In this document: positions 1 through 61,559 of the stretch, one piece after another
How positions within the stretch are numbered: the first letter of the stretch is position 1
Layout: the number at the start of each line of letters is the position of its first letter
Source of the DNA: a virus
Strand: one strand, 5' to 3'
IMG/VR virus record: IMGVR_UViG_3300046756_000171
Coordinates: 1 to 61,559 of that record
Length of the DNA stretch: 61,559 nt
Translations under genes and position numbers: made by a program
The notes under the pieces: model-generated
Told to the model about the DNA's origin: nothing
Database searches by the model: none
What the model saw: only the letters and a program-made list of their open reading frames with translations

Positions 1-186
1 TTCTTGTAATTCACTAGTTTTATAATGTTCATAATACCAGCTATTAGCTGAACTAGATGCTCGATGAAATTGTTCACCAGACCATTCTTCCCAACCATCC
101 CATTTAGGTTCTTGTAGTTTAGATTTAGGTGTGCGATATACTGAAGCTCTTGGCTTCTTTCTTTTCGCGGACTTTAATAGTCCCAT
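1..186 (-). CDS. Small conserved phage protein, 3' end outside window
   Basis: Partial gene: 62 codons read from an ATG at 184-186 to the window edge with no stop. A strong ribosome binding site (AAAGGAG) lies about 8 bases upstream and sets the start. The N-terminus is very basic (KSAKRKKPR), followed by a Trp-rich stretch (WDGWEEWSGEQFHR) and an aromatic SWYYEHYK motif. I recognise the type as a small hypothetical common in T4-like marine phages but know no function. It is the last visible gene of a minus-strand run beginning at the sigma70-type promoter near 779-807. Confidence 0.7.
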   Translation of the reverse strand, partial: MGLLKSAKRKKPRASVYRTPKSKLQEPKWDGWEEWSGEQFHRASSSANSWYYEHYKTSELQE

Positions 187-202
187 CAGAAATCTCCTTT
201 AG

Positions 203-397
203 TTATTTTTTGTATATATCATCTTTGGCAGAAAAATGGTTGTTTACGTCTAAATCTTGCAATTCTCGGTCAATCATGGATGATACATGACCAGCAAGTG
301 TGGACCATTTAGTTACTAAGATGTTTGCGAATTCTTGTTTGCTTTCGTGATCTAAACGAGCAATAGCTTCAACTACTTCTTCAGGTTGGAGTTTCAT
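203..397 (-). CDS. Small hypothetical protein (64 aa)
   Basis: Unrecognised acidic, probably helical 64-residue protein beginning MKLQPEEVVEAIARLD. The start ATG overlaps the stop of the preceding gene (TAATG arrangement), with an AGAGG ribosome site, so the two are translationally coupled. It lies 16 bases before the next small gene. Similar short proteins starting with a PEEV..AI..LD pattern are frequent in cyanophage-type genomes; no function can be stated. Confidence 0.65.
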   Translation of the reverse strand: MKLQPEEVVEAIARLDHESKQEFANILVTKWSTLAGHVSSMIDRELQDLDVNNHFSAKDDIYKK

Positions 398-747
398 TAT
401 ACTACCTCTTGGAAACCTAAACTAGCAACAACGTGTTTGTTACCTTCAGGATCAACAACAATATCACCTACTGAAGTTGAATACATAGGGTGAAGTCTTT
501 CAATATTTTCTTCTGGACCAATATTACCTACTTCAAATACACCTTCAAGACCTTTTTCAGTTGTAATATTTGAAACGTGTGTATAATAACCTTTGTCAAA
601 TGCTTCTTTAGCAATTGATGAAGTATTATCTCTAGCGAAAGACATATCAAGTTTAAGTTTATGCTTTTCTACAGAATTATGACCTTCAGCATTAATTTTA
701 TCATGCTCTGCTTTTGTAACGTGAATTTGAAAAAGTTTATATTTCAT
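397..747 (-). CDS. Hypothetical protein (116 aa)
   Basis: Unrecognised soluble protein, first gene of the small-gene run at the left edge. The C-terminal half has a motif seen in many small phage proteins: HPMYSTSVGDIVVD near residues 85-99, then VASLGFQEV near the end. Function is unknown. An AAAGGAG site lies upstream of the ATG, and a sigma70-like promoter (TTGACA-N17-TAAACT) lies immediately upstream, suggesting early expression. Confidence 0.7.
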   Translation of the reverse strand: MKYKLFQIHVTKAEHDKINAEGHNSVEKHKLKLDMSFARDNTSSIAKEAFDKGYYTHVSNITTEKGLEGVFEVGNIGPEENIERLHPMYSTSVGDIVVDPEGNKHVVASLGFQEVV

Positions 748-778
748 TTATTGCTCCTTTATTTCTAACTATACTTAC

Positions 779-807
779 AGTTTACAGTAAGACGTCTTAT
801 ATGTCAA
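779..807 (-). promoter_or_regulatory. Sigma70-type (early) promoter
   Basis: On the minus strand TTGACA (802-807) and TAAACT (779-784) are separated by exactly 17 bases, directly upstream of the small-gene run. The -35 is perfect; the -10 matches 4 of 6. Confidence 0.55.
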
Positions 808-820
808 CCTTATTCAGCAG

Positions 821-843
821 AAAAAAACCCTTAAAAATCAAGG
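821..843 (-). terminator. Probable weak intrinsic terminator after the halogenase operon
   Basis: Minus-strand hairpin CCTT-(7 nt)-AAGG followed by G and seven T residues, just past the halogenase stop. The stem is short, so the call is moderate. Confidence 0.45.
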
Positions 844-871
844 ACTTACATCTTTTTTTGTTTTTTGTTGA

Positions 872-2074
872 TTATTTTCCGGAAAAATGCTTGAAATTAT
901 CGTAGTAAAGAGCTAGTGTTGCCCATATAGCATCGGGATAAAGATTAGTATATTTGTTTCCAGTCTTTTTATAGTGTTCCCATACAGTTTCACTCATATC
1001 CATATCTGTATATTCTTTCCAGAAACTTGTATCGTCTCTGTTAGATAATGCATAGTGATGTAATATGTAATCACTGTTTTCTTTCCAAACTCTGTTGATC
1101 ATTCTATTGTAAGTTTTGGCGTCATATTCGCGTTTTAAGCACTCTACAAGCGTCGTAATACTATATTGTATCATAAACAATGCATTTGATTCTAATGGGT
1201 CAATAAAGCCTTGACTAAGCCCTATAGCAACCGTATTGCCTGCCCATGGATTCTTTAACCAATTAGGATTCCATTTAATATTACGTGGTTGTTTACCCAT
1301 AAATGGTGTTAAGTCTTTTGTATAATCTTTAAACTCTTCTAGTGCATCTTCATTACTAATATGCTTATCACTATAAACATAACCAGTACCAATACGAGAA
1401 GTTAATCCAATTTTAAATTGCCAACCATAATCACGTGCTATACTTCTAGTATATGGAATATGTTCATCTAGCTCAAATGGACAAACCCAAGCACTATTAA
1501 CTAAATGCTTTTCATGTATTTCTACTTCAGTTTTATCGTTGACAAATTGTCTACGGAAACCTGTACAATCAATATATAAGTCATACCCCTCTGGTCTTTT
1601 ATCAAGTGTTTGTACAATATGTTTTACATTTTTACAATTTTCTTTTACTATACGCCCTGCTTCTTCTGCGTGTAAATGATATGCTACTGCTCTCCAACCT
1701 TTGGCATCATACAGTTCTTCGTTGATTTGATGTTTTGTAACTTCACCTGCTTTGTACTTCTTATACCAATCTTCAAATACATTATCATCATTAAACCAAA
1801 ATGTAAATTTAAATTCATCACCATCTGGTTTATCCCAACCTTGTTTTATATTACCATGTTTGTGTATAGCATCACATTTTGACATCCATGTTTCTTCTTG
1901 CATACCAAAACTATCAAAAAAAGTTTTGATCATAGGAAGTGTACTTTCACCTACGCCAACTATTGGTATATCACTACTTTCAATAAGTGTTATATCATAA
2001 TCTGGAAAGTTATGCTCTATGTAACCAGCGGCCCACCATCCTGTAGTTCCGCCTCCTATGATGCAAATCTTCAT
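872..2074 (-). CDS. Flavin-dependent (tryptophan-type) halogenase
   Basis: Probable FADH2-dependent halogenase, a family that chlorinates or brominates an aromatic substrate through hypohalous acid and a catalytic lysine. Seen: FAD-binding GGGTTGW at residues 7-13, GESTLP at 42-47, the expected lysine in a HKHGNIKQGW context (K72), and the family signature GFIDPLES at 289-296. The usual WxWxIP motif is altered to GWQFKIG (217-223), so the substrate or activity may differ. At 400 residues it is shorter than typical PrnA/RebH enzymes (about 530). It follows rpiB by one base and ends the SbmA-RpiB-halogenase operon, which has a late-type promoter at 3587-3593. Similar genes occur in some cyanophages; the substrate is unknown. 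Confidence 0.85.
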   Translation of the reverse strand: MKICIIGGGTTGWWAAGYIEHNFPDYDITLIESSDIPIVGVGESTLPMIKTFFDSFGMQEETWMSKCDAIHKHGNIKQGWDKPDGDEFKFTFWFNDDNVFEDWYKKYKAGEVTKHQINEELYDAKGWRAVAYHLHAEEAGRIVKENCKNVKHIVQTLDKRPEGYDLYIDCTGFRRQFVNDKTEVEIHEKHLVNSAWVCPFELDEHIPYTRSIARDYGWQFKIGLTSRIGTGYVYSDKHISNEDALEEFKDYTKDLTPFMGKQPRNIKWNPNWLKNPWAGNTVAIGLSQGFIDPLESNALFMIQYSITTLVECLKREYDAKTYNRMINRVWKENSDYILHHYALSNRDDTSFWKEYTDMDMSETVWEHYKKTGNKYTNLYPDAIWATLALYYDNFKHFSGK

Positions 2075-2075
2075 A

Positions 2076-2570
2076 TTAATAATTTCCTATACTTTTTATT
2101 CTTGTCAGATGTCTACCACCTTCAAATTTAGTAGTAAAAAATGCTTCGCATATTTTCTTTGCTTGAGCAAAACTTGTAAAATCTGCACCTAGACATAATA
2201 CATTAGCGTCATTATGTTTACGAGACATTTCTGCTTCTTTTGCACTTCTACATACTACAGACCTTATTAACGGATGCCTGTTAGTTGCTATTGACATACC
2301 AAAACCAGATCCACATATAAGTATACCTGCATTGTATACTTGCCATCCTGCTTTTATTTTATCTGGTGTTGCATAATCTTTTAAAAAGGTTTCAACTACT
2401 CTAGGATAGTTAACTTTCTTTTTATCGTCGTATGGTCCAATATCATGAAATAGATCTATATTAAATCTAGTTCCAATATCGCTATCAATTGGTATTAACC
2501 ATTTTGATATTTGATCTTTTAGTTTCATTCCTCTATGGTCTGATCCTATGGATAGACTAATTTGTTTCAT
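2076..2570 (-). CDS. rpiB: Ribose-5-phosphate isomerase B
   Basis: Interconverts ribose 5-phosphate and ribulose 5-phosphate in the pentose phosphate pathway, supplying sugar for nucleotide synthesis during infection. Seen (numbered from the ATG at 2568-2570): GSDHRG at 9-14, the active-site cysteine in ICGSGFGMSIA (C86), and RKHNDANVLCLGAD with the conserved histidine H119. Length 164 residues is close to the family (about 150), with a small insertion around residues 45-75. A longer reading frame starts 25 codons upstream inside the transporter gene, but AGGAG immediately before the internal ATG and the family N-terminus favour the shorter start. It sits between an SbmA-like gene and a halogenase in one operon. 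Confidence 0.88.
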   Translation of the reverse strand: MKQISLSIGSDHRGMKLKDQISKWLIPIDSDIGTRFNIDLFHDIGPYDDKKKVNYPRVVETFLKDYATPDKIKAGWQVYNAGILICGSGFGMSIATNRHPLIRSVVCRSAKEAEMSRKHNDANVLCLGADFTSFAQAKKICEAFFTTKFEGGRHLTRIKSIGNY

Positions 2571-2586
2571 AAAATCTCCTATATGA

Positions 2587-3555
2587 TTATTTAGTGATTT
2601 GTCTTTCAAATTCACGTAAACGTTTATATACACTTGCAAGTTCAATAATTGTAGGCCATGCTTTAAGTAAATATTGCAACGACCCTTCTACTCTTCCAAA
2701 TGCTCTTATTATTTGTTGCATAACGCCAAGTGTTACTACACCTGCAACAATGGCTGGTGCTAAAAATACATAAGCAGATAAAACATTAGCTTGTAAATAA
2801 GCAATTCTGCCTACATTAAAATATAAGTATCTTATATATGATTTAAAGTGAATTGTTCTAACGTCTGCAAATAATTCATCTATTCTTTTTGGTCTAACAG
2901 TATCGTCATCTTCTGCTATAACTAGTATCTTTCTATAGGCCGCTTCTTTCTTTTGTAGATCATATTCTACACCCACGAGTCTAAGTAGCCATCCTAGTCC
3001 TATTAAAAATAAAGTGCCTCCAACACTCCATACTATTGCACCTGTAATCAATCCGTACTGCCAATCTCCAAAGAAGAAGATAGGAATACCTACTGATAGT
3101 CCAAATAATATAGGTACAAACTGTACCATAACCATAATTGATTCAATTAAACTTGTACCAAGTGATTCCATTATTCTGGAAAACTTAATAGTATCTTCTT
3201 GAACCCTTTGTGCCGCTCCTTCAATTTTTCTTGCTTTATCATATACTGCATGATACCACTCTACCATTGCAGTTCTCCATCTAAATAAGAAGTGTGCAGT
3301 AAAATAACTTATCACTACTGCTAGTGCGACATATATCATTGCTAGATATATAAAAGTTCCTAAACTAGCCCAATACTCACCTATAGTGATTGCATTAGGT
3401 GTAGCTAGTGCTTTTTGGATCATATCGTAAAATTGGCCAAACCATTCGTTTATTTTGACATCAATTTTAACTTGAACCCATAATGATGATAAAATGATTG
3501 CTGAACCTATCCAAGCCCATAGTAACCATTTTCTTTCTGTGTAAAATCTAAACAT
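2587..3555 (-). CDS. SbmA/BacA-like inner-membrane peptide transporter
   Basis: Resembles the SbmA/BacA family, proton-driven homodimeric inner-membrane proteins that import peptides such as microcins and related compounds. Seen: N-terminal membrane segment (about 12-28), the family-like INEWFGQFYDMIQKAL near residues 34-50, further hydrophobic segments near 65-90, 140-160, 170-200 and 250-285, and WRTAMVEWYHAVYD near 92-105. At 322 residues it is shorter than E. coli SbmA (406). It heads an operon with rpiB and the halogenase behind a late-type promoter. Host-derived acquisition is likely. It could supply nutrients or change envelope uptake; the role is inference. Confidence 0.75.
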   Translation of the reverse strand: MFRFYTERKWLLWAWIGSAIILSSLWVQVKIDVKINEWFGQFYDMIQKALATPNAITIGEYWASLGTFIYLAMIYVALAVVISYFTAHFLFRWRTAMVEWYHAVYDKARKIEGAAQRVQEDTIKFSRIMESLGTSLIESIMVMVQFVPILFGLSVGIPIFFFGDWQYGLITGAIVWSVGGTLFLIGLGWLLRLVGVEYDLQKKEAAYRKILVIAEDDDTVRPKRIDELFADVRTIHFKSYIRYLYFNVGRIAYLQANVLSAYVFLAPAIVAGVVTLGVMQQIIRAFGRVEGSLQYLLKAWPTIIELASVYKRLREFERQITK

Positions 3556-3586
3556 ATTGTTTTCCTTATATTATGTGGGTATATAA

Positions 3587-3593
3587 TATTTAT
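3587..3593 (-). promoter_or_regulatory. T4-type late promoter (SbmA-rpiB-halogenase operon)
   Basis: ATAAATA on the minus strand, about 31 bases before the SbmA-like ATG, divergent from the late promoter of gp14. Confidence 0.6.
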
Positions 3594-3618
3594 CCATATC
3601 ACATTGGGTTCAAAAGGC

Positions 3619-3625
3619 ATAAATA
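3619..3625 (+). promoter_or_regulatory. T4-type late promoter (gp14 operon)
   Basis: CATAAATAC on the plus strand; the predicted transcript start leaves a leader of about 16 bases containing AAGGA before the ATG at 3647. Confidence 0.7.
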
Positions 3626-3646
3626 CAACATAACAAGGAAAACCAT

Positions 3647-4717
3647 ATGCCACGTTTTACACTATATAAGCCTTATAAAGGTAATGATTACAAATTCATG
3701 GACAGAACTATACGAGAACAGTTCGATATAGGCGGTACGGCTATACACGTCCATAAGTATTTGGGTCCACAACCTCAACAAGGCAATAATGATCCTAGTG
3801 AGCCGAACTACGGCAGTGGTTTAGAAATAGACAATACAACCGGAGAAGAAATAAATCCAGAAGGTATAATTGATGAAACAAATATTCAAGACTTACTGTT
3901 TATGGAAAATAGAGATCGTAAATATGATCCTGATATTTTTGATCTTCGTGGAGTATATAATGTTAGTGACAATGACTTTGATTTAACTCAATTTGGATTA
4001 TTCTTAACCAACGATACTTTGTTTATAAGTTTTCATATCAATGATATGGTAGAAAAATTAGGTAGAAGATTAATGCCAGGTGATGTTATTGAATTGCCTC
4101 ATTTAAGAGATGAACTTTTATTAAGCAACGACAGAGATGCTATTAATAAATTTTATGTAGTTCAAGATGCCGCTAGGGGTAGTGAAGGATTTTCACAGAC
4201 TTGGTATCCACATATTTGGAGAATTAAAGTAGCACCATTAACAGATACACAAGAATACAAAGATATACTTGGTAGTGCTAAAGATCCAGGAAGCCTTAAA
4301 AATAAAGTTAGTGCTTACAAAACAGAACTTAATATCAGTAATGCTATTGTGAAAAGTGCTGAAGAAGCTGATCCATTAGGTTTGCCACTTGCTGAACATT
4401 TATTTGGCCAAGAAGAAGTTGATAACGAATACAAACACGGTGAAGCTTTACAACAAGGTGACCAGTTTCCAGGAAATCCCAAAGATGGAGAATATTTTAT
4501 TAGAACAGACTTTACTCCTAATAGACTATTTGTAAGACGTGGAAGCAAATGGCATAGATTATATGACAATGTTACTGAACAAACTTGGAGTGATAGAACT
4601 TACAATGCTAGTAGCTTTATTAATAATAAGGCTACAACAATTATTGACGATCAAGAGTTTCCAGAACGTCAGCCTCTATCCCAAGTTATTAAACCAAAAA
4701 GTGATTTTAACAAATGA
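3647..4717 (+). CDS. 14: Neck protein, T4 gp14-like
   Basis: Probable head-completion/neck protein that joins the portal vertex to the tail. The core around residues 115-185 (FGLFLTNDTLFISFHIND, then LMPGDVIELPHLRD and a WYPHIWRIKV strand) matches the gp14 pattern of a beta-rich core in which a PGD-I-P loop follows a strand. At 356 residues it is longer than T4 gp14 (256), as is usual in marine relatives. It is the first gene after a late promoter, has a good ribosome site (AAGGA), and its end overlaps the start of gp15 by 4 bases (ATGA). The gp14-gp15 order is the T4 order. Confidence 0.75.
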   Translation: MPRFTLYKPYKGNDYKFMDRTIREQFDIGGTAIHVHKYLGPQPQQGNNDPSEPNYGSGLEIDNTTGEEINPEGIIDETNIQDLLFMENRDRKYDPDIFDLRGVYNVSDNDFDLTQFGLFLTNDTLFISFHINDMVEKLGRRLMPGDVIELPHLRDELLLSNDRDAINKFYVVQDAARGSEGFSQTWYPHIWRIKVAPLTDTQEYKDILGSAKDPGSLKNKVSAYKTELNISNAIVKSAEEADPLGLPLAEHLFGQEEVDNEYKHGEALQQGDQFPGNPKDGEYFIRTDFTPNRLFVRRGSKWHRLYDNVTEQTWSDRTYNASSFINNKATTIIDDQEFPERQPLSQVIKPKSDFNK

Positions 4718-6075
4718 GCCAACAATACTTTTATGATAAACAAATAAGAAGATACATTCAACAATTTATAAGATTGTTTAGTGGCTTCAGTGTACAAATG
4801 GGTAAAAATGAAGAATCAGGTCTTCCAGTATTTCATAAAGTTCCAGTACGTTATGGTGATATAAACAGAATGGCGGCTCACATAACAAGAGAGAACAGTG
4901 AAAACATTATGAATACTGTTCCATTTATAAGTTGTTATGTAACAAATTTAAATTTAGTACCAGAAAGACGTACATATCAAGATCATGTAGATAAAGTTCA
5001 AGTATACGAAAAAAAGTATGACCAAACTACTGGAGAATATAAAAACGAAAAAGGCAATAGCTATACTGTAGAACGTCATGCTCCAGTTCCTTACATAATG
5101 CAAATGAACGCAGATGTATGGTCATCAAATACAGATCAAAAATTACAGTTACTAGAACAAATGCTTGTTTTATTTAATCCTACATTAGATATTAGAACAA
5201 ATGCTAGTCCACTAGACTGGACTGCGTTATCTCACGTAGAACTTACTAATACTACCTGGAGTACAAGAAGTGTTGGATCAAGTATTGACGATATTATTGA
5301 TGTAGCTACAATGTCATTTGATATACCAGTTTATATAAATCCTCCTGCAAAGGTAAAACAACAAAAACTAATTCATACGATTATAAGTGAACTTTATAAC
5401 TTAGATGATGAAAACTTAGATCTATTTAAAGCTGAACAACCATTTAATAACGAAACTTTACAATATACAGTTGTAACATATGAAGATAGAAAAGTAAAAT
5501 ATGAAAACAACAACCTTCAACTATTAAATGCTAATGGAAGCAATTTAGATGATGACGGTAATGTATTAGAATGGGCCAAAGAACTTACTCCATTTGGAGT
5601 ATTACGACCTGGAATAAGTCAACTAAGACTTAGAAAATCAAAAGATCCAGGTGCTAAAGATGAAGATATTATAGGACGATTAGACGAACATCCAAGTGAT
5701 CCTAATTTACTAATCGTAGATATTGATCCTTCAACTTTACCTACTAATACACTAAATGCCGTAAATGCTATTTTAGATCCATCAATTAATTATCCAGGCG
5801 ATGGAACTGTTCCTAGTGCTGTCACTGGACAACGTTACATACTAATTAATCCTATTCCTTCTACACCAATATGGAGTGGGTTAGTAGCTAATAAATATGA
5901 TGTTATTGAATATAACGGTTCAACTTGGAATGTTAGTTTTGATAGCAGTAGTGTAAGTGATACCCAACACGTTACAAACTTATCAAGTAGCGACCAACTA
6001 GAGTGGAATGGTTCAGAGTGGGTTAATAGTTATGAAGGCGTATATAATGCAGGTTTCTGGAGACTTTACTTATAG
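4714..6075 (+). CDS. 15: Tail sheath stabiliser / completion protein, T4 gp15-like
   Basis: Forms the terminator ring at the top of the contractile tail and docks to the neck. The N-terminus (YFYDKQIRRYIQQFIRLFSG, then VPVRYGDINRM) matches T4 gp15 (YFYNSSFRRY...LMGDLFSNI, then VPITY). The central part has the expected MQMNADVWSSNTDQKLQLLEQML pattern. At 453 residues it is much longer than T4 gp15 (272); the extra C-terminal roughly 150 residues are of unknown function. The 4-base overlap with gp14 supports the identification. Confidence 0.85.
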   Translation: MSQQYFYDKQIRRYIQQFIRLFSGFSVQMGKNEESGLPVFHKVPVRYGDINRMAAHITRENSENIMNTVPFISCYVTNLNLVPERRTYQDHVDKVQVYEKKYDQTTGEYKNEKGNSYTVERHAPVPYIMQMNADVWSSNTDQKLQLLEQMLVLFNPTLDIRTNASPLDWTALSHVELTNTTWSTRSVGSSIDDIIDVATMSFDIPVYINPPAKVKQQKLIHTIISELYNLDDENLDLFKAEQPFNNETLQYTVVTYEDRKVKYENNNLQLLNANGSNLDDDGNVLEWAKELTPFGVLRPGISQLRLRKSKDPGAKDEDIIGRLDEHPSDPNLLIVDIDPSTLPTNTLNAVNAILDPSINYPGDGTVPSAVTGQRYILINPIPSTPIWSGLVANKYDVIEYNGSTWNVSFDSSSVSDTQHVTNLSSSDQLEWNGSEWVNSYEGVYNAGFWRLYL

Positions 6076-6120
6076 TTGTGATGACCCACACGACGATTGT
6101 TCACATTGGATAACAAAAAT

Positions 6121-6552
6121 ATGATTACAGCCGCAGGATGTATATTTCTTAGCACAGATACAGGAAGAGTTATGCTTCAACACCGTAGTGGTGAAGTTAA
6201 CCACCCTAGAACGTGGGGCTTCTTTGGAGGAAAATCAGATAATAATGAAAAACCAATTGATACGTTGTATAGAGAAATTGAAGAAGAACTAGGATTAGTT
6301 CCGGATATTAAAAAAGTTATACCTATCAATAAATTCACAAGTCCTAACAAAAAATTTATATACCATAGTTTTGTTGTAACTGTAGAAGAAGAGTTTATTC
6401 CTATACTGAATAATGAAAGTGATGGTTATTGTTGGGTTAAAATAGGTAATTGGCCTAGACCATTACACCCTGGTGCTAAAATACAATGTAATTCAAAACA
6501 ATTTATAAAGAAAATAAAAACTGTGTTCGAGCAACACTCTACGAAGTTATAA
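6121..6552 (+). CDS. Nudix hydrolase
   Basis: Hydrolyses a nucleoside-diphosphate-linked substrate; the exact substrate cannot be read from sequence. Numbered from the ATG at 6121, the Nudix box is complete at residues 37-59: G-x5-E-x7-REIEEELGL, with all metal-binding glutamates present. Length 143 residues is typical. The frame is open upstream to a TTG at 6097, eight codons earlier; the ATG start places the first beta strand (MITAAGCIFL) as expected. The stop overlaps the convergent downstream gene tail-to-tail by 14 bases. Confidence 0.88.
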   Translation: MITAAGCIFLSTDTGRVMLQHRSGEVNHPRTWGFFGGKSDNNEKPIDTLYREIEEELGLVPDIKKVIPINKFTSPNKKFIYHSFVVTVEEEFIPILNNESDGYCWVKIGNWPRPLHPGAKIQCNSKQFIKKIKTVFEQHSTKL

Positions 6553-7252
6553 TACCCATTTCTTTTCTAGTAAACATTTCATCTAAGAAAGCATTATAAA
6601 CTTCTTCATTATCATTTTTGTGTATTTTATCAAAATCTGGATCAAGTTCCATTATTTCTGATATAGTTCTTATATCTGTGGATAAGCCTAATTGTGTTAC
6701 TGCTTCTTTCCAACCAGCATAACGTTTTAAATCAAAGAAATCTTTTATATTATTATTTTCTATACCAATTTGTTGCATCATTCTATCATCATCAACATAC
6801 CACGTATAATTTGGAAAGTATATATCCCAACCGCCTACGTGATGCCACCATTCAAAACATTCTTTATCTTTTTCATAAAACGACCACATAGTAGCTTTTG
6901 GAAACATTTGTCTTAGTTGAGGTAAGTGATATGCAAACCAATGACTCTTAATAATCTTCTTTCCTGTATCCCAATCAGCAAACGGTTCTTTAAATTCTTT
7001 TAATACTTCTTCTTTAGATAGTGTGTTAAGTTTATCAAACTTATGTCCATATTGATTATGTGGACCCCAATATGCACCCCTATGCCAACCAATTACTTTA
7101 CCTTCTGCATCTCTTTTTTCATAAACACGTCTAGGTGTGTTATCAGTCATATTAATATCTTTACATATAAGACTTAATAAACGTATAACTCCACTCCATC
7201 TAGAACCTGGAGCTCCTGTTACTATAATTAGATCTTCACCTTGATAATTCAT
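6539..7252 (-). CDS. Sulfotransferase-like P-loop protein
   Basis: Resembles small phage proteins with a sulfotransferase-type nucleotide fold. Residues 9-20 (IIVTGAPGSRWS) look like the 5'-phosphosulfate-binding loop after a first beta strand; KKIIKSHWFAYHL near 98-110 could be the second nucleotide-binding strand. Very aromatic C-terminal half. If active it would move sulfate from PAPS to a sugar or peptide, but the acceptor is unknown. It is the last gene of the minus-strand modification cluster and overlaps its upstream neighbour by 17 bases. Confidence 0.55.
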   Translation of the reverse strand: MNYQGEDLIIVTGAPGSRWSGVIRLLSLICKDINMTDNTPRRVYEKRDAEGKVIGWHRGAYWGPHNQYGHKFDKLNTLSKEEVLKEFKEPFADWDTGKKIIKSHWFAYHLPQLRQMFPKATMWSFYEKDKECFEWWHHVGGWDIYFPNYTWYVDDDRMMQQIGIENNNIKDFFDLKRYAGWKEAVTQLGLSTDIRTISEIMELDPDFDKIHKNDNEEVYNAFLDEMFTRKEMGIITS

Positions 7253-8045
7253 TAATAATTTTCTCTGTTAAATATTTGTGTGTTTTTGGACCAGGATGTG
7301 TTTGATCTCTAGCCAGGTCTATCATTTCTTCTTGTGTGTAATATATTGATTTAATATCTTTTGGCTCGTAATCATAAAACCAATGCTTTCGTCTTTCATT
7401 AGGTTGTAGTATAAAATACTTTGAATTTGGAAATGTTTGTTTTAATGCTAGTTCGAACATTTTAAATATTTTACCATTACTGTTTTTAAAAGTTTCTCTT
7501 ACTTCTTTTACTACTTTTGTATCTTTTTCTTTTGGTATCCAATAACGCATAAGCCAATTGGTATCATTTATACCCCAGAAGTCATTTAATATAATATACT
7601 TTGGATTTAAGTTTGTCAAGTCAAATAACTTATCTGCCATATCTGTAAGAGTATCAAAGTCACTTAAATTGAAATGATCTAATCCAAGTTCTTTTGAAAC
7701 TAAATAAGGTATTGATTTTTCATATGGTAATCCTGTACCAAGTAGTAAACTTGATCCTGCAAATAGTATTCCTATATTGGTTAAATCATCTGGTCCTCTA
7801 TATCCATATTTGTTCCATGTATACTCAAAGTCTAATTTTGGATCGTTATCCCAATCAAGTTCTTGTATAGCACCATGTGTAAAATGATCTGATCCACCTT
7901 CACCTACTTTACACTTGTTTCCTGTATCATGTCTTCCGTAATACTTTGTACTAGTATTTGGTTCTCTTATTTGTTTTTCAGGCCTTAGTGTTTGTTTGTA
8001 GTGATATCGTGAGTCTTGTTTATCTGGAAAGTCTTTTTCTATCAT
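7236..8045 (-). CDS. SGNH/GDSL-type hydrolase-like protein
   Basis: Likely SGNH-fold esterase or acetyl-hydrolase-like protein. A strand-loop ILFAGSSLLLGTGLPYE (93-109) takes the place of the GDS block with a candidate nucleophile Ser (S98 or S99), and DQTHPGPKTHKYL near the C-terminus supplies the characteristic D-x-x-H pair (D247, H250). ILNDFWGIND could be the Asn-containing block. In this cluster (sulfotransferase-like, glycosyltransferases, oxygenases) it could trim or add acyl groups on a surface glycan. Coupled to its upstream neighbour by a 4-base overlap. Confidence 0.6.
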   Translation of the reverse strand: MIEKDFPDKQDSRYHYKQTLRPEKQIREPNTSTKYYGRHDTGNKCKVGEGGSDHFTHGAIQELDWDNDPKLDFEYTWNKYGYRGPDDLTNIGILFAGSSLLLGTGLPYEKSIPYLVSKELGLDHFNLSDFDTLTDMADKLFDLTNLNPKYIILNDFWGINDTNWLMRYWIPKEKDTKVVKEVRETFKNSNGKIFKMFELALKQTFPNSKYFILQPNERRKHWFYDYEPKDIKSIYYTQEEMIDLARDQTHPGPKTHKYLTEKIINELSR

Positions 8046-8995
8046 ACTTTTATAATTCTGTTAGGATCTGGGTTATCAATCATATGTTGTACTTTATCAC
8101 TTACAAAGCCTGTAAATTGAAATGTTACTCTTGGAGTAAATCCAAAGTTGGCTGTACCATGTGGCATATTACACCAATCGTAAGTTATACAAGTACCTGC
8201 TTTATATCCTTGATGGTAAGTGTTACCAAACTGCCATACATGACCATAATCCCAATCTTGTAAATGAACTAGGAATCTTCTTAATTTTAAAGGATTCTTG
8301 TCTGCACCTGCATCAGTCCATACTTTACGCCAACCTGGTCTTGCATATCTCATTTGTTGATCAATATGTATAGGTGTAACTTGTCCTAATTTTTGTATAT
8401 GCATTCTTGACTGATGTACTTCTACTTCTAATGTATCAATCATTCGTAATAATATTTCATACTCTGGTGCAGGGTTACGTTGAGCATAATAATTCTCTTC
8501 ACCTTCTTTAAACCTACTTCTTACAATCATATCATGATACATACTACTTACATCTTCTTTACCAGATGCATTTAGAACGTCTTGTATCTCACCGTCATGC
8601 AAGTCTTTGTCTTGTTTGCTTAAATTTCTATTTCTATAGTTTCCTATAGTCATTTCTTTTGAATGTTCTACTGCATATCTAACTGCTGGTTCAAAGTCTC
8701 CTTCAAATCTACAAGGTATTACAAAGGTTTCTTCGTTTGGATCTGCAAATGGATCAAAATGCCAATTAGCACGTAATTTATTATGTTCCCATCTACTTGG
8801 AACCCCATCTACTTTAAAGATGTTATCCATCTTCTTATGTTCTTCCATTTGTTCGTCACTATACATTACTTTTTCGTATGACTCGTCTTGTTGCGTTACA
8901 CCTTCTTGTTTTGTATGTTCTGCTTTTTTAACTGCATCAACTAAATCATCAATTTTTTCACCACTATAATAATTTTTATCTGTTTTTTCTTTCAT
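8042..8995 (-). CDS. 2OG-Fe(II) oxygenase-like protein (Asp/Asn hydroxylase type)
   Basis: Likely cupin-fold non-heme iron oxygenase. The facial triad is visible: H210-I-D212 in VTPIHIDQ and H279 in MPHGTANFG, followed by R289 as the probable 2-oxoglutarate ligand (TPRVTFQFTG). The N-terminal 110 residues are charged and of unknown function. Substrate unknown. It overlaps the downstream gene by 4 bases and shares a TAATG junction with another 2OG-oxygenase-like gene upstream; the two are different in sequence but may act on the same target. Confidence 0.65.
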   Translation of the reverse strand: MKEKTDKNYYSGEKIDDLVDAVKKAEHTKQEGVTQQDESYEKVMYSDEQMEEHKKMDNIFKVDGVPSRWEHNKLRANWHFDPFADPNEETFVIPCRFEGDFEPAVRYAVEHSKEMTIGNYRNRNLSKQDKDLHDGEIQDVLNASGKEDVSSMYHDMIVRSRFKEGEENYYAQRNPAPEYEILLRMIDTLEVEVHQSRMHIQKLGQVTPIHIDQQMRYARPGWRKVWTDAGADKNPLKLRRFLVHLQDWDYGHVWQFGNTYHQGYKAGTCITYDWCNMPHGTANFGFTPRVTFQFTGFVSDKVQHMIDNPDPNRIIKV

Positions 8996-9582
8996 TATCT
9001 TTCCTTACAGTTTGGTAACGAATTTATAATTGTTTTAAGGTTAGCTTCAGTTAAATATAAGCTCATTAATATATGATATATTCCACCTTCCATTGCAAAA
9101 CTTCCATGTTGCTTACGAGTATTTAATACATACGGAACACCTGGTTTAAATTCTACACGTCTTTCTTCGTATAAAAAATTCCATTGATGTATTTCTGTTT
9201 TATTAAGTGGAATAAAAATTCTTATTTGTGGATTAAATCTAAATGCGTCTCTGTGCATAGTAAAGAAGCTACCAGCTTCTAATTTTACTGCTCTGCATCT
9301 AGCTAGGTCTGACCATTGTGTAAAAAAATCATATAATGCAGTACATTTTAATAAGTTTTCATTTACTGGTTGATCTTGCTCGTGTTTATTTTTATCTTCA
9401 AGTCCAAGTCCTTTTTCTGGACCTGTTAAGTTAATACCTTGTTTACCGTTAGGTCCTTTTTCCCATTCTAATCTCTCAAGTTCTTTTATTACTTGATCTG
9501 AATCTAACTTCTGGTTTAATTCTACTATATCGCCATAACTATTCAGTAGGGTTAATAGATTTATTGGATTTATATCGTTCAT
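8995..9582 (-). CDS. 2OG-Fe(II) oxygenase-like / aspartyl beta-hydroxylase-like protein
   Basis: Shorter (195 aa) second oxygenase-like protein. Triad candidates: H110-R-D112 in FFTMHRDAF and H159 in TRKQHGSFA, with the strand order RIFIPLN / WNFLYEE / PGVPYVLNT expected for an Asp/Asn beta-hydroxylase cupin. The substrate is unknown. Its 5' end overlaps the DUF6356-like gene by 44 bases; no later methionine suits the fold, so the long overlap is probably real. Confidence 0.6.
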   Translation of the reverse strand: MNDINPINLLTLLNSYGDIVELNQKLDSDQVIKELERLEWEKGPNGKQGINLTGPEKGLGLEDKNKHEQDQPVNENLLKCTALYDFFTQWSDLARCRAVKLEAGSFFTMHRDAFRFNPQIRIFIPLNKTEIHQWNFLYEERRVEFKPGVPYVLNTRKQHGSFAMEGGIYHILMSLYLTEANLKTIINSLPNCKER

Positions 9583-9832
9583 TTTTTGGTATCTCTCTTA
9601 ATTTGTCCATTTTAGCAATATGTTCTATTCTCATAATTTGATGATACATTTTAATAACACCTTTAGGTGCATCTGCCTTCCATATCCAAGGAAATAATCC
9701 GTGTACTAAACTTTTAAATGCTATTACTAATAAAGACCATGTATTTTGAATACTATGCCACAAGTGATAAAAGTAGCCCCAACCTGTTTCTACTTTTAAA
9801 TGATGAATTGCATTTCGAAACCATTGTGTCAT
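9539..9832 (-). CDS. DUF6356-like small membrane-associated protein
   Basis: 97-residue protein resembling DUF6356: HLKVETGWGYFYHLWHSIQN, then a hydrophobic stretch (SLLVIAFKSLVHGLFPWIW, about residues 33-52) likely to be one membrane segment, and a conserved polar tail (MYHQIMRIEH). Function unknown. It lies one base after the glycosyltransferase upstream and overlaps the oxygenase-like gene downstream. Confidence 0.6.
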   Translation of the reverse strand: MTQWFRNAIHHLKVETGWGYFYHLWHSIQNTWSLLVIAFKSLVHGLFPWIWKADAPKGVIKMYHQIMRIEHIAKMDKLREIPKNERYKSNKSINPTE

Positions 9833-10924
9833 TTACTGGTCAGTGACCCTCTTTTTCATACTAGCAACAAATTGTTCACGTAACCATTCAAAGTCATTAA
9901 TTTTAGTTAATGCTTCGTTATCGTCTTTGTTTGCTATTCCATATTCCTTGCCTTCTAATGCACCTTTTAAACAGTAACGACCAAAACGAGCTCCAACATC
10001 TGTGGTACACCATGTTTCTAATCTTTCATCTGTTTCTTTTTGTTTTTGGTTAGGATTAACTGAACTTGCTAGTTTAACACATTCACGGAATGCACTACGC
10101 CATGTTCTATATGGATCTTTATTAAATCTTGTAATGTTTGATACATCTGCAATAGGTTGATAAAAACTTGCACCAGTTGTATAATCTGGTAATTCGTGCC
10201 CTAGCTCTAATAATTGAACTTTTGGAAATAATTTAACACCACCATATCCATACTCTAATCCATTTACTGGATTTCTAGCACTCCATACATATGTTGTATT
10301 TTTTCTTTTACTCATTGGTGGAATATAGTCAAAACTAAAGTCACCCATAATGTCTGCATCTGCATCAACAATATAAACCATTTCAGTTTTTGCTAATTCA
10401 CCTACACGTTTATGAGCATTACCAATACCTTCAACGTTCTTTACGTGTTGTGCATCTTTAAATCTGTTTTTTAACTTTTGAAAATTCTCATCTGCTTCAG
10501 CTTCGTGGTAACTAATCATAAAGATATCAAATTCTGCAACGTGAAAACTTGCTACCAATTTATTTTCTACCTCACCATGAGAAACTCCGTTAGTAGGAAC
10601 TAATCTAACATCTCCCCAACTTACTGGTCTGTTTGTTCTTTTAACTACTCTAGGAAACGTGTGAATAACTTTTTTACCTAAATCACTTGGCCTATAGTGC
10701 CAAGGAAATTTTGGGTTAACTTCAATTTCATCAAACACAACCCAAGCCATGTCTGCTTCATCTTTATACTTTTTTGCTAAATCTAAAATATCGTCTTCAT
10801 CTTTTAATCTTATTGGTGTTTTAATAATTGGGTAACTTCCAAACATAAATTTTTTGAGTCTATCCCAAGGTGTGACAACGTTCTGTCCTGTAAATTCTCT
10901 TTGGTTATTTTTTATATTAATCAT
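9833..10924 (-). CDS. Glycosyltransferase-like protein
   Basis: Probable GT-A-type glycosyltransferase of 363 residues. The strand followed by YIVDADADI (about residues 185-193) carries the metal and sugar-nucleotide-binding DxD; MISYHEAEADENFQKL before it resembles the first Rossmann strand region, and a late WCTTDVGARFGRYC segment may form the acceptor site. The chosen ATG (10922-10924) overlaps the upstream GT gene's stop by 8 bases; a start nine codons earlier would overlap more. Together with the next gene it forms a two-enzyme glycosylation unit for a fibre or cell-surface glycan (inference). Confidence 0.65.
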   Translation of the reverse strand: MINIKNNQREFTGQNVVTPWDRLKKFMFGSYPIIKTPIRLKDEDDILDLAKKYKDEADMAWVVFDEIEVNPKFPWHYRPSDLGKKVIHTFPRVVKRTNRPVSWGDVRLVPTNGVSHGEVENKLVASFHVAEFDIFMISYHEAEADENFQKLKNRFKDAQHVKNVEGIGNAHKRVGELAKTEMVYIVDADADIMGDFSFDYIPPMSKRKNTTYVWSARNPVNGLEYGYGGVKLFPKVQLLELGHELPDYTTGASFYQPIADVSNITRFNKDPYRTWRSAFRECVKLASSVNPNQKQKETDERLETWCTTDVGARFGRYCLKGALEGKEYGIANKDDNEALTKINDFEWLREQFVASMKKRVTDQ

Positions 10925-11567
10925 TGCAATCGCCTTTAACTGTAAATGCACGTGTTCCTATATGTGCTATCTTGTCACTCAGTTCGTGACTTACATATAC
11001 TTCATATCCTGCCTCATTAGCTCTTGTACAAAAATATACGTCCTCTCCTATTAAACTTGAATAATCCTCAGAGTATTCAATCTTATAAAAAGGCGAAGAT
11101 AGTTTTTTATAAACTTCTCTTTTTACTAACATCATTCCACTTCCAACAGCCCATACTTTTTCTACGCCTGTACCAGTAAAAACTCTGTCATCTAAATTGT
11201 TCTTACTTCTAAAAGCAACAGGTCTATGTGGTGGAACTCTTGTTGAATAATTTCCAGCAACAATATCTTTGTCTGCCGCTAATAATATATTTAGGGTATC
11301 TACTGGAAAGTTCATATCAGAATCAATCCACATAATGTGAGTACAATTTGTTTCCAATGCTTCAGATACTAACTGTTGTCTTTGCATAGTAACTTCACTA
11401 CCCATATTAAAATGGAGAGAAGTTGCTAATCCAGCCTCACCACACTTTCGTTGAAGCATAGCAAGACTGTAAGCAAAAACCGCAGTAACATTATCTCGCA
11501 CAGGAACGCAAATAGCTACATTAGCGGAGTTGTTTTTTTTATGATAAAATGATGGTGTTGATACCAT
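10917..11567 (-). CDS. GT2-family glycosyltransferase
   Basis: Family-2-like glycosyltransferase (216 aa). Seen: first strand VAICVPVRDNV (17-27), IMWIDSDMNF with the DxD at D82/D84, GNYSTRVPPHRPVAF, a GSGMMLVKREVY acceptor loop and IGEDVYFCTRANEAGY containing the ED motif of the catalytic base. The donor sugar cannot be told. It lies five bases after a conserved small gene and is translationally coupled to a second glycosyltransferase. Confidence 0.8.
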   Translation of the reverse strand: MVSTPSFYHKKNNSANVAICVPVRDNVTAVFAYSLAMLQRKCGEAGLATSLHFNMGSEVTMQRQQLVSEALETNCTHIMWIDSDMNFPVDTLNILLAADKDIVAGNYSTRVPPHRPVAFRSKNNLDDRVFTGTGVEKVWAVGSGMMLVKREVYKKLSSPFYKIEYSEDYSSLIGEDVYFCTRANEAGYEVYVSHELSDKIAHIGTRAFTVKGDCND

Positions 11568-11572
11568 TCAGA

Positions 11573-11992
11573 TTATTTTGCAGATGCTAAATCTGCTTGA
11601 AGTTCAGCTTCAATTTGTTGAACCTCATAATTTAATTGTTTAGCAATACTTGTAGCTTCTTTAACCGATGCCTTAAAAGCTTCATCTGGCAATGCAACCA
11701 TATAAGCCATATGCTCTGGTTGTACCTTACCAATTGTAAGAATATCAATTGCCGCTAGTTTTGCTAATCTGTGTACCCAATATTCTTCTTCAGTGGATTC
11801 AATATCTTTTGTAAGATCTTCTACATTATGTTCTGCAGAAAAATCTTTATAAATTGCTTCTAGTACTGGAAGATCTGGGTGTGATGTTTCACGAGCTTTC
11901 ATTAGCTCTTGTGTAAGTACTTGTGCCTTTCTGGCTGGAGACGGGTGTGCTCCAAGTACGAACGTTTCAATCTCGTATCGAGTTCTAATCAT
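11573..11992 (-). CDS. Conserved phage protein of unknown function (139 aa)
   Basis: Helical soluble protein beginning MIRTRYEIETFVLGAHPSPA. The ATG at 11990-11992 has AGGAG upstream and is preferred over a start 13 codons earlier. Related proteins next to fibre genes are familiar in T4-like marine phages, but I know no role. It is the first gene of the glycosyltransferase unit and has both a sigma70-type and two late-type promoters upstream. Confidence 0.7.
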   Translation of the reverse strand: MIRTRYEIETFVLGAHPSPARKAQVLTQELMKARETSHPDLPVLEAIYKDFSAEHNVEDLTKDIESTEEEYWVHRLAKLAAIDILTIGKVQPEHMAYMVALPDEAFKASVKEATSIAKQLNYEVQQIEAELQADLASAK

Positions 11993-12033
11993 TGTTTTCT
12001 CCTGTGTTGAGTTTACTCTACTATTAGTCATAG

Positions 12034-12053
12034 TATTTATATAGTGTATTTAT
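12034..12053 (-). promoter_or_regulatory. Two T4-type late promoters in tandem
   Basis: Minus-strand ATAAATA at 12034-12040 and again at 12047-12053, both upstream of the gene starting at 11992. Confidence 0.55.
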
Positions 12054-12080
12054 TTTACATTAAAGTAAGCACGTTGTCAA
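12052..12080 (-). promoter_or_regulatory. Sigma70-type promoter embedded in a terminator
   Basis: TTGACA (12075-12080) and TAAAAT (12052-12057) spaced by 17 bases on the minus strand. The -35 lies inside the hairpin that ends the fibre transcript. Confidence 0.6.
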
Positions 12081-12100
12081 GTATAAACAACGTGCTTACT
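12064..12100 (-). terminator. Intrinsic terminator after the fibre gene run
   Basis: A perfect 14-bp inverted repeat (AGTAAGCACGTTGT and its complement) with a 9-base loop; a short T run follows on the minus strand. It separates the fibre genes from the glycosyltransferase unit. Confidence 0.75.
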
Positions 12101-12121
12101 AAAATTATTTTATACAATTTC

Positions 12122-12310
12122 TTATGGGTGACCACCAGTTGCTGACGGATACTGCCAACCACCAAAGGTAGCTGAAAGTTTGATATTTGACGTCACTGAC
12201 GGTGATATTGTGTTACCTAATTGGCTCAGTGATACTGTACCACTTAATCCAAAATAGTTACGCACAGTTGACATTGAAATTGTTGAACCGGTTGCTGGTA
12301 ATGTCGACAT
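12122..12310 (-). CDS. Small virion/fibre-associated protein
   Basis: 62-residue Ser/Gly/Thr-rich protein. MSTVRNYFGLSGTVSLSQLG matches a short module (S-I-S-M-S/D-I-R-x-E/Y-F-G...-I-S-L-S) found in many phage tail and minor structural proteins. Here it stands alone, followed by a Gly/Pro-rich tail. It is the last gene of the fibre run and has its own late promoter with an unusually structured 52-base leader. Confidence 0.65.
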   Translation of the reverse strand: MSTLPATGSTISMSTVRNYFGLSGTVSLSQLGNTISPSVTSNIKLSATFGGWQYPSATGGHP

Positions 12311-12321
12311 ATTATTCTCCT

Positions 12322-12356
12322 GTCAAATTGTAATTAACGTTAATTACAAGCATATT
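12322..12356 (-). repeat. Two adjacent palindromes in a late-gene leader
   Basis: A 20-base palindrome (TGTAATTAACGTTAATTACA, 12322-12341) directly abuts a second hairpin (CAAGCA-TAT-TGCTTG, 12342-12356). Both fall between the late promoter at 12368-12374 and the ATG at 12310, so they would form in the mRNA leader. Confidence 0.7.
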
Positions 12357-12367
12357 GCTTGTAGTAT

Positions 12368-12374
12368 TATTTAT
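12368..12374 (-). promoter_or_regulatory. T4-type late promoter
   Basis: GATAAATAA on the minus strand upstream of the 62-residue fibre-associated gene. Confidence 0.6.
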
Positions 12375-12400
12375 CTATATAGCTCGTGTTATATAGCAGT

Positions 12401-14044
12401 TTATAATCTTTTCTTTAATTCTTCTATCTCTTTTTGTTGCTCTTTTATAGCTTCTATTAAAATACCTACTATATTACCATATGCTACTGATTTCATTCCA
12501 TCTGGAGCTGTATGTACTACTTGAGGCAATATTTCTTCTACTTCTTGTGCTATTACACCAGTACTATTTCTACCATCTTTTTCAAAATGTACACCACGTA
12601 ATTTACTTACTGTATCTACTGCATTTGTAATAGTTTCAATATTTCTTTTTAATCTTTTATCTGAGTATGCTGTAACATCACCAGTTGCTGTAAAGTCACC
12701 TGTGTAACTACCACTCATTAAAAATTCTGTTCCACTTAATGATAATCCATTGCCTGCTGTATATGTTGTGTTTGTATCAGTTGTAACATATCCTGCACCA
12801 TTTGCTAATTGATTATTGTCTGTTGGAATTGTTGGTTTATTACTAAGGTCGCTATAATCACCTGACGTTGCTACTGTTGCAAAACTAGGAACACCTGATA
12901 AAGAGCTATAGTTTCCATCAAATACTTCACTTGCATTAGCTAGTTCTACCCAGTTACCTGCATGAGCAAAATATCCTTTGCCTGTTGCGTGTACATGAGC
13001 AAACATTCCATGATATGTACTTGCACTTGGAAGATCACCTATTGTTGCATAGACGTTAGCAAATAAAACTTTATTACCGTTCATATCTAAATCTGAATTT
13101 GTAATTGTTCCACTTGCGTTTGCTGTTATTCTAGAATCTACTCTAGCATCTGTATAATATAAATTAGAGCCTTCTGCTAAATCTCCTGTATCTTTAGTAC
13201 CTAACCAAGTATCTGCTGTACTTGTAAAATCTGCTGTAGCTAATTTTGTTGCTATTGAAGTTGTTATTGTTGTTGAGAAGTTTGCATCGTCACCAAGTGC
13301 CGCCGCTAATTCATTTAATGTATCTAATGTTGTTGGAGCTGTATCAACTAAATTTGATATTGCTGTATCTGTATATGTTTCATATGCTGTAGTTATTGCT
13401 ACTTCTCTAGTATCTGTATAAGTGTTAGCTGTACTAATTGCATCTGCTTCAGCTGTATCTGTATAAGTTTGATATGCTGTAGTTATACTTGCTGTAGCTG
13501 TAGCAATTTCTGTATCTGTATATGAGTTTGCCGCTGTACTACCACTTGATGTAGATGACGCTATAGCTGATGTATATGCTGTAGTAATTGCTGTTTCACG
13601 TGTATCTGTATATGCTTTTGCATCTACTAGTGTGTTTGCTATTGCTGTAACATTATTATTAATTGCTGTTTCGTTGTTTATAATAGCTGTAGCATTATTT
13701 GATATCGCTGTAGCATTATTTGTAATGGCTGTAGCATTATTTGATATCGCTGTAGCATTATTTGATATTGCTGTAGTATTATTTGATATCGCTGTAGCAT
13801 TAGATGCAATATTTGCTGTATTAGTAGCAATGTTTGCTGTATTAGTATTAACACTTGCTGTTAAACTTGCATTTGTTGCATTTTGAGATGGTATCTCAAC
13901 ATTCTGTAATGTAACTGTAGTACCATCATGCGTGAACACATCTACTCCATTAATTTGTAACTGATCTAAATTACTGTTTGTTAATAATGTTGCACTAGGA
14001 TCTGCGTCGTGTAATACTATTTTGTTTCCAATTTTAAATGCCAT
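12401..14044 (-). CDS. Tail fibre with C-terminal S74 intramolecular chaperone
   Basis: 547-residue fibre. The N-terminal part contains a heptad-like array of TAISNNATAISNN repeats (about residues 65-130), forming a likely trimeric coiled coil or beta-helix. Then comes a LDTLNELAAALGDDANFSTTI module, a beta-rich receptor region, and from about residue 450 the S74 peptidase/chaperone domain (AYSDKRLKRNI with the auto-cleavage Ser, ending in a coiled KEQQKEIEELKKRL). S74 domains fold the trimer and usually cleave themselves off. Good ribosome site (AGAGGA) 13 bases from a late promoter. It shares modules with the fibre at 15957-18002. Confidence 0.85.
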   Translation of the reverse strand: MAFKIGNKIVLHDADPSATLLTNSNLDQLQINGVDVFTHDGTTVTLQNVEIPSQNATNASLTASVNTNTANIATNTANIASNATAISNNTTAISNNATAISNNATAITNNATAISNNATAIINNETAINNNVTAIANTLVDAKAYTDTRETAITTAYTSAIASSTSSGSTAANSYTDTEIATATASITTAYQTYTDTAEADAISTANTYTDTREVAITTAYETYTDTAISNLVDTAPTTLDTLNELAAALGDDANFSTTITTSIATKLATADFTSTADTWLGTKDTGDLAEGSNLYYTDARVDSRITANASGTITNSDLDMNGNKVLFANVYATIGDLPSASTYHGMFAHVHATGKGYFAHAGNWVELANASEVFDGNYSSLSGVPSFATVATSGDYSDLSNKPTIPTDNNQLANGAGYVTTDTNTTYTAGNGLSLSGTEFLMSGSYTGDFTATGDVTAYSDKRLKRNIETITNAVDTVSKLRGVHFEKDGRNSTGVIAQEVEEILPQVVHTAPDGMKSVAYGNIVGILIEAIKEQQKEIEELKKRL

Positions 14045-14062
14045 TTATATATCCTCTACTAC

Positions 14063-14069
14063 TATTTAT
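14063..14069 (-). promoter_or_regulatory. T4-type late promoter (fibre gene)
   Basis: CATAAATAG on the minus strand, overlapping the stop region of the upstream fibre gene; leader of about 13 bases with AGAGGA. Confidence 0.65.
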
Positions 14070-15844
14070 GGTGTACTTTGAAATTGAGAAGGTACAAGTT
14101 GTTGCCAATCTAGTCCATCCCAACCCTCAAACATCCTTGTTTCTGTGTTAAAATACATTTGTCCTTCTACTGGACTTGCTGGTCTTTGTGCTGTAGTTCC
14201 TTTTGGTAAAACAAAGCTAGTTGATATTCTTGCATCTACTCTAGCATCTGTATAATATTTTCTAGTAGTACCTTCTGCTAAATCGTCTGTGGTACGAGTT
14301 GATAAATCTGCTGGTAACCCAGTTATTGTAGCACCTGTGAAATTAACACTACCACTAAATGTTGATGCACCATTTGAATCTATATCACCTGATACATTTC
14401 CGCCAAAGTTTGGAGTTCCACTTATTGAACCGTTATCTAGTACAGGGTTTCCGTTAGAGTTATAAATTACACCTTGTAATACCCCTACTACATTACCTGT
14501 ATAAATTGGTGTTGAGTATTGCATATCAATTACTTTGGCACCAGTAGTTGGGTGAATTACTTCACCATGTAAGTCACCGTCAAATTCATCAAAAGATGCT
14601 GTTTTGCCACCAATGCCTACATTGCCACTGGTGTTGTCCATAATAACATTGCCATTGGTATCATATAGTTTACCTTCAAATGCAGTAGCACTAATACTAC
14701 TACCAAATGAAACGTGGCTACTATTTGTAGAGGCAATTCTAGCATCTGCATATGCGTTAACTTCATTTGCAAAATTTACATATCCAAATTTACTTGTGCT
14801 ACTGTCATATAAAAGAAAGTCTCCATTAGCAACGGTGTCGCCTGTAAAACCAATATCTGATAAACTTGTTGCAGTTAAACTATTATTGTTTGCTGTAATA
14901 CGTGTATTGATTTCATCTTCATAGTTTACAAGTCCCCATTGTGATCCATCATACAATAGCATATCACCAGTAGCAGATGTATCTGTACTATCAACATCTG
15001 ATAAACTTTGTATTCCATGATTTGAAATATCTGATACAGTACCTGTAACATTACCATCTAAGTCTGCATGAACAATAGGTCCTGGTGTTGCATCATCTTC
15101 AATGATAAGTGTGCTACCAGTTCTATCATAAACTGCACCGTTCCAATTACCTAATGTACTTGTTCCAGTAAAATCTACACTACCTCCAGTAAATGTAGCA
15201 ATGCCACTAATATTAGTAGTACCTGCATTTAATGTTGTTGCGGTTGCTGTATCAACTGTTAGGGCAGAATCTAAATTACCGGTTCCGCTTTCTAAAATTT
15301 TATTTGCACCAGTTATATCGTAAACCGAACCGTTCCAATTACCTAGTGTAGTTCCATTAGTAGCATCAAACATTCCAGTAAGTGTAACTGTACCTGTATG
15401 CAAACCTGTTGAATTACCTATGTATTCAGCAGGTGTATTTGCATTACCAACTGTTAAAATATGTTTTGATGTATCTGTTGGATCTGCTGGCCAATAGCCA
15501 ATATTTTCTGTTACTAAATTTGTTGTATGTATTGCACCACTTGGACTTGTTACATATATTGTTGTAGCATTTAGAGAATTTAATTCTAGTGTACCTTTTG
15601 TTAATGTACCATCTACTGCACTAATATCATTAAGAGAGTTTGATACTAAATTAATTCCTTCAATTAAAAAGAACTTTGCTGTAGATGAGTCACGAACAAG
15701 CCCAGAATATGTGCTTATACCTCTCTTTGATAAAAAACCAGAATCAACATCTTCTGATGAATCTTGATTAAGTATTAGTAAAGGGTCTTTGACAGCAGAT
15801 TCTGTGCTTTGTAAATTACTTACTTGTATCTTTCTAAATGCCAT
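14066..15844 (-). CDS. Tail fibre-like structural protein
   Basis: 592-residue Gly/Thr/Asn/Asp-rich beta-structural protein starting MAFRKIQVSNLQSTESAVKD. Recurrent units of the form GxWNGxVYD(I/R)TG and YADARI/YTDARVD recur along the chain, typical of repetitive phage fibre shafts. It ends with KGTTAQRPASPVEGQMYFNTETRMFEGWDG, a short module frequent at the tips of phage fibres. There is no S74 domain. Own late promoter and AGGAG site. Confidence 0.75.
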   Translation of the reverse strand: MAFRKIQVSNLQSTESAVKDPLLILNQDSSEDVDSGFLSKRGISTYSGLVRDSSTAKFFLIEGINLVSNSLNDISAVDGTLTKGTLELNSLNATTIYVTSPSGAIHTTNLVTENIGYWPADPTDTSKHILTVGNANTPAEYIGNSTGLHTGTVTLTGMFDATNGTTLGNWNGSVYDITGANKILESGTGNLDSALTVDTATATTLNAGTTNISGIATFTGGSVDFTGTSTLGNWNGAVYDRTGSTLIIEDDATPGPIVHADLDGNVTGTVSDISNHGIQSLSDVDSTDTSATGDMLLYDGSQWGLVNYEDEINTRITANNNSLTATSLSDIGFTGDTVANGDFLLYDSSTSKFGYVNFANEVNAYADARIASTNSSHVSFGSSISATAFEGKLYDTNGNVIMDNTSGNVGIGGKTASFDEFDGDLHGEVIHPTTGAKVIDMQYSTPIYTGNVVGVLQGVIYNSNGNPVLDNGSISGTPNFGGNVSGDIDSNGASTFSGSVNFTGATITGLPADLSTRTTDDLAEGTTRKYYTDARVDARISTSFVLPKGTTAQRPASPVEGQMYFNTETRMFEGWDGLDWQQLVPSQFQSTP

Positions 15845-15871
15845 TTTTGCTCCTACAGCTAATTATAATAC

Positions 15872-15878
15872 TATTTAT
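15872..15878 (-). promoter_or_regulatory. T4-type late promoter (fibre gene)
   Basis: GATAAATAG on the minus strand; leader of about 22 bases containing AGGAG. Confidence 0.65.
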
Positions 15879-15903
15879 CGCTTTTTAAAGTATTGTATAG
15901 TCA

Positions 15904-15937
15904 TTAAAAAAGCGAGTGTAATTTCTTACACTCGCTT
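15904..15937 (-). terminator. Intrinsic terminator of the S74 fibre gene
   Basis: Perfect 12-bp stem (AAGCGAGTGTAA and complement) with a 4-base loop, followed by TTTTTT on the minus strand, 20 bases after the stop at 15957. Confidence 0.85.
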
Positions 15938-15956
15938 TAATATATTAGTAATATAA

Positions 15957-18002
15957 TTACTTGTTAGCTTTAAGTTCTGCTACTTGAGCTGATAATTCCT
16001 TAACCGCTTCAATTAGTAGACCTGTAATGTTACCATATGCTACTGATTTTAAACCAGTTGCATCAGTGTGTACTGCTTCTGGAAGTACTGCTTCTAATTC
16101 TTGGGCAACAACACCTGTTGCTCTTGAATCATCTGCAATTCTGTTCCAAGTGTAACCACTAATATTCTCTACTTTTCCTAGAGCACCATCAATTACTTGA
16201 ATGTTTCTTTTTAAGCTCTCATCTGAGTATGCTGTAACATCACCAGTTGCTGTAAAGTCACCAGTATATGAACCTGACATAGCTATGCCATCTGCACTTA
16301 CTGTGATACCATTTCCGCCACCGACGTTAAATGTACGATCACTTGCTAGTGTACCACCACCTGTTAAGCCGTTACCAGCTATCATGTTAGTACCTGTTGC
16401 CGCTTTACTTGCTAGGTTGTTAGTCATTGTTGTACTAAAGTTAGCATCATCACCCATTGCCGCCGCTAGTTCATTCAATGTATCTAAAGCACCTGGTGCT
16501 GAATCTACAAGGTTGTTAACCGCAGTTGTAAGATCTGATTGTTTAGCTAGTTCCACCCAGTTACCTGCGTGAGCAAAAACAGCTTTTCCACCATCATGTA
16601 CGTGAGCAAACATACCGTGGTATGTACCCGCCGCTGGTAGATCGCCGTCTGTCGCGTAAACGTTAGCAAATTTAACTTTACCAGTTGTAGTAATATCATT
16701 AGCACCCATGTCTAGAGCATTGCCTTTAATATTAGCTACTGCTGTTGTAATCGCATCTGCTTCTGCTTGGTCTGCATATGCTTGAGTAGCCATGTCTGAA
16801 CCACCAACTGACATACCGCCACCTGAAGCTGAAATGTCTACACCACCTAGGTCAATTGTTGAACCTTTTAGGAATAGTTTATTCCAACGATTTGTTGCTG
16901 AACCTAAGTTGTAAGTTTCAGTTGTTGCAGGAAGAATGTCTGCGCCAACTGTACCTAATGCAGTATCTACTCTTGCGTCAGTAAAGTATACATTAGTTGG
17001 TGATCCTGATTCAGGAACATCATCAGTTGTAAGTACTGATATTGCACTAGTATAAGCTGTTGTAATTGCAGTTTCTCTACCGTCTGTATATAAGTTAGCA
17101 GAAGTAACAGCATCTGCTTCAGCTGTATCTGCATAACTTTGTAGTGTAGATGTTAATGCCGCGTCTTGTGAATCAACATAAGTCTTCGCCGCTTTTAAAC
17201 CAATGTCTGCAGTTGCAGATGTTTCAAAAGCTACCCTAGCTGTAGTTTCTGCCGCTAGGTTTGTAGTTAAAGTGGCTTCTGCCGCTCTAGCTGTAGTTGC
17301 TTCAGAAGATATAGCTGTTGTATTAGCAATAATATCTGCTTGAGCTGTAGTCATTGCAGTACCATTATTGCTACTTGTAGTTTGTAGAGCAGTAATAGCA
17401 CTTGCGTTTGCCGCAATGTTATTAGTTATTGTAGTTGAGAAATTAGCGTCATCACCTAAGGCGTTTGCTAATTCGTTCAATGTATCTAACGCACCTGGTG
17501 CACCGTTGACTACGTTTGAAATCTGTAAGTCCACATAAGTTTTGTTAGAAACGTCCCCACCGTCTGTCGGATTTGGAACATTTATTATCTTGTTTGAATT
17601 CATGTCAATTTTGTCACCAAAACCAACTGAAGTTCCACCACTTGAAGTGATGTTTTTGCCATCTAGCATCTGTAAAGTACCAGCGACATTTACTGTTTGT
17701 GTTGATTGCAGGGTAATTACTCCTGTGCCCTCAGTTTTAACAGTTAAGCCTTGGTCCGTATCTGCTTTAAGAACGATTGTACCTGAATCATCATGGATTA
17801 CTTTTTGGTTATTAATGTAAAGTGATCCTTGAGAAAGGTATAAATCTTTCCATTTTGCAGTAGTAGAACCCAAGTCGTAACCAGTTGTACCATCCGAATC
17901 AACGTCAGGTAGGATTGAACCACCCATCGTTAAATTGGCTAGTAATTCTGAGGCGTCATCAGTTTTAAAACCACCGTCAATTATAAATTTTCTTTGTGCC
18001 AT
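15957..18002 (-). CDS. Long tail fibre with C-terminal S74 chaperone
   Basis: 681-residue fibre beginning MAQRKFIIDGGFKTDDASEL. It has two copies of the APGALDTLNELA(N/A)A(L/M)GDDANFSTT module, the same ATYHGMFAHVH segment as the fibre at 12401, and a C-terminal S74 domain (AYSDESLKRNI near residue 580). The final residues (AVKELSAQVAELKANK) form a coiled coil. Paralogous to the 12401 fibre over its last roughly 250 residues. Its own late promoter and terminator make it a single-gene unit. Confidence 0.85.
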   Translation of the reverse strand: MAQRKFIIDGGFKTDDASELLANLTMGGSILPDVDSDGTTGYDLGSTTAKWKDLYLSQGSLYINNQKVIHDDSGTIVLKADTDQGLTVKTEGTGVITLQSTQTVNVAGTLQMLDGKNITSSGGTSVGFGDKIDMNSNKIINVPNPTDGGDVSNKTYVDLQISNVVNGAPGALDTLNELANALGDDANFSTTITNNIAANASAITALQTTSSNNGTAMTTAQADIIANTTAISSEATTARAAEATLTTNLAAETTARVAFETSATADIGLKAAKTYVDSQDAALTSTLQSYADTAEADAVTSANLYTDGRETAITTAYTSAISVLTTDDVPESGSPTNVYFTDARVDTALGTVGADILPATTETYNLGSATNRWNKLFLKGSTIDLGGVDISASGGGMSVGGSDMATQAYADQAEADAITTAVANIKGNALDMGANDITTTGKVKFANVYATDGDLPAAGTYHGMFAHVHDGGKAVFAHAGNWVELAKQSDLTTAVNNLVDSAPGALDTLNELAAAMGDDANFSTTMTNNLASKAATGTNMIAGNGLTGGGTLASDRTFNVGGGNGITVSADGIAMSGSYTGDFTATGDVTAYSDESLKRNIQVIDGALGKVENISGYTWNRIADDSRATGVVAQELEAVLPEAVHTDATGLKSVAYGNITGLLIEAVKELSAQVAELKANK

Positions 18003-18054
18003 TTTTATGACTCCTTTTTGATCAAAAAAGTTATTGCCACATTGAGTAGCAAAG

Positions 18055-18061
18055 TATTTAT
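18055..18061 (-). promoter_or_regulatory. T4-type late promoter (S74 fibre gene)
   Basis: AATAAATAC on the minus strand; leader about 47 bases. Confidence 0.6.
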
Positions 18062-18106
18062 TCTTTTTCTAGCAGTATTATCAACTTTGATAATAAAGCT
18101 ACTTTA

Positions 18107-18140
18107 AAAGAGGCGTAACCTTAATTTGTTACGCCCCTTT
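18107..18140 (-). terminator. Intrinsic terminator of the giant fibre gene
   Basis: Inverted repeat AAAGGGGCGTAAC / GTTACGCCTCTTT with an 8-base loop, then TTTAAAG on the minus strand, 31 bases after the stop at 18172. Confidence 0.75.
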
Positions 18141-18171
18141 AAGTTTGGTTACTTAAGAAGCGATATACTCC

Positions 18172-21100
18172 TTACACATCAATGTAAGTAGCGATCACTT
18201 TAACTGTAGCTGTACCACTTGTCGGAGTGTAAGTTAATTCAACTTGGTTTCCGTTCATAGTAACACTTGCATCACCAATTAAGTCTGCACCAGTATAAAC
18301 CATTGCGTACTCTGTAATGTATGCAGTACTACCATCATGTACTACTAAAGCTTCACGTGTCTCATAGTTACCTGCGCCGTCATCAACCTGCATGATGTAT
18401 TTCGCTGAACGATACAACGCACCGTTGAATGAATCAACTGTAGTTGAACCGGAAGCTGATACTTCACCTTTTTGTACGTATGCTTTAATATCAGCCGCTA
18501 GTTTGTCGAATGATACTGAGTTAGCAAGTAGTACTGGGTTAAGTCCTGCACCTGGTGATAACACAACAATTTGTGTACCAACTGGTACTGCTGAGTTAAA
18601 CGTGATAGTTTTCGCCGCACTATCGATAGTGTAGTGAGTTGATGGATCCTGAATAACACCACCAACAAAAACCATTGCTTGGTCTTGTGTTGTAGTGAAA
18701 GTTAATGAATACTGCGTTGCAGATCCATCACCATTAATTGTCATTCTCTCTTGTGTTGAGAAAACATTTAACGGGTTTTTCAGTTCCATACCGTCTTCAT
18801 TTGAGTTAACTGCTAATACGTATCCGTCTTTGTTAGTGTAATCTGTATCAGATACATCTGTTAAGTCTAGGACTGATTCGTTAGTGTCAACCGAGATAAC
18901 ACCTGTGCTGTTATCGTAGCTTACTAAGCCTGCGCCTGCAACGTCATTAACACTAATTGCCGCTCTGCTTCTGGCATCAGTGTAGTATAGGTTTGAACCT
19001 TCAGCTAAGTCATCTGTAGTATTAGTAGAGATGTCTTGTGCTGAAATTGCCGCATCTAGTACTGCTTTAGATACTGCGTCACCTGGATTGGCCGCTGTTC
19101 CTAAACCTGTTACTAGTTGACCGCCCATAGCAATATCGCCACTCATTGTTCCACCAGCAAGTGCTAGTTTAGTTGCGATTACTGTGTCTTGAGCCGCATC
19201 AGCCGCCGCAAACTCAGTACGGATAGCCGCCCTGTCAGTTGTCGCCGCCGCGTGGTCTGTGTCGTTGTCATTTACTTCGCTTGTTAAAGCTGTACTTAGG
19301 TTAGTAATGGCAGTTGCGTTTGCCGCTACTGTACCTGTTAGTGTGCTGTCTGCATTTTGGAAAGCAGTAACGATTTCAGTTAATGAATCTAGCGCCGCTG
19401 GATCCGTGTTACTGATAATATCGTTAACTGTGACTACTAAAGCGTCTGTACGTGTCACTTCTGTTGCCAAGTCTGTTGCTACTGTTGAAATAGACGTTGC
19501 ATTAGCCGCTTCCGCCGCTGTTGCTCTAGCTGTTTCTGTAGCAATATCTGCCGCATTAGCTTGTTCTGCAGTTTGAGCTCTAGTTACTTCAGTTGCTAGG
19601 TTTGTAGTTAACACACCTTCTGCCGCTGTAGCTCTAGTTTCTTCTGCTTTAACAGCCGCATCTAACTTGTTATCAGCATCTTTCAATGATGATGCAGTTG
19701 AGATGTAGTCTGCTGTTGCATTTGCTGAATATGTACCATCAACACCTAAACCTGCGCCAGCTTGTGTAGCTGTAATTTCAGTTAAGTTGTCTGCGATATC
19801 AGTTGCATTTGCCGCTTCTGCCGCTTGAGCTCTTGTTGACTCATTTGCGATAGCTGTTGCATTTGCTTGTTCAGCCGCTCTTGCTGTAGTTGCTTCTGCT
19901 GTAATTGCGTTTGCATTCGCTGATTCTGCCGCTCTAGCTGTACTTGCTTCAGACGCTATGTCTGCCGCGTTAGTAGAGATGTCAGATGCATTAGTTGCGA
20001 TTGCTGTTGCATTAGTTGCAATGTCTGCTGTATTACCAGAGATTGCTGTTGCATTTGCTGAAACATTTGTAGTTAGTGTTGCTTCTGCCGCTTCAGCTCT
20101 TGTTTTTTCAGCTAGGATTGCCGCATCTAATTTAGAGTCTGCATCATGTAATGATGAAGCTGAATCAATTGCGTGTGTTCCTGAGTGTGCTGAGTAAGAA
20201 CCGTCACTTTGTAAACCTGCACCAGTTTCTACTGCATCAATTGCGTTATTAACAGAAGTTAAATCAGCCGCTGTACCTGAGTTCAGTTCGTTGATCGCTT
20301 CTGATAACGTTTGTGCAGTTGTCTGTAGTGCCGCACTACCTGCTTGTGTTTCTAAAGTAGATACTTTGCCTTCTTCAGCTGTTAGACGTGTGTCTAATGC
20401 TGTGTCAGCCGCCGCAAATTCAGTACGAATTAACGCTCTGTCTGTTGAAGCAGTATTACTTAGACTTGTGATTGCACCATTGATTGTACTATCAGCACTT
20501 TGGAATGCTGAAACAATTTCAGTTAGTGAATCTAACGCCGCCGGATCCGTATTAGTTAGGATTGAATCAATTCTAGCTGTTTCCGTGTCGATGTTGCTTT
20601 GAAGTGTCGCTTCAGCTGTTGTTGCTCTAGCTACTTCGTTATTGATACTTGTTAAGTTAGTAGCAATATCGTTAGTGTTAGTTGCAATGTTAGCTGTGTG
20701 CGTTGAATCAGCAGTAGTTGAACGAGATACCTCGTTTGCTATTGCTGTTGCGTTTGCCGCTTCTGCCGCAAGTGCTCTTGTTTCTTCTGCTGTTACCGCT
20801 TGTGCGTTAGCAAGTTCTGCCGCTCTAGCTGTTGACGCTTCATTTGAAATAGCAGTAGTTAGAGTTGCGTCACCCGCAATTCTGTCTGCTGTTTCTGTTG
20901 CAATGTCACTTGCGTTAGTTGCAATGTCTGTCGCGTTAGTTGCTATATCACCAGTGTTAGCTGTAATAGCTAGTGTGTTTGCCGCTTCTGCCGCAAGTGC
21001 TCTAGTCTTTTCAGTTAGAACTTCTTGGTCAGTATAAGCTTCTGCTGTTGCTTCTGCACCCGCTTTAGCTGTTGCAATTCTATCTGTTACAGTATTACCT

Positions 21101-22902
21101 GCTGTACCGTCTAGTGTTGCATCACCCATTAGTGCTACGTCTGCCGCATCACTGTCTGCGATTGCATTTGCTTCTGCCGCATCTGCTTTTGTAGTTGCAT
21201 CAGCCGCCGCAGTTGAAATCGCGTCTGCTTCAGCTGTATCAGCATATGCTTGTGCTGATGCTAAAGTTGATGCATCTCCTGCTTGTCTGTTTGTTGTTTC
21301 TGCCGCTATTGCCGCCGCATTAACACCTTCAGCCGCTTGTGCTCTTGTAGACTCCGCATTGATATTTGTTTGTAATGCCGCGTCACCAGTTGTGATGTCT
21401 GAAGCATTCTGCGAAATAGCAGTTGCGTTTGCGTTAATTGCCGCTGTTGCCGCTGAATCACCAGCTTGGAAAGCTGTAACGATTTCAGTCAGTGAGTCAA
21501 GTGCCGCTGGGTCTGTGTTAGTTAGAATGTTATCAATTCTAGCTGTTTCAGTTGCAATGTCAGCTGTATTAGTTGCGATATCAGCTGTGTTAGTTGCAAT
21601 ATCTGTAGTGTTAGTATCAATCTCACCGTGAAGTTCGTTGATAGCCGCACCAATTGATGTTGCTGTAGTATCAAGTGGTGTATTTGCTACATCACCAACT
21701 ACTGTTTCTAACGCACTAATATCTGAAGCATTTGTAGTAACTTTAGCGTCAACTACTGCTACCGCTGTATTGATAGCCGCTGTCTCTGCCGCTGATACTG
21801 TATCTGCGTGTGCTTCAGCCGCCGCTTGTGCCGCGTCTGCTTTTGTAGTTGCATCTGCCGCCGCTGTAGCGATTGCATCTGCTTCTGCTGTATCTGCGTA
21901 TGTTTGTGCTGATGCTAAAGTTGTTGCATCTGCTGTTGCAAAGTCTGTTCTTACCGCTGTATCTGCATTTGCTCTTGCAGTCGCTTCGTTTGCAATGTCT
22001 TGTGCATTTGCTAATTCAGCTCCTGATGCACGTGTAACTTCTGCCGCTAAGTCGGTTTGTAGTTGTGAAACTTCACCGTCTGTAGCAGATATTTCCGCCG
22101 CCAATCCAGTTGTTAGTGTAGTAATGTCACCTTCATTAGCAGTTACTCTAGCATCAAGTGCATTTTCAGCCGCTCTAGCAGTTGCCGCTTCTGTTGAAAT
22201 ATCAGATGCGTTAGTTGCTTCAGCGCCTTGTGCTCTTGTTGCTTCTGTACTAATTGCAGTTGCATTTGCTTGTTCTGCAGTTTGAGCTCTAGCTGTCTCG
22301 TTTGTAATTAAAGTCGAGTTAGCTGTTATTGCCGCAGTCAATGCACTATCTTGAGATTGAAATTCTGCAACAATTTCAGATAAACTGTCTAATGCCGCAG
22401 GGTCAACGTTTGATATAATGTTTGTTATTTGAGTTTGTAATCCAGCATCTGCCGCTTTATAAGCTGTATCTAGAGCGGATTCTGCCGCTGTAGCTCTGCT
22501 TATTTCACTTGCGATGTCCGTCGCATTTACACCCTCTGCCGCTGTCGCTCTTGACGTTTCAGCCGCGATATCATTTGCGTTCTGAAGTTCAGCCGCACGT
22601 GCTATCACTGCTTCTGCCGCCACTGCTGTAGCAATGTCTGCCGCTACTGCTGATTGAGCTTTTGCATCTGTAAAGTATTCATTACTTGAACCTTCGGTAA
22701 TATCATCAGTTGTAAATGAACCAATAAAATTTGCCGCTGTAATACTTTTCAGAGCTGAAGTCGCATTGTCGTGTAAAAGGAAAGCATCTAAGTTGTTTGC
22801 TGATGTAGTTGCAGTTTGGCCTGAAACTGAACTCGCATCAAGTTTGGTATCGATAACCGCTTGGTTAGCCAACGCCGGACTCTTAATTTGTCTAAAAGCC
22901 AT
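18172..22902 (-). CDS. Giant Ala/Thr-rich repetitive fibre protein
   Basis: 1576 residues from the ATG at 22900-22902 (GGAGA just upstream; an in-frame start six codons earlier is less likely). Almost the whole chain is Ala/Thr/Glu/Asp/Asn with motifs such as TRAxAAEAANAxAIxxE, giving a very long predicted trimeric coiled coil. Four copies of a DPAALDSL(S/T)EIVxxFQ module (coding near 22404, 21506, 20540 and 19398) break the rod every 300-380 residues. The C-terminal tip is beta-rich (YTDARSRAAIS; GDGSATQYSLTF...VGGVIQDPSTHY). The gene uses GCG/GCC alanine codons before G/C-starting codons far more than expected for an AT-rich genome. Confidence 0.8.
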   Translation of the reverse strand: MAFRQIKSPALANQAVIDTKLDASSVSGQTATTSANNLDAFLLHDNATSALKSITAANFIGSFTTDDITEGSSNEYFTDAKAQSAVAADIATAVAAEAVIARAAELQNANDIAAETSRATAAEGVNATDIASEISRATAAESALDTAYKAADAGLQTQITNIISNVDPAALDSLSEIVAEFQSQDSALTAAITANSTLITNETARAQTAEQANATAISTEATRAQGAEATNASDISTEAATARAAENALDARVTANEGDITTLTTGLAAEISATDGEVSQLQTDLAAEVTRASGAELANAQDIANEATARANADTAVRTDFATADATTLASAQTYADTAEADAIATAAADATTKADAAQAAAEAHADTVSAAETAAINTAVAVVDAKVTTNASDISALETVVGDVANTPLDTTATSIGAAINELHGEIDTNTTDIATNTADIATNTADIATETARIDNILTNTDPAALDSLTEIVTAFQAGDSAATAAINANATAISQNASDITTGDAALQTNINAESTRAQAAEGVNAAAIAAETTNRQAGDASTLASAQAYADTAEADAISTAAADATTKADAAEANAIADSDAADVALMGDATLDGTAGNTVTDRIATAKAGAEATAEAYTDQEVLTEKTRALAAEAANTLAITANTGDIATNATDIATNASDIATETADRIAGDATLTTAISNEASTARAAELANAQAVTAEETRALAAEAANATAIANEVSRSTTADSTHTANIATNTNDIATNLTSINNEVARATTAEATLQSNIDTETARIDSILTNTDPAALDSLTEIVSAFQSADSTINGAITSLSNTASTDRALIRTEFAAADTALDTRLTAEEGKVSTLETQAGSAALQTTAQTLSEAINELNSGTAADLTSVNNAIDAVETGAGLQSDGSYSAHSGTHAIDSASSLHDADSKLDAAILAEKTRAEAAEATLTTNVSANATAISGNTADIATNATAIATNASDISTNAADIASEASTARAAESANANAITAEATTARAAEQANATAIANESTRAQAAEAANATDIADNLTEITATQAGAGLGVDGTYSANATADYISTASSLKDADNKLDAAVKAEETRATAAEGVLTTNLATEVTRAQTAEQANAADIATETARATAAEAANATSISTVATDLATEVTRTDALVVTVNDIISNTDPAALDSLTEIVTAFQNADSTLTGTVAANATAITNLSTALTSEVNDNDTDHAAATTDRAAIRTEFAAADAAQDTVIATKLALAGGTMSGDIAMGGQLVTGLGTAANPGDAVSKAVLDAAISAQDISTNTTDDLAEGSNLYYTDARSRAAISVNDVAGAGLVSYDNSTGVISVDTNESVLDLTDVSDTDYTNKDGYVLAVNSNEDGMELKNPLNVFSTQERMTINGDGSATQYSLTFTTTQDQAMVFVGGVIQDPSTHYTIDSAAKTITFNSAVPVGTQIVVLSPGAGLNPVLLANSVSFDKLAADIKAYVQKGEVSASGSTTVDSFNGALYRSAKYIMQVDDGAGNYETREALVVHDGSTAYITEYAMVYTGADLIGDASVTMNGNQVELTYTPTSGTATVKVIATYIDV

Positions 22903-23008
22903 AGAGATTTCTCCAATCAAATATATTTGATTTGCCTATAATCTTTATAAGCAAAAGAATACGTACATAAAGTAAGTATTCTGCATAGGCCGTAAAACCC
23001 ATACAATG

Positions 23009-23015
23009 TATTTAT
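23009..23015 (-). promoter_or_regulatory. T4-type late promoter (giant fibre)
   Basis: AATAAATAC on the minus strand, with a long (about 100-base) leader to the giant fibre ATG. Confidence 0.55.
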
Positions 23016-23050
23016 TCAATATTGCTGTTTATTATATATTATGATATTGT

Positions 23051-24241
23051 TTAAATTGGAAGAAATCTGAAGTCTACAACCGCTCCAGTTGATGGAGCAT
23101 TATTAAGAGTTAATGTAGCTCCTAGTATACTATAATCTGTAGGAGGAAGTATTGCTCCATCTACAATTACTAATATACTATGTACAGTATGACCAGTTGG
23201 AATAGTATATTGTGTTGTACTATTGTCGCCAGCATACTGACTACTATTATATATCAAGTTTAGATGTCTATTTTCTATGCAGTTATCAGGAAATGCTGTA
23301 ATACTTGCAAAATGAAATCTATACTTTACATATATATCTGCACCATTATCTGGTGTAACATTAAATACTAGTTTTTTATTTGAATCTATTGAGAATACAT
23401 CTGGTCTTTGTAATACATCGTCTACGTATACATCAATAGCTTCTACTGAAGGTAAATCACTAGCTGTTAATTGATATTCTGTTGTTGTGCCATCACCTGT
23501 AAATGTTTGTGCTGGCTCTATACTAGTTGATGGGAATGCTAAATCATTTCTTAATAGTGCTTCTAAGTCAGTTAATTCTGTGCTTGTTGCGAATGCACTA
23601 TCAGCGCCTTGAAAGGCTGTAACAATTTCACTTAAAGAGTCAAGTGCCGCTGGATCAGTATTTTGAATGATACTATCAATTTGATCTTGTAAGCCTTGCG
23701 TTACTGTTGCATCACCTACACCAAATCTACCTTGATATACTGCTCCACTTATATATACACTTTTACCTGTAAATGATTTACCATTTGGTAAACTATCACC
23801 AATAAAGTTTAGTACACCAGATTGATAATCAAAGAACCATTCGTCATTATTACCACTACCTGTTACAAATACTTTGTTAGCTAAACTTTCAGCACCTGCT
23901 GAATCGTTAGTATCATGTATGTAAACACTTACTAGATATGTACTACCAAATTCTGGAGTTATCCAATCTGTAATACTTGTTTTCCATGTTCTATTTCCTG
24001 TTGATGTAATATCTTCTGAACACTCAACAGCATTATATAATTTTACCTGTGTTGTATCTGCTGATGGTTTTACTGCTGGTATGCTACCTGCTTCTGCCCA
24101 AACTTTATCACCACGTAATAAAAGTGGACTTGCTATTGCTTCGTTGGCCGCTAACTTATTGGCATTAATATCTGTTTTAGTAGCACCATAACCAATCTTC
24201 TTAAATAGGTAGTCAATTTTTTGATTATCACTAATTGCCAT
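23051..24241 (-). CDS. Fibre/baseplate-attached structural protein
   Basis: 396-residue structural protein. It contains one NTDPAALDSLSEIVTAFQ module like the giant fibre. It then carries two tandem beta domains of the common phage type: TFTGDGTTTEYQLT...VYVDDVLQRPDVFSI and YAGDNSTTQYTIP...VIVDGAILPPTDYSI. The shared modules suggest it attaches to or forms part of the same fibre assembly. Its start overlaps the stop of the PKD-repeat gene (TAATG), so the two are coupled. Confidence 0.7.
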   Translation of the reverse strand: MAISDNQKIDYLFKKIGYGATKTDINANKLAANEAIASPLLLRGDKVWAEAGSIPAVKPSADTTQVKLYNAVECSEDITSTGNRTWKTSITDWITPEFGSTYLVSVYIHDTNDSAGAESLANKVFVTGSGNNDEWFFDYQSGVLNFIGDSLPNGKSFTGKSVYISGAVYQGRFGVGDATVTQGLQDQIDSIIQNTDPAALDSLSEIVTAFQGADSAFATSTELTDLEALLRNDLAFPSTSIEPAQTFTGDGTTTEYQLTASDLPSVEAIDVYVDDVLQRPDVFSIDSNKKLVFNVTPDNGADIYVKYRFHFASITAFPDNCIENRHLNLIYNSSQYAGDNSTTQYTIPTGHTVHSILVIVDGAILPPTDYSILGATLTLNNAPSTGAVVDFRFLPI

Positions 24242-27200
24242 TAGTTAGACTCCCCTATTTGTAAATTTGTAATTTGTTTTCCTGCTTCTAATGCTATTCT
24301 AACCAATACAACATTATTAGTTGCATTACTCATATTCTCACTACCTAATGTCATTGTATAAGTTGAGTTAATACTTGAATTAGTTGGAATAACGTCTGCA
24401 CCTGTTAATGCACAACCATCACTACCATTACCACCTGAGCCTGTGTTACTACCTGGAACACCAACACCTGCGTATTGAGCTGTACCATCTATCCAACCAT
24501 TTAATCCACTTGCACCGTCAACGGTAGTACCTGGTGCCGCAATCCATAATCCACTTATTCCATTTGTATTAATTGTAATACTAAAGTTAGCTACAACCTG
24601 TCTACGGAATGCGAATGTAAAATATTGTGTTCCTGTGTCTGCACTTCTATCAGGGCCAACTGGAAGATACCCAGTTGAATAATCTGTTGTATTGTGTTCT
24701 AATGTTCCCCAACGTACAGTTGCTTCTTGTGTTCCACTTACACTTACTGCACCAGTAAATGGTGTAGCTGTATAATCTGTTGAACCTACTATTGTTGGAT
24801 TGTCTGTACTATCTGAAACAAAATCTGCTATACGTATTGCATTATCTGTTATTGTTCCATTACCTAAACTACCCGCTACAGGAATACTATCTTCTATTAC
24901 ACCTGTTGGATTAGATCTATGTACTTGTACTTTTGTATCAAATTCTGTATAACTACTTGTTCCGTTAACATTTTTTATTCTAGCTTTAATAGTTTCTATT
25001 GCCGCAATATTTGATTGTGTAATATCAATAGTTTGATCAGCAAACGAATAACTTAATGTGTTAGCTGTTGGTATACCACTTACTAGATATGAAGCATCTT
25101 CTAAGTCCGCATAGTCTTTAAATTGTGTTTGAATTGTACCAGCTGAGGTACCTTCTACATTAGTACCATTACTAATTTCTAAAACATTATTAGTATCTCT
25201 ATATGCTTGTCCTATCCAATTTGATACATTTAATCCAGATAATATTAATTTTGGATTTCCTGTATTATAATATGGTATACCTGATATGTATCTATAAGTT
25301 CCTGAAACACTTTCAGAAAGAATAGAACTAGTATTATCAAGTGTAGGTACGTCTGTTAGATCATCACACATAACTGTTACGTAATTTGTTTCACCTGTTG
25401 TACTATGTTCTATTCTCTGATCATTAACACCAATAGCATACTCTGCAAATGGTTTAGAAATTTTTGAATCAAATGTTTGATAGAAACCAGTTGGGTATGT
25501 TGAAGCACTTATTGTATTGTGAGCATCATCTTGTTGAGTGATCACTAAATCATTAAATGTACCAGTTTCATTGAGGGAAGTAGAAAAGGTTGTTGATCCA
25601 TTTGGTGTACCATTTACTATTGCAGTTACAGTACCCGCTAATCCATTATATGCATTTTCAGCTATTGTTGTGTCAAGTGTTCCACTAGTATATCTTCTTG
25701 CAGTATTTGTATCCAAATCATCACCTGCTGTTAATGGTGACGTTGCACTATTATCTGTGAAATTATATGCTAATTTTGGATCAGTACCTTGTGCAGGATC
25801 TACTAGTGAAATTGTTTTATTTCCAAGTCCGTCTGGAGCAGTAGGAACTGCATGAACTTGAAACGTTAAATTCTGTGTATCTGTTTGAGCTGTTATATCT
25901 GGTGTACCACTAGCTGTATAATCTAGTTGATAGTTACCAGGTGTTTTGCCTGAGAAGTCATGTTGTATAGATCCTTCAGTAGTTGTTGTATCATTAGAAC
26001 TTCCATCATTCCAATTAAATTCAGCACTATCTTTATTTTCTGAAGTATCTGTGACTTCTACTATTGCTCTGTTATTACCTAAATAATCAAATCCATCATA
26101 AACATCAAACTGGTTATCTCCATTCTTGTCTGATACTTGTACTGCCGTTCCAGATATGTTTGCTCTTACGTCTGGCTCAACGTGTATACTAAACGACGAA
26201 CTTGTAAATGGACTGCTTGAGTGTCCACTTATTACTTGTAAATTACCTGTATAATCTTGAGGTGTATTATTATTTGTTAATGTATATTTGTGTGTTATCG
26301 TACTGCCTGTATCTCCTGCTTGACCCGATCCTACATTAACTGTTTCTATTGTTCCATCTCCAAAATCCCATCTATAAGTTATACCATAATCTGCATAACT
26401 TCCTATAGTAGCTTCTGTGTTGTTTGTAAATGTAACATCTAATCCATTTGATGATTCTTCATTAATACCTGTTGTAATATCTGAAGTTGTATCTGGAGTA
26501 TGTGTATCATAGATTTTAAATGAGTCACTACCATTTAGTGGTAGTAAACTTTGTGTCATTGTATCGTGTGCATCAAGTGTTAATGATACTGTACGAGTAA
26601 CGTCTGTGAGTGTGCTGGCCGAGAATGTGTGAGCTATCCTCGGACCAGCACTACCACCTGAAACTGAGTTGTCAGATATAACATCGTCCGCAGAACCGTC
26701 GCCCCAATTCCAAGTATATTGGATTGTTGCTCCGGCTGTGTTCGTTGTTGTATTTTGGAAGTAGACAGTATCACCGTCGTTCCAGGTAGTAACCTGTGAA
26801 CCGCCTGTTAGTGAGTCAAATGCGACAAAACTAACTACTGGGTTGGCGGTAAAAATTGAAATATAATCTTCTCTTGTTTTTGATTGTGAGCTACCAGCTC
26901 CTACACCTTGATCATGAAATGCTGTAACTTGCACATCAAAAGGAGAATTATCACTGTTATTATAAACGTGTGTTGGAGTACTATCAGTTGTAGCTGTTGT
27001 AACATCTCCATCACCCCAATTAATAGTATATCTATTTGGGTTTCCTTCTGTTGTAATATTAAGTGTTGCTGTTAATCCTGCTCCACCAGATGTAATATCT
27101 GAAACAAAGTCAACAGTTTTAACGTATGTATTATTTCTTACGTTTTCTATTGTTTGATAAACTTCTGTAAGGTCTGCTGTAATTTCTGAATCTTGACTAG

Positions 27201-27384
27201 AATCAAAATTTGCAAGGGTTGCATCAAGGAATGCTTTTGTAACTAAATCTTGTGGGTCTACTGGATCACTTGCATTCTTTACTATTTTTGTAGATACATC
27301 AATGTTATTTCCTGCACCTGCATCGAGAATTAACTCGTCATCTGATTTAAGTTTTCCAATACTATGGTTTATATTAATAGCCAC
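24241..27384 (-). CDS. PKD-repeat (Ig-like) virion protein
   Basis: 1047-residue protein with several PKD-like domains, shown by the W-x-x/N-G-D-G signature at about 123-127 (NWGDGD), 227-230 (NWGDG), 339-344 (WDFGDG) and a degenerate copy near 457 (NWNDGS), each followed by the H-x-Y/F strand. Ig-like domains in virions usually bind surface carbohydrates. The start codon is GTG (27382-27384), with GAGGAA upstream; no ATG fits. The first 100 residues hold a VDPQDLVTKAFLDATLANF segment like those of fibre N-termini. Coupled to the downstream structural gene. Confidence 0.75.
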   Translation of the reverse strand: MAININHSIGKLKSDDELILDAGAGNNIDVSTKIVKNASDPVDPQDLVTKAFLDATLANFDSSQDSEITADLTEVYQTIENVRNNTYVKTVDFVSDITSGGAGLTATLNITTEGNPNRYTINWGDGDVTTATTDSTPTHVYNNSDNSPFDVQVTAFHDQGVGAGSSQSKTREDYISIFTANPVVSFVAFDSLTGGSQVTTWNDGDTVYFQNTTTNTAGATIQYTWNWGDGSADDVISDNSVSGGSAGPRIAHTFSASTLTDVTRTVSLTLDAHDTMTQSLLPLNGSDSFKIYDTHTPDTTSDITTGINEESSNGLDVTFTNNTEATIGSYADYGITYRWDFGDGTIETVNVGSGQAGDTGSTITHKYTLTNNNTPQDYTGNLQVISGHSSSPFTSSSFSIHVEPDVRANISGTAVQVSDKNGDNQFDVYDGFDYLGNNRAIVEVTDTSENKDSAEFNWNDGSSNDTTTTEGSIQHDFSGKTPGNYQLDYTASGTPDITAQTDTQNLTFQVHAVPTAPDGLGNKTISLVDPAQGTDPKLAYNFTDNSATSPLTAGDDLDTNTARRYTSGTLDTTIAENAYNGLAGTVTAIVNGTPNGSTTFSTSLNETGTFNDLVITQQDDAHNTISASTYPTGFYQTFDSKISKPFAEYAIGVNDQRIEHSTTGETNYVTVMCDDLTDVPTLDNTSSILSESVSGTYRYISGIPYYNTGNPKLILSGLNVSNWIGQAYRDTNNVLEISNGTNVEGTSAGTIQTQFKDYADLEDASYLVSGIPTANTLSYSFADQTIDITQSNIAAIETIKARIKNVNGTSSYTEFDTKVQVHRSNPTGVIEDSIPVAGSLGNGTITDNAIRIADFVSDSTDNPTIVGSTDYTATPFTGAVSVSGTQEATVRWGTLEHNTTDYSTGYLPVGPDRSADTGTQYFTFAFRRQVVANFSITINTNGISGLWIAAPGTTVDGASGLNGWIDGTAQYAGVGVPGSNTGSGGNGSDGCALTGADVIPTNSSINSTYTMTLGSENMSNATNNVVLVRIALEAGKQITNLQIGESN

Positions 27385-27444
27385 TATTCTTATTCCTCAC
27401 AACCTCGCCGCTCTTGCGTTTTTGTATTAACTTATTAAAGTTAC

Positions 27445-28050
27445 CTACGTAACGTTAGCACGGAAAATAGATAGAATAGACCAGCCGTTTGTTGTGTATA
27501 TCAGATCAGCAGTATCACCTACTGATGCAAATGAAATACTAGTGTAGCCTAATGCTGTACCAGGCGTAACTGTAATTGTACCTGTTGGAGTGGCTGTAAC
27601 TATAATTGTTTTACGTTCACCCACACTTCCATTGGCTAATGCTAAAGATGTATTTGTACTTCCATCTAATAAAACTGTGCCTTTTGTTGCTGGCACATCT
27701 GTTGTTGCTGATGCTGGATTTTGACTAGAAATAATCTTTTCAAAATATCCGATATTCCAAGGTTTAGTTGTACTACCAATATTATATTGAATTCCTGATG
27801 TGATGTCAGGTAGAACATCACTGCTGATATTACTATTAAGTGTAAGTGACCCACCACTTGCTCCTAGTGTAATAATATCACCATTTACAACAAGAGTACC
27901 CTGTACATATAAATGCCCAGAATTAAACATTCCACCTTTGTTGTGCAAAGATGCACCCGCTGGCATTGATGCTTGACTTAAAGTTAAGTCTAAATCTTGT
28001 GTACTTTCTATAATTAGACGCCCTGCGTCTGGATTAATGTGTGATGACAT
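27445..28050 (-). CDS. Fibre-associated structural protein
   Basis: 201-residue beta-rich protein (MSSHINPDAGRLIIESTQDLDL). It contains VLPDITSGIQYNIGSTTKPWNIGYFEKI, a short module also present in the 15957 fibre in the form DLGSTTAKWKDLYLSQG; this module is typical of phage fibre shafts. First gene of the fibre run, with its own late promoter. Exact location in the virion unknown. Confidence 0.65.
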   Translation of the reverse strand: MSSHINPDAGRLIIESTQDLDLTLSQASMPAGASLHNKGGMFNSGHLYVQGTLVVNGDIITLGASGGSLTLNSNISSDVLPDITSGIQYNIGSTTKPWNIGYFEKIISSQNPASATTDVPATKGTVLLDGSTNTSLALANGSVGERKTIIVTATPTGTITVTPGTALGYTSISFASVGDTADLIYTTNGWSILSIFRANVT

Positions 28051-28105
28051 AGTATACTGTTCCTATTTTTCTACTTCCATTTTAATTAGTTAAAATTATA
28101 TATGT

Positions 28106-28112
28106 ATTTATG
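28106..28112 (-). promoter_or_regulatory. T4-type late promoter (start of the fibre run)
   Basis: CATAAATAC on the minus strand; leader about 50 bases. Confidence 0.65.
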
Positions 28113-28151
28113 CTTTTTGCTACGATAGATTGTGTTTTACAATATGGCCAT

Positions 28152-28178
28152 AAAAAAACCCACAAAAAATGTGGGTTT
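28152..28178 (-). terminator. Intrinsic terminator of the 250-nt structured RNA
   Basis: Perfect 9-bp stem (AAACCCACA / TGTGGGTTT) with a 5-base loop, followed on the minus strand by a T tract. Confidence 0.9.
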
Positions 28179-28401
28179 AGTTACTAATACCAAAATAGGA
28201 GGGACTTGGGTACACCCTCAACCCCTCGACTAGATACCATTTCTAACCCAGGGAACCTGCAACCGCTCGGTAGAGCGATGTGACACAACGCATTTCTGCA
28301 ACCATGCCTGAGTACCATCTCTTTACAGTCAAGTTCGACGCTCTGGTAAACGCCTCTTCCTTGCACTATTAACATTGGATGATCAATCCGCTGTTGGTAT
28401 T
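28152..28401 (-). ncRNA. Free-standing structured RNA of about 250 nt, class unknown
   Basis: A complete non-coding transcription unit. The predicted transcript starts at 28401, seven bases after a TTGACC-N17-TATATT promoter, exactly on the first base of AATACCAA (28394-28401). This pairs with TTGGTATT formed by 28186-28193, closing a 216-nt domain; an intrinsic terminator follows 8 bases later. Inner helices include CGCTC-TACC-GAGCG, CAGG-TTC-CCTG, GGGT-GT-ACCC and TTTAC/GTAAA, and the domain is GC-richer than its surroundings. It has no tRNA-like ends, so it is not a standard tmRNA, and I cannot match it to 6S, RNase P or a known riboswitch. A 63-codon frame inside has no ribosome site and is not a gene. 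Confidence 0.8.
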
Positions 28402-28407
28402 ATCTAT

Positions 28408-28436
28408 AATATATACTAACTTTACCTAAAGGTCAA
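28408..28436 (-). promoter_or_regulatory. Sigma70-type promoter of the 250-nt RNA
   Basis: TTGACC (28431-28436), 17-base spacer, TATATT (28408-28413) on the minus strand. Confidence 0.85.
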
Positions 28437-28455
28437 CCTTTTTTTACCAAAAATA

Positions 28456-28608
28456 TTAGATTTTTTGCATTTTGGGGTCTGAGCTTAAGATATTCTTTTC
28501 AGCACGAGGCCTAGATAGCGGTCTTTCCATTTGCTTTCTATGTATTGCTTTATGTGCGTCTTCAGTTCGCTTCTTTTTACGAGCGATTTCAAAGTCTCTG
28601 TGATTCAT
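28456..28608 (-). CDS. Glutamine-riboswitch downstream peptide (50 aa)
   Basis: Very basic 50-residue peptide starting MNHRDFEIARKKKRTEDAHKA, with a PLSRPRA motif. The ATG at 28606-28608 has an excellent ribosome site (AAAGGAGA). An in-frame ATG 14 codons upstream lies inside the riboswitch and is not used. Short basic peptides in this position are the hallmark of Downstream-peptide (glutamine-II) riboswitches in marine cyanobacteria and their phages. In a cyanobacterium a related riboswitch-controlled peptide (PirA) binds the nitrogen regulator PII; a similar role here is only a hypothesis. Confidence 0.75.
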   Translation of the reverse strand: MNHRDFEIARKKKRTEDAHKAIHRKQMERPLSRPRAEKNILSSDPKMQKI

Positions 28609-28633
28609 GACACTCTCCTTTTTACAGTTAAGT

Positions 28634-28682
28634 GCGTTCCTTCGGTTCATTACCTACTTCCGTCTCTTACGAGATGAACGAT
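28634..28682 (-). promoter_or_regulatory. Glutamine riboswitch, gene-proximal copy
   Basis: Minus strand: CGTTCATCTC-GTAA-GAGACGGAAGTAGG, then ACCGAAGGAACG. The outer helix CGTTC/GAACG, the inner TCTC/GAGA hairpin, and the conserved CGGAAGTAGG and CGAAGGAACGC boxes are all present. This matches the glnA/Downstream-peptide family that binds L-glutamine. It ends 25 bases before the peptide ATG. Confidence 0.85.
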
Positions 28683-28688
28683 GATAAT

Positions 28689-28740
28689 GCGTTCCTTCAG
28701 CCTTAGCTTACTTCCGTCCGAAATCTACAGGATGAACGAT
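28689..28740 (-). promoter_or_regulatory. Glutamine riboswitch, gene-distal copy
   Basis: Second aptamer of the same class: CGTTCATCC... GGACGGAAGTAAG... CTGAAGGAACG, with helix CGTTC/GAACG and inner TCC/GGA. It is separated from the proximal copy by about six bases, so the two form a tandem array. Confidence 0.8.
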
Positions 28741-28776
28741 TGTACTATTATTTACTAAATTATTTACCTGATTTAA

Positions 28777-29757
28777 CTACAAACATAAACTTTCGTATTG
28801 TAGCATTAACCTATCTTCTTGCCCTATACCATATTTTCCACCTACAAAAAAGGGCTTTGCCATATGATATCGTTTATTATCCCAAGATATTAACTGTCCT
28901 GGTTTCCCAAAATCTAATACTTTATTAAGTGATAATCCATGGAACTTTTCTATTGGTAACTGTGACTGATATTCTGTTGCAATTAGTTGCATCCAAGTAT
29001 CTTCATCAAATGGCTTACCTGTTAAGTTTCTTATATACTCACCAAACATTTCAAATTTATCGCCTTTAGAAAAAGTTATAACTGGTTTTTTCTTTTCATC
29101 TAAATTATCTAAATTATTTGTAATATCGTAATATGTACTATATGGAAACCATTGATCAAAAATAATTGTTGCTTTTCCGGGTTGAGCATCTAAGTTAACT
29201 AATCCTTGATGTGCGTGTTTTGCTCCTCCGCCTATTGGAAAATACTCTTCTAATTTATAATTTGGATGATGTAATGGTCTTGGATTTTTCTTTTTTAATT
29301 TAGTTAAAACATCTTGTCCATCGCAATGTATTTTTAAACCTTGGCTAAAATTATGAAATGCAATATCTGTAACTTTTGCAGGTCTTCCTATCTCTTTAAA
29401 CTTATCTTCCATTATGTTAACAATAGTAGTTGACCAATCATTTAATCTATCAACAAATTCAAACTCTGATGTTCCAGTTACAAAGTCTAGTTGTACTCTT
29501 TTACCTTTGTCATGTGTTTCTTTACTACGTACAGATGATACAATTTGACACCAATCTAATCTTTTATTCACTGTGGATCTTGTAAAATTTGCTTCTTCAA
29601 TTCTTACATATTCTTTATCATTGTTGTACTCAATTTTTTTTAGCACATCGTCAAATAAACGTTTATAACCGTTTTTAATAAACAGTAATTGTTCTGCATT
29701 AAAAAAGTCTGGGTGCTCTATTGATTCGTATAAATCTTCGTTATAAAATTTAGACAT
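28777..29757 (-). CDS. 2OG-Fe(II) oxygenase-like protein
   Basis: 326-residue protein with a recognisable iron triad: H144-C-D146 (LKIHCDGQDV), H298 (DNKRYHMAKPF) and the probable 2-oxoglutarate ligand R316 (EDRLMLQYE). A strand HQGLVNLDAQPGKATIIFDQW lies between, as in cupin-fold oxygenases. It is the third oxygenase-like gene in the window and is unlike the other two outside the motifs. Substrate unknown. Its start overlaps the methyltransferase stop by 8 bases; the riboswitch array lies 37 bases after its stop. Confidence 0.6.
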   Translation of the reverse strand: MSKFYNEDLYESIEHPDFFNAEQLLFIKNGYKRLFDDVLKKIEYNNDKEYVRIEEANFTRSTVNKRLDWCQIVSSVRSKETHDKGKRVQLDFVTGTSEFEFVDRLNDWSTTIVNIMEDKFKEIGRPAKVTDIAFHNFSQGLKIHCDGQDVLTKLKKKNPRPLHHPNYKLEEYFPIGGGAKHAHQGLVNLDAQPGKATIIFDQWFPYSTYYDITNNLDNLDEKKKPVITFSKGDKFEMFGEYIRNLTGKPFDEDTWMQLIATEYQSQLPIEKFHGLSLNKVLDFGKPGQLISWDNKRYHMAKPFFVGGKYGIGQEDRLMLQYESLCL

Positions 29758-30643
29758 TTACTATCTCTATATTTGGAAAAGGTTCGTCCTCAATTCCTGT
29801 AATGTGTTTTTCATAATCAATTTTTAATTTTATGGTTGGAGATAATATATCTTTACCGCTAATTAATCGTTGATAATAACTGTGTGGTAAATCTTCTCTT
29901 GAAAGTTTATTACTAATATGTAAATTATTATGTAGTTTAATATCAAAATACAGAATTAAATATTCGTCATCATCTGGTATTCTATTAAGCGAAATTTCTT
30001 CACAATAATTTTTTAGTTGTCCAGGAGAATCAAACTCTAATATACATTTTGTTTCTGTTATTTTTTCACCAAACTTATATAACCTATCATTTATAATATT
30101 GTCTGTTATATTAATAGAATCTAATGTTGGCATTTCTAACTTATCTAGTACTGTATGATATTTTCCTAGTAACTCTCGATTTACTTTTACAGGAGTATCA
30201 TGTACATAAAGTTTAAATGATTCTGGAATAGCATCTGCTTTATATTTTTCTTTTAAATTTAAATAATCAAATATTAATCTACTTTCAAAAATATGATCTC
30301 CTATGCCTTCGCAAACTACTAAATCTACAGTATCACCTTTAAATTCGTTAAGAAACTCATCCGATCTTTTATTGTGTATAATACAACAGTCCTCTACGCC
30401 ATGTTCCTTTACCATTTGCTCTATTACTTTTATTAGCTTAGGCTCTTGTTCTACTAAATGTACTGTTTCTGCACCTGCTTTAGCACATTCTATTCCTAGT
30501 ATACCTGTTCCTGCTCCCAAGTCAATGACTATATCGCCAACACAAACTTTTGCCCTGATTGCCTTCACAAAGTTATTAAGCCTGTGAGTATCAGATAGCA
30601 TATAAAAATGACTATGTGTTTGTGTGTATTTTCCTCTAAACAT
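29750..30643 (-). CDS. SAM-dependent methyltransferase, protein-arginine-methyltransferase-like
   Basis: Class I methyltransferase: motif I VIDLGAGTGILGIECAKAGA (39-58), acidic loop VEQEP binding the SAM ribose, and VDLVVCEGIGDHIFE, which resembles the first part of the double-E loop of arginine methyltransferases. The C-terminal half is beta-rich, as in that family. Target unknown; it could be a host or virion protein. It is coupled to the oxygenase-like gene downstream and lies 5 bases from a small gene upstream. Confidence 0.7.
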   Translation of the reverse strand: MFRGKYTQTHSHFYMLSDTHRLNNFVKAIRAKVCVGDIVIDLGAGTGILGIECAKAGAETVHLVEQEPKLIKVIEQMVKEHGVEDCCIIHNKRSDEFLNEFKGDTVDLVVCEGIGDHIFESRLIFDYLNLKEKYKADAIPESFKLYVHDTPVKVNRELLGKYHTVLDKLEMPTLDSINITDNIINDRLYKFGEKITETKCILEFDSPGQLKNYCEEISLNRIPDDDEYLILYFDIKLHNNLHISNKLSREDLPHSYYQRLISGKDILSPTIKLKIDYEKHITGIEDEPFPNIEIVNV

Positions 30644-30648
30644 TATAG

Positions 30649-30840
30649 CTATTTATTATTGTTAATATGTTCCTTGTATGCTTCTTCAAAACCTTCTGTA
30701 CCATATACGGCACGTTCGTTGTTGTTCCATAATCTTTTGAAGTAGCTGTTGTAACTACTTTTTATTGTTTCTGAAGATGTATTTAAATGTCCTTTGACTA
30801 ACCAAAATAGTCTGCAACATTCTTTATAGTCGGGATCCAT
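30649..30840 (-). CDS. Small hypothetical protein (63 aa)
   Basis: Unrecognised protein starting MDPDYKECCRLFWLVKGHL, with an AGGAAG ribosome site; it begins 14 bases after the 3' end of tRNA-Trp and ends 5 bases before the methyltransferase. Its context favours a real gene in the transcript that starts at the tRNA promoter. Confidence 0.5.
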   Translation of the reverse strand: MDPDYKECCRLFWLVKGHLNTSSETIKSSYNSYFKRLWNNNERAVYGTEGFEEAYKEHINNNK

Positions 30841-30854
30841 AGGACTTCCTAAAT

Positions 30855-30929
30855 TGGCACCAGCTGGAGGAATCGAACCCCCGCCTTCAGTTTTGGAGAC
30901 TGTCGTGCTACCACTAACACCAAGCTGAT
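30855..30929 (-). tRNA. tRNA-Trp (anticodon CCA)
   Basis: Complete cloverleaf on the minus strand: acceptor ATCAGCT/AGCTGGT, D stem GTGT/GCAC, anticodon loop CTCCAAA giving anticodon CCA, T arm GGGGG-TTCGATT-CCTCC and an encoded 3' CCA (discriminator G). The first anticodon-stem pair is an A-A mismatch. It has its own sigma70-type promoter just upstream. Phage tRNAs commonly supplement host decoding; this genome's proteins are Trp-rich in the metabolic cluster. Confidence 0.9.
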
Positions 30930-30942
30930 TAACTGTACCTTC

Positions 30943-30971
30943 ATAGTACTACACGTTATTCAGCTTGTCAA
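30943..30971 (-). promoter_or_regulatory. Sigma70-type promoter of tRNA-Trp
   Basis: TTGACA (30966-30971), 17 bases, TACTAT (30943-30948) on the minus strand; predicted start a few bases before the tRNA 5' end. Confidence 0.8.
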
Positions 30972-30975
30972 GTTT

Positions 30976-31938
30976 TTAAAATCCGTTTGGAATTAAAATA
31001 TAATGTATTGTTAATACAATTCCAATAGATGCTAACAACCCTGTTATCATTTTAATAAAATCTTTTCCAATTAATGGAAATACTACTTTTAGTTTTCCCT
31101 TGCCTAGCATTGTAGCCATTGCAAGTTCACGTCCACATAGTAATCCAACAAACACCCAAGTTGTTGACATTGGAATATCGTTTAGTTCTTTAAAGAACCA
31201 AAGTACTAACCAATAAAATAAATCAATAATTGTTGCTGATCGAACATACTTTGTATTGTGTTTTTCTAATACTATTTTTTGTATTTTACCTCCGCTTTCA
31301 CGGAACATAAATCCTAATCCAATAACAAATACTAAACTAATCATTACCATTAATTCAAAGTTCACTTGTCTTGGTAGGAATACGGCAATGTTTGCCATGT
31401 CATGACTTAACCAAGTCCACCATAAGAAACCAGTAGTTACCCATTGTGCTACTCGCCAGTATGGTTTATGTTTTTCTTTTACAGGATCGTTTATTTCATC
31501 AACAATTTTTGTAATAATAATCCAAATAGCATATGCCGCTACTGCCGCTACTGCATAACCCATAATAGATTTCATTAACATTTTTTCTAATACGAATGTA
31601 CTAGCAAATGCACTTAATACTAAAAATGATGTACTAACTGGTACACCAACTCTTGTTAGCAATAATAGTAATGCAGGTGCCATTGCATGATACCACTTCA
31701 CTTCCTGCCACGGAATTCTATTAAGTCGCCCGTATGATATATCTCCTCCATTCACTGTCCAGCCATACCATAAGGCCCAAAGTAAAACTGCCGAAGCAGA
31801 CAACCATAATGTTTTCCAATGAAATCTTTCGTTGTTTGATGCAATCCATGTACCAAGAGTTTGTACTGAATCGTTTGCGATAACTGAATAGGCCGCTAAT
31901 AGAAATCCTAGTCCCATCCAAATAGTTAAGTCACCCAT
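30976..31938 (-). CDS. PiT-family inorganic phosphate (or sulfate) transporter
   Basis: 320-residue membrane protein with about 8-10 hydrophobic segments. The two inverted PiT signatures are visible: VIANDSVQTLGTW (about 20-32; family consensus GxNDxANxxGT) and SHDMANIAVFLPR (about 179-191), plus the paired PVSTSFLVLSAFAS (about 100-113) and IPMSTTWVFVGLLCG (about 254-268). The family moves phosphate with Na+ or H+. Phosphate uptake is a recurring target of marine phages, usually via PstS/PhoA; a PiT-type carrier is unusual. It has AGGGAGG as ribosome site and a sigma70-type promoter, indicating early expression, unlike the neighbouring capsid genes. Confidence 0.75.
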   Translation of the reverse strand: MGDLTIWMGLGFLLAAYSVIANDSVQTLGTWIASNNERFHWKTLWLSASAVLLWALWYGWTVNGGDISYGRLNRIPWQEVKWYHAMAPALLLLLTRVGVPVSTSFLVLSAFASTFVLEKMLMKSIMGYAVAAVAAYAIWIIITKIVDEINDPVKEKHKPYWRVAQWVTTGFLWWTWLSHDMANIAVFLPRQVNFELMVMISLVFVIGLGFMFRESGGKIQKIVLEKHNTKYVRSATIIDLFYWLVLWFFKELNDIPMSTTWVFVGLLCGRELAMATMLGKGKLKVVFPLIGKDFIKMITGLLASIGIVLTIHYILIPNGF

Positions 31939-31967
31939 TAGTGCCTCCCTTTGTCATATATTGTTTT

Positions 31968-31997
31968 AATATACTACAAGGTAATCTATTTTGTCAA
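31968..31997 (-). promoter_or_regulatory. Sigma70-type promoter of the PiT transporter
   Basis: TTGACA (31992-31997), 18 bases, TATATT (31968-31973) on the minus strand, 30 bases before the ATG. Confidence 0.75.
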
Positions 31998-32038
31998 TGT
32001 TTTTTTAAATTTTTTTACAACCTGTAATTAGGTCATAA

Positions 32039-32065
32039 AAAAGGGCGACATAAAGCCGCCCTTTT
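32039..32065 (-). terminator. Intrinsic terminator after the capsid operon
   Basis: 9-bp stem AAAAGGGCG / CGCCCTTTT with a 9-base loop and a T tract on the minus strand, 25 bases past the gp23 stop. Confidence 0.85.
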
Positions 32066-32089
32066 AATATATATTCTAAAATTCTCGAC

Positions 32090-33253
32090 TTATGAGAATG
32101 ATAGGTTACCAGCTGTAACACCAATTTTTGCTAGGTAGTCAGCCGCGTTACCAAGAGATGAAGCTTGGTTGTTTAGCTCTACATAACCGTATCTTGTCAT
32201 GAAAGATACTGTTGGTTCGAATGTTGCTGGATCAAGTACTGTACCTGATGACATTAGTGGGATGTATGGACAATAGAATGCCGCCGCATCAATCTCACCG
32301 TCGCCTTTGTAACCTACTAGTACTGGGCTATCGTCTGCCGCGTACTGGTCAACAAACACTCTCATAGTACCGTTTAATGTACCTACGAATTTAGTGTTAG
32401 TTGGTGCTTCAAAAGGACCTTCAGTTGTTCTTGCGAACGCTGAAGTTGTCGCTGATTGTAGTACTGTTAACATTGTTGGTGAAACAACAACGTAGTTACC
32501 TGCGCCACGTCTTGTACGTGTAGCAATTAAGTTAGCCGCTCTGTTAATAAGAACTGCTAACGCCGCGTGTTGGTCTCCAACGAAAGTTGCTTGACCTGAT
32601 ACATTCGCTTGATCGTATGTATCTGTTGCCGCGCCTGCTAAAGTACGTAGTGAAGTTAGAACTTCTTGGTCAATCTCAGCAGTAATTTCTTGGGCTAAAG
32701 CCTGCATAATTTCTGCTTCAACATCTAGACCATGCATTGAATTAGCATCTTGTGCCGCTTCAAATGTCCAACGTGCTGATAGTTTACGTGTTTTTGCTTC
32801 AACAGTTTGTTTCAATACTTGGATTGAAAGTTTACGACCTGCTTCTGCTTCTAAAGAAGAAGTTGAAGTTGGACCGCCTGTTGATGCGTCACCTGAGTAA
32901 CCTTTTGCAATAGCAAATGGTGATAGTGCTTCGTCACCAGCCGCAACGCCTGCCGCTGTTTGACCATATCTTACTCTTAATGTGTGAATTTGTCCTACTG
33001 GACCTGTCATAGGTTGTACACCTACTAGTTCGTTTGCGATAACTGTTGGCATCACACGACGGATAACTGGTAGAATCACTTTGTTAAGTGAAGCAACGTT
33101 ACCGGCCATTGTAGTACCAGAATTAGCTGATTCTGAAAGATAGCTCTTTGTGTTTTCAAGAACTGATTCCATTACAACTTTTTTGTTACCTTCTAAGCCA
33201 TCTGTTAGGGCGCCTTTTGTAGCATCCCAATTTTCAAATAGATTCTGTGTCAT
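32090..33253 (-). CDS. 23: Major capsid protein gp23
   Basis: Forms the hexamers of the T4-type prolate or isometric head after gp21 cleavage of its N-terminus. Recognised by VMPTVIANELVGVQPMTGPVGQIHTLRVRYG (about 66-96), KLSARWTFEAAQDANSMHGLDVEAEI and the C-terminal MTRYGYVELN. At 387 residues it is shorter than T4 gp23 (521) and somewhat shorter than usual cyanophage gp23, consistent with a reduced insertion domain. It lies 15 bases after gp22 and is the last gene of the head operon, followed by a strong terminator. Confidence 0.95.
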   Translation of the reverse strand: MTQNLFENWDATKGALTDGLEGNKKVVMESVLENTKSYLSESANSGTTMAGNVASLNKVILPVIRRVMPTVIANELVGVQPMTGPVGQIHTLRVRYGQTAAGVAAGDEALSPFAIAKGYSGDASTGGPTSTSSLEAEAGRKLSIQVLKQTVEAKTRKLSARWTFEAAQDANSMHGLDVEAEIMQALAQEITAEIDQEVLTSLRTLAGAATDTYDQANVSGQATFVGDQHAALAVLINRAANLIATRTRRGAGNYVVVSPTMLTVLQSATTSAFARTTEGPFEAPTNTKFVGTLNGTMRVFVDQYAADDSPVLVGYKGDGEIDAAAFYCPYIPLMSSGTVLDPATFEPTVSFMTRYGYVELNNQASSLGNAADYLAKIGVTAGNLSFS

Positions 33254-33268
33254 TTGGAATTCTCCTTA

Positions 33269-34372
33269 TTAATTTGATATTCCTGCTAACTTTTTAAGGT
33301 TAATAATTTCGGCTTCACTTTCAGTGTTCTGCGTGTGTGCCTTGTTACCTGTAATCACAGTCTTCTGCGATTCCGTTATTGTTTGTGAGCTCTTAACTGT
33401 AGTAGCACTTTCGTTTAATACTGTTGGTAAGTATTTGTTAAATTGTGCCTTTAACTTGCTTGTGTCAGTTGACTCAAGTAAGTTTGTCATTAGTTCACGT
33501 TTGTCTTTTGATAGAGGTCCCATAAGGTCAGTTAGCACCGCCTCACGTTCACGACTCTCGTTAATTCTAGCAATCTTTGTATTCGCTTCCTTAACCTTTG
33601 TCTCTCTGTCAGCAATTTCTTCTTTTGAAGCTTCAACTTCCGCTTTAGCTTCAGTAAGTTCTTTTGAAAGTTTTGAAATATGTGTTCCTTCTGCTAAATG
33701 TGAACCCATAAATTCAGCCGCAAATGTTTCAAATAGTTTTCTTCCAAACATATTTTCTTTTGCAGTTTTAATATCTTCTTTTAATGTACCAAGTTCTGTT
33801 GTTAGTGTATTCTCAACAATACCTGCTAGTTTAGAAGAAGCCTTATCTACGAATTCAGTCTTAGCTTTTGCAATTATTTCTTTACCTTCTTTAACAAGTT
33901 TTACCTTCTGTTCAATTAGGTCTTTCTTGTCTTTATGGAATTCATTAAGTTCTGAAGTAAGTTGTTCCATAACGAAATCTTCAAGTTTCTCAAAGTTTCC
34001 TTCTTGAACTTGTCTATCATTACGTAACTCAGCGATTTCTTTTTTCAAAGTTTCCATAACGAACTTATCTAAAAGTGTTGCGTGTTCTGCAATCTTAGCT
34101 TTGTACTCAACTTGAGCTTTAACTGCCGCTTGTTTGTCCGCTTTGAATTCTTCTAACTCTGATTTGATTGTATCTGATACCATCGCATCAAGTGCTTCCA
34201 CCATTTGCGTTTTATCAGTTTCATATCTGTTAGCGAATTCTTCACGTAGCTCTGCAGTTAACTCTTCACGAGCTTCTTGTAGCTTAGATTCCCACGCCTC
34301 TGAAAGTGTATTTCTCACTTCCTCTGATATAACTTCTGAACCTAGGAGTTGTTCTATTGCATTGTTAGCCAT
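33269..34372 (-). CDS. 22: Prohead core scaffold protein gp22
   Basis: Scaffold around which gp23 assembles, later degraded by gp21. 367 residues, almost entirely charged coiled coil rich in Glu/Lys/Ala (from about residue 20 to 285), with a C-terminal segment (LMGPLSKDKRELMTNLLESTD ... FNKYLPTVL) like other gp22 proteins. Its position between gp21 and gp23 is diagnostic. It shares one base with the gp21 stop. Confidence 0.9.
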   Translation of the reverse strand: MANNAIEQLLGSEVISEEVRNTLSEAWESKLQEAREELTAELREEFANRYETDKTQMVEALDAMVSDTIKSELEEFKADKQAAVKAQVEYKAKIAEHATLLDKFVMETLKKEIAELRNDRQVQEGNFEKLEDFVMEQLTSELNEFHKDKKDLIEQKVKLVKEGKEIIAKAKTEFVDKASSKLAGIVENTLTTELGTLKEDIKTAKENMFGRKLFETFAAEFMGSHLAEGTHISKLSKELTEAKAEVEASKEEIADRETKVKEANTKIARINESREREAVLTDLMGPLSKDKRELMTNLLESTDTSKLKAQFNKYLPTVLNESATTVKSSQTITESQKTVITGNKAHTQNTESEAEIINLKKLAGISN

Positions 34373-35010
34373 TACTTTCTCCTAATATCTAGTTTTTCAA
34401 TGAACTTTTGTACTTCCTTCTGAAAGTACTGTTCAGCTAATTTGTCGTTGTTTACTGCGGATGCAACATCCATTAATACGTTACCTCGCTTACCATTCAT
34501 TATTTGTTCGTATAATGGGTCTGGATAAGCGTCTGGTGCACTTGGATTAGCTACAATATCAACTGTTTGTATTTCAAAATCGCTAACATTGCCGCTGTCT
34601 GTTACATTACCACTACCTCTTGATGAAACACCAAGTTTTACTCCATTATCTAAAAGGGTTTTACAAATATTTCCCATCGGAGTAGGTAACAGTTTTAAAC
34701 GACCATAACCGTCTTGACCATCCATCCACATTTTCTCAATCATGTGTGACACACGGTCTAAATTTACTTGCAAATCATCTGGATGATCTGCTTCACCTAA
34801 TACAGAGAATCCAGATTCGATTTTTTCTTGTATTGCTTTAACAGCTTTACTAATTTCGCTTACTGGATAAACTCTTTGATTTTGATTACGTTTTTCACCT
34901 TGTACAAAAATACCTTGCATGAACAGGTTCTTACCATCCTGAGAAGTCTCAGTAATGATTTGAGCCTGATCATACGATAGATTTTCTTTTAATGTACTTG
35001 ATCTTAACAT
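34372..35010 (-). CDS. 21: Prohead protease gp21
   Basis: Serine protease of the T4 prohead (S77-type), processing capsid and core proteins. Catalytic candidates: H76 in GEADHPDD and S129/S130 in KLGVSSRGSGNV, as in T4 gp21. 212 residues equals T4 length. It is two bases after the acidic core-protein gene and directly overlaps gp22. Confidence 0.92.
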   Translation of the reverse strand: MLRSSTLKENLSYDQAQIITETSQDGKNLFMQGIFVQGEKRNQNQRVYPVSEISKAVKAIQEKIESGFSVLGEADHPDDLQVNLDRVSHMIEKMWMDGQDGYGRLKLLPTPMGNICKTLLDNGVKLGVSSRGSGNVTDSGNVSDFEIQTVDIVANPSAPDAYPDPLYEQIMNGKRGNVLMDVASAVNNDKLAEQYFQKEVQKFIEKLDIRRK

Positions 35011-35012
35011 AA

Positions 35013-35909
35013 TTATTCAGCCTTGCCTTTTTTCTCAGCGCCGTGACCTTTTGCTTCTGGACTTAATTTAGCACCATCACCTGGATGTGTTACACCCATG
35101 TCTTTTGGAGCATCAACTAAACCTGATTTGTCACCTTCTGAACCTTTTGCAGACATATCAACAGCTTTACCGCCCATATCATTCTTACCTGCTACTGGCG
35201 ATGCTTTACCATCGTCACCTGCTGGCATATCTTTAGGGTGCATACCGTCTTTGCCTACTTTTTTAAGTTCAGCCGCTTCTTCTAGGTTTTCTTCTGCTTC
35301 AGCGTCATCTTTAGCTTCTTCTACTTTATCTTCTTCAGCATCATCTGCTTTAGCTTCTAAAGTTGGTTCTGCTACAGCTTCCATTTCTGGCATTTCTGGC
35401 ATATCTTCAGCTGGCGCTTCGTCTTCTGAATCTCCCATAATTTTGGCAAATTCTGTTTTAAGATCCGCTAGTGCGTCTTCTACGTTTACTAACTTATCTT
35501 GGATTTCTTCATGATCGGCTTCGTGATCGTCTGTTTCACCGTCACCGTCGAAGTCTACATCGTCGCCGTCTTTTGGCTCTTCATCTGATAATTCCATTTC
35601 AGCTTCTGGTTCTGACATATCAGGTGATTCTTCACCTTTATCTTCGCCATACATTTCTTCAGCTTCAATTTCGTCATCATCTTCTTCGATGTCATCGATA
35701 AAGTCATCAGCTTTGTCTCCGCCTAAACCTTCATCAACTGTTTCTTCTTCAGCAACCTCATCTTCAATGATTTCGTCTTGTTCGACTAGGTCATTCCAGA
35801 TTTCACGAGCTTTTTCTACGAATGCTTCATGTAATTGGTCAGCGGCTTTAGCCTCTTCACCATTTACTAGTGATTCGATTACTTTAATATAACGTTCGCG
35901 AGTACTCAT
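35013..35909 (-). CDS. Acidic prohead core protein (gp67/68 position)
   Basis: 298 residues, extremely acidic in the middle (EEDDDEIEAEE and related runs, about residues 45-210) after a conserved N-terminus RERYIKVIESLVNGEEAKAADQL. In T4 the small core proteins gp67 and gp68 lie between gp20 and gp21; this protein holds that place and probably fills the prohead core and is removed by gp21. The sequence is low-complexity, so homology is judged mostly from position and N-terminus. Confidence 0.65.
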   Translation of the reverse strand: MSTRERYIKVIESLVNGEEAKAADQLHEAFVEKAREIWNDLVEQDEIIEDEVAEEETVDEGLGGDKADDFIDDIEEDDDEIEAEEMYGEDKGEESPDMSEPEAEMELSDEEPKDGDDVDFDGDGETDDHEADHEEIQDKLVNVEDALADLKTEFAKIMGDSEDEAPAEDMPEMPEMEAVAEPTLEAKADDAEEDKVEEAKDDAEAEENLEEAAELKKVGKDGMHPKDMPAGDDGKASPVAGKNDMGGKAVDMSAKGSEGDKSGLVDAPKDMGVTHPGDGAKLSPEAKGHGAEKKGKAE

Positions 35910-35943
35910 AGCATTTTCTCCTTTATCGAGGTTATTACATACA

Positions 35944-35950
35944 TATTTAA
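35944..35950 (-). promoter_or_regulatory. Possible late promoter (TTAAATA variant)
   Basis: Minus-strand TTAAATAT between the terminator at 35991-36006 and the acidic core gene; one base off the window's ATAAATA consensus. Confidence 0.4.
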
Positions 35951-35984
35951 GACTTCTTGCCTAAAACCGATATATAATACGTAA

Positions 35985-36006
35985 AAAACCGCGGTTTTGA
36001 AACCGC
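35985..36006 (-). terminator. Intrinsic terminator between gp20 and prohead core genes
   Basis: 7-bp stem GCGGTTT/AAACCGC with a 2-base loop, then GGTTTTTT on the minus strand. Confidence 0.7.
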
Positions 36007-36063
36007 AGTCAGTTTAAATAGTTAAATCTGTTGTATTTGTGCTATTAACGGACTATATAATAG

Positions 36064-36258
36064 CTATTCTTTAGGGGCCGCACCATATTGTAACTGAACA
36101 TCTTCTAGTTTATCTTTATGTTCTGCACGTGCTAATTCTCTTCTGTTTCTCATTTTATTAAGATGTCTAAGTGTTAGTTTAGGTCTACGTGTATCATCTA
36201 GATCCCATTGGTTAGACTTATCATCTTCTGCATTCTGAGCTAATTCATTAAATCTCAT
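36064..36258 (-). CDS. Small basic head-operon protein (64 aa)
   Basis: Unrecognised charged protein (MRFNELAQNAEDDKSNQWDLDD; then RHLNKMRNRRELAR). It overlaps the end of gp20 by 11 bases and lies where T4 has gene 67, but gp67 is acidic and this protein is not. A role in prohead assembly is possible by position only. Confidence 0.6.
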   Translation of the reverse strand: MRFNELAQNAEDDKSNQWDLDDTRRPKLTLRHLNKMRNRRELARAEHKDKLEDVQLQYGAAPKE

Positions 36259-37918
36259 CGCCAGTTCCTATTCCATCATCATTTAAATCAGGTGTGTCAA
36301 CATCTGCACCAGCATCATCTCCTGGTTCTGCATTTTCTGCATCTACATCAGTTGGTTCAAAACTTTCAACATCACTGTTCCTAATACCTAATCCTCCTAG
36401 ATCACCTGTTGCACTACTAGTAGGCTGATTGCCTGCTTGGTTTTCTTCTTTCCACAATCTTTCGTTAGCTACTCTTTCTTCTTCAGTTAATCCTAGATAT
36501 CTATCTAATAAGAATCTTCTTGATAGATATGGAACACCTTCAAGTTGTCCAAATAGTTGAGCTCGTTGTGCATCAATCTCAATAGTTCTATATTGTGAGA
36601 AGCTTTGTGGTTCTACAAAGTTTAAATCAAATAAACTAGCACTAACGTCTAGTCCTCTGTGTTTACAAAATAATTTAAATTCTCTATCTAAAGAGTTTTG
36701 TAAAGTTGCTTGTAATCTTTCACAATATTTTGCAAATCTAAATTCTTGAATCATTGCAGTACCAACTCGTCCGTCATTAAATGCCGCGATACCATCTTCA
36801 CTACCTGTTGGTAGATAAGAAGTTGGAACACGTAAACCACGCATTAGTTTATTGTTAAAATATTTTAAGTCATCTATTTCACCTAAGTTTTCACCACCTG
36901 GTAAAACTTCAACTTTACTTCCTCTTCCTTCTGCTGTTTGTGCAAAGAAATAATCTTCCATAATTGATAACGGATTATAGGCCGCATCAACAACCTTAGT
37001 ACCACCACCACTCATATTTGGAATACGTGTTTGGTGTACTTCGTTTTTAACTCTTTCTACAAAGCCCATAGCTTTGTGTGCTGGCATATTACCTACGTCA
37101 ATATAGAACACACGTCTTTCTGGTGCTCTTTGTACACGATAGATAATAATACTATCTTCTAATAATTCTTTTTGTTTGTATACTTTAAATACTGCTTCTA
37201 ATATACTGTTACCAAATGGCCAGTTATTATTCATGCCATCACTTAAACTAACATGAACCATATGTTTTGAATCTACTGCAAACTCTGAACTCATACTTGA
37301 TGAGTTATTTGCAGTTACAATTCCTGCATTACCTTTACCTACACTATAACCTGTTGTAGGATTAATAGTAGTTGAGTCTGTATGTTTTTTAGTATCTGTA
37401 GCTACAAGGTCTTGTAAATTTAGAGCAATGTTTTTTACAATATATTGATCAATTTTTCTACCTTCACTTTCGTTAACGATAGACTTTGCAACATCACCTG
37501 GTTGTACCCAAATAAGTTTGTAAGTTTCTGGATCTCTAATAAAAAATTGATCACCATATTTTATACACGATCTAAACATAGTAAACATTCTACGTTCAAA
37601 ATCATTTATTCTAATCCATTGTTTTAATGTAGTTTCAATAGCATTTACTTCTGAATCTGTTGGCTCTGTTTTATACTCAATTTTAAAAGGAAGTTTTGAT
37701 TCTGCATCTGTCTGTGTACTAAATTCTGCAATAGTATCTAATGCCGCATTAATTTCACTGTCTTGATCCATTTGATCATACTGTGTATATCGCTCAATAC
37801 GATTTGGCTGACCACTGTATACTTCAGGTAGCCAACTCTGCCAACGATTAGTTTTTGTGTTTCCTGCAGATGTACTACCACCTACGTTATATCTTGTAAA
37901 ATGCTTTTTCCAGCTCAT
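36248..37918 (-). CDS. 20: Portal vertex protein gp20
   Basis: Dodecameric portal through which DNA enters and leaves and on which the prohead starts. 556 residues (T4: 524). Recognised by the N-terminal LPEVYSGQPNRIERYTQYDQMDQDSEINAALD, RAPERRVFYIDVGNMPAHKA, KVEVLPGGENLGEIDDLKYFNNKLMRGLRVP and SFSQYRTIEIDAQR. The C-terminal roughly 50 residues are acidic and Gly/Asp-rich. It has a late promoter 19 bases upstream and a ribosome site AAAGGAAAT. Confidence 0.95.
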   Translation of the reverse strand: MSWKKHFTRYNVGGSTSAGNTKTNRWQSWLPEVYSGQPNRIERYTQYDQMDQDSEINAALDTIAEFSTQTDAESKLPFKIEYKTEPTDSEVNAIETTLKQWIRINDFERRMFTMFRSCIKYGDQFFIRDPETYKLIWVQPGDVAKSIVNESEGRKIDQYIVKNIALNLQDLVATDTKKHTDSTTINPTTGYSVGKGNAGIVTANNSSSMSSEFAVDSKHMVHVSLSDGMNNNWPFGNSILEAVFKVYKQKELLEDSIIIYRVQRAPERRVFYIDVGNMPAHKAMGFVERVKNEVHQTRIPNMSGGGTKVVDAAYNPLSIMEDYFFAQTAEGRGSKVEVLPGGENLGEIDDLKYFNNKLMRGLRVPTSYLPTGSEDGIAAFNDGRVGTAMIQEFRFAKYCERLQATLQNSLDREFKLFCKHRGLDVSASLFDLNFVEPQSFSQYRTIEIDAQRAQLFGQLEGVPYLSRRFLLDRYLGLTEEERVANERLWKEENQAGNQPTSSATGDLGGLGIRNSDVESFEPTDVDAENAEPGDDAGADVDTPDLNDDGIGTGDEI

Positions 37919-37936
37919 AATTTATTTCCTTTGCAG

Positions 37937-37943
37937 TATTTAT
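37937..37943 (-). promoter_or_regulatory. T4-type late promoter (gp20)
   Basis: CATAAATAC on the minus strand; leader about 13 bases, ending AAAGGAAATAAATT before the ATG. Confidence 0.7.
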
Positions 37944-37953
37944 GCTATTAGAC

Positions 37954-39978
37954 TTAGAACCTTCTAGAATTCCTAATATTGTTCATTTCTATCTTTTCTT
38001 TAGCATCTATTTCTGCTTTAATTAGTTCAATATGCTCTTTGTATCGTTTTATTTGAAGTTCTTTATTAGCAACAACACTATTTTCTAATAGTTTAACATG
38101 ATCTGCATACTTTGTCAAATCATTTTTTAGATCGCTTTTCGACCTATTGGCAACAGGTATCATGTCTATTGGTTTAACTACTGCATGACTTTGCCCTTCC
38201 AGATGATGACCATAATAACTCTCTGGTAACATTCCATTACCAGGAGCACTACTAACTGCATCACTGTCGCTACTGTTAGGAGTACTATCCTTGTCAGAAT
38301 TTTTGTCGGCATTTTCTAAATCTTCAGCAGTTTGTCCAAAGAACTTTGAAGAGGCATTCTTTATCATTGTTGAATTTTCTTCAAACCATTGTGATACTGA
38401 TTCGACGCCAGCACTTAATTTATTAATTGGTAATGTAATTGCTTCTTGAGCAGTTAAAAACATTTTAGCCGCATCGTTCATTGCTTCTACTGTAGTACCT
38501 GCCGCTTCTAATTTTTTCTTTGTTTCTTCATTAAGTTTTTTAATTTCTTCTTGGTTTTTACCAATTACTGCTTTAAAGTCTTTATTAAATAAAAGTACAG
38601 TTGACTGAATACCTTGAATTTCTTTACCATATCCTTCTGCTGATGCTGAAAATTGTTTTGTGGTATCAATTTTGCTTATTTCATTCATTAAGAAATTGTT
38701 TACACCTTCACCTGTTAGTGTTCCTTCTCTAACTTTCATTGCTATTGCATCTGTTAATCCTGGAGCCACTGTTTGTAATGTTGCTAGAGTCCCTTGATCT
38801 AAGAATCCTTCTAATGTAAAGTTTCCAATGTCTCTTGAATATGACATTGTTGCTATATTAATTGCTTCTCCTAGATTTTCAAATGCTTGTTTTCCTGGAC
38901 CTTCAGCTCCTTCTATAATTAATGCAAGTTGTTTTTGAATATTTTCTACTGATATAGCTTGGTCTTCTAAACCCTGTCCTCTTAATATACTAGTACCGGC
39001 CGCTAATCTTACATCACTTAATGCTGATACTTGTGCCGCTAGTGCTTGGTTTCTATTTAATTTTGTTAGACTAGCTAGAGCAGTTGATTCAACTACAAGG
39101 TTAGCAAACGAGTTTCCAAGTTCTCTACCTTGTTCTTCCATGGACCTTGAATCTATTTGTCCTGTTATACGTGCCATTTCTAAGTAGGCCGCATATTGAT
39201 TCATTAACTCAGTATTCTGCATACCCAAGTCACCCATGTCATCTGTAACTTCACTTAACTGTTTAAACATTCCTATAAACTTTTTACTACCTTTTGAAAC
39301 GTTTCCGCCTAATGCTGTCATTGTTGATCCATAATTAGATATTGTATCTGCAAACGCATTATAGGTTACACCTGATCTAAAACTTTGTTCATACAGTTTA
39401 TCAAACTCACCTGCACTATCATAAAATATAGAACCACTGTCTATCATTTTTTGTTGTACTTCTGCAAACTGTTCAAACTTGGCCGCATTCCAACCTGCCC
39501 AGGCTAGTGCAACATCAGCCGCAACATCCATTGCTCCGCCCCATCTTTTCATAAATCCTTCTAGTTTCAAAGCCTTGGTTAGTTTGGCTAATCCACCTTT
39601 TCCATTAGGACCATCCATATTTTTTGATAACGTTTTTAATGCACCAACCATACTACTCATTGGTTTTTCTGCATCTCCAAAGAATGTTGCTGTATTGTTT
39701 ACTGCTTTTACTGCACCTACTAATCCTCGTTTACTTTCTTTTGATTGATTTAAATCTGTTTCTGCGTTTGTTTTTACTGCATTAATAGTATTGTTTATAG
39801 CTTCAATTACTTCATCGTCCATGTCTGACATCTCTTTAACACCGTTTAACATTTCGCTAGTCAATACGTTTGTACGTTGCATTTGTTGAGCCATTCCAAC
39901 CAATGTGGTTTCTGTAGCCCATGCAGGTACTTGTATCGTACTTCCATCTGGTAATAGTATGTTAGTTGTCTTTGCCAT
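37954..39978 (-). CDS. Long helical tail protein, tape-measure candidate (paralogue A)
   Basis: 674 residues, mainly helical, with one moderately hydrophobic stretch (MDVAADVALAWAGW, about 148-161). Parts align by eye with the adjacent 636-residue protein: an I-x-x-GS-x-x... segment near residue 180, then an FxxxLxEVxxDMxDLGMxxxxxxxxAA-like stretch. There is no obvious T4 gp29 in the window; size, helicity, tail context (next to gp26) and late promoter make it a candidate tape measure or hub protein. This is inference. It shares its start region with the stop of its paralogue. Confidence 0.5.
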   Translation of the reverse strand: MAKTTNILLPDGSTIQVPAWATETTLVGMAQQMQRTNVLTSEMLNGVKEMSDMDDEVIEAINNTINAVKTNAETDLNQSKESKRGLVGAVKAVNNTATFFGDAEKPMSSMVGALKTLSKNMDGPNGKGGLAKLTKALKLEGFMKRWGGAMDVAADVALAWAGWNAAKFEQFAEVQQKMIDSGSIFYDSAGEFDKLYEQSFRSGVTYNAFADTISNYGSTMTALGGNVSKGSKKFIGMFKQLSEVTDDMGDLGMQNTELMNQYAAYLEMARITGQIDSRSMEEQGRELGNSFANLVVESTALASLTKLNRNQALAAQVSALSDVRLAAGTSILRGQGLEDQAISVENIQKQLALIIEGAEGPGKQAFENLGEAINIATMSYSRDIGNFTLEGFLDQGTLATLQTVAPGLTDAIAMKVREGTLTGEGVNNFLMNEISKIDTTKQFSASAEGYGKEIQGIQSTVLLFNKDFKAVIGKNQEEIKKLNEETKKKLEAAGTTVEAMNDAAKMFLTAQEAITLPINKLSAGVESVSQWFEENSTMIKNASSKFFGQTAEDLENADKNSDKDSTPNSSDSDAVSSAPGNGMLPESYYGHHLEGQSHAVVKPIDMIPVANRSKSDLKNDLTKYADHVKLLENSVVANKELQIKRYKEHIELIKAEIDAKEKIEMNNIRNSRRF

Positions 39979-41888
39979 TAACGTTTTGCCTCTGCTTCTC
40001 TAAACACAAATGTTTTCTTTTTATCTTCTAATTCTTTTAGATACCTTGCATATATTTCTATTGATTTATCTAACGTTTCTATCTTTTGCATTATATTATT
40101 TACTTGAAGTGTCTTATCTGCTCCATCTTCAAGTTCATTTTCTGCCTCTTCTAACATTTCGTTCATCATAGTTTTTTCTTTTTCAAAACTATCAATATTT
40201 TGTTTTGCAATAGTTAATGAAGAATCTATATTTTTTTCGTTTACTTTTGCAAGGGTTTCGTTTAAAACTCTATCTGTTTGTTCATTATAAATTTCATTAA
40301 ACCTATCACTACCGCCAAAGAACCCACTTACTGCGTTACCAAATCTTAACATATTCTTTGTTAAGAATTCTGCTGAGTTACCAATTGTAGCAAAACCCGG
40401 TGTTAACATTTCTTGTATATTTTGAAATGTAACAGAAAAGTTATCTATTGCATCAATTGTAGAATCTGCTTGTTCTGTTTGTTCTTTATAAAAAGTAGGA
40501 GATGTTAATTTATCTAAATCTGCCATTGTAAAACTATCTGGAACTATAGTCGCTCCGGCAATTACTGTATTAGCCCAAGTAAGAATTTCACTGTTTGCTG
40601 ATAATTTTGGTAATTGTTTTTTTATTAATTTAACAAATTCACGTTGTCTTGCTACTGCCTCTGCTTCTGATGTAATCTTTCCTGTGGATGTATCTTCTAC
40701 CATTTTTACAAACATCTGTGCAACCCCTGGTCCTACTGCCTGTAGTTTATCTAAGAAATCTTGTGGAATATTGTTAATTGCTGATTGGTCGTATTGTATA
40801 TCACCTACTGTACCTTCTACTGCTTTACCAAATGCTTCTTTAAACTCTTCACCCATTGTTGCATTCATTAATGGAGCAAAATAACCTTTTGCCGCCGTAA
40901 TATTTTTTATAGCATTAGCACCTAGTGTTTCGTTTAAATATTGAGCATTCTGTAGTATAGCTGTTTGAAAGTCTACTGTAGTACGTGCTTCTTCTCTTTG
41001 TCTTAGTGTTTCCATTCGTGATTGTCCTAAACTGTCTGCTAAAAACAATCCTAATTTGTTTGCTTTTTCAAATGAATTAATTAGTATATCTTGACTTTTA
41101 GATTTCATGTTATCAAGTTCTCCTAATTGATAAAGTGTTTCTGCTTCTTGTGCTAGAAATTGTGTCTGTTGTTGTATTGTCATACCAAAGTCAGAGAATT
41201 TTTCGTTAGTAGATACATCTTCTAAGAACTCTGCTAATATTACCTGCCCTTTGAATACGTCACCTTCTGATGCTGTAATAAACGGCAAGGCTGATTCTGT
41301 TACGTCTGCATATTTTTTAAATCCCATTCCTAAATTTCTAATAGAAGATCTTAATGTTGTATACATATCTATATCTGATACTACTGAACCATAATTAATT
41401 AATTGCCTTGCATACTTGTCTTGTTCAGTTAAGAGTTTTGCATAAACTACACCAATACCAGTTGTTGCTACTATTGCTTTACCACCTGCGGTAGTTGCAC
41501 CTCTTAACACTTTACCAAATTTTCCTACTGCTGGTCCCATAAAGTTACCAATTGTTGCACCAGTGTTATATGCTATCTTGGCTACTTCATGTGATAATTC
41601 TGCAATAGCATTTGCTGGTTGAGCATTTGCCATAAGTCCTTTAATAGTGCCGCCTGTATCTTTAATTATTCCATCAATTTTATCTTGGTTTTCTTTTGCT
41701 TTTTCTTCTGCTGTTTTTGATTTATCTTTTGCTTTAGATACTTGTATTGCTTTTGAGCCATCACCTATTATTGCCGCTACTTTAGCGATTGTCATATTGC
41801 CTTCGGTTAATTCCGAATTTAACATATCTAAGGCTTCTTCAGTTGCCCAAGGATAGTTTTTTACTAGGTTATCAAAATATTCTTGCAT
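39978..41888 (-). CDS. Long helical tail protein, tape-measure candidate (paralogue B)
   Basis: 636 residues, helical, with a glycine/alanine-rich hydrophobic segment (about 110-145: TIGNFMGPAVGKFGKVLRG, then AIVATTGIGVVYAKLL), the sort of membrane-inserting stretch found in tape-measure proteins. The C-terminal 130 residues are predicted coiled coil (EKEKTMMNEMLEEAENELEDG). It appears paralogous to the following gene. It is transcribed from a late promoter lying across the gp26 promoter. Confidence 0.5.
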   Translation of the reverse strand: MQEYFDNLVKNYPWATEEALDMLNSELTEGNMTIAKVAAIIGDGSKAIQVSKAKDKSKTAEEKAKENQDKIDGIIKDTGGTIKGLMANAQPANAIAELSHEVAKIAYNTGATIGNFMGPAVGKFGKVLRGATTAGGKAIVATTGIGVVYAKLLTEQDKYARQLINYGSVVSDIDMYTTLRSSIRNLGMGFKKYADVTESALPFITASEGDVFKGQVILAEFLEDVSTNEKFSDFGMTIQQQTQFLAQEAETLYQLGELDNMKSKSQDILINSFEKANKLGLFLADSLGQSRMETLRQREEARTTVDFQTAILQNAQYLNETLGANAIKNITAAKGYFAPLMNATMGEEFKEAFGKAVEGTVGDIQYDQSAINNIPQDFLDKLQAVGPGVAQMFVKMVEDTSTGKITSEAEAVARQREFVKLIKKQLPKLSANSEILTWANTVIAGATIVPDSFTMADLDKLTSPTFYKEQTEQADSTIDAIDNFSVTFQNIQEMLTPGFATIGNSAEFLTKNMLRFGNAVSGFFGGSDRFNEIYNEQTDRVLNETLAKVNEKNIDSSLTIAKQNIDSFEKEKTMMNEMLEEAENELEDGADKTLQVNNIMQKIETLDKSIEIYARYLKELEDKKKTFVFREAEAKR

Positions 41889-41915
41889 AGCTCGTTTTCT
41901 GGTGTTTTAATTCGT

Positions 41916-41922
41916 ATAAATA
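41916..41922 (+). promoter_or_regulatory. T4-type late promoter (gp26)
   Basis: TATAAATAC on the plus strand, 67 bases before the gp26 ATG; a full 8-base match to T4 TATAAATA. Confidence 0.7.
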
Positions 41923-41938
41923 CACTTGTAATATACAG

Positions 41939-41945
41939 TATTTAT
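41939..41945 (-). promoter_or_regulatory. T4-type late promoter (paralogous tail proteins)
   Basis: CATAAATAC on the minus strand. It lies downstream of the opposing gp26 promoter, so the two transcripts converge over about 20 bases before diverging. Confidence 0.65.
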
Positions 41946-41989
41946 GGTATTCATTAAAGTATACTATAATGTATAAATTGGAGAAACTA

Positions 41990-42817
41990 ATGACAAACCC
42001 ATTAATTCAAGCATATAGAAAACCAAATATGTACGTAAGTTTGCCAAGTGGTGGTAGATTCTATAAAGATAAACCAACATTATCAGCAGATAACGAACTA
42101 GCAGTATATGCAATGACAGCAAGGGATGAACTTATAACCAAGACACCGGATGCTCTGTTTAACGGAGAAGCCACAGTAAGTCTAATTAAAAGTTGTTGTC
42201 CGGATATTAAAGATCCAAATAATATGCCGGTCAGTGATTTATTAGTAATACTGGTTGGAATTAGACAAGCAAGTTTCGGTAAGGACATTGATATAGATGT
42301 TAAATGTCCAAAATGCGAACACCAAAACCAACTAACACTCAATGCAAGTGCAATGTTATCTAATACAAAATCAACAACATCAGATCAAGAAGTTGTTATA
42401 CAAGATGATATTAAGGTTACTTGTAACCCATATACGTTACAAGATAGAACTACTTTGCAAGTACAACAAATTAAACAGCAAAAAATGATTGCTAGTTTAG
42501 CTGACGCAAAATTAGATGATGCCGGCAGACAAGAGTTATTTGGTAAAACATTTGTAGAAATTGCAGAACTTACAGTAGCATTGATTACTAATAGTATTAG
42601 TAGTGTTAATGCAAACGGCGATACAATAGTTGACAAAGAAATGATCAAAGAGTGGTTACAAACTATAACCAAAAGTGATTATGACAAAGTAAAAGCTAAA
42701 GTTGAAGAACTCAGCGAATCAGGTCTTGAAACTGCGTTTAACGCAAAGTGTCAAGAATGTCAACATGAATGGAAAACTGGTGTAGACTTGGATGTAGCAA
42801 ATTTTTTCGTGGGTTGA
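41990..42817 (+). CDS. 26: Baseplate hub protein, T4 gp26-like
   Basis: Member of the T4 baseplate protein family (gp26-type hub assembly factor). The ATG at 41990 with GGAGA upstream is preferred over an ATG seven codons earlier. Seen: NPLIQAYRKPNMYVSLPSGGRFY at the N-terminus, LLVILVGIRQASFGKDIDI, and two CxxC pairs (C106/C109 in KCPKCEH; C254/C257 in KCQECQHEW) that probably bind a zinc ion. 275 residues (T4: 208). The last codons contain a slippery A AAT TTT sequence and a stem-loop overlapping the TGA, the layout of a programmed -1 frameshift into the next frame. Confidence 0.85.
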   Translation: MTNPLIQAYRKPNMYVSLPSGGRFYKDKPTLSADNELAVYAMTARDELITKTPDALFNGEATVSLIKSCCPDIKDPNNMPVSDLLVILVGIRQASFGKDIDIDVKCPKCEHQNQLTLNASAMLSNTKSTTSDQEVVIQDDIKVTCNPYTLQDRTTLQVQQIKQQKMIASLADAKLDDAGRQELFGKTFVEIAELTVALITNSISSVNANGDTIVDKEMIKEWLQTITKSDYDKVKAKVEELSESGLETAFNAKCQECQHEWKTGVDLDVANFFVG

Positions 42818-42834
42818 TAGCTTCTCGTCAGCCC
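42799..42834 (+). promoter_or_regulatory. Predicted -1 ribosomal frameshift signal
   Basis: Slippery heptamer A AAT TTT in the gp26 frame (42799-42805; the overlapping T TTT TTC at 42802-42808 is also slippery), a 5-base spacer, then GGGTTGA pairing with TCAGCCC (42811-42817 with 42828-42834, one G-U) around a 10-base loop. The gp26 stop codon is inside the stem. Confidence 0.7.
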
Positions 42835-43047
42835 GAAGAAATCATTAAAATAGTTGAACGTTATAATAAAGATCACGAAAAGACTGAGTCAAATTATATT
42901 GACATAGTGATTCGATCTGAAGGTTCTTTCAGTTATCAAGACATAATGACTATGCCCGTAAACAGTATAGCATTGTTAGTTGAAAGAATGAATAGTAGGA
43001 TTGAAGAGTTGAACAAGCAATCTAAACAGGCTTCTGGTCGCCGGTAA
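42805..43047 (+). CDS. Frameshift-encoded C-terminal extension of gp26 (gp51-like position)
   Basis: 80 codons in the -1 frame relative to gp26: FRGLIASRQPEEIIKIVERY, then DIVIRSEGSFSYQDIMTMPVNSIALLVERMNSRIEELNKQS. No start codon has a plausible ribosome site: the ATG at 42769 would be deep in gp26, and a TTG at 42814 overlaps the gp26 stop. With the slippery site the product would be a gp26 fusion of about 352 residues, analogous to G/GT-type tail chaperones. T4 has gp51, a hub assembly factor, in this functional neighbourhood, but homology is not evident. Its end overlaps the convergent gene by 26 bases. Confidence 0.6.
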   Translation, partial: FRGLIASRQPEEIIKIVERYNKDHEKTESNYIDIVIRSEGSFSYQDIMTMPVNSIALLVERMNSRIEELNKQSKQASGRR

Positions 43048-43492
43048 TTAGTTTATAATACTCTGCAGGCCAATTCTCATAATAGTTAGTAGTTTTTAGA
43101 TACTTACGTTTCTTAAGTATATCACCTCGTAATTGAACAAATACACAATCCGTAAAGTTTTTTGCAAAATGTCCACTATCACGTGTACTTGTAAAAAGTA
43201 ATAGTTCAGGATTGGCTTTCATATGATCTTCGCAAAATTTTTCTACAGGACCAATATCATCTATATCACCTAACCAGGCAATACCAATCTCAAATTTTTC
43301 TTGGTCAAATGTTTTTATTTCATCTAGAGAGTTACGTGCATCCAAGAACTGGATTTTCTTTTGCAATCTAGCCTTACGTGCAAATGGACATATAGGTTGG
43401 GCGTCTAAGTCAGAACGAGGCTTTTCTATCGTATCTTCAGTCCATTGTAAGAATTTAGTAATAAAGTCGTCGAAGTTCATTATGTCTTTCAT
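43022..43492 (-). CDS. Conserved phage protein of unknown function (156 aa)
   Basis: Soluble protein with QPICPFARKARLQKKIQFLDARN near residues 32-54 and a FVQLRGDILKKRKYL segment near the C-terminus. Similar proteins are common in T4-like marine phages; function unknown. The start at 43492 or 43480 is uncertain because neither has a clear ribosome site. It follows the large structured RNA region by only about 15 bases and may use a late promoter inside that region. Confidence 0.7.
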   Translation of the reverse strand: MKDIMNFDDFITKFLQWTEDTIEKPRSDLDAQPICPFARKARLQKKIQFLDARNSLDEIKTFDQEKFEIGIAWLGDIDDIGPVEKFCEDHMKANPELLLFTSTRDSGHFAKNFTDCVFVQLRGDILKKRKYLKTTNYYENWPAEYYKLITGDQKPV

Positions 43493-43508
43493 TGCTTGTC
43501 AGGTAATT

Positions 43509-43549
43509 GATGTCTACGACATCACCATCTTCGTTTGACTACGTCAAAC
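43509..43549 (-). repeat. Twin perfect hairpins with identical loop
   Basis: Minus strand GTTTGAC-GTA-GTCAAAC (43533-43549) and GATGTC-GTA-GACATC (43509-43523): two perfect stems capped by the same GTA triloop, just upstream of the 43492 start. Confidence 0.8.
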
Positions 43550-43596
43550 TCGATGTATTAGCTATCGCTGTCTAGAAAAGCAAAAATTTGTAATAG

Positions 43597-43603
43597 TATT
43601 TAT
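43597..43603 (-). promoter_or_regulatory. T4-type late promoter inside the RNA region
   Basis: CATAAATAC on the minus strand, about 105 bases before the gene starting at 43492; its leader would contain the twin GTA-loop hairpins. Confidence 0.55.
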
Positions 43604-44098
43604 GTTAGTAGAATACTTGCTACTTCACCAGATGTTTTATTCACACTTCGCCTTCCGCAGGCCAAGTGTAAATAATGGTCTTCACCGAGAAGCACACACA
43701 CAATAATATAGTAAACCTAGATTAGCACCTAGGAAGGGCGGTTACGCTGTACCCTTATTACATACTGCTTTACTAACGCAGAAACATCCGTTGCTATATT
43801 ATCAACTTCGGACTATCCTCAAGTTCCAAGTGTCAGGAGAGCTTGATCTTTTTGATTTGTCAAATCAGTGCATTGACGTTTTTTGGCAACACCAGTATCC
43901 GATCATGTGAAACATGACCTCAAGGTGAGTCGACGTACGCCGACCAAACGGAGCCTTGGTGCCTATATTAGTATTGAGTTGTGTGCCGGTAATTGTCTGA
44001 CTTTAAGTCTGTTTTGCTTTTTTATTGGGATTGTTATTTGTAATTATATGATGTTTTAATTATTTGCTGTTTATGCACTTAAAACCCCAATTTTCAAT

Positions 44099-44127
44099 AA
44101 TATAACAAAGATTGATAACGTTGTCAA
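44099..44127 (-). promoter_or_regulatory. Strong sigma70-type promoter of the large RNA
   Basis: TTGACA (44122-44127), exactly 17 bases, TATATT (44099-44104) on the minus strand, beginning at the stop of the GIY-YIG gene. Confidence 0.88.
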
Positions 44128-44549
44128 CCTTTTTTCAGATGTTCTGTAAGAATTTTTGAACTTCCTACTCTAACATTAATGATTCCATTATAGTAATCGT
44201 CTGTTTCTAGTACCTTGCGATCAAACTGTTCTTTTGCTTCCATATAGCTTAATACGCCTCTACTAGGGCAATAATGCAATATTTCCTTGGTAAACTTATC
44301 TTCACCTAGCTTTAAAACATCAGCATTTAAATGATCTGAAGAACCCCAATAGTCTCTCCAATCACTTTCTTTTGTTCCACGTCTTTTGTTTTTTCTACCT
44401 TTAAGTGGTGGTTTAGTTGTTTTAAACTTTGCTAACTTCTTACCTATATACTTTTTATTATTTGTAGTATTTGTAATTAGATATACAAATCCCTCAACGC
44501 CTGTTGGAATTTCTGTAACCACTTCACCTTTGTAAGTCCAGTCTATCAT
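44124..44549 (-). CDS. GIY-YIG-type endonuclease
   Basis: 141 residues. The nuclease core is visible at GFVYLITNTTNNKKYIGKK (about 19-37), the VYL...YIG form of GIY-YIG, followed by DYWGSSDHLNADVLKLG and a catalytic-type glutamate in SYMEAKEQFD. Such genes are annotated as putative endonucleases beside gp46/gp47 in related phages; it may be a free-standing homing nuclease or a repair enzyme. Its start overlaps the gp46 stop (TAATG). The promoter of the large RNA begins at its stop. Confidence 0.75.
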   Translation of the reverse strand: MIDWTYKGEVVTEIPTGVEGFVYLITNTTNNKKYIGKKLAKFKTTKPPLKGRKNKRRGTKESDWRDYWGSSDHLNADVLKLGEDKFTKEILHYCPSRGVLSYMEAKEQFDRKVLETDDYYNGIINVRVGSSKILTEHLKKG

Positions 44550-46336
44550 TATGCGTCAATTACTTCTATTTCAGTATTGAATGTTGTAAACCCATTTTCT
44601 TTTACAACCTGTAGTACACTTCCTACTCTACCTACTAACTCATCTCTGTGAGAAATTAATATTACGTTCTTGCCTCTGTCTCTTTCCATCTTTTTAAGAA
44701 TGCCTAATGCACTCTCTACTCCAATAGTATCCATACCACTATCAACAAGTTCGTCAATACACAATAAGTTAATAGGATGATTCATACTTTCAAATACATC
44801 TCTAAAACTCCAGCTTAATCCAAGTATAAGTCTATTACGTTCACCTCTACTTAGATTATCAAAGTCTAAGTCTTGACCTAGTTGCGTAATTGTAACTGTT
44901 AAGTCACTTTGAAATTGTACTTCATGTGGTAGTCCAAGTCTTGTAATATAATATTCAAGCCTTGTATTTAAGAACTGCAAGTTTTGTTCAATAATCTTTT
45001 TACGTATAAAACTATCTTTGTTTGTAAGTAGTTTCATTAAAAAATCTTGATGTTCTTTTAATTCTGTTAATCTATTTACTTCTGCCCAATCTACTTCTTG
45101 TAATCCTGTAGCCTGTAAAGAATCAATTTGTTCTGCATATGGATTAGCTTCGTTTTCAGCATTTGTTAAATCATACTTTAGTTGATTTATTTTGTTTTGA
45201 TGTTCATAGGCTTCATTTAATGTGTTGTACTCTGTTCTAGGAGCATCACCCAATTCACCAATTTCTTCTAATCCTATTCTATAATCTTTTAATAAATTTT
45301 CATCTTCGTCTATGATCTCTTGACATTCGTTTACTGCTTCAGTTTTACTTGTAACAATTTTATCATGTTGTTCATCATGTATTTCTTGACCACAAGCATA
45401 ACACTTATGATCTTTTGCATGATCTAAATCTTGTTGTGCTTTGTCTCTACGTTTTGTTTCACGTTCAATGTGTGTTGTAAGTTTTGCAATTTCAGAATTT
45501 AATGTATCTATTTGATTTCTTTTTTCTGTAAACTTTGCAAATTCATCGTGTGCTTGTAATTCATTATCAATATTAATATGTTCCAACACTTGTATTTCTT
45601 GTTTAGACTCTGTTAAACGTTGATCACGTTTTAGTGTCCATTGTGTTTGTCTACGTTCTAAATCTTTGATACTGCTATTAATTCTTTCGTTAGCATCTTC
45701 AATACCTTTTATTTTATAAGTTTCTTCTGTAATCTTATCTTTGGTATTTTTTGAAAGTTCTTTTAGTATATCAGCTTTTTCACTTAATTTTGTAATACCA
45801 AGTAGTTGTTCAATCATCTCACGTTGATCGTTAGCTCTCATACTTAAAAAAGGATCTGTGTATGTGTTAAGTGCAACAATATGTTTAAACATAGTATGAG
45901 TCATACCTAATGTTTGTTCAATTACTGCTTGACTTTGTCTACCTTCGCCTTGCATTTCATCAGTGATGCCTTCAGTAGTATCGTGATTATTAATTAAATA
46001 TCTAAATGTGTTCGGCTTACGACCTCTTTCAATTCTATATGCTAGTCCATCTTTTTCAAAGTCACAAGTAACCATCATTGCTTTGTTATTAGTTTTATTA
46101 ACTAGATTATCTTTTTTAATATTATAAAGTGCGTTTCCGTATAACGCATAACTTAATGCGTTAATAATAGTTGTTTTACCTGTACCATTACGTGAACCAT
46201 CTCCACCTAAATCAATGTTGTTACCCAACACAAGTGTAAGGCCGTGTTTATCAAAATGAACAGCCTGTGTGACATTGCCCACACTCATAAAATTCTTTAC
46301 GGTGATGTTTTTAATTTTTAACATATTATCGTTCAA
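44549..46336 (-). CDS. 46: Recombination nuclease ATPase subunit gp46 (Rad50/SbcC-like)
   Basis: SMC-like ATPase that with gp47 resects DNA ends for recombination-dependent replication. Walker A GSRNGTGKTT (47-56), central coiled coil split by a zinc hook CYAC (DHKCYACGQEIHD), ABC signature LSRGERNRLILGLSW and Walker B INLLCIDELVDSGMD, then a Q/H-loop ISHRDEL. 595 residues (T4: 560). Its start overlaps the gp47 stop by 11 bases, as expected for a coupled complex. Confidence 0.95.
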   Translation of the reverse strand: MNDNMLKIKNITVKNFMSVGNVTQAVHFDKHGLTLVLGNNIDLGGDGSRNGTGKTTIINALSYALYGNALYNIKKDNLVNKTNNKAMMVTCDFEKDGLAYRIERGRKPNTFRYLINNHDTTEGITDEMQGEGRQSQAVIEQTLGMTHTMFKHIVALNTYTDPFLSMRANDQREMIEQLLGITKLSEKADILKELSKNTKDKITEETYKIKGIEDANERINSSIKDLERRQTQWTLKRDQRLTESKQEIQVLEHINIDNELQAHDEFAKFTEKRNQIDTLNSEIAKLTTHIERETKRRDKAQQDLDHAKDHKCYACGQEIHDEQHDKIVTSKTEAVNECQEIIDEDENLLKDYRIGLEEIGELGDAPRTEYNTLNEAYEHQNKINQLKYDLTNAENEANPYAEQIDSLQATGLQEVDWAEVNRLTELKEHQDFLMKLLTNKDSFIRKKIIEQNLQFLNTRLEYYITRLGLPHEVQFQSDLTVTITQLGQDLDFDNLSRGERNRLILGLSWSFRDVFESMNHPINLLCIDELVDSGMDTIGVESALGILKKMERDRGKNVILISHRDELVGRVGSVLQVVKENGFTTFNTEIEVIDA

Positions 46337-47348
46337 GTCCTCTGTATATGTCTACTAATAATTCTTTTTTGATTGTATCGCTTTGTACTGAATCTAATTG
46401 GTTTAAAACAATTTGGTCAACATTCTCTACTTGTATATCTACACCCTTGTTCCAATCATTAGTGTGTTCTTCTTTTTTACTTGGCATAAGAGCTATCTCT
46501 CTTAAATTATATTGTTTAGCAAATGTTTCTTTAATAAAGTTTGCTTCTTCATATGTAATACCAACGTCTAATGTTACTCTACAGTATGTTTTATCTGATA
46601 GATACTTGTCTGGATCATCAATAAGTTTACTCAATGATAGTGTTCTATACTTTGGTGCATCTGGCCATTGTAAGTATTCAATGTCACCATTCCAGTCCAA
46701 TACCATTGCTCCTCTATCGTCATCCCAAGCATCTGCATAATTGTGTGGGAAACAGTTACCAGGATAGATTACATTCTTTTGTTGCTGTCTTTTATGAAAG
46801 TGTCCACTGAATACTAATTCAGGACCAGCTAAATCGTCTACAGATAATCCACCTGTGTCTGGCATTTCAACTAATGCATTCATAAGGAACCTTGGTAGTT
46901 CAAAATGACCAAACATATATTTACATTTAATTTTTCTAAGATTCTTCCATTCGTCTTCGCATAACCACGGAATAAATGCTACATCACCTTCAACTAAAGG
47001 TTTGTCATTAATCATAGTTATATTTTTATAATCTTCAATCATAGACAAACTATGAATTTCACGTTTCTCTCTGTAATACAAATCGTGATTACCAGTAATC
47101 ATTATTACTTGTTCAAAATTTTCATTGAGTCTACGTAGGTTACTTGTTGTGTAATTTAACGTACTAACGTTAATACTTGCTCTGTTATGATGCCAGTCAC
47201 CTAAGAAGAAACATTTTGTTATGCCTCGTTTCTTAGCTTCATCTATCATCCATACAATAAAATCTTCACAGTCTTGGTTGTGATGTCTACTGTTATTTTT
47301 CATACCGAAATGGATATCGGTAAATATCATTGCTTTATCAAAAAACAT
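46326..47348 (-). CDS. 47: Recombination nuclease subunit gp47 (Mre11/SbcD-like)
   Basis: Metallophosphoesterase partner of gp46. All phosphoesterase motifs are present: FTDIHFGMK (9-17), FFLGDWHHN, MITGNHDLYY, MFGHFELPRF and FSGHFHKRQ. 340 residues equals the T4 size (339). In T4 these proteins degrade host DNA and support recombination-dependent replication. In one operon with gp55 and gp46 behind an early promoter. Confidence 0.95.
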   Translation of the reverse strand: MFFDKAMIFTDIHFGMKNNSRHHNQDCEDFIVWMIDEAKKRGITKCFFLGDWHHNRASINVSTLNYTTSNLRRLNENFEQVIMITGNHDLYYREKREIHSLSMIEDYKNITMINDKPLVEGDVAFIPWLCEDEWKNLRKIKCKYMFGHFELPRFLMNALVEMPDTGGLSVDDLAGPELVFSGHFHKRQQQKNVIYPGNCFPHNYADAWDDDRGAMVLDWNGDIEYLQWPDAPKYRTLSLSKLIDDPDKYLSDKTYCRVTLDVGITYEEANFIKETFAKQYNLREIALMPSKKEEHTNDWNKGVDIQVENVDQIVLNQLDSVQSDTIKKELLVDIYRGLER

Positions 47349-47356
47349 TCATTCTC

Positions 47357-48244
47357 CTAGGCAAAGGTTTTCTTAACTAATGAATCAAACCAGTCACGTC
47401 TTATTATATACTCATGTTTATATTTGTCAAGTGATTCAGTGAGTTTACTGCATCTCTCAATTTCTAAAAATTTTAATATCTTATCAGCATCATTAAACCA
47501 ATGTGGGTCACGTATGTATAATGCACCTGGGTTATTCCATAATGTGCTATGTGTTCTAATTCCATATTTGTTATCAAGTAATTTTTCAAATAATAATCTT
47601 TTTAAGTTGTCTGCAGGTTCAAGTGTTGGTTTTATATCTTTACCTTCAATTAAACTATTAACATCCCAATGCATATAATTTAATTGCCACATATACAATA
47701 GATTACCTTTATCAAATTCATCATGCATCTTTTGATGGTATGTGTCATACCATACTTTTTTCCAATTATCTGTTACCTTGTCATTTACTAATTTGTGATC
47801 AGTCCACCATAGTTCACTATGCTCATCAATGGCGTCTTTGTCTAAATTTCCAAAGGCATGAGTAGTTACATAATGAAGAGCATCTTCGTAAGTATCTTGA
47901 TCACATATAATAAGTTTATCACATTCTATTTTTTGATCTTGATGTTTTAAGTTACCAAAGAAATTACTCCACAATAACATATCATAATCTTTTTCAAACT
48001 TACGCATTGGTGCAATAATGTCACCACGTATATTTTCCATAAGTCTATGACAGTCAGTATACTCTTCGTGTCTAATTCTGTCTAAAATCATACCACTACG
48101 ATGACCAGCTTGACCAGTCCATTTATAAGTGTCTGGTAAAAACTCATATACTTGTGGACCAATGTTCTTAGTTGTAGAATTACATAACCACCAAGCTATG
48201 CTATCTTGGGTACCGTTATAACTACCGTATACTACTGTAATCAT
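47357..48244 (-). CDS. Conserved hypothetical protein between gp55 and gp47
   Basis: 295 residues, Trp/His/Asp-rich, soluble. It begins MITVVYGSYNGTQDSIAWWL, a strand-loop-helix that could be a divergent nucleotide-binding loop, but no functional motif is certain. It lies between gp55 (8 bases) and gp47 (8 bases), so is expressed with DNA metabolism genes. Function unknown. Confidence 0.6.
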   Translation of the reverse strand: MITVVYGSYNGTQDSIAWWLCNSTTKNIGPQVYEFLPDTYKWTGQAGHRSGMILDRIRHEEYTDCHRLMENIRGDIIAPMRKFEKDYDMLLWSNFFGNLKHQDQKIECDKLIICDQDTYEDALHYVTTHAFGNLDKDAIDEHSELWWTDHKLVNDKVTDNWKKVWYDTYHQKMHDEFDKGNLLYMWQLNYMHWDVNSLIEGKDIKPTLEPADNLKRLLFEKLLDNKYGIRTHSTLWNNPGALYIRDPHWFNDADKILKFLEIERCSKLTESLDKYKHEYIIRRDWFDSLVKKTFA

Positions 48245-48252
48245 TTAGTCTC

Positions 48253-49140
48253 CTATTTTGATAATGGACTTGGTATAATTGGTTTGTTTTTTTCTTTTTC
48301 TCTTCGTTCTTGATCAGCTTCCCATTGTGCATTAAAAGTTCTAGTATGACTAGGGTTTAAGCCTTCTTCTTCTAATAAATCATCTCTAATATTTTGACTT
48401 CTTTTTTCTAAATTAAGAACTCTAGTAAAGCTATTATTAATTGCGGCTGTATAATATGCAAATGGATTATTACTTTTAAGTTCATTAAATTGTAATCCAA
48501 TTTGTGCAAGTTGTAATAGTGCTTGTCCTCGCATCTCATCTACATATGTATAACCACGCCAGTTACCACGCATACTATATCGTTCACATAACTTGATATA
48601 CATACGAGCTAAATTGTCACTAGTCTTTCCATGGCCTACATTAAAGTGTCCATTATCTACTCCACCTTCCCAATGTGATCTTCCTACTTCTTGCCATTTT
48701 TTATCATCATCTTTAGCATAATGCTTAAATGGTGGGAAGTTACATTTTGCGTGAAGGTCTGCTTCTGTTTTTGGTTTGTTTTTTCTATTTTCTAAAGGTA
48801 CGTGTTCAAATGTCATTACTCTTACTACAACATCAGAATCTTTTATACTCTTAACATCAACTGCAAAGTCGGCTACTCTTGGTTTAGTTTTTTTACCAGT
48901 TAACCCTTGCTCCCATCTAATTACTTCAGCTTCGTGTGCTTGTTTTTGTAATCGTGTTGCTCTGTTTTGTTTTGCTTCTGCTAATACTGTTCGTTTTTTA
49001 AGATCTTTGATGTCTTCAACAATAATGTCAAAATGAGAGAACTCATCCGTTTTAGTCCAACAATAAGACATCTTACTTTTGTGGATCTCTCTTAACAAGT
49101 CCTTATTAGTCAAATAAAACTGTCTCTTAGGTCTGTTCAT
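48253..49140 (-). CDS. 55: Late-transcription sigma factor gp55
   Basis: Directs host RNA polymerase to TATAAATA late promoters. N-terminus FYLTNKDLLREI matches T4 gp55 YVNNKELLQAI; the sigma region-2-like part is near 185-250 (ARMYIKLCERYSMRGNWRGY, YVDEMRGQALLQLAQ, NPFAYYTAAINNSFTRVLNLEKR). At 295 residues it is much longer than T4 gp55 (185), owing to a charged insertion between residues about 40 and 165. It is the first gene of the early gp55-gp47-gp46-nuclease operon, and ATAAATA promoters are abundant in the window. Confidence 0.9.
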   Translation of the reverse strand: MNRPKRQFYLTNKDLLREIHKSKMSYCWTKTDEFSHFDIIVEDIKDLKKRTVLAEAKQNRATRLQKQAHEAEVIRWEQGLTGKKTKPRVADFAVDVKSIKDSDVVVRVMTFEHVPLENRKNKPKTEADLHAKCNFPPFKHYAKDDDKKWQEVGRSHWEGGVDNGHFNVGHGKTSDNLARMYIKLCERYSMRGNWRGYTYVDEMRGQALLQLAQIGLQFNELKSNNPFAYYTAAINNSFTRVLNLEKRSQNIRDDLLEEEGLNPSHTRTFNAQWEADQERREKEKNKPIIPSPLSK

Positions 49141-49191
49141 TTAAATCTTTCCGGATATTAGAATTTCTTAATTCTATCTTTTGATATGCTT

Positions 49192-49220
49192 ATTATAGTT
49201 GAATCCCTACCCAAAGTCAA
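49192..49220 (-). promoter_or_regulatory. Strong sigma70-type promoter of the gp55-gp46 operon
   Basis: TTGACT (49215-49220), 17 bases, TATAAT (49192-49197, perfect) on the minus strand, 52 bases before the gp55 ATG. Confidence 0.85.
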
Positions 49221-49236
49221 CCGGTTTTTTAATTTG

Positions 49237-49243
49237 ATAAATA
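49237..49243 (+). promoter_or_regulatory. T4-type late promoter (baseplate operon)
   Basis: GATAAATAG on the plus strand; leader about 16 bases with CGGAGAG before the ATG at 49265. Confidence 0.7.
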
Positions 49244-49264
49244 GTAGTAACGGAGAGTCGTAAT

Positions 49265-49873
49265 ATGCTAATTAACGAAATATTAAAAGAAAGTGTTGAC
49301 AATATAGCTGTTTTCTATGGTGGAAGGTTCCAACCTATGCACCAAGGACATCGTGATGTCTACAAACATCTAGTAAGTAAGTTTGGTGCCGATAACGTAT
49401 TTATCGCTACTACTTTCAGTCAAAAAGCTCAAAAAGCCCATGCAGGCGGTAATTATGGAGAAGATCCTTTTACATTTGATGAAAAGTCTTCTATAATGAG
49501 TAAGATGTTTGGCATACCAGCAGACAAGATTGTTAAGACAAATCCATATAGACCAGACTTGTCAGCAGTAGGCAAAGACCCTAGCAATACTGCTACTATT
49601 CTTGTATATGGACAAAAAGACGCGGCAAGGTTAGAAACTGGAAAAGGTTTCTTACACGACTTACCAAAAGATATGAACGAATTAGTTCCTACTGCAAATG
49701 AACGAGGATATGTATATGTCGCTCCAATTATGCAAGGTGGAATGAGTGCAAGTGACTTTAGAAAAGTTATGGCAAGTGAAGTTGATAAACAAGAAAAAGT
49801 AAAAGCGTTCAATCAGTTCTTTGGAAAATTTGATGAGAACATATTTGCTTTTATTGAGAATAGACTAAAATAA
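49265..49873 (+). CDS. Nucleotidyltransferase (cytidylyltransferase/NMNAT-like fold)
   Basis: 202 residues. Nucleotide-binding signature AVFYGGRFQPMHQGH (15-29), with the HxGH motif H26/H29, typical of adenylyl/cytidylyl transferases. An ISTMTSR-like second motif is replaced by GGMSASDFRKVM near residue 160, which fits the S-A-S/T-x-x-R region. Exact substrate unknown. Oddly, it leads a late operon of baseplate genes, sharing one base with the next gene, so it is expressed with virion proteins. Confidence 0.8.
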   Translation: MLINEILKESVDNIAVFYGGRFQPMHQGHRDVYKHLVSKFGADNVFIATTFSQKAQKAHAGGNYGEDPFTFDEKSSIMSKMFGIPADKIVKTNPYRPDLSAVGKDPSNTATILVYGQKDAARLETGKGFLHDLPKDMNELVPTANERGYVYVAPIMQGGMSASDFRKVMASEVDKQEKVKAFNQFFGKFDENIFAFIENRLK

Positions 49874-50493
49874 TGACTGTTAAAAATAAAGTAAAATTAG
49901 TAATGAAACAAAAGGGTAAACCTTTTAGTATGAATTTTGGCATATTAAAACCATTAAACGAAATAGGTGGGGTTTTATTTCCTTACACTCCTACTATTCA
50001 GTTTTCACATAATGCTAACTACGGAGCCTACGAAGTACAAGGATCTCAATACCAACAAAATTATTATATGAATACTGCTAACCCTACTATCAACGTTACT
50101 GCATTGTTTTCTTCAAACACTATAGAAGAAGCAAAATATACTGCGGCGGCAATACATTTTTTTAAATCTTGCACCAAAGGTGATTTTGGTGAACAACGAT
50201 CAGAGACGGCTGGAACACCACCACCTATTTTAAAATTTAGTGCATATGGAATTGTTCATGCAAGTTATGTGCCAGTAATAATGAGAAACTTTAACTACAC
50301 ACTAGTTGAAGACAGTGACTATGTTGATGTAGATATTGGAAATGATCAAAGTACTACAGTTCCAACATTATTATTAGCTTCAATAGATTTAGTTCCGCAA
50401 CTTCCTCCAGCTAATATTAAAAAAGAATTTAATATTCAAACTTACTCAGGCGGACATCTTTTGAAAGGTGGAAATAAAGGAGGATTCATTTAA
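49873..50493 (+). CDS. Baseplate tube-cap protein, gp48/gp54-like
   Basis: 206 residues. PYTPTIQFSHNANYGAYEVQGSQYQQNYYMNTANPTINVTALFSS (about 36-80) matches the conserved FPYTP...Y...NP.I.VTA core of T4 gp48/gp54, which close the baseplate centre and start tube polymerisation. Shorter than either T4 protein (364 and 320 residues), lacking the long N-terminal part. Next gene starts at its stop (TAATG). Confidence 0.65.
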   Translation: MTVKNKVKLVMKQKGKPFSMNFGILKPLNEIGGVLFPYTPTIQFSHNANYGAYEVQGSQYQQNYYMNTANPTINVTALFSSNTIEEAKYTAAAIHFFKSCTKGDFGEQRSETAGTPPPILKFSAYGIVHASYVPVIMRNFNYTLVEDSDYVDVDIGNDQSTTVPTLLLASIDLVPQLPPANIKKEFNIQTYSGGHLLKGGNKGGFI

Positions 50494-50777
50494 TGGCTAC
50501 TTACTCATCAGATAGTTTATATAGAAATACAGAAGTAGTAGGTGAAAAATATTTAGATCATTTAAATATTGATTCTATTGATATTGATAGCACTTCTACA
50601 AAAAGTATTAAACTAGAACTAAAACATCAAAATAAACCAGACTTGTTAGCACATGAATTATATGGCAATGCAAAGTTATGGTGGGTGTTTTCGTTGTTTA
50701 ATCAAGATAAACTAAAAGACCCTATTATAGATTTTAAAGAAGGTATCACAATAAAAGTTCCAGTAAGGTTCTCGTAA
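50493..50777 (+). CDS. 53: Baseplate wedge protein gp53-like
   Basis: 94 residues. HQNKPDLLAHELYGNAKLWWVFSLFNQDKLKDPIIDFKEGITIKVP is the gp53 core (LysM-like, binding between wedges). Shorter than T4 gp53 (196), as in marine relatives. Coupled by TAATG junctions at both ends. Confidence 0.8.
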   Translation: MATYSSDSLYRNTEVVGEKYLDHLNIDSIDIDSTSTKSIKLELKHQNKPDLLAHELYGNAKLWWVFSLFNQDKLKDPIIDFKEGITIKVPVRFS

Positions 50778-53245
50778 TGGACTTAAATTATAAAAATTTT
50801 AATCCGCTTAACATCAGAAAAAGCGATGCTGATTGGTTAGGCAAGGTTGGCAATAACAAAGGCTTTGAAGTCTTTTCAAAACCCGAATATGGTTATAGAG
50901 CCGCGGCTAAAAATTTATACACATCAAATACAAAATATAATAATAAAAGTGTTAGAGATCTTATAACACGATGGGCACCTCCAGGTGACGGGAACAATAC
51001 ACCAGCATATGTAGACAAAGTTGCTAAAGACCTTGGAGTTGATCCAGATGCTGATTTAGGTAATCTAGAATCAAATCCAGCTCTTACAAAAAAGTTACTA
51101 AAGTCAATGACAGAAGTGGAAGGTAGAAATAATAAGTTCACTGATCAAATGATTGACAGCGGTGTAGCAATGGCAAACGGAAAAGATCCAAAAGACGTTG
51201 ATTTTGCCAAGTTAGAAACCGATGGCGAAACACTTGTATACAAAGATAAAATTATTAAAGATGCAGAAGTAGCCAAAGCTGAAGATGCGGCACTGAAAAA
51301 GAAAGCATTAAAAGCTGGTGCTAGAGCAAAGCAAAAAAACTTATTTAACTTATCAACAGAAAACTGGTTAAGTACAGTTGATAGTCCTACATACAGATGG
51401 ACTTTTTATATTACTAATAGTAAAATATTTAATGATCCAAGTTTATTAGAAGGATCAGATACAGCGGCTATTAACAATAACAATGCAAAGATAATAGCAC
51501 AGACAGGTGTTACTACTGAGTTTGCAATGGATAACTTTGCTATGATACAAAGAGTGGTACCAGGAATGGAACATGGTAATACTACTCCAGGTGTTATACA
51601 ATTTGATCTTATGGAGCCATTGGGATTTACTTTTTTAGATAGAATTTTAAAAGTTGGAAAGTCTCTAGGAAATCCATATAGCTTACCATCACAACATTAT
51701 GTATTAAAATTAGAATTCTTAGGCAGAGATTTTGAAACAGGTGGTAGTGTAAAATATCCTAATGCATTTTTCTATCCTATAAAAATAAATCAAGTAAGAA
51801 GTCAAACAGGACCAGAAGGAACTAGATACAATATTATTGCATTTAGTATGATTAAACAAGCACAGGTAGAATCAATTACAACCGTTGATTTGCTTATACC
51901 TAAAGTAAATACAGTTCAAGCATTTGCTGAAGGTTTAGTGACAGCATTTAATAAAGCTGAACTTAATAAGTTACATCCTAATGAAGTTAAGAACGGAGTT
52001 AAACCGCCAAAAGAAATTGAAATTCTTTTTGATAAAACTAGTGACATATCTGGTATATTAGCTCAAGACACTAAATCAGGAGAACAAATTGGAGACTTTA
52101 GTTTAAAATTAAAAGCGTGGGGTTCAACAGCTAACGCAGACAAAGGCGCTGGTATGGCCAATGCTATGGACGATGCAGATGTGAGAGAAGCATCAATTAA
52201 TGCATCAACTGCATTAGGTCCAGAAATTAAAAGACAAATTGAACGTAACTGTCCAGCCTGGGCCGCATACGTTAAAAAAGTTAATGAAGAAACAGGAATA
52301 ACTCTTAGTATAATTGTTGACCTAGATATAAAATTTGGAATAAGAGATGAAAAAACAGGCCAACTTGAACATAAAAAAATTACATTTAAAATTGGTATAT
52401 ACACAGATAGCACTGGTGCAAGTATGAATAAAAAGAAAGATATAGAAAGATTACAGAACCAAGCATTTCAAAAACAAAGATTAAAAAACTTATCTATATG
52501 TAAATCGTATAGTTACTTGTATTCAGGAATGAATACCGAGGTACTAAACTATAGTCTTGACATAGAACAATTATATGTTACATCAAGAATTCCATTAGAT
52601 GGAGTATATCATTCAGAAGGTAGACAACAATACACCAGTTCAAACCCAACTAAAGCTACCAAGTACTTAGAAGATACTGATTACAATCCAATGACTGACT
52701 ATATTGATTTAGTTCAATATGTAGACAAACCATTAGGTGTTGAAGAGCAACAAAAAAACGAAAACGATAATAGTGATACGTTATATGCTCAAAGGCTTGG
52801 AGCTATAGCAATGAGAAGTGCTGATGCGATTAACTTTAACATTGAAATAAAAGGAGATCCATTTTGGCAAGGTAATACATTTAGAGCTCATGTACAAGGA
52901 ACAGATAAATCACCATTGCCGTCAACAGATTCTCTAATGATAACATTATTAAATTATAATCCCAATCCAGACGATTTACTAGAAAAACAAGTTAGAGGCC
53001 CAGTTGATTTAGTTTCAACTGGAGTATACAAGATAACTAGTATAGAAAGTAGATTTCAAAGTGGAAGGTTTACTCAAAATCTAATAGGATTTAAGGATCC
53101 ACTAACTAATCCTGGATTAGTATTGAATCAATTAATACAAATAACAGATGGTAGTGCACCTGCACCAACAAGTGAAAACAAATATGTAGGCACACCAATG
53201 AAAGAAAAAGCAGTAAACAGCACATTCTTTGATGGAGGAACATAA
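50777..53245 (+). CDS. Baseplate hub structural protein (possible gp27 counterpart)
   Basis: 822 residues. Residues 5-115 form a domain found in other phage virions (NFNPLNIRKSDADWLGKVG, then GYRAAAKNLYTS, TRWAPPGDGNNTPAYVDKVAKDLGVDPD), often fused to muralytic or virion-associated proteins. A charged linker follows (about 140-180), then a large beta-rich part (TENWLSTVDSPTYRWTFYIT onward) ending in VDLVSTGVYKITSIESRFQSG, a hub-type strand pattern. Immediate position before gp5 suggests the gp27 role (hub trimer holding gp5); this is inferred from context and length. Confidence 0.55.
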   Translation: MDLNYKNFNPLNIRKSDADWLGKVGNNKGFEVFSKPEYGYRAAAKNLYTSNTKYNNKSVRDLITRWAPPGDGNNTPAYVDKVAKDLGVDPDADLGNLESNPALTKKLLKSMTEVEGRNNKFTDQMIDSGVAMANGKDPKDVDFAKLETDGETLVYKDKIIKDAEVAKAEDAALKKKALKAGARAKQKNLFNLSTENWLSTVDSPTYRWTFYITNSKIFNDPSLLEGSDTAAINNNNAKIIAQTGVTTEFAMDNFAMIQRVVPGMEHGNTTPGVIQFDLMEPLGFTFLDRILKVGKSLGNPYSLPSQHYVLKLEFLGRDFETGGSVKYPNAFFYPIKINQVRSQTGPEGTRYNIIAFSMIKQAQVESITTVDLLIPKVNTVQAFAEGLVTAFNKAELNKLHPNEVKNGVKPPKEIEILFDKTSDISGILAQDTKSGEQIGDFSLKLKAWGSTANADKGAGMANAMDDADVREASINASTALGPEIKRQIERNCPAWAAYVKKVNEETGITLSIIVDLDIKFGIRDEKTGQLEHKKITFKIGIYTDSTGASMNKKKDIERLQNQAFQKQRLKNLSICKSYSYLYSGMNTEVLNYSLDIEQLYVTSRIPLDGVYHSEGRQQYTSSNPTKATKYLEDTDYNPMTDYIDLVQYVDKPLGVEEQQKNENDNSDTLYAQRLGAIAMRSADAINFNIEIKGDPFWQGNTFRAHVQGTDKSPLPSTDSLMITLLNYNPNPDDLLEKQVRGPVDLVSTGVYKITSIESRFQSGRFTQNLIGFKDPLTNPGLVLNQLIQITDGSAPAPTSENKYVGTPMKEKAVNSTFFDGGT

Positions 53246-53246
53246 T

Positions 53247-54443
53247 ATGAGTTATAAACATGATGGAGTTAAAGTTAGTAATGATGTAAAAGCAAATACT
53301 GCTCTTAACATTAATAATTTAAGTGGACTATACATAGGTGAAGTTACAGAAAACAGTGACTCGTTATATACTGGCAGGATTAAAGTTAGAATATCAGATT
53401 TTGGTTCCAAAGACACAGATAGAATTTGTTTACTATCAATACCCATGGGTGGGCATACACAAATTAAAGATAGTGGCGATGACGCAACCAAAGAAGCACA
53501 AGCTCCTGTAAGTTATGGATTTTGGCCACAGCCACCAGAAGTAGGAACAAATGTACTAGTTGCATATACAAGTAGTTTAGAACAAGGTATTGTAGTAGGA
53601 AGCCTTATAGCCAAAGATAGAAACTCTATGATGGGTGGAAATGCTAGTGGACAAATTTATGCTAACGGAGAAAAGAGTTTAGGTCCAGCAGTTGAAAAAA
53701 ACCCATATGATCAAAATGATGCAGATACTAAACCAATGAATGAATGGTTTCAGGCAGTATTAAACGAACAAGGATTAAGTTTAGATTATACAAGAGGACA
53801 TAGTCAGAGTAGTGCTAGAAGAGAAAGTCCAAGTAAAGTGTTTGGTATAACAACACGTGGTGGACATACTTTTACAATGGACGATGGAGACGAAAAAGGT
53901 AATAGTAAAAATATTAGATTAAGAACACATGGTGGTGCTCAAGTATTACTTGAAGACACTAAAGGTTTTATTTTTGTTACAACACAGAATGGCGATGCTT
54001 GGATTGAAATGGATCAACAAGGTAGAGTTGATGTTTATAGCAAGGGTGGAGTAAGTGTTCACACAGAAGGCGACTATAACGTTCATGCTAAAGGCAGTAT
54101 TAATATGCAGGCAGAAATGGGTGTTAATATAAAAAGCACAGGTGGTGATGGTTTAAAATTAGAAACAAGTGTTGGAAGTATTGATATCTATAGTGCAGTT
54201 GATTTAAATATACAAAGTGACGTAAATTATAATTTAACTGTAGCAGGTAACCAAATTATTAAAGGTGCAAGAATAGATATGAATGGACCAGAACCTACAC
54301 CAGCTACAAAAACAACAATACAAAATCAAACTCAAAACCAAAATGTTAAAGTTAGTGTTGCAAGTAGAGTTCCAGAGAAGCATCCATGGTTGGGTGTTGA
54401 TAACCAAGAAACATTTGTTACAGGTAAAGGAAATACAGCATAA
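53247..54443 (+). CDS. 5: Baseplate spike/hub protein gp5-like (no lysozyme domain)
   Basis: 399 residues from the ATG at 53247 (GGAGG 8 bases upstream; a frame start six codons earlier is less likely). N-terminal OB-fold (GLYIGEVTENSDSLYTGRIKVRI...SYGFWPQPPEVGTNVLVAYTSS) and a C-terminal beta-helix of VgrG/gp5 type (GRVDVYSKGGVSVHTEGDYNVHAKGSINMQAE). The T4 lysozyme domain between them is absent, as in other marine T4-like phages. Overlaps the next gene by 1 base. Confidence 0.85.
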   Translation: MSYKHDGVKVSNDVKANTALNINNLSGLYIGEVTENSDSLYTGRIKVRISDFGSKDTDRICLLSIPMGGHTQIKDSGDDATKEAQAPVSYGFWPQPPEVGTNVLVAYTSSLEQGIVVGSLIAKDRNSMMGGNASGQIYANGEKSLGPAVEKNPYDQNDADTKPMNEWFQAVLNEQGLSLDYTRGHSQSSARRESPSKVFGITTRGGHTFTMDDGDEKGNSKNIRLRTHGGAQVLLEDTKGFIFVTTQNGDAWIEMDQQGRVDVYSKGGVSVHTEGDYNVHAKGSINMQAEMGVNIKSTGGDGLKLETSVGSIDIYSAVDLNIQSDVNYNLTVAGNQIIKGARIDMNGPEPTPATKTTIQNQTQNQNVKVSVASRVPEKHPWLGVDNQETFVTGKGNTA

Positions 54444-55171
54444 TGCCTACTTTTAATTTTGGAAACGTTGTTAATGATAAAACTTTAATTGACTTTAGTT
54501 TATTTTCTATAATAGATACAATCACGGCTAGAGATGAAGTATTTGTAAAAGACTTAGAAGCAAGTGATAATGTTATGAACTATATTATTAGAACTATGGG
54601 TTGGAGTGGATATCAAAAAACTGTTGATGGCATAACAAAAATAGGTTATAAAAGTACAACAGTAGATGACATAGAAGGTAATGGAGTAACTGAAGATTCA
54701 GCATATACTTCTTGGATAGAACTTTTTAAAGATAGAGAAAGAAGATTTAAAAAACTCTTACCAATTGATACGTTATCTCAAAGCCAATACGATGGGTTAT
54801 TAAGTTTATATTGGTTTACTAATGATATTACATCAGTTGGTACTGAAGATAGAAAATTTCGTATATACGAATTTATTGAAGAAAAGAAATGGGATTATGT
54901 TGCTACTGCATTAATTTTAGGTGGATCTCAAAGAACACAAAGACAAGCTGAATCAAAAATAATTATCTTAGCAGACTATGGACAATATAAAAATAGATCT
55001 TTAATTAAAGAACAAGGTATTCAACAGCTGGTAAAAGAGTATAGTACATTTCAATTAACGGATAAACAAAAGGCTCAAGCTGAGTATGTATACTACGCAG
55101 AAACTAGTAGATTTTTGCCAAATCTTTCTGAAAGTAGAAAGAGATCACTAATAAATCAATTAAATCAATAG
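54443..55171 (+). CDS. Lysozyme-fold-like baseplate-operon protein, catalytic residues apparently lost
   Basis: 242 residues. Segments follow T4 lysozyme order: a GY..TVDGITKIGY strand pair, GVTEDSAYTSWIELFKDRERRFKKLL (like GVITKDEAEKLFNQDVD), QSQYDGLLSLYWFTND, and FRIYEFIEEKKWDYVATALI...QRTQRQAESKIIILADYG (like LQQKRWDEAAVNLAKSRW...NRAKRVITTFRTG). The expected Glu-8x-Asp-5x-Thr triad is not visible. It directly follows gp5, which lacks its lysozyme domain. It may be a structural descendant of that domain; this is an inference from pattern, not an alignment. Confidence 0.5.
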   Translation: MPTFNFGNVVNDKTLIDFSLFSIIDTITARDEVFVKDLEASDNVMNYIIRTMGWSGYQKTVDGITKIGYKSTTVDDIEGNGVTEDSAYTSWIELFKDRERRFKKLLPIDTLSQSQYDGLLSLYWFTNDITSVGTEDRKFRIYEFIEEKKWDYVATALILGGSQRTQRQAESKIIILADYGQYKNRSLIKEQGIQQLVKEYSTFQLTDKQKAQAEYVYYAETSRFLPNLSESRKRSLINQLNQ

Positions 55172-55219
55172 CTTTACAAGCTAATTATACAATCATAAAC
55201 TACTAACAGAATAAATCGC

Positions 55220-55226
55220 ATAAATA
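55220..55226 (+). promoter_or_regulatory. T4-type late promoter, predicting a leaderless gp25 mRNA
   Basis: CATAAATAG on the plus strand. With T4 spacing (start six bases after the last A) transcription would begin at the A of the gp25 ATG (55232). Confidence 0.65.
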
Positions 55227-55231
55227 GTTGT

Positions 55232-55609
55232 ATGAGCGAGATTATAGGATATACAACAGTTGAACAGGCTTATACTAGCAAGGGACTTTCTGGTCTTGAA
55301 CTAGCTAAACGTGACCTGTTAAACCATTTTCATATACGTAAAGGAGAGAAGTGGACCGACCCTACTTTTGGTTGTGACTTGCCTTTTTATGTATTTGAAC
55401 CATTAGATGATGATACTATTGAGTCTATACGCAATGAAGTATTTGCTGTAGTAAACTACGATCCTCGTTTTACAGTTAACGATACAAATGTTCGTGTAGT
55501 ACAAGATGACCATTATGTTACAGTTAATGTAAATTTAACATACCTACCTACTACAACAGCAATAGATTTGCAAATTAAGTTCGATAGGGAACAGGACGCA
55601 GAGATTTAA
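55232..55609 (+). CDS. 25: Baseplate wedge protein gp25
   Basis: 125 residues (T4: 132). HIRKGEKWTDPTFGCDLPFYVFEPL matches the gp25/GPW core (TRKGSRPFDPEFGCDLSDQLFE), followed by DPRFTVNDTNVRVVQDD and a C-terminal strand. It seeds sheath assembly on the baseplate. No ribosome site precedes the ATG, and no other start fits, so leaderless or coupled initiation is likely. One base separates it from gp6. Confidence 0.92.
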   Translation: MSEIIGYTTVEQAYTSKGLSGLELAKRDLLNHFHIRKGEKWTDPTFGCDLPFYVFEPLDDDTIESIRNEVFAVVNYDPRFTVNDTNVRVVQDDHYVTVNVNLTYLPTTTAIDLQIKFDREQDAEI

Positions 55610-55610
55610 C

Positions 55611-58600
55611 ATGGCACAAAAAACTAGACAAAATAAAATATTTGCGGCAGAAGACTATACTGTAGTTTATGAATCTTACGTTAATGCTAACTTTCAAGCA
55701 TTTGATTATGATACAATTAGAACTGCAATGGTTGACTATGTCCGTAACACATATCCAGAAAATTATAATGACTGGATTGAATCAGCTGAATTTGTATCAC
55801 TACTTGATGTAGTAGCTCAATTTGGACACAACCTAGCATACAGAGTAGATCTTAATGCTAGAAATAACTTTTTAACAACAGCAGAAAAACAAGAATCAGT
55901 TTTTAAATTAGCTGAATTTTTAGGATACTCTCCAAGACGTAATGTGCCTGCGTATGGTGAAATGAAAGTTGTTGCAGTTAAAACAAACGAAGCAGTTATT
56001 GGTAGTGCAGGAACAAGTTTAGGTGGAAAAGAAATTAAATATGAAGTTACTAATGATGTTAATAACTTAGATGATTTTATTACCATAGTAAATTCAACTT
56101 TACAAAATAGTAATCAATATGGTAGTCCAAATAAAAGTGTAGTACTTAATAATATTAGAACAGATTTTTACGATTTAAATAATACACCAAATCAAATTAA
56201 GTTTGATGTTGAAGGTGTAGTAACAGGTTCTACAAGAACATTTAATATTATTAGCAGTGATTATGATGAAACTAATTTAACATTCAAAGAAAAATCTCCA
56301 GATCCAGTTTCTAACATTGGAATGTATTTTAAGAATGACGGCAGAGGAATCAATAGTGCTAACACAGGTTTCTTCTTTGGAGTAAAACAAGGTGAATTAT
56401 CATATCAAGATTTTGCTATTGAAGATCCAATTGATAGTAATGTATTAGATATTACTATCCCTAATATTAATAACACAGATTGCTTTGTACAAAATATAAG
56501 TACAACCGGAAACCTTATTAAAGAATGGACTAAAGTTAAAGATGTTAATAGCAATATAGTTTATAATAATTTAGCATCAGGTATTAGAGATATCTTTAGT
56601 GTTAAGACTAGAGAGAACAATGAAATATCAATTTTATTTCCTGATAGAACTTTTGGTAATATCCCAAAAGGCACAATTAGAGTTTGGTATAGACCAAGTG
56701 AGAACTCATCTTATGTGGTACGTCCAGATGATTTAACTAACAAAAAAATTAATGTAAACTATACAGGACGTGATGGTAATACTTATAATGCAGTATTTAC
56801 TTTACAATTAAAACAAGCAATTACAAATGCTACATCAAGTGAATCGCTAGATAGTATAAGAGAAAATGCACCTAAGAATTATGCAAGTCAAGACAGAATG
56901 ATTACTGCTCAAGACTACAATACTATATTATCTAATAACACAGGTGGAGTAGTAAAAGTAAAAAGTGTAAACAGAACATTTAGTGGACACAGCAGATATT
57001 CAAAATTTATTGATCCTACAGGTGAATACAGTAATTTATACTTGCAAGGCGATGATGCTAGATTATATCAAGATGAAAGATTACATACATCTTCGACTAG
57101 TGGTTCATATAATTCAAGTCAACTGTTTAACAAATATGTAAAAGATATTATTAACAATGACGAATATATAAATTTATACTATACAAAATATAGAAGTGCA
57201 TTTAGTGGACTAAGAACACAACATAACTATACTGCAGATTCTTTTGTATGGCAAAGTCCAAGTCAAACCGTAAGTGGTGTTAAGACTGGATACATAACTG
57301 ATACTAATAATGATATTGTTAGAGTTGGTGATACAGTAGACTCATATATGCAATATATAACCCCTGGTGCTTTACTTAAATTTACAACATCAAGTGGTAG
57401 CAAATGGGCAAAGGTTACAGATGTATTCAATTATGGTTTAGGTATAGAAGGTACAGGAACAAGTGCAGGTGAACCAACTGGTGTTCAAAACGATGGTATA
57501 GGATCAATTATTCTTGATACTGACATTCCATCTAATAGTACATTAGATATTATATATCCGGCATTGTCAAGAAACTTTAGCACAAGTGAAAGAAATATTA
57601 TTATTGCTTATATTGATTCTAAAAGATCATTTAGTATAAAATATAATTATAAAAATAAAAGTTGGGAAGTAGATACTAGCCCTGAAACATTTAGTACCAA
57701 TACACAATTTCCTGATAACTTTGATTTAGAAGATGCTAGTTGGTCAATATATTTTAATTATAATAATCAACAATATGATATACATTTAAGAACTATAAGA
57801 TTTAACTTTACTAGTAATTCTGTTCGCCTTGGTAATATTCAAAACGAAATGGAAATTAGTTCTTTTACTAAAAAATCAAAAAGAGATTGCATACAAGCAT
57901 TAGGTGTTTCAAATAATGCTATTGCTAAACTAGGAAAATTTTATGTATATGGATACGATCAGTTAGGACTAAACACTTATAGATTAGTACTTGTGGATGG
58001 TAATGCAGATAGTAGACCAGATAATCCTGAAGTATTTTTTGATACAGTAGGATCAACGCAAATATCAGTAGACGACACTTTTTATACAGGTAAAGAAAAT
58101 ATGAACTTTGAATGGGAGCATATTGCTTCTGACAACCAAGTAGTTGATCCTAGCTTTACAAACGTTATTGATGTATTTGCTTTAACTACAGCATATGATA
58201 CAGAATATAAAAATTGGCTATTAGGTACAATTCCAAATATGCCTTTACCACCAACAAGTTATGAACTAGGACAGATGTTTGCGTCAAGTGGTGAAAAGAA
58301 AGCTATGAGTGATACTATAGTTTATAAACCTATAAGATACAAATGTTTGTTTGGTGCAAATGCAGAAAATGCATTGAAAGCAAGATTCAGAGTAATTAAA
58401 CTTATAGGATCAAATATAACTGACACTGATTTAAAAAATAAGACTGTAGAGTCTATTAAAGAATTTTTTGATTCTTCAAATTGGGATTTTGGAGAAACAT
58501 TTTACTTTACAGAATTAGCGGCATACGTGCATAAAAAACTTGCAGGTGTGTTAAGTAGTTTTGTTATTGTGCCACAGGGTTCAGGTAGTGTATTTGGTGA

Positions 58601-58712
58601 TATGTTTGAGTTTTTACCAAACAGCGACGAACTTATTATTCCCGACGTAAGTGTTAACGATATTGACATTATTCAGAATATAACAGATGAAAACATTAGA
58701 GCAGGAACATAA
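55611..58712 (+). CDS. 6: Baseplate wedge protein gp6
   Basis: 1033 residues (T4 gp6: 660). N-terminal FQAFDYDTIRTAMVDYVRNTYPENYNDWIESAEFVSLLDVVAQFGHNLAYRVDLNARNNFLTTAEKQESVFKLAEFLGYSPRRNVPA is the conserved wedge-dimer domain. The baseplate-J-like region includes PKNYASQDRMITAQDYNTIL, and the C-terminus ends with a gp6-type ETFYFTELAAYVHKKLAGVLSSFVIVPQ. About 350 extra residues lie in the middle. Follows gp25 as in T4-type baseplate operons. Confidence 0.92.
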   Translation: MAQKTRQNKIFAAEDYTVVYESYVNANFQAFDYDTIRTAMVDYVRNTYPENYNDWIESAEFVSLLDVVAQFGHNLAYRVDLNARNNFLTTAEKQESVFKLAEFLGYSPRRNVPAYGEMKVVAVKTNEAVIGSAGTSLGGKEIKYEVTNDVNNLDDFITIVNSTLQNSNQYGSPNKSVVLNNIRTDFYDLNNTPNQIKFDVEGVVTGSTRTFNIISSDYDETNLTFKEKSPDPVSNIGMYFKNDGRGINSANTGFFFGVKQGELSYQDFAIEDPIDSNVLDITIPNINNTDCFVQNISTTGNLIKEWTKVKDVNSNIVYNNLASGIRDIFSVKTRENNEISILFPDRTFGNIPKGTIRVWYRPSENSSYVVRPDDLTNKKINVNYTGRDGNTYNAVFTLQLKQAITNATSSESLDSIRENAPKNYASQDRMITAQDYNTILSNNTGGVVKVKSVNRTFSGHSRYSKFIDPTGEYSNLYLQGDDARLYQDERLHTSSTSGSYNSSQLFNKYVKDIINNDEYINLYYTKYRSAFSGLRTQHNYTADSFVWQSPSQTVSGVKTGYITDTNNDIVRVGDTVDSYMQYITPGALLKFTTSSGSKWAKVTDVFNYGLGIEGTGTSAGEPTGVQNDGIGSIILDTDIPSNSTLDIIYPALSRNFSTSERNIIIAYIDSKRSFSIKYNYKNKSWEVDTSPETFSTNTQFPDNFDLEDASWSIYFNYNNQQYDIHLRTIRFNFTSNSVRLGNIQNEMEISSFTKKSKRDCIQALGVSNNAIAKLGKFYVYGYDQLGLNTYRLVLVDGNADSRPDNPEVFFDTVGSTQISVDDTFYTGKENMNFEWEHIASDNQVVDPSFTNVIDVFALTTAYDTEYKNWLLGTIPNMPLPPTSYELGQMFASSGEKKAMSDTIVYKPIRYKCLFGANAENALKARFRVIKLIGSNITDTDLKNKTVESIKEFFDSSNWDFGETFYFTELAAYVHKKLAGVLSSFVIVPQGSGSVFGDMFEFLPNSDELIIPDVSVNDIDIIQNITDENIRAGT

Positions 58713-58715
58713 TAA

Positions 58716-61559
58716 ATGTCTAAAAAGAAAGCAGGCCCAAACAAGGTAAACAAAATTAAAACTAGTAACTTTTTACCTAATGTTTTTCAAACAGACATTA
58801 ATAAAAGTTGGTTAGATAGTACCCTTGACCAAATGGTTTCAAAAGGACCGCTAGGACAAGTTAATGGATACATAGGAAATAATAGTGGAAAGTATTCAGT
58901 ATCTACAGACAAATATATAACTCCTAGTGTTGATGCTACTATAAGAAACAAAACTCAACTAGCACCTGCTATAGTATCTTATAATAATAACCAAGACTTA
59001 ACTAACAAAATTTCTTTTGATGATATAACATATGCAATAAATCAAAACTTTAATGCTTACAATTATAATGCGTCTTATTCATCAAGTAAATTTACATTTA
59101 GTCCTCCAATTAATGTTGACAAATTTTTAAACTTTAAAAATTATAGATGGGTTGAAGAAATGCCTGTATACGAAAGTGTTTATACAGGAGCGAACAAAGA
59201 TCCTCTTATTGATATGTTGCGTGTGCCAGCATATAAACTAACTGACGATAATAATTCGTTTGTACTAGAAGTTGGCATGATTATAAAATTTAGTGGAACA
59301 GGTTGGGATTCAACTGTAAAAGATAAAACTTATCTAGTAACTGCAAATAATCCAGAAACAAAATTAGAATTATATAAAGACTCAAATGGAGTTAAAGTTT
59401 ACAATAGTTATAGTAAACTATCAAAAAGAAACTATGGTGTATGGGATACTGGTGAACCTGTAAGAGTTTCTCCAAATACTGCAAACAGTTATTGGGCTAC
59501 TAGTAATCAATCGCCACAAGCATTAGTAGATGCTTATAATGCTGATACAAATAGACTTCCTTTGTTTGACGGATTTATTTTTGGAAACGAGGATAGCAAT
59601 CCTGCACAGTTTAAAGAAAATACTTTAATAAGATTTACTGCTGGTTGGGTTCACAATGGTCAAACTACAAACACAGAATCAATTTATATTACACAAGTAG
59701 ATGCATCAACAAAAGATGTTTCATTTAAAAAATTAGTTGATGCTACATTTAGTAATAATAAATGGACAGCAACAAATGTAGCAGGTATAACTGCTAACGA
59801 ACTTGCTTTAATTAATTCACTAGATGGACACGATGAAGATAACGAAAAATGGGATCACCAGGCTCCACTAACACCAAACAAAGATTATATTGTTATAGAT
59901 AGAGGAGATGTATATCAAACTGCTTGGAGTAGAACAAATAGCTGGGTTAACTTTGCTACTATTAATAAAGTACAAGAGTTAATTCCAACACATGATTTTA
60001 CTGAAATATTAAATGAAAATAGAATTGCACAGAGACCAATTATAGAATACAATGAAGAATTAAATTTATGGAACTATGCAGAAAAATCATTGGTAGCAAA
60101 TAAAGTAGGTAAAATTGACTATGGTGTAGTAAGTGGAGAAGATTTATCTGTTCTTCCAATTGATGCTACATATGTTTATATAGATAATAGTGATACTAAA
60201 GTTTATCAAAAAACAGCTTTGAACTTTGTTGCTATAAAAACTTTAGCAGATAATGATGTTATGCAAATTAACTCTGTAGCAAATCCTGCTTACGCAGATT
60301 GGAGATATGCAGATGTTTATTATAAAAATAATACAATTACATTAGGTCAACAAAAAACAAAAATTAATCAGTATCCATTATACAAATTTTATAACTGTGA
60401 AGGTATTCCTTTAGAAGATATATACTCTACAGGATTTGCCGGTGAAAAGATTTTTGGATATAAAGTTGGAACAGGAACATTTGTTGATCCTGAAATTAAT
60501 CATGTATTAAGTTATAAAGATACACCTAAGGGTGCAGAGTATGAATTTGAAAATTTCTTACTAACTAAAAACTACAAAAAATCATATGACGATACAATAC
60601 AAAATATAAGATATGCAAAACCATTAGCAGGTTATAATCATATTAAAAACTCAGGAAACTTAGAAACATTTTATAAACCATCAGGAACTTTAACAGGCGC
60701 CAAAGAAACTAAACAGTATGAAATTACAATACCCGACACAGCATTAACTATACCAGTTGGTAAAAATAATTGGAGACCCGAAGAAGAATATAATGTAATT
60801 GTTAAAGGTAATGTAACTGTATTAGCTAAATGCAACAACGATGGCACTTACAACGAGTCTGTTAAAAAGACTAGACATTTAGTTGGTGTAGAACAAACAT
60901 TTACATTAAATAATTTAACAGGAAAAACTATTACATTTCTAGCAGGACCAGTTGATATTGAGAATCCTGGAGGTAATGCAATACCAGATATGACTATAAC
61001 TAGAAATGGTTCCAAAATTACAATAGTTACTGGATCAAACAGCGATGGTGATCACTTTACTATACTTGCAGACAATACTGAAATAGCATCTATGACAATT
61101 TCAAAAGATTGGGATGAACTGTTTTACAATGTTAAAGTTAACGGTAATCCAGTTCCAACATCTTTGGTAAGTGCAAATGCTACTACTTTAGTTATTGATC
61201 AAAGTTTATTTACTACAGGAGATTTAGTTGACTTTGTTTGGACAAATAATGATGCAAGTAATCCAACAACAAATATTAGTTTTCCAGAAACACTAGAACA
61301 TAATGCCAATAACAAACGTATATATGAATTTACTATGAGTGAAACAATCGATCATTGGTTAGACAAACTTACAGTTAATCCAGGTTACTCTGGAACTATG
61401 TTTGGTGATAATAATTATTCTAGCATTGTTCATACTCCATATTACGGAGGTACAATGTTTGTGCATCCAGACATTAGTATAATGCATGATATAAATTACT
61501 CAGATAAAGATTTAAACATAACTGCAATATTAAATGAACAGGCTAATGATTGGTATGCA
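58716..61559 (+). CDS. Huge baseplate/virion structural protein, 3' end outside window
   Basis: 948 codons from the ATG at 58716-58718, open to the edge. N-terminus MSKKKAGPNKVNKIKTSNFLPNVFQ, then INKSWLDSTLDQMVSKGPLG and YRWVEEMPVYESVY. It is Asn/Tyr/Thr-rich and beta-structural. In marine T4-like phages the gene after gp6 is a very large baseplate protein replacing T4 gp7/gp8/gp10; this matches in position and N-terminal pattern. Four bases separate it from gp6. Confidence 0.75.
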   Translation, partial: MSKKKAGPNKVNKIKTSNFLPNVFQTDINKSWLDSTLDQMVSKGPLGQVNGYIGNNSGKYSVSTDKYITPSVDATIRNKTQLAPAIVSYNNNQDLTNKISFDDITYAINQNFNAYNYNASYSSSKFTFSPPINVDKFLNFKNYRWVEEMPVYESVYTGANKDPLIDMLRVPAYKLTDDNNSFVLEVGMIIKFSGTGWDSTVKDKTYLVTANNPETKLELYKDSNGVKVYNSYSKLSKRNYGVWDTGEPVRVSPNTANSYWATSNQSPQALVDAYNADTNRLPLFDGFIFGNEDSNPAQFKENTLIRFTAGWVHNGQTTNTESIYITQVDASTKDVSFKKLVDATFSNNKWTATNVAGITANELALINSLDGHDEDNEKWDHQAPLTPNKDYIVIDRGDVYQTAWSRTNSWVNFATINKVQELIPTHDFTEILNENRIAQRPIIEYNEELNLWNYAEKSLVANKVGKIDYGVVSGEDLSVLPIDATYVYIDNSDTKVYQKTALNFVAIKTLADNDVMQINSVANPAYADWRYADVYYKNNTITLGQQKTKINQYPLYKFYNCEGIPLEDIYSTGFAGEKIFGYKVGTGTFVDPEINHVLSYKDTPKGAEYEFENFLLTKNYKKSYDDTIQNIRYAKPLAGYNHIKNSGNLETFYKPSGTLTGAKETKQYEITIPDTALTIPVGKNNWRPEEEYNVIVKGNVTVLAKCNNDGTYNESVKKTRHLVGVEQTFTLNNLTGKTITFLAGPVDIENPGGNAIPDMTITRNGSKITIVTGSNSDGDHFTILADNTEIASMTISKDWDELFYNVKVNGNPVPTSLVSANATTLVIDQSLFTTGDLVDFVWTNNDASNPTTNISFPETLEHNANNKRIYEFTMSETIDHWLDKLTVNPGYSGTMFGDNNYSSIVHTPYYGGTMFVHPDISIMHDINYSDKDLNITAILNEQANDWYA

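Follow-up and report, generated by a model that had tools for sequence, protein, structure and literature searches.

How does a whole stretch of viral DNA come to lack a five-base word that should occur in it many times over? The window, by which we mean the complete stretch analysed here (61,559 bases of a virus record), had been said in a preliminary description to be without GCAGC and GCTGC from end to end. Exact string search bears this out: GCAGC and GCTGC (together GCWGC) each occur 0 times, next to 126 copies of GCCGC and 12 of GCGGC. The accompanying remark that the latter two words are very common also holds, its extension to both strands being slightly overstated, since the plus strand has only 12 copies of GCGGC.

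Results

A maximal-order Markov model predicts 88.8 GCWGC sites in the window (z -12.2), and under this model the word is the most depleted of all 5-mers. In 200 synonymous-codon shuffles of the open reading frames, with every protein and the codon usage preserved, 112.7 ± 4.9 sites are expected and the minimum is 98; the roughly 30 sites originally expected from composition alone were therefore an underestimate. GCSGC, by comparison, is in excess in the same reading frames (135 observed versus 25.8 ± 4.8 by codon shuffle). When elimination is defined as an observed/expected ratio below 0.1 with more than 15 sites expected, GCWGC is eliminated from the window (0/89) and, as the count proposed earlier for the rest of the genome and for relatives shows, from two further records described below, G001 (0/147) and G003 (0/228).

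The choice of alanine codons follows the same line. Before a codon that starts with GC, alanine is written GCG 126 times and GCC 7 times, and never GCA or GCT (133/133), which agrees with the suggestion that alanine codons switch to GCG or GCC before codons starting with G or C. Before all other codons the counts are GCA 844, GCT 469, GCC 71 and GCG 73, so that GCA and GCT make up 1,313 of 1,457 alanine codons (90%) wherever the next codon does not start with GC. The switch is clearest in an alanine-rich, fibre-like open reading frame of 1,582 amino acids (positions 18172-22920, minus strand), which holds 69 of the 138 GCSGC sites of the window, half of the total and in keeping with the reported concentration of these sites in alanine-rich fibres. 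An example on the plus strand lies at positions 50140-50151, where the GCG GCG GCA codons that had been pointed out read GCGGCGGCA, with GCGGC replacing GCAGC. Taken with the shuffles, this codon context means that neither composition nor proteins nor codon use accounts for the absence of GCWGC.

The window is a fragment of a T4-like myovirus. It encodes a Gp20-like portal (positions 36248-37918, minus strand; PF07230, E 8e-108), which was used for finding relatives and for the tree, a Gp23-like major capsid protein that marks its T4-like nature (positions 32090-33253, minus strand; PF07068), a prohead protease of family S77 (PF03420), a gp15-like sheath stabiliser and an SbcCD-like nuclease. 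The virion genes are T4-like, and no integrase is among the Pfam families listed (25 of 67 for one protein set). The G001 contig (124,177 bp) matches the first 54,477 bases of the window at 99.95%, and blocks of 77-93% identity in the G003 record (221,643 bp) cover most of it. The genome is AT-rich (34.5% G+C). The permuted tmRNA of G003 matches RF01849, the alphaproteobacterial model, and makes an alphaproteobacterial host probable, a class-level assignment at best that draws on one tmRNA in a relative; SAR11 is a candidate host group only. By capsid, the nearest isolated relatives infect Sinorhizobium, Vibrio and Pseudomonas at identities of 70% or less. Two other routes to the host were uninformative: a scan of genome contigs with the tmRNA tag gave clostridial matches only, and the relatives of a tryptophan halogenase were distant cyanophage and pelagiphage proteins, at about 33% identity or less among the matches listed.

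Comparison of 80 portal relatives places the loss within one lineage and then again outside it. Nine loci at 97-100% portal identity contain a single GCWGC site against 119 expected, counts in sister phages (about 85% portal identity) are mostly normal, and 29 loci at 74-86% identity together hold 535 sites against 578 expected. Four loci at about 70% identity (L075, L077, L078 and L080) have no GCWGC, with most other words near normal. On the portal tree the GCWGC-free state requires two changes, forced by well-supported branches; the portal sequences thus point to two or more losses of the word within the family, one of them separately in the lineage at about 70% identity. Other relatives lack other words: G018 has lost RCASTGY (1/69) and TACGTA (0/30), G030 has lost TCGA (6/122), and the G030 locus L073 has GATC at 5/53. 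G008 and G018 are depleted of GCWGC only in part, perhaps because the word is still being lost there or because its avoidance has been decaying since the pressure ceased. Which words are missing depends on the lineage, with turnover between relatives.

GCWGC is one of several such words. String counts set against Markov and codon-shuffle expectations show that the whole window (positions 1-61559) also lacks RCATGY, RCASTGY, GCWWGC and RCAATTGY; the first three of these palindromic words had been overlooked in the preliminary description. A de novo scan of G003 for palindromic degenerate words returned, as observed/expected counts, GCWWGC at 4/104, RCTWAGY at 0/83, RCASTGY at 0/75, RCATGY at 0/66, WAAGCTTW at 0/25 and RCAATTGY at 0/22. 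Expectations for the longer words vary with the model (for RCATGY in G003, 66 at order 3 and 218 at order 2), and no copy of RCATGY is observed whichever is used. Codon-preserving shuffles of G003 predict 254 ± 7 sites for GCWGC, 104 for RCATGY, 67 for RCTWAGY, 46 for RCASTGY and 27 for RCAATTGY, with 0 observed in every case. Variants that differ at the edges are intact (YCATGR 88/76, RCATGR 194/141, RCTSAGY 47/38), so the lost words are sharp-edged, like enzyme recognition sites. The behaviour expected of Type II sites is seen on both counts available, GCWGC being lost with GCSGC in excess (319 versus 184 expected in G003) and RCATGY being lost with YCATGR kept. Six order-3 simulations each of the window and of G010 yielded at most one such lost word; in a 50-kb piece of phage T4 there was none. 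Apparent losses of TCGA and CGCG in simulated HTVC008M were discarded as an artefact, since order-3 simulation keeps 4-mers. TseI and ApeKI recognise GCWGC, NspI recognises RCATGY, TspRI recognises CASTG and Cac8I recognises GCNNGC; these recognition words equal or contain words purged here. We know of no exact enzyme for RCASTGY, RCTWAGY, GCWWGC or RCAATTGY.

Codon alignments of 77 orthologues between G010 and G003 show how the sites differ. None of the 66 GCWGC sites of G010 survives in G003, whereas two non-avoiding phages, at higher identity, have 65 of 92 sites in common. Half of the changes at the G010 sites (33/66) are synonymous. Among 39 single-base differences, 32 fall on the central W (A>G 23, T>G 5, T>C 4); C>T accounts for two and G>A for none. 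Such a pattern fits selection that takes any cheap way out. The direction of change is judged from the sister and more distant relatives as they are, rather than from a reconstructed ancestor. The longer words offer few single changes for an analysis of this kind.

Genes that could protect or cut the DNA were also sought. The records searched contain no match to the DNA methyltransferase families PF00145, PF01555 or PF02086 (C5, N4/N6 and D12), and a methyltransferase-like open reading frame at positions 29750-30643 matches RsmD/PrmA-like models and is without the [DNSC]PP[YFWH] motif. Protection by a DNA methyltransferase of the phage itself therefore finds no gene to support it, a provisional statement because the contigs are fragments. 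In 85 proteins of G003, PADLOC identified no restriction genes; hits of the viperin and IetA kind look like generic matches to radical-SAM and AAA proteins. A conserved HNH nuclease gene was set aside as the cause because it is present in GCWGC avoiders and non-avoiders alike, and no GIY-YIG nuclease matched above the cut-off.

Discussion

We consider it likely that this T4-like marine phage lineage has rid its genomes of the sites recognised by several host Type II restriction systems. The absence of GCWGC extends through the genomes of relatives, is independent of proteins and codon usage, is sharp-edged and lineage-specific, and has two origins; the agent that we infer behind it is host restriction. 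Of what the preliminary description had offered, restriction by a host enzyme of BbvI/TseI type acting on GCWGC is the best-supported reading, given a palindromic, strand-symmetric and lineage-specific loss with at least two origins, with the amendments that at least five other motifs have been purged alongside GCWGC and that both the host and the enzyme are presumed ones. The lineage would have been under repeated selection by hosts bearing Type II restriction enzymes, and phage copies with GCWGC (TseI/ApeKI-type), RCATGY (NspI-type), RCASTGY, RCTWAGY, GCWWGC or RCAATTGY would have run some risk of being cut in every infection. Mutations that destroy a site, often synonymous, would then have been fixed until zero sites were left. 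Since no DNA methyltransferase was found, the defence of the phage would consist in having no recognition sites, and the set of missing words would tell, for each lineage, which restriction specificities it had encountered.

Several other explanations would produce missing words. It is unlikely, though a total absence (0 of about 228 in G003) is what self-protection would require, that the phage encodes site-specific endonucleases without a methyltransferase, attacks host or rival phage DNA with them and spares itself by lacking the words. Many G003 genes between 146 and 221 kb are without a known relative among the compared records and could hide a divergent nuclease, but the PADLOC, HNH and GIY-YIG results speak against it, at least six distinct nucleases would have to be assumed, and the RCATGY boundary recurs in unrelated phages. 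Were it true, the phage would carry a restriction arsenal of its own and the missing words would mark its nuclease targets. We give somewhat less credence still to modification-dependent restriction, in which a host methyltransferase marks GCWGC in the phage and BisI-like (Type IIM) enzymes of other strains cleave the DNA at these marks. Type IIM sites on record include GCWGC and GCNNGC (PMC6286503), and BisI-family enzymes are described as cutting methylated GCNGC (PMC4926085). However, the retention and excess of GCSGC show that the target is not GCNGC in general, and five more palindromic words would have to be accounted for in like manner.

Mutational decay and simple bias fare worse. GCWGC is a known m5C target in bacteria (PMC8936443), and a methylated C that deaminates to T could erode the word without selection, much as the preliminary description had proposed in naming mutagenesis at a methylated site. 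This is very improbable: most differences lie at the centre base, which cannot be methylated in this way, with the few C>T and absent G>A changes given above, and GCSGC has replaced GCWGC. For GCWGC, the substitution pattern thus refutes deamination of a methylated C. An AT-rich genome with a strong alanine codon preference could also raise suspicion of codon, tRNA or composition bias, or of faulty assembly, yet we regard this as scarcely credible. Alanine codon choice reverses only before GC, codon-preserving shuffles still predict 113 sites in the window and 254 in G003, sister phages of similar base composition have normal GCWGC, and the window agrees with the nine close contigs, which come from other metagenomes. 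The shuffles and the alanine context refute this explanation.

Site avoidance by phages is a known phenomenon. What is new here is its completeness over 221 kb, the set of at least six words, and the turnover and contrast between lineages. Phage genomes can be used in reverse, to learn which restriction specificities occur in uncultured hosts: this lineage yields at least six words, GCWGC was lost a second time independently, and close relatives serve as controls.

That virulent dsDNA phages rid themselves of orthodox Type II sites is established; among the phage-site pairs tested, 7.1% show such elimination (Rusinov et al. 2018, PMC6286503). Those cases resemble ours in their palindromic, Type II-like words, in observed/expected ratios below 0.1 at more than 15 expected sites, and in the dsDNA tailed phages concerned. 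They differ in that the host enzyme is known there and deduced here, and in that at least six words are gone together from the present lineage, one of them with no copy against about 228 expected in a record of 221 kb. In pelagiphages, depletion of GANTC has been published (PMC9516812), likewise in a marine alphaproteobacterial setting and with a word loss that splits clades; the words are other ones, and GANTC is normal in the window clade (287 versus 302 expected). SAR11 is reported in the same study to be without known restriction systems, which counts against host restriction for this one candidate host group. Yet pelagiphages and the window family both show strong word loss, and which marine bacteria carry which enzymes is therefore directly testable.

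Our own counts show several palindromic words at or near zero in the Pelagibacter phages HTVC008M (CASTG 7/120), HTVC010P and HTVC019P and in the SAR116 phage HMO-2011, which lose many more words than the window lineage. GCWGC avoidance is not common to these families, being found at 0/42 testable HTVC010P-like, 0/61 HTVC008M-like and 3/80 HMO-2011-like loci; HTVC010P- and HTVC008M-like phages retain the word at 1.7 times expectation, a further point against host restriction. Depletion reaches 30 of 56 testable palindromic hexamers in HTVC010P-like phages and 40 of 64 in HMO-2011-like phages, so part of the overlap in words could be coincidence. Only RCATGY has a sharp edge common to G003 and HTVC010P-like phages. 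In this unrelated family RCATGY stands at 0.06 of expectation, YCATGR at 1.05 and RCATGR at 0.94, the same boundary as in G003, and boundaries common to unrelated phages favour an agent that resides in their hosts.

Results and discussion

Among the nine contigs closest to the window, a sole GCWGC site was found, in an 8,347-bp contig (L003), and because of this one site the absence of the word from the window clade is near-total rather than absolute. In the half-depleted phage G008, the record that contains L017, 38 GCWGC sites are left, and 17 of these 38 lie within positions 58709-62648. This stretch comprises two large neighbouring ORFs of the fibre region and looks as if it had recently been acquired from a phage that does not avoid GCWGC. 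The asymmetric word ACGCT/AGCGT is also depleted in the close relative G003 (L081-L092), where it occurs 27 times against approximately 102 expected.

On the minus strand of the window, three consecutive ORFs occupy positions 872-3555. The one at 872-2074 is tryptophan halogenase-like, and cyanophages and pelagiphages have relatives of it; a short ORF lies at 2076-2645, and the ORF at 2587-3555 resembles an SbmA/BacA transporter. Two glutamine riboswitch aptamers (RF01739) lie in tandem at 28631-28740, likewise on the minus strand, and a matching RF01739 pair is present in G003 (L083:19153-19262). A class I methyltransferase-like ORF with RsmD/PrmA-like matches (29750-30643, minus strand) has a homologue in G003 only, among the records compared; it is unlikely to be a DNA methyltransferase. 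G003 also encodes a permuted tmRNA of the alphaproteobacterial type (L089:2260-2645; predicted tag AEDNFAIAA) and 11 tRNA genes spread over L087 and L089. In its variable region (L088-L091), radical-SAM proteins number at least eight, and five of them contain SPASM domains; the radical-SAM genes are adjoined by those for IF-3, IMPDH, ClpXP-like proteins, and SAM decarboxylase.

The word losses of G018, another relative and the record that contains L042, are one more lineage-specific set: TACGTA (0 observed/30 expected) and RCASTGY (1/69) are lost, and RCATGY and RCTWAGY occur at normal levels. Two further relatives of the window, L073 and L074 (records G030 and G031), have another set of missing words, with TCGA and GATC almost gone (in L073, 2/39 and 5/53, respectively); both words are depleted too in the SAR11 phage HTVC008M. 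Hexamer loss is far wider in the HTVC010P-like and HMO-2011-like marine phages than in the window's family. When counts were pooled over the contigs of each family (within L153-L312) and a hexamer was called depleted below 0.25 of expectation, 30 of 56 testable palindromic hexamers were depleted in the HTVC010P-like contigs and 40 of 64 in the HMO-2011-like contigs.
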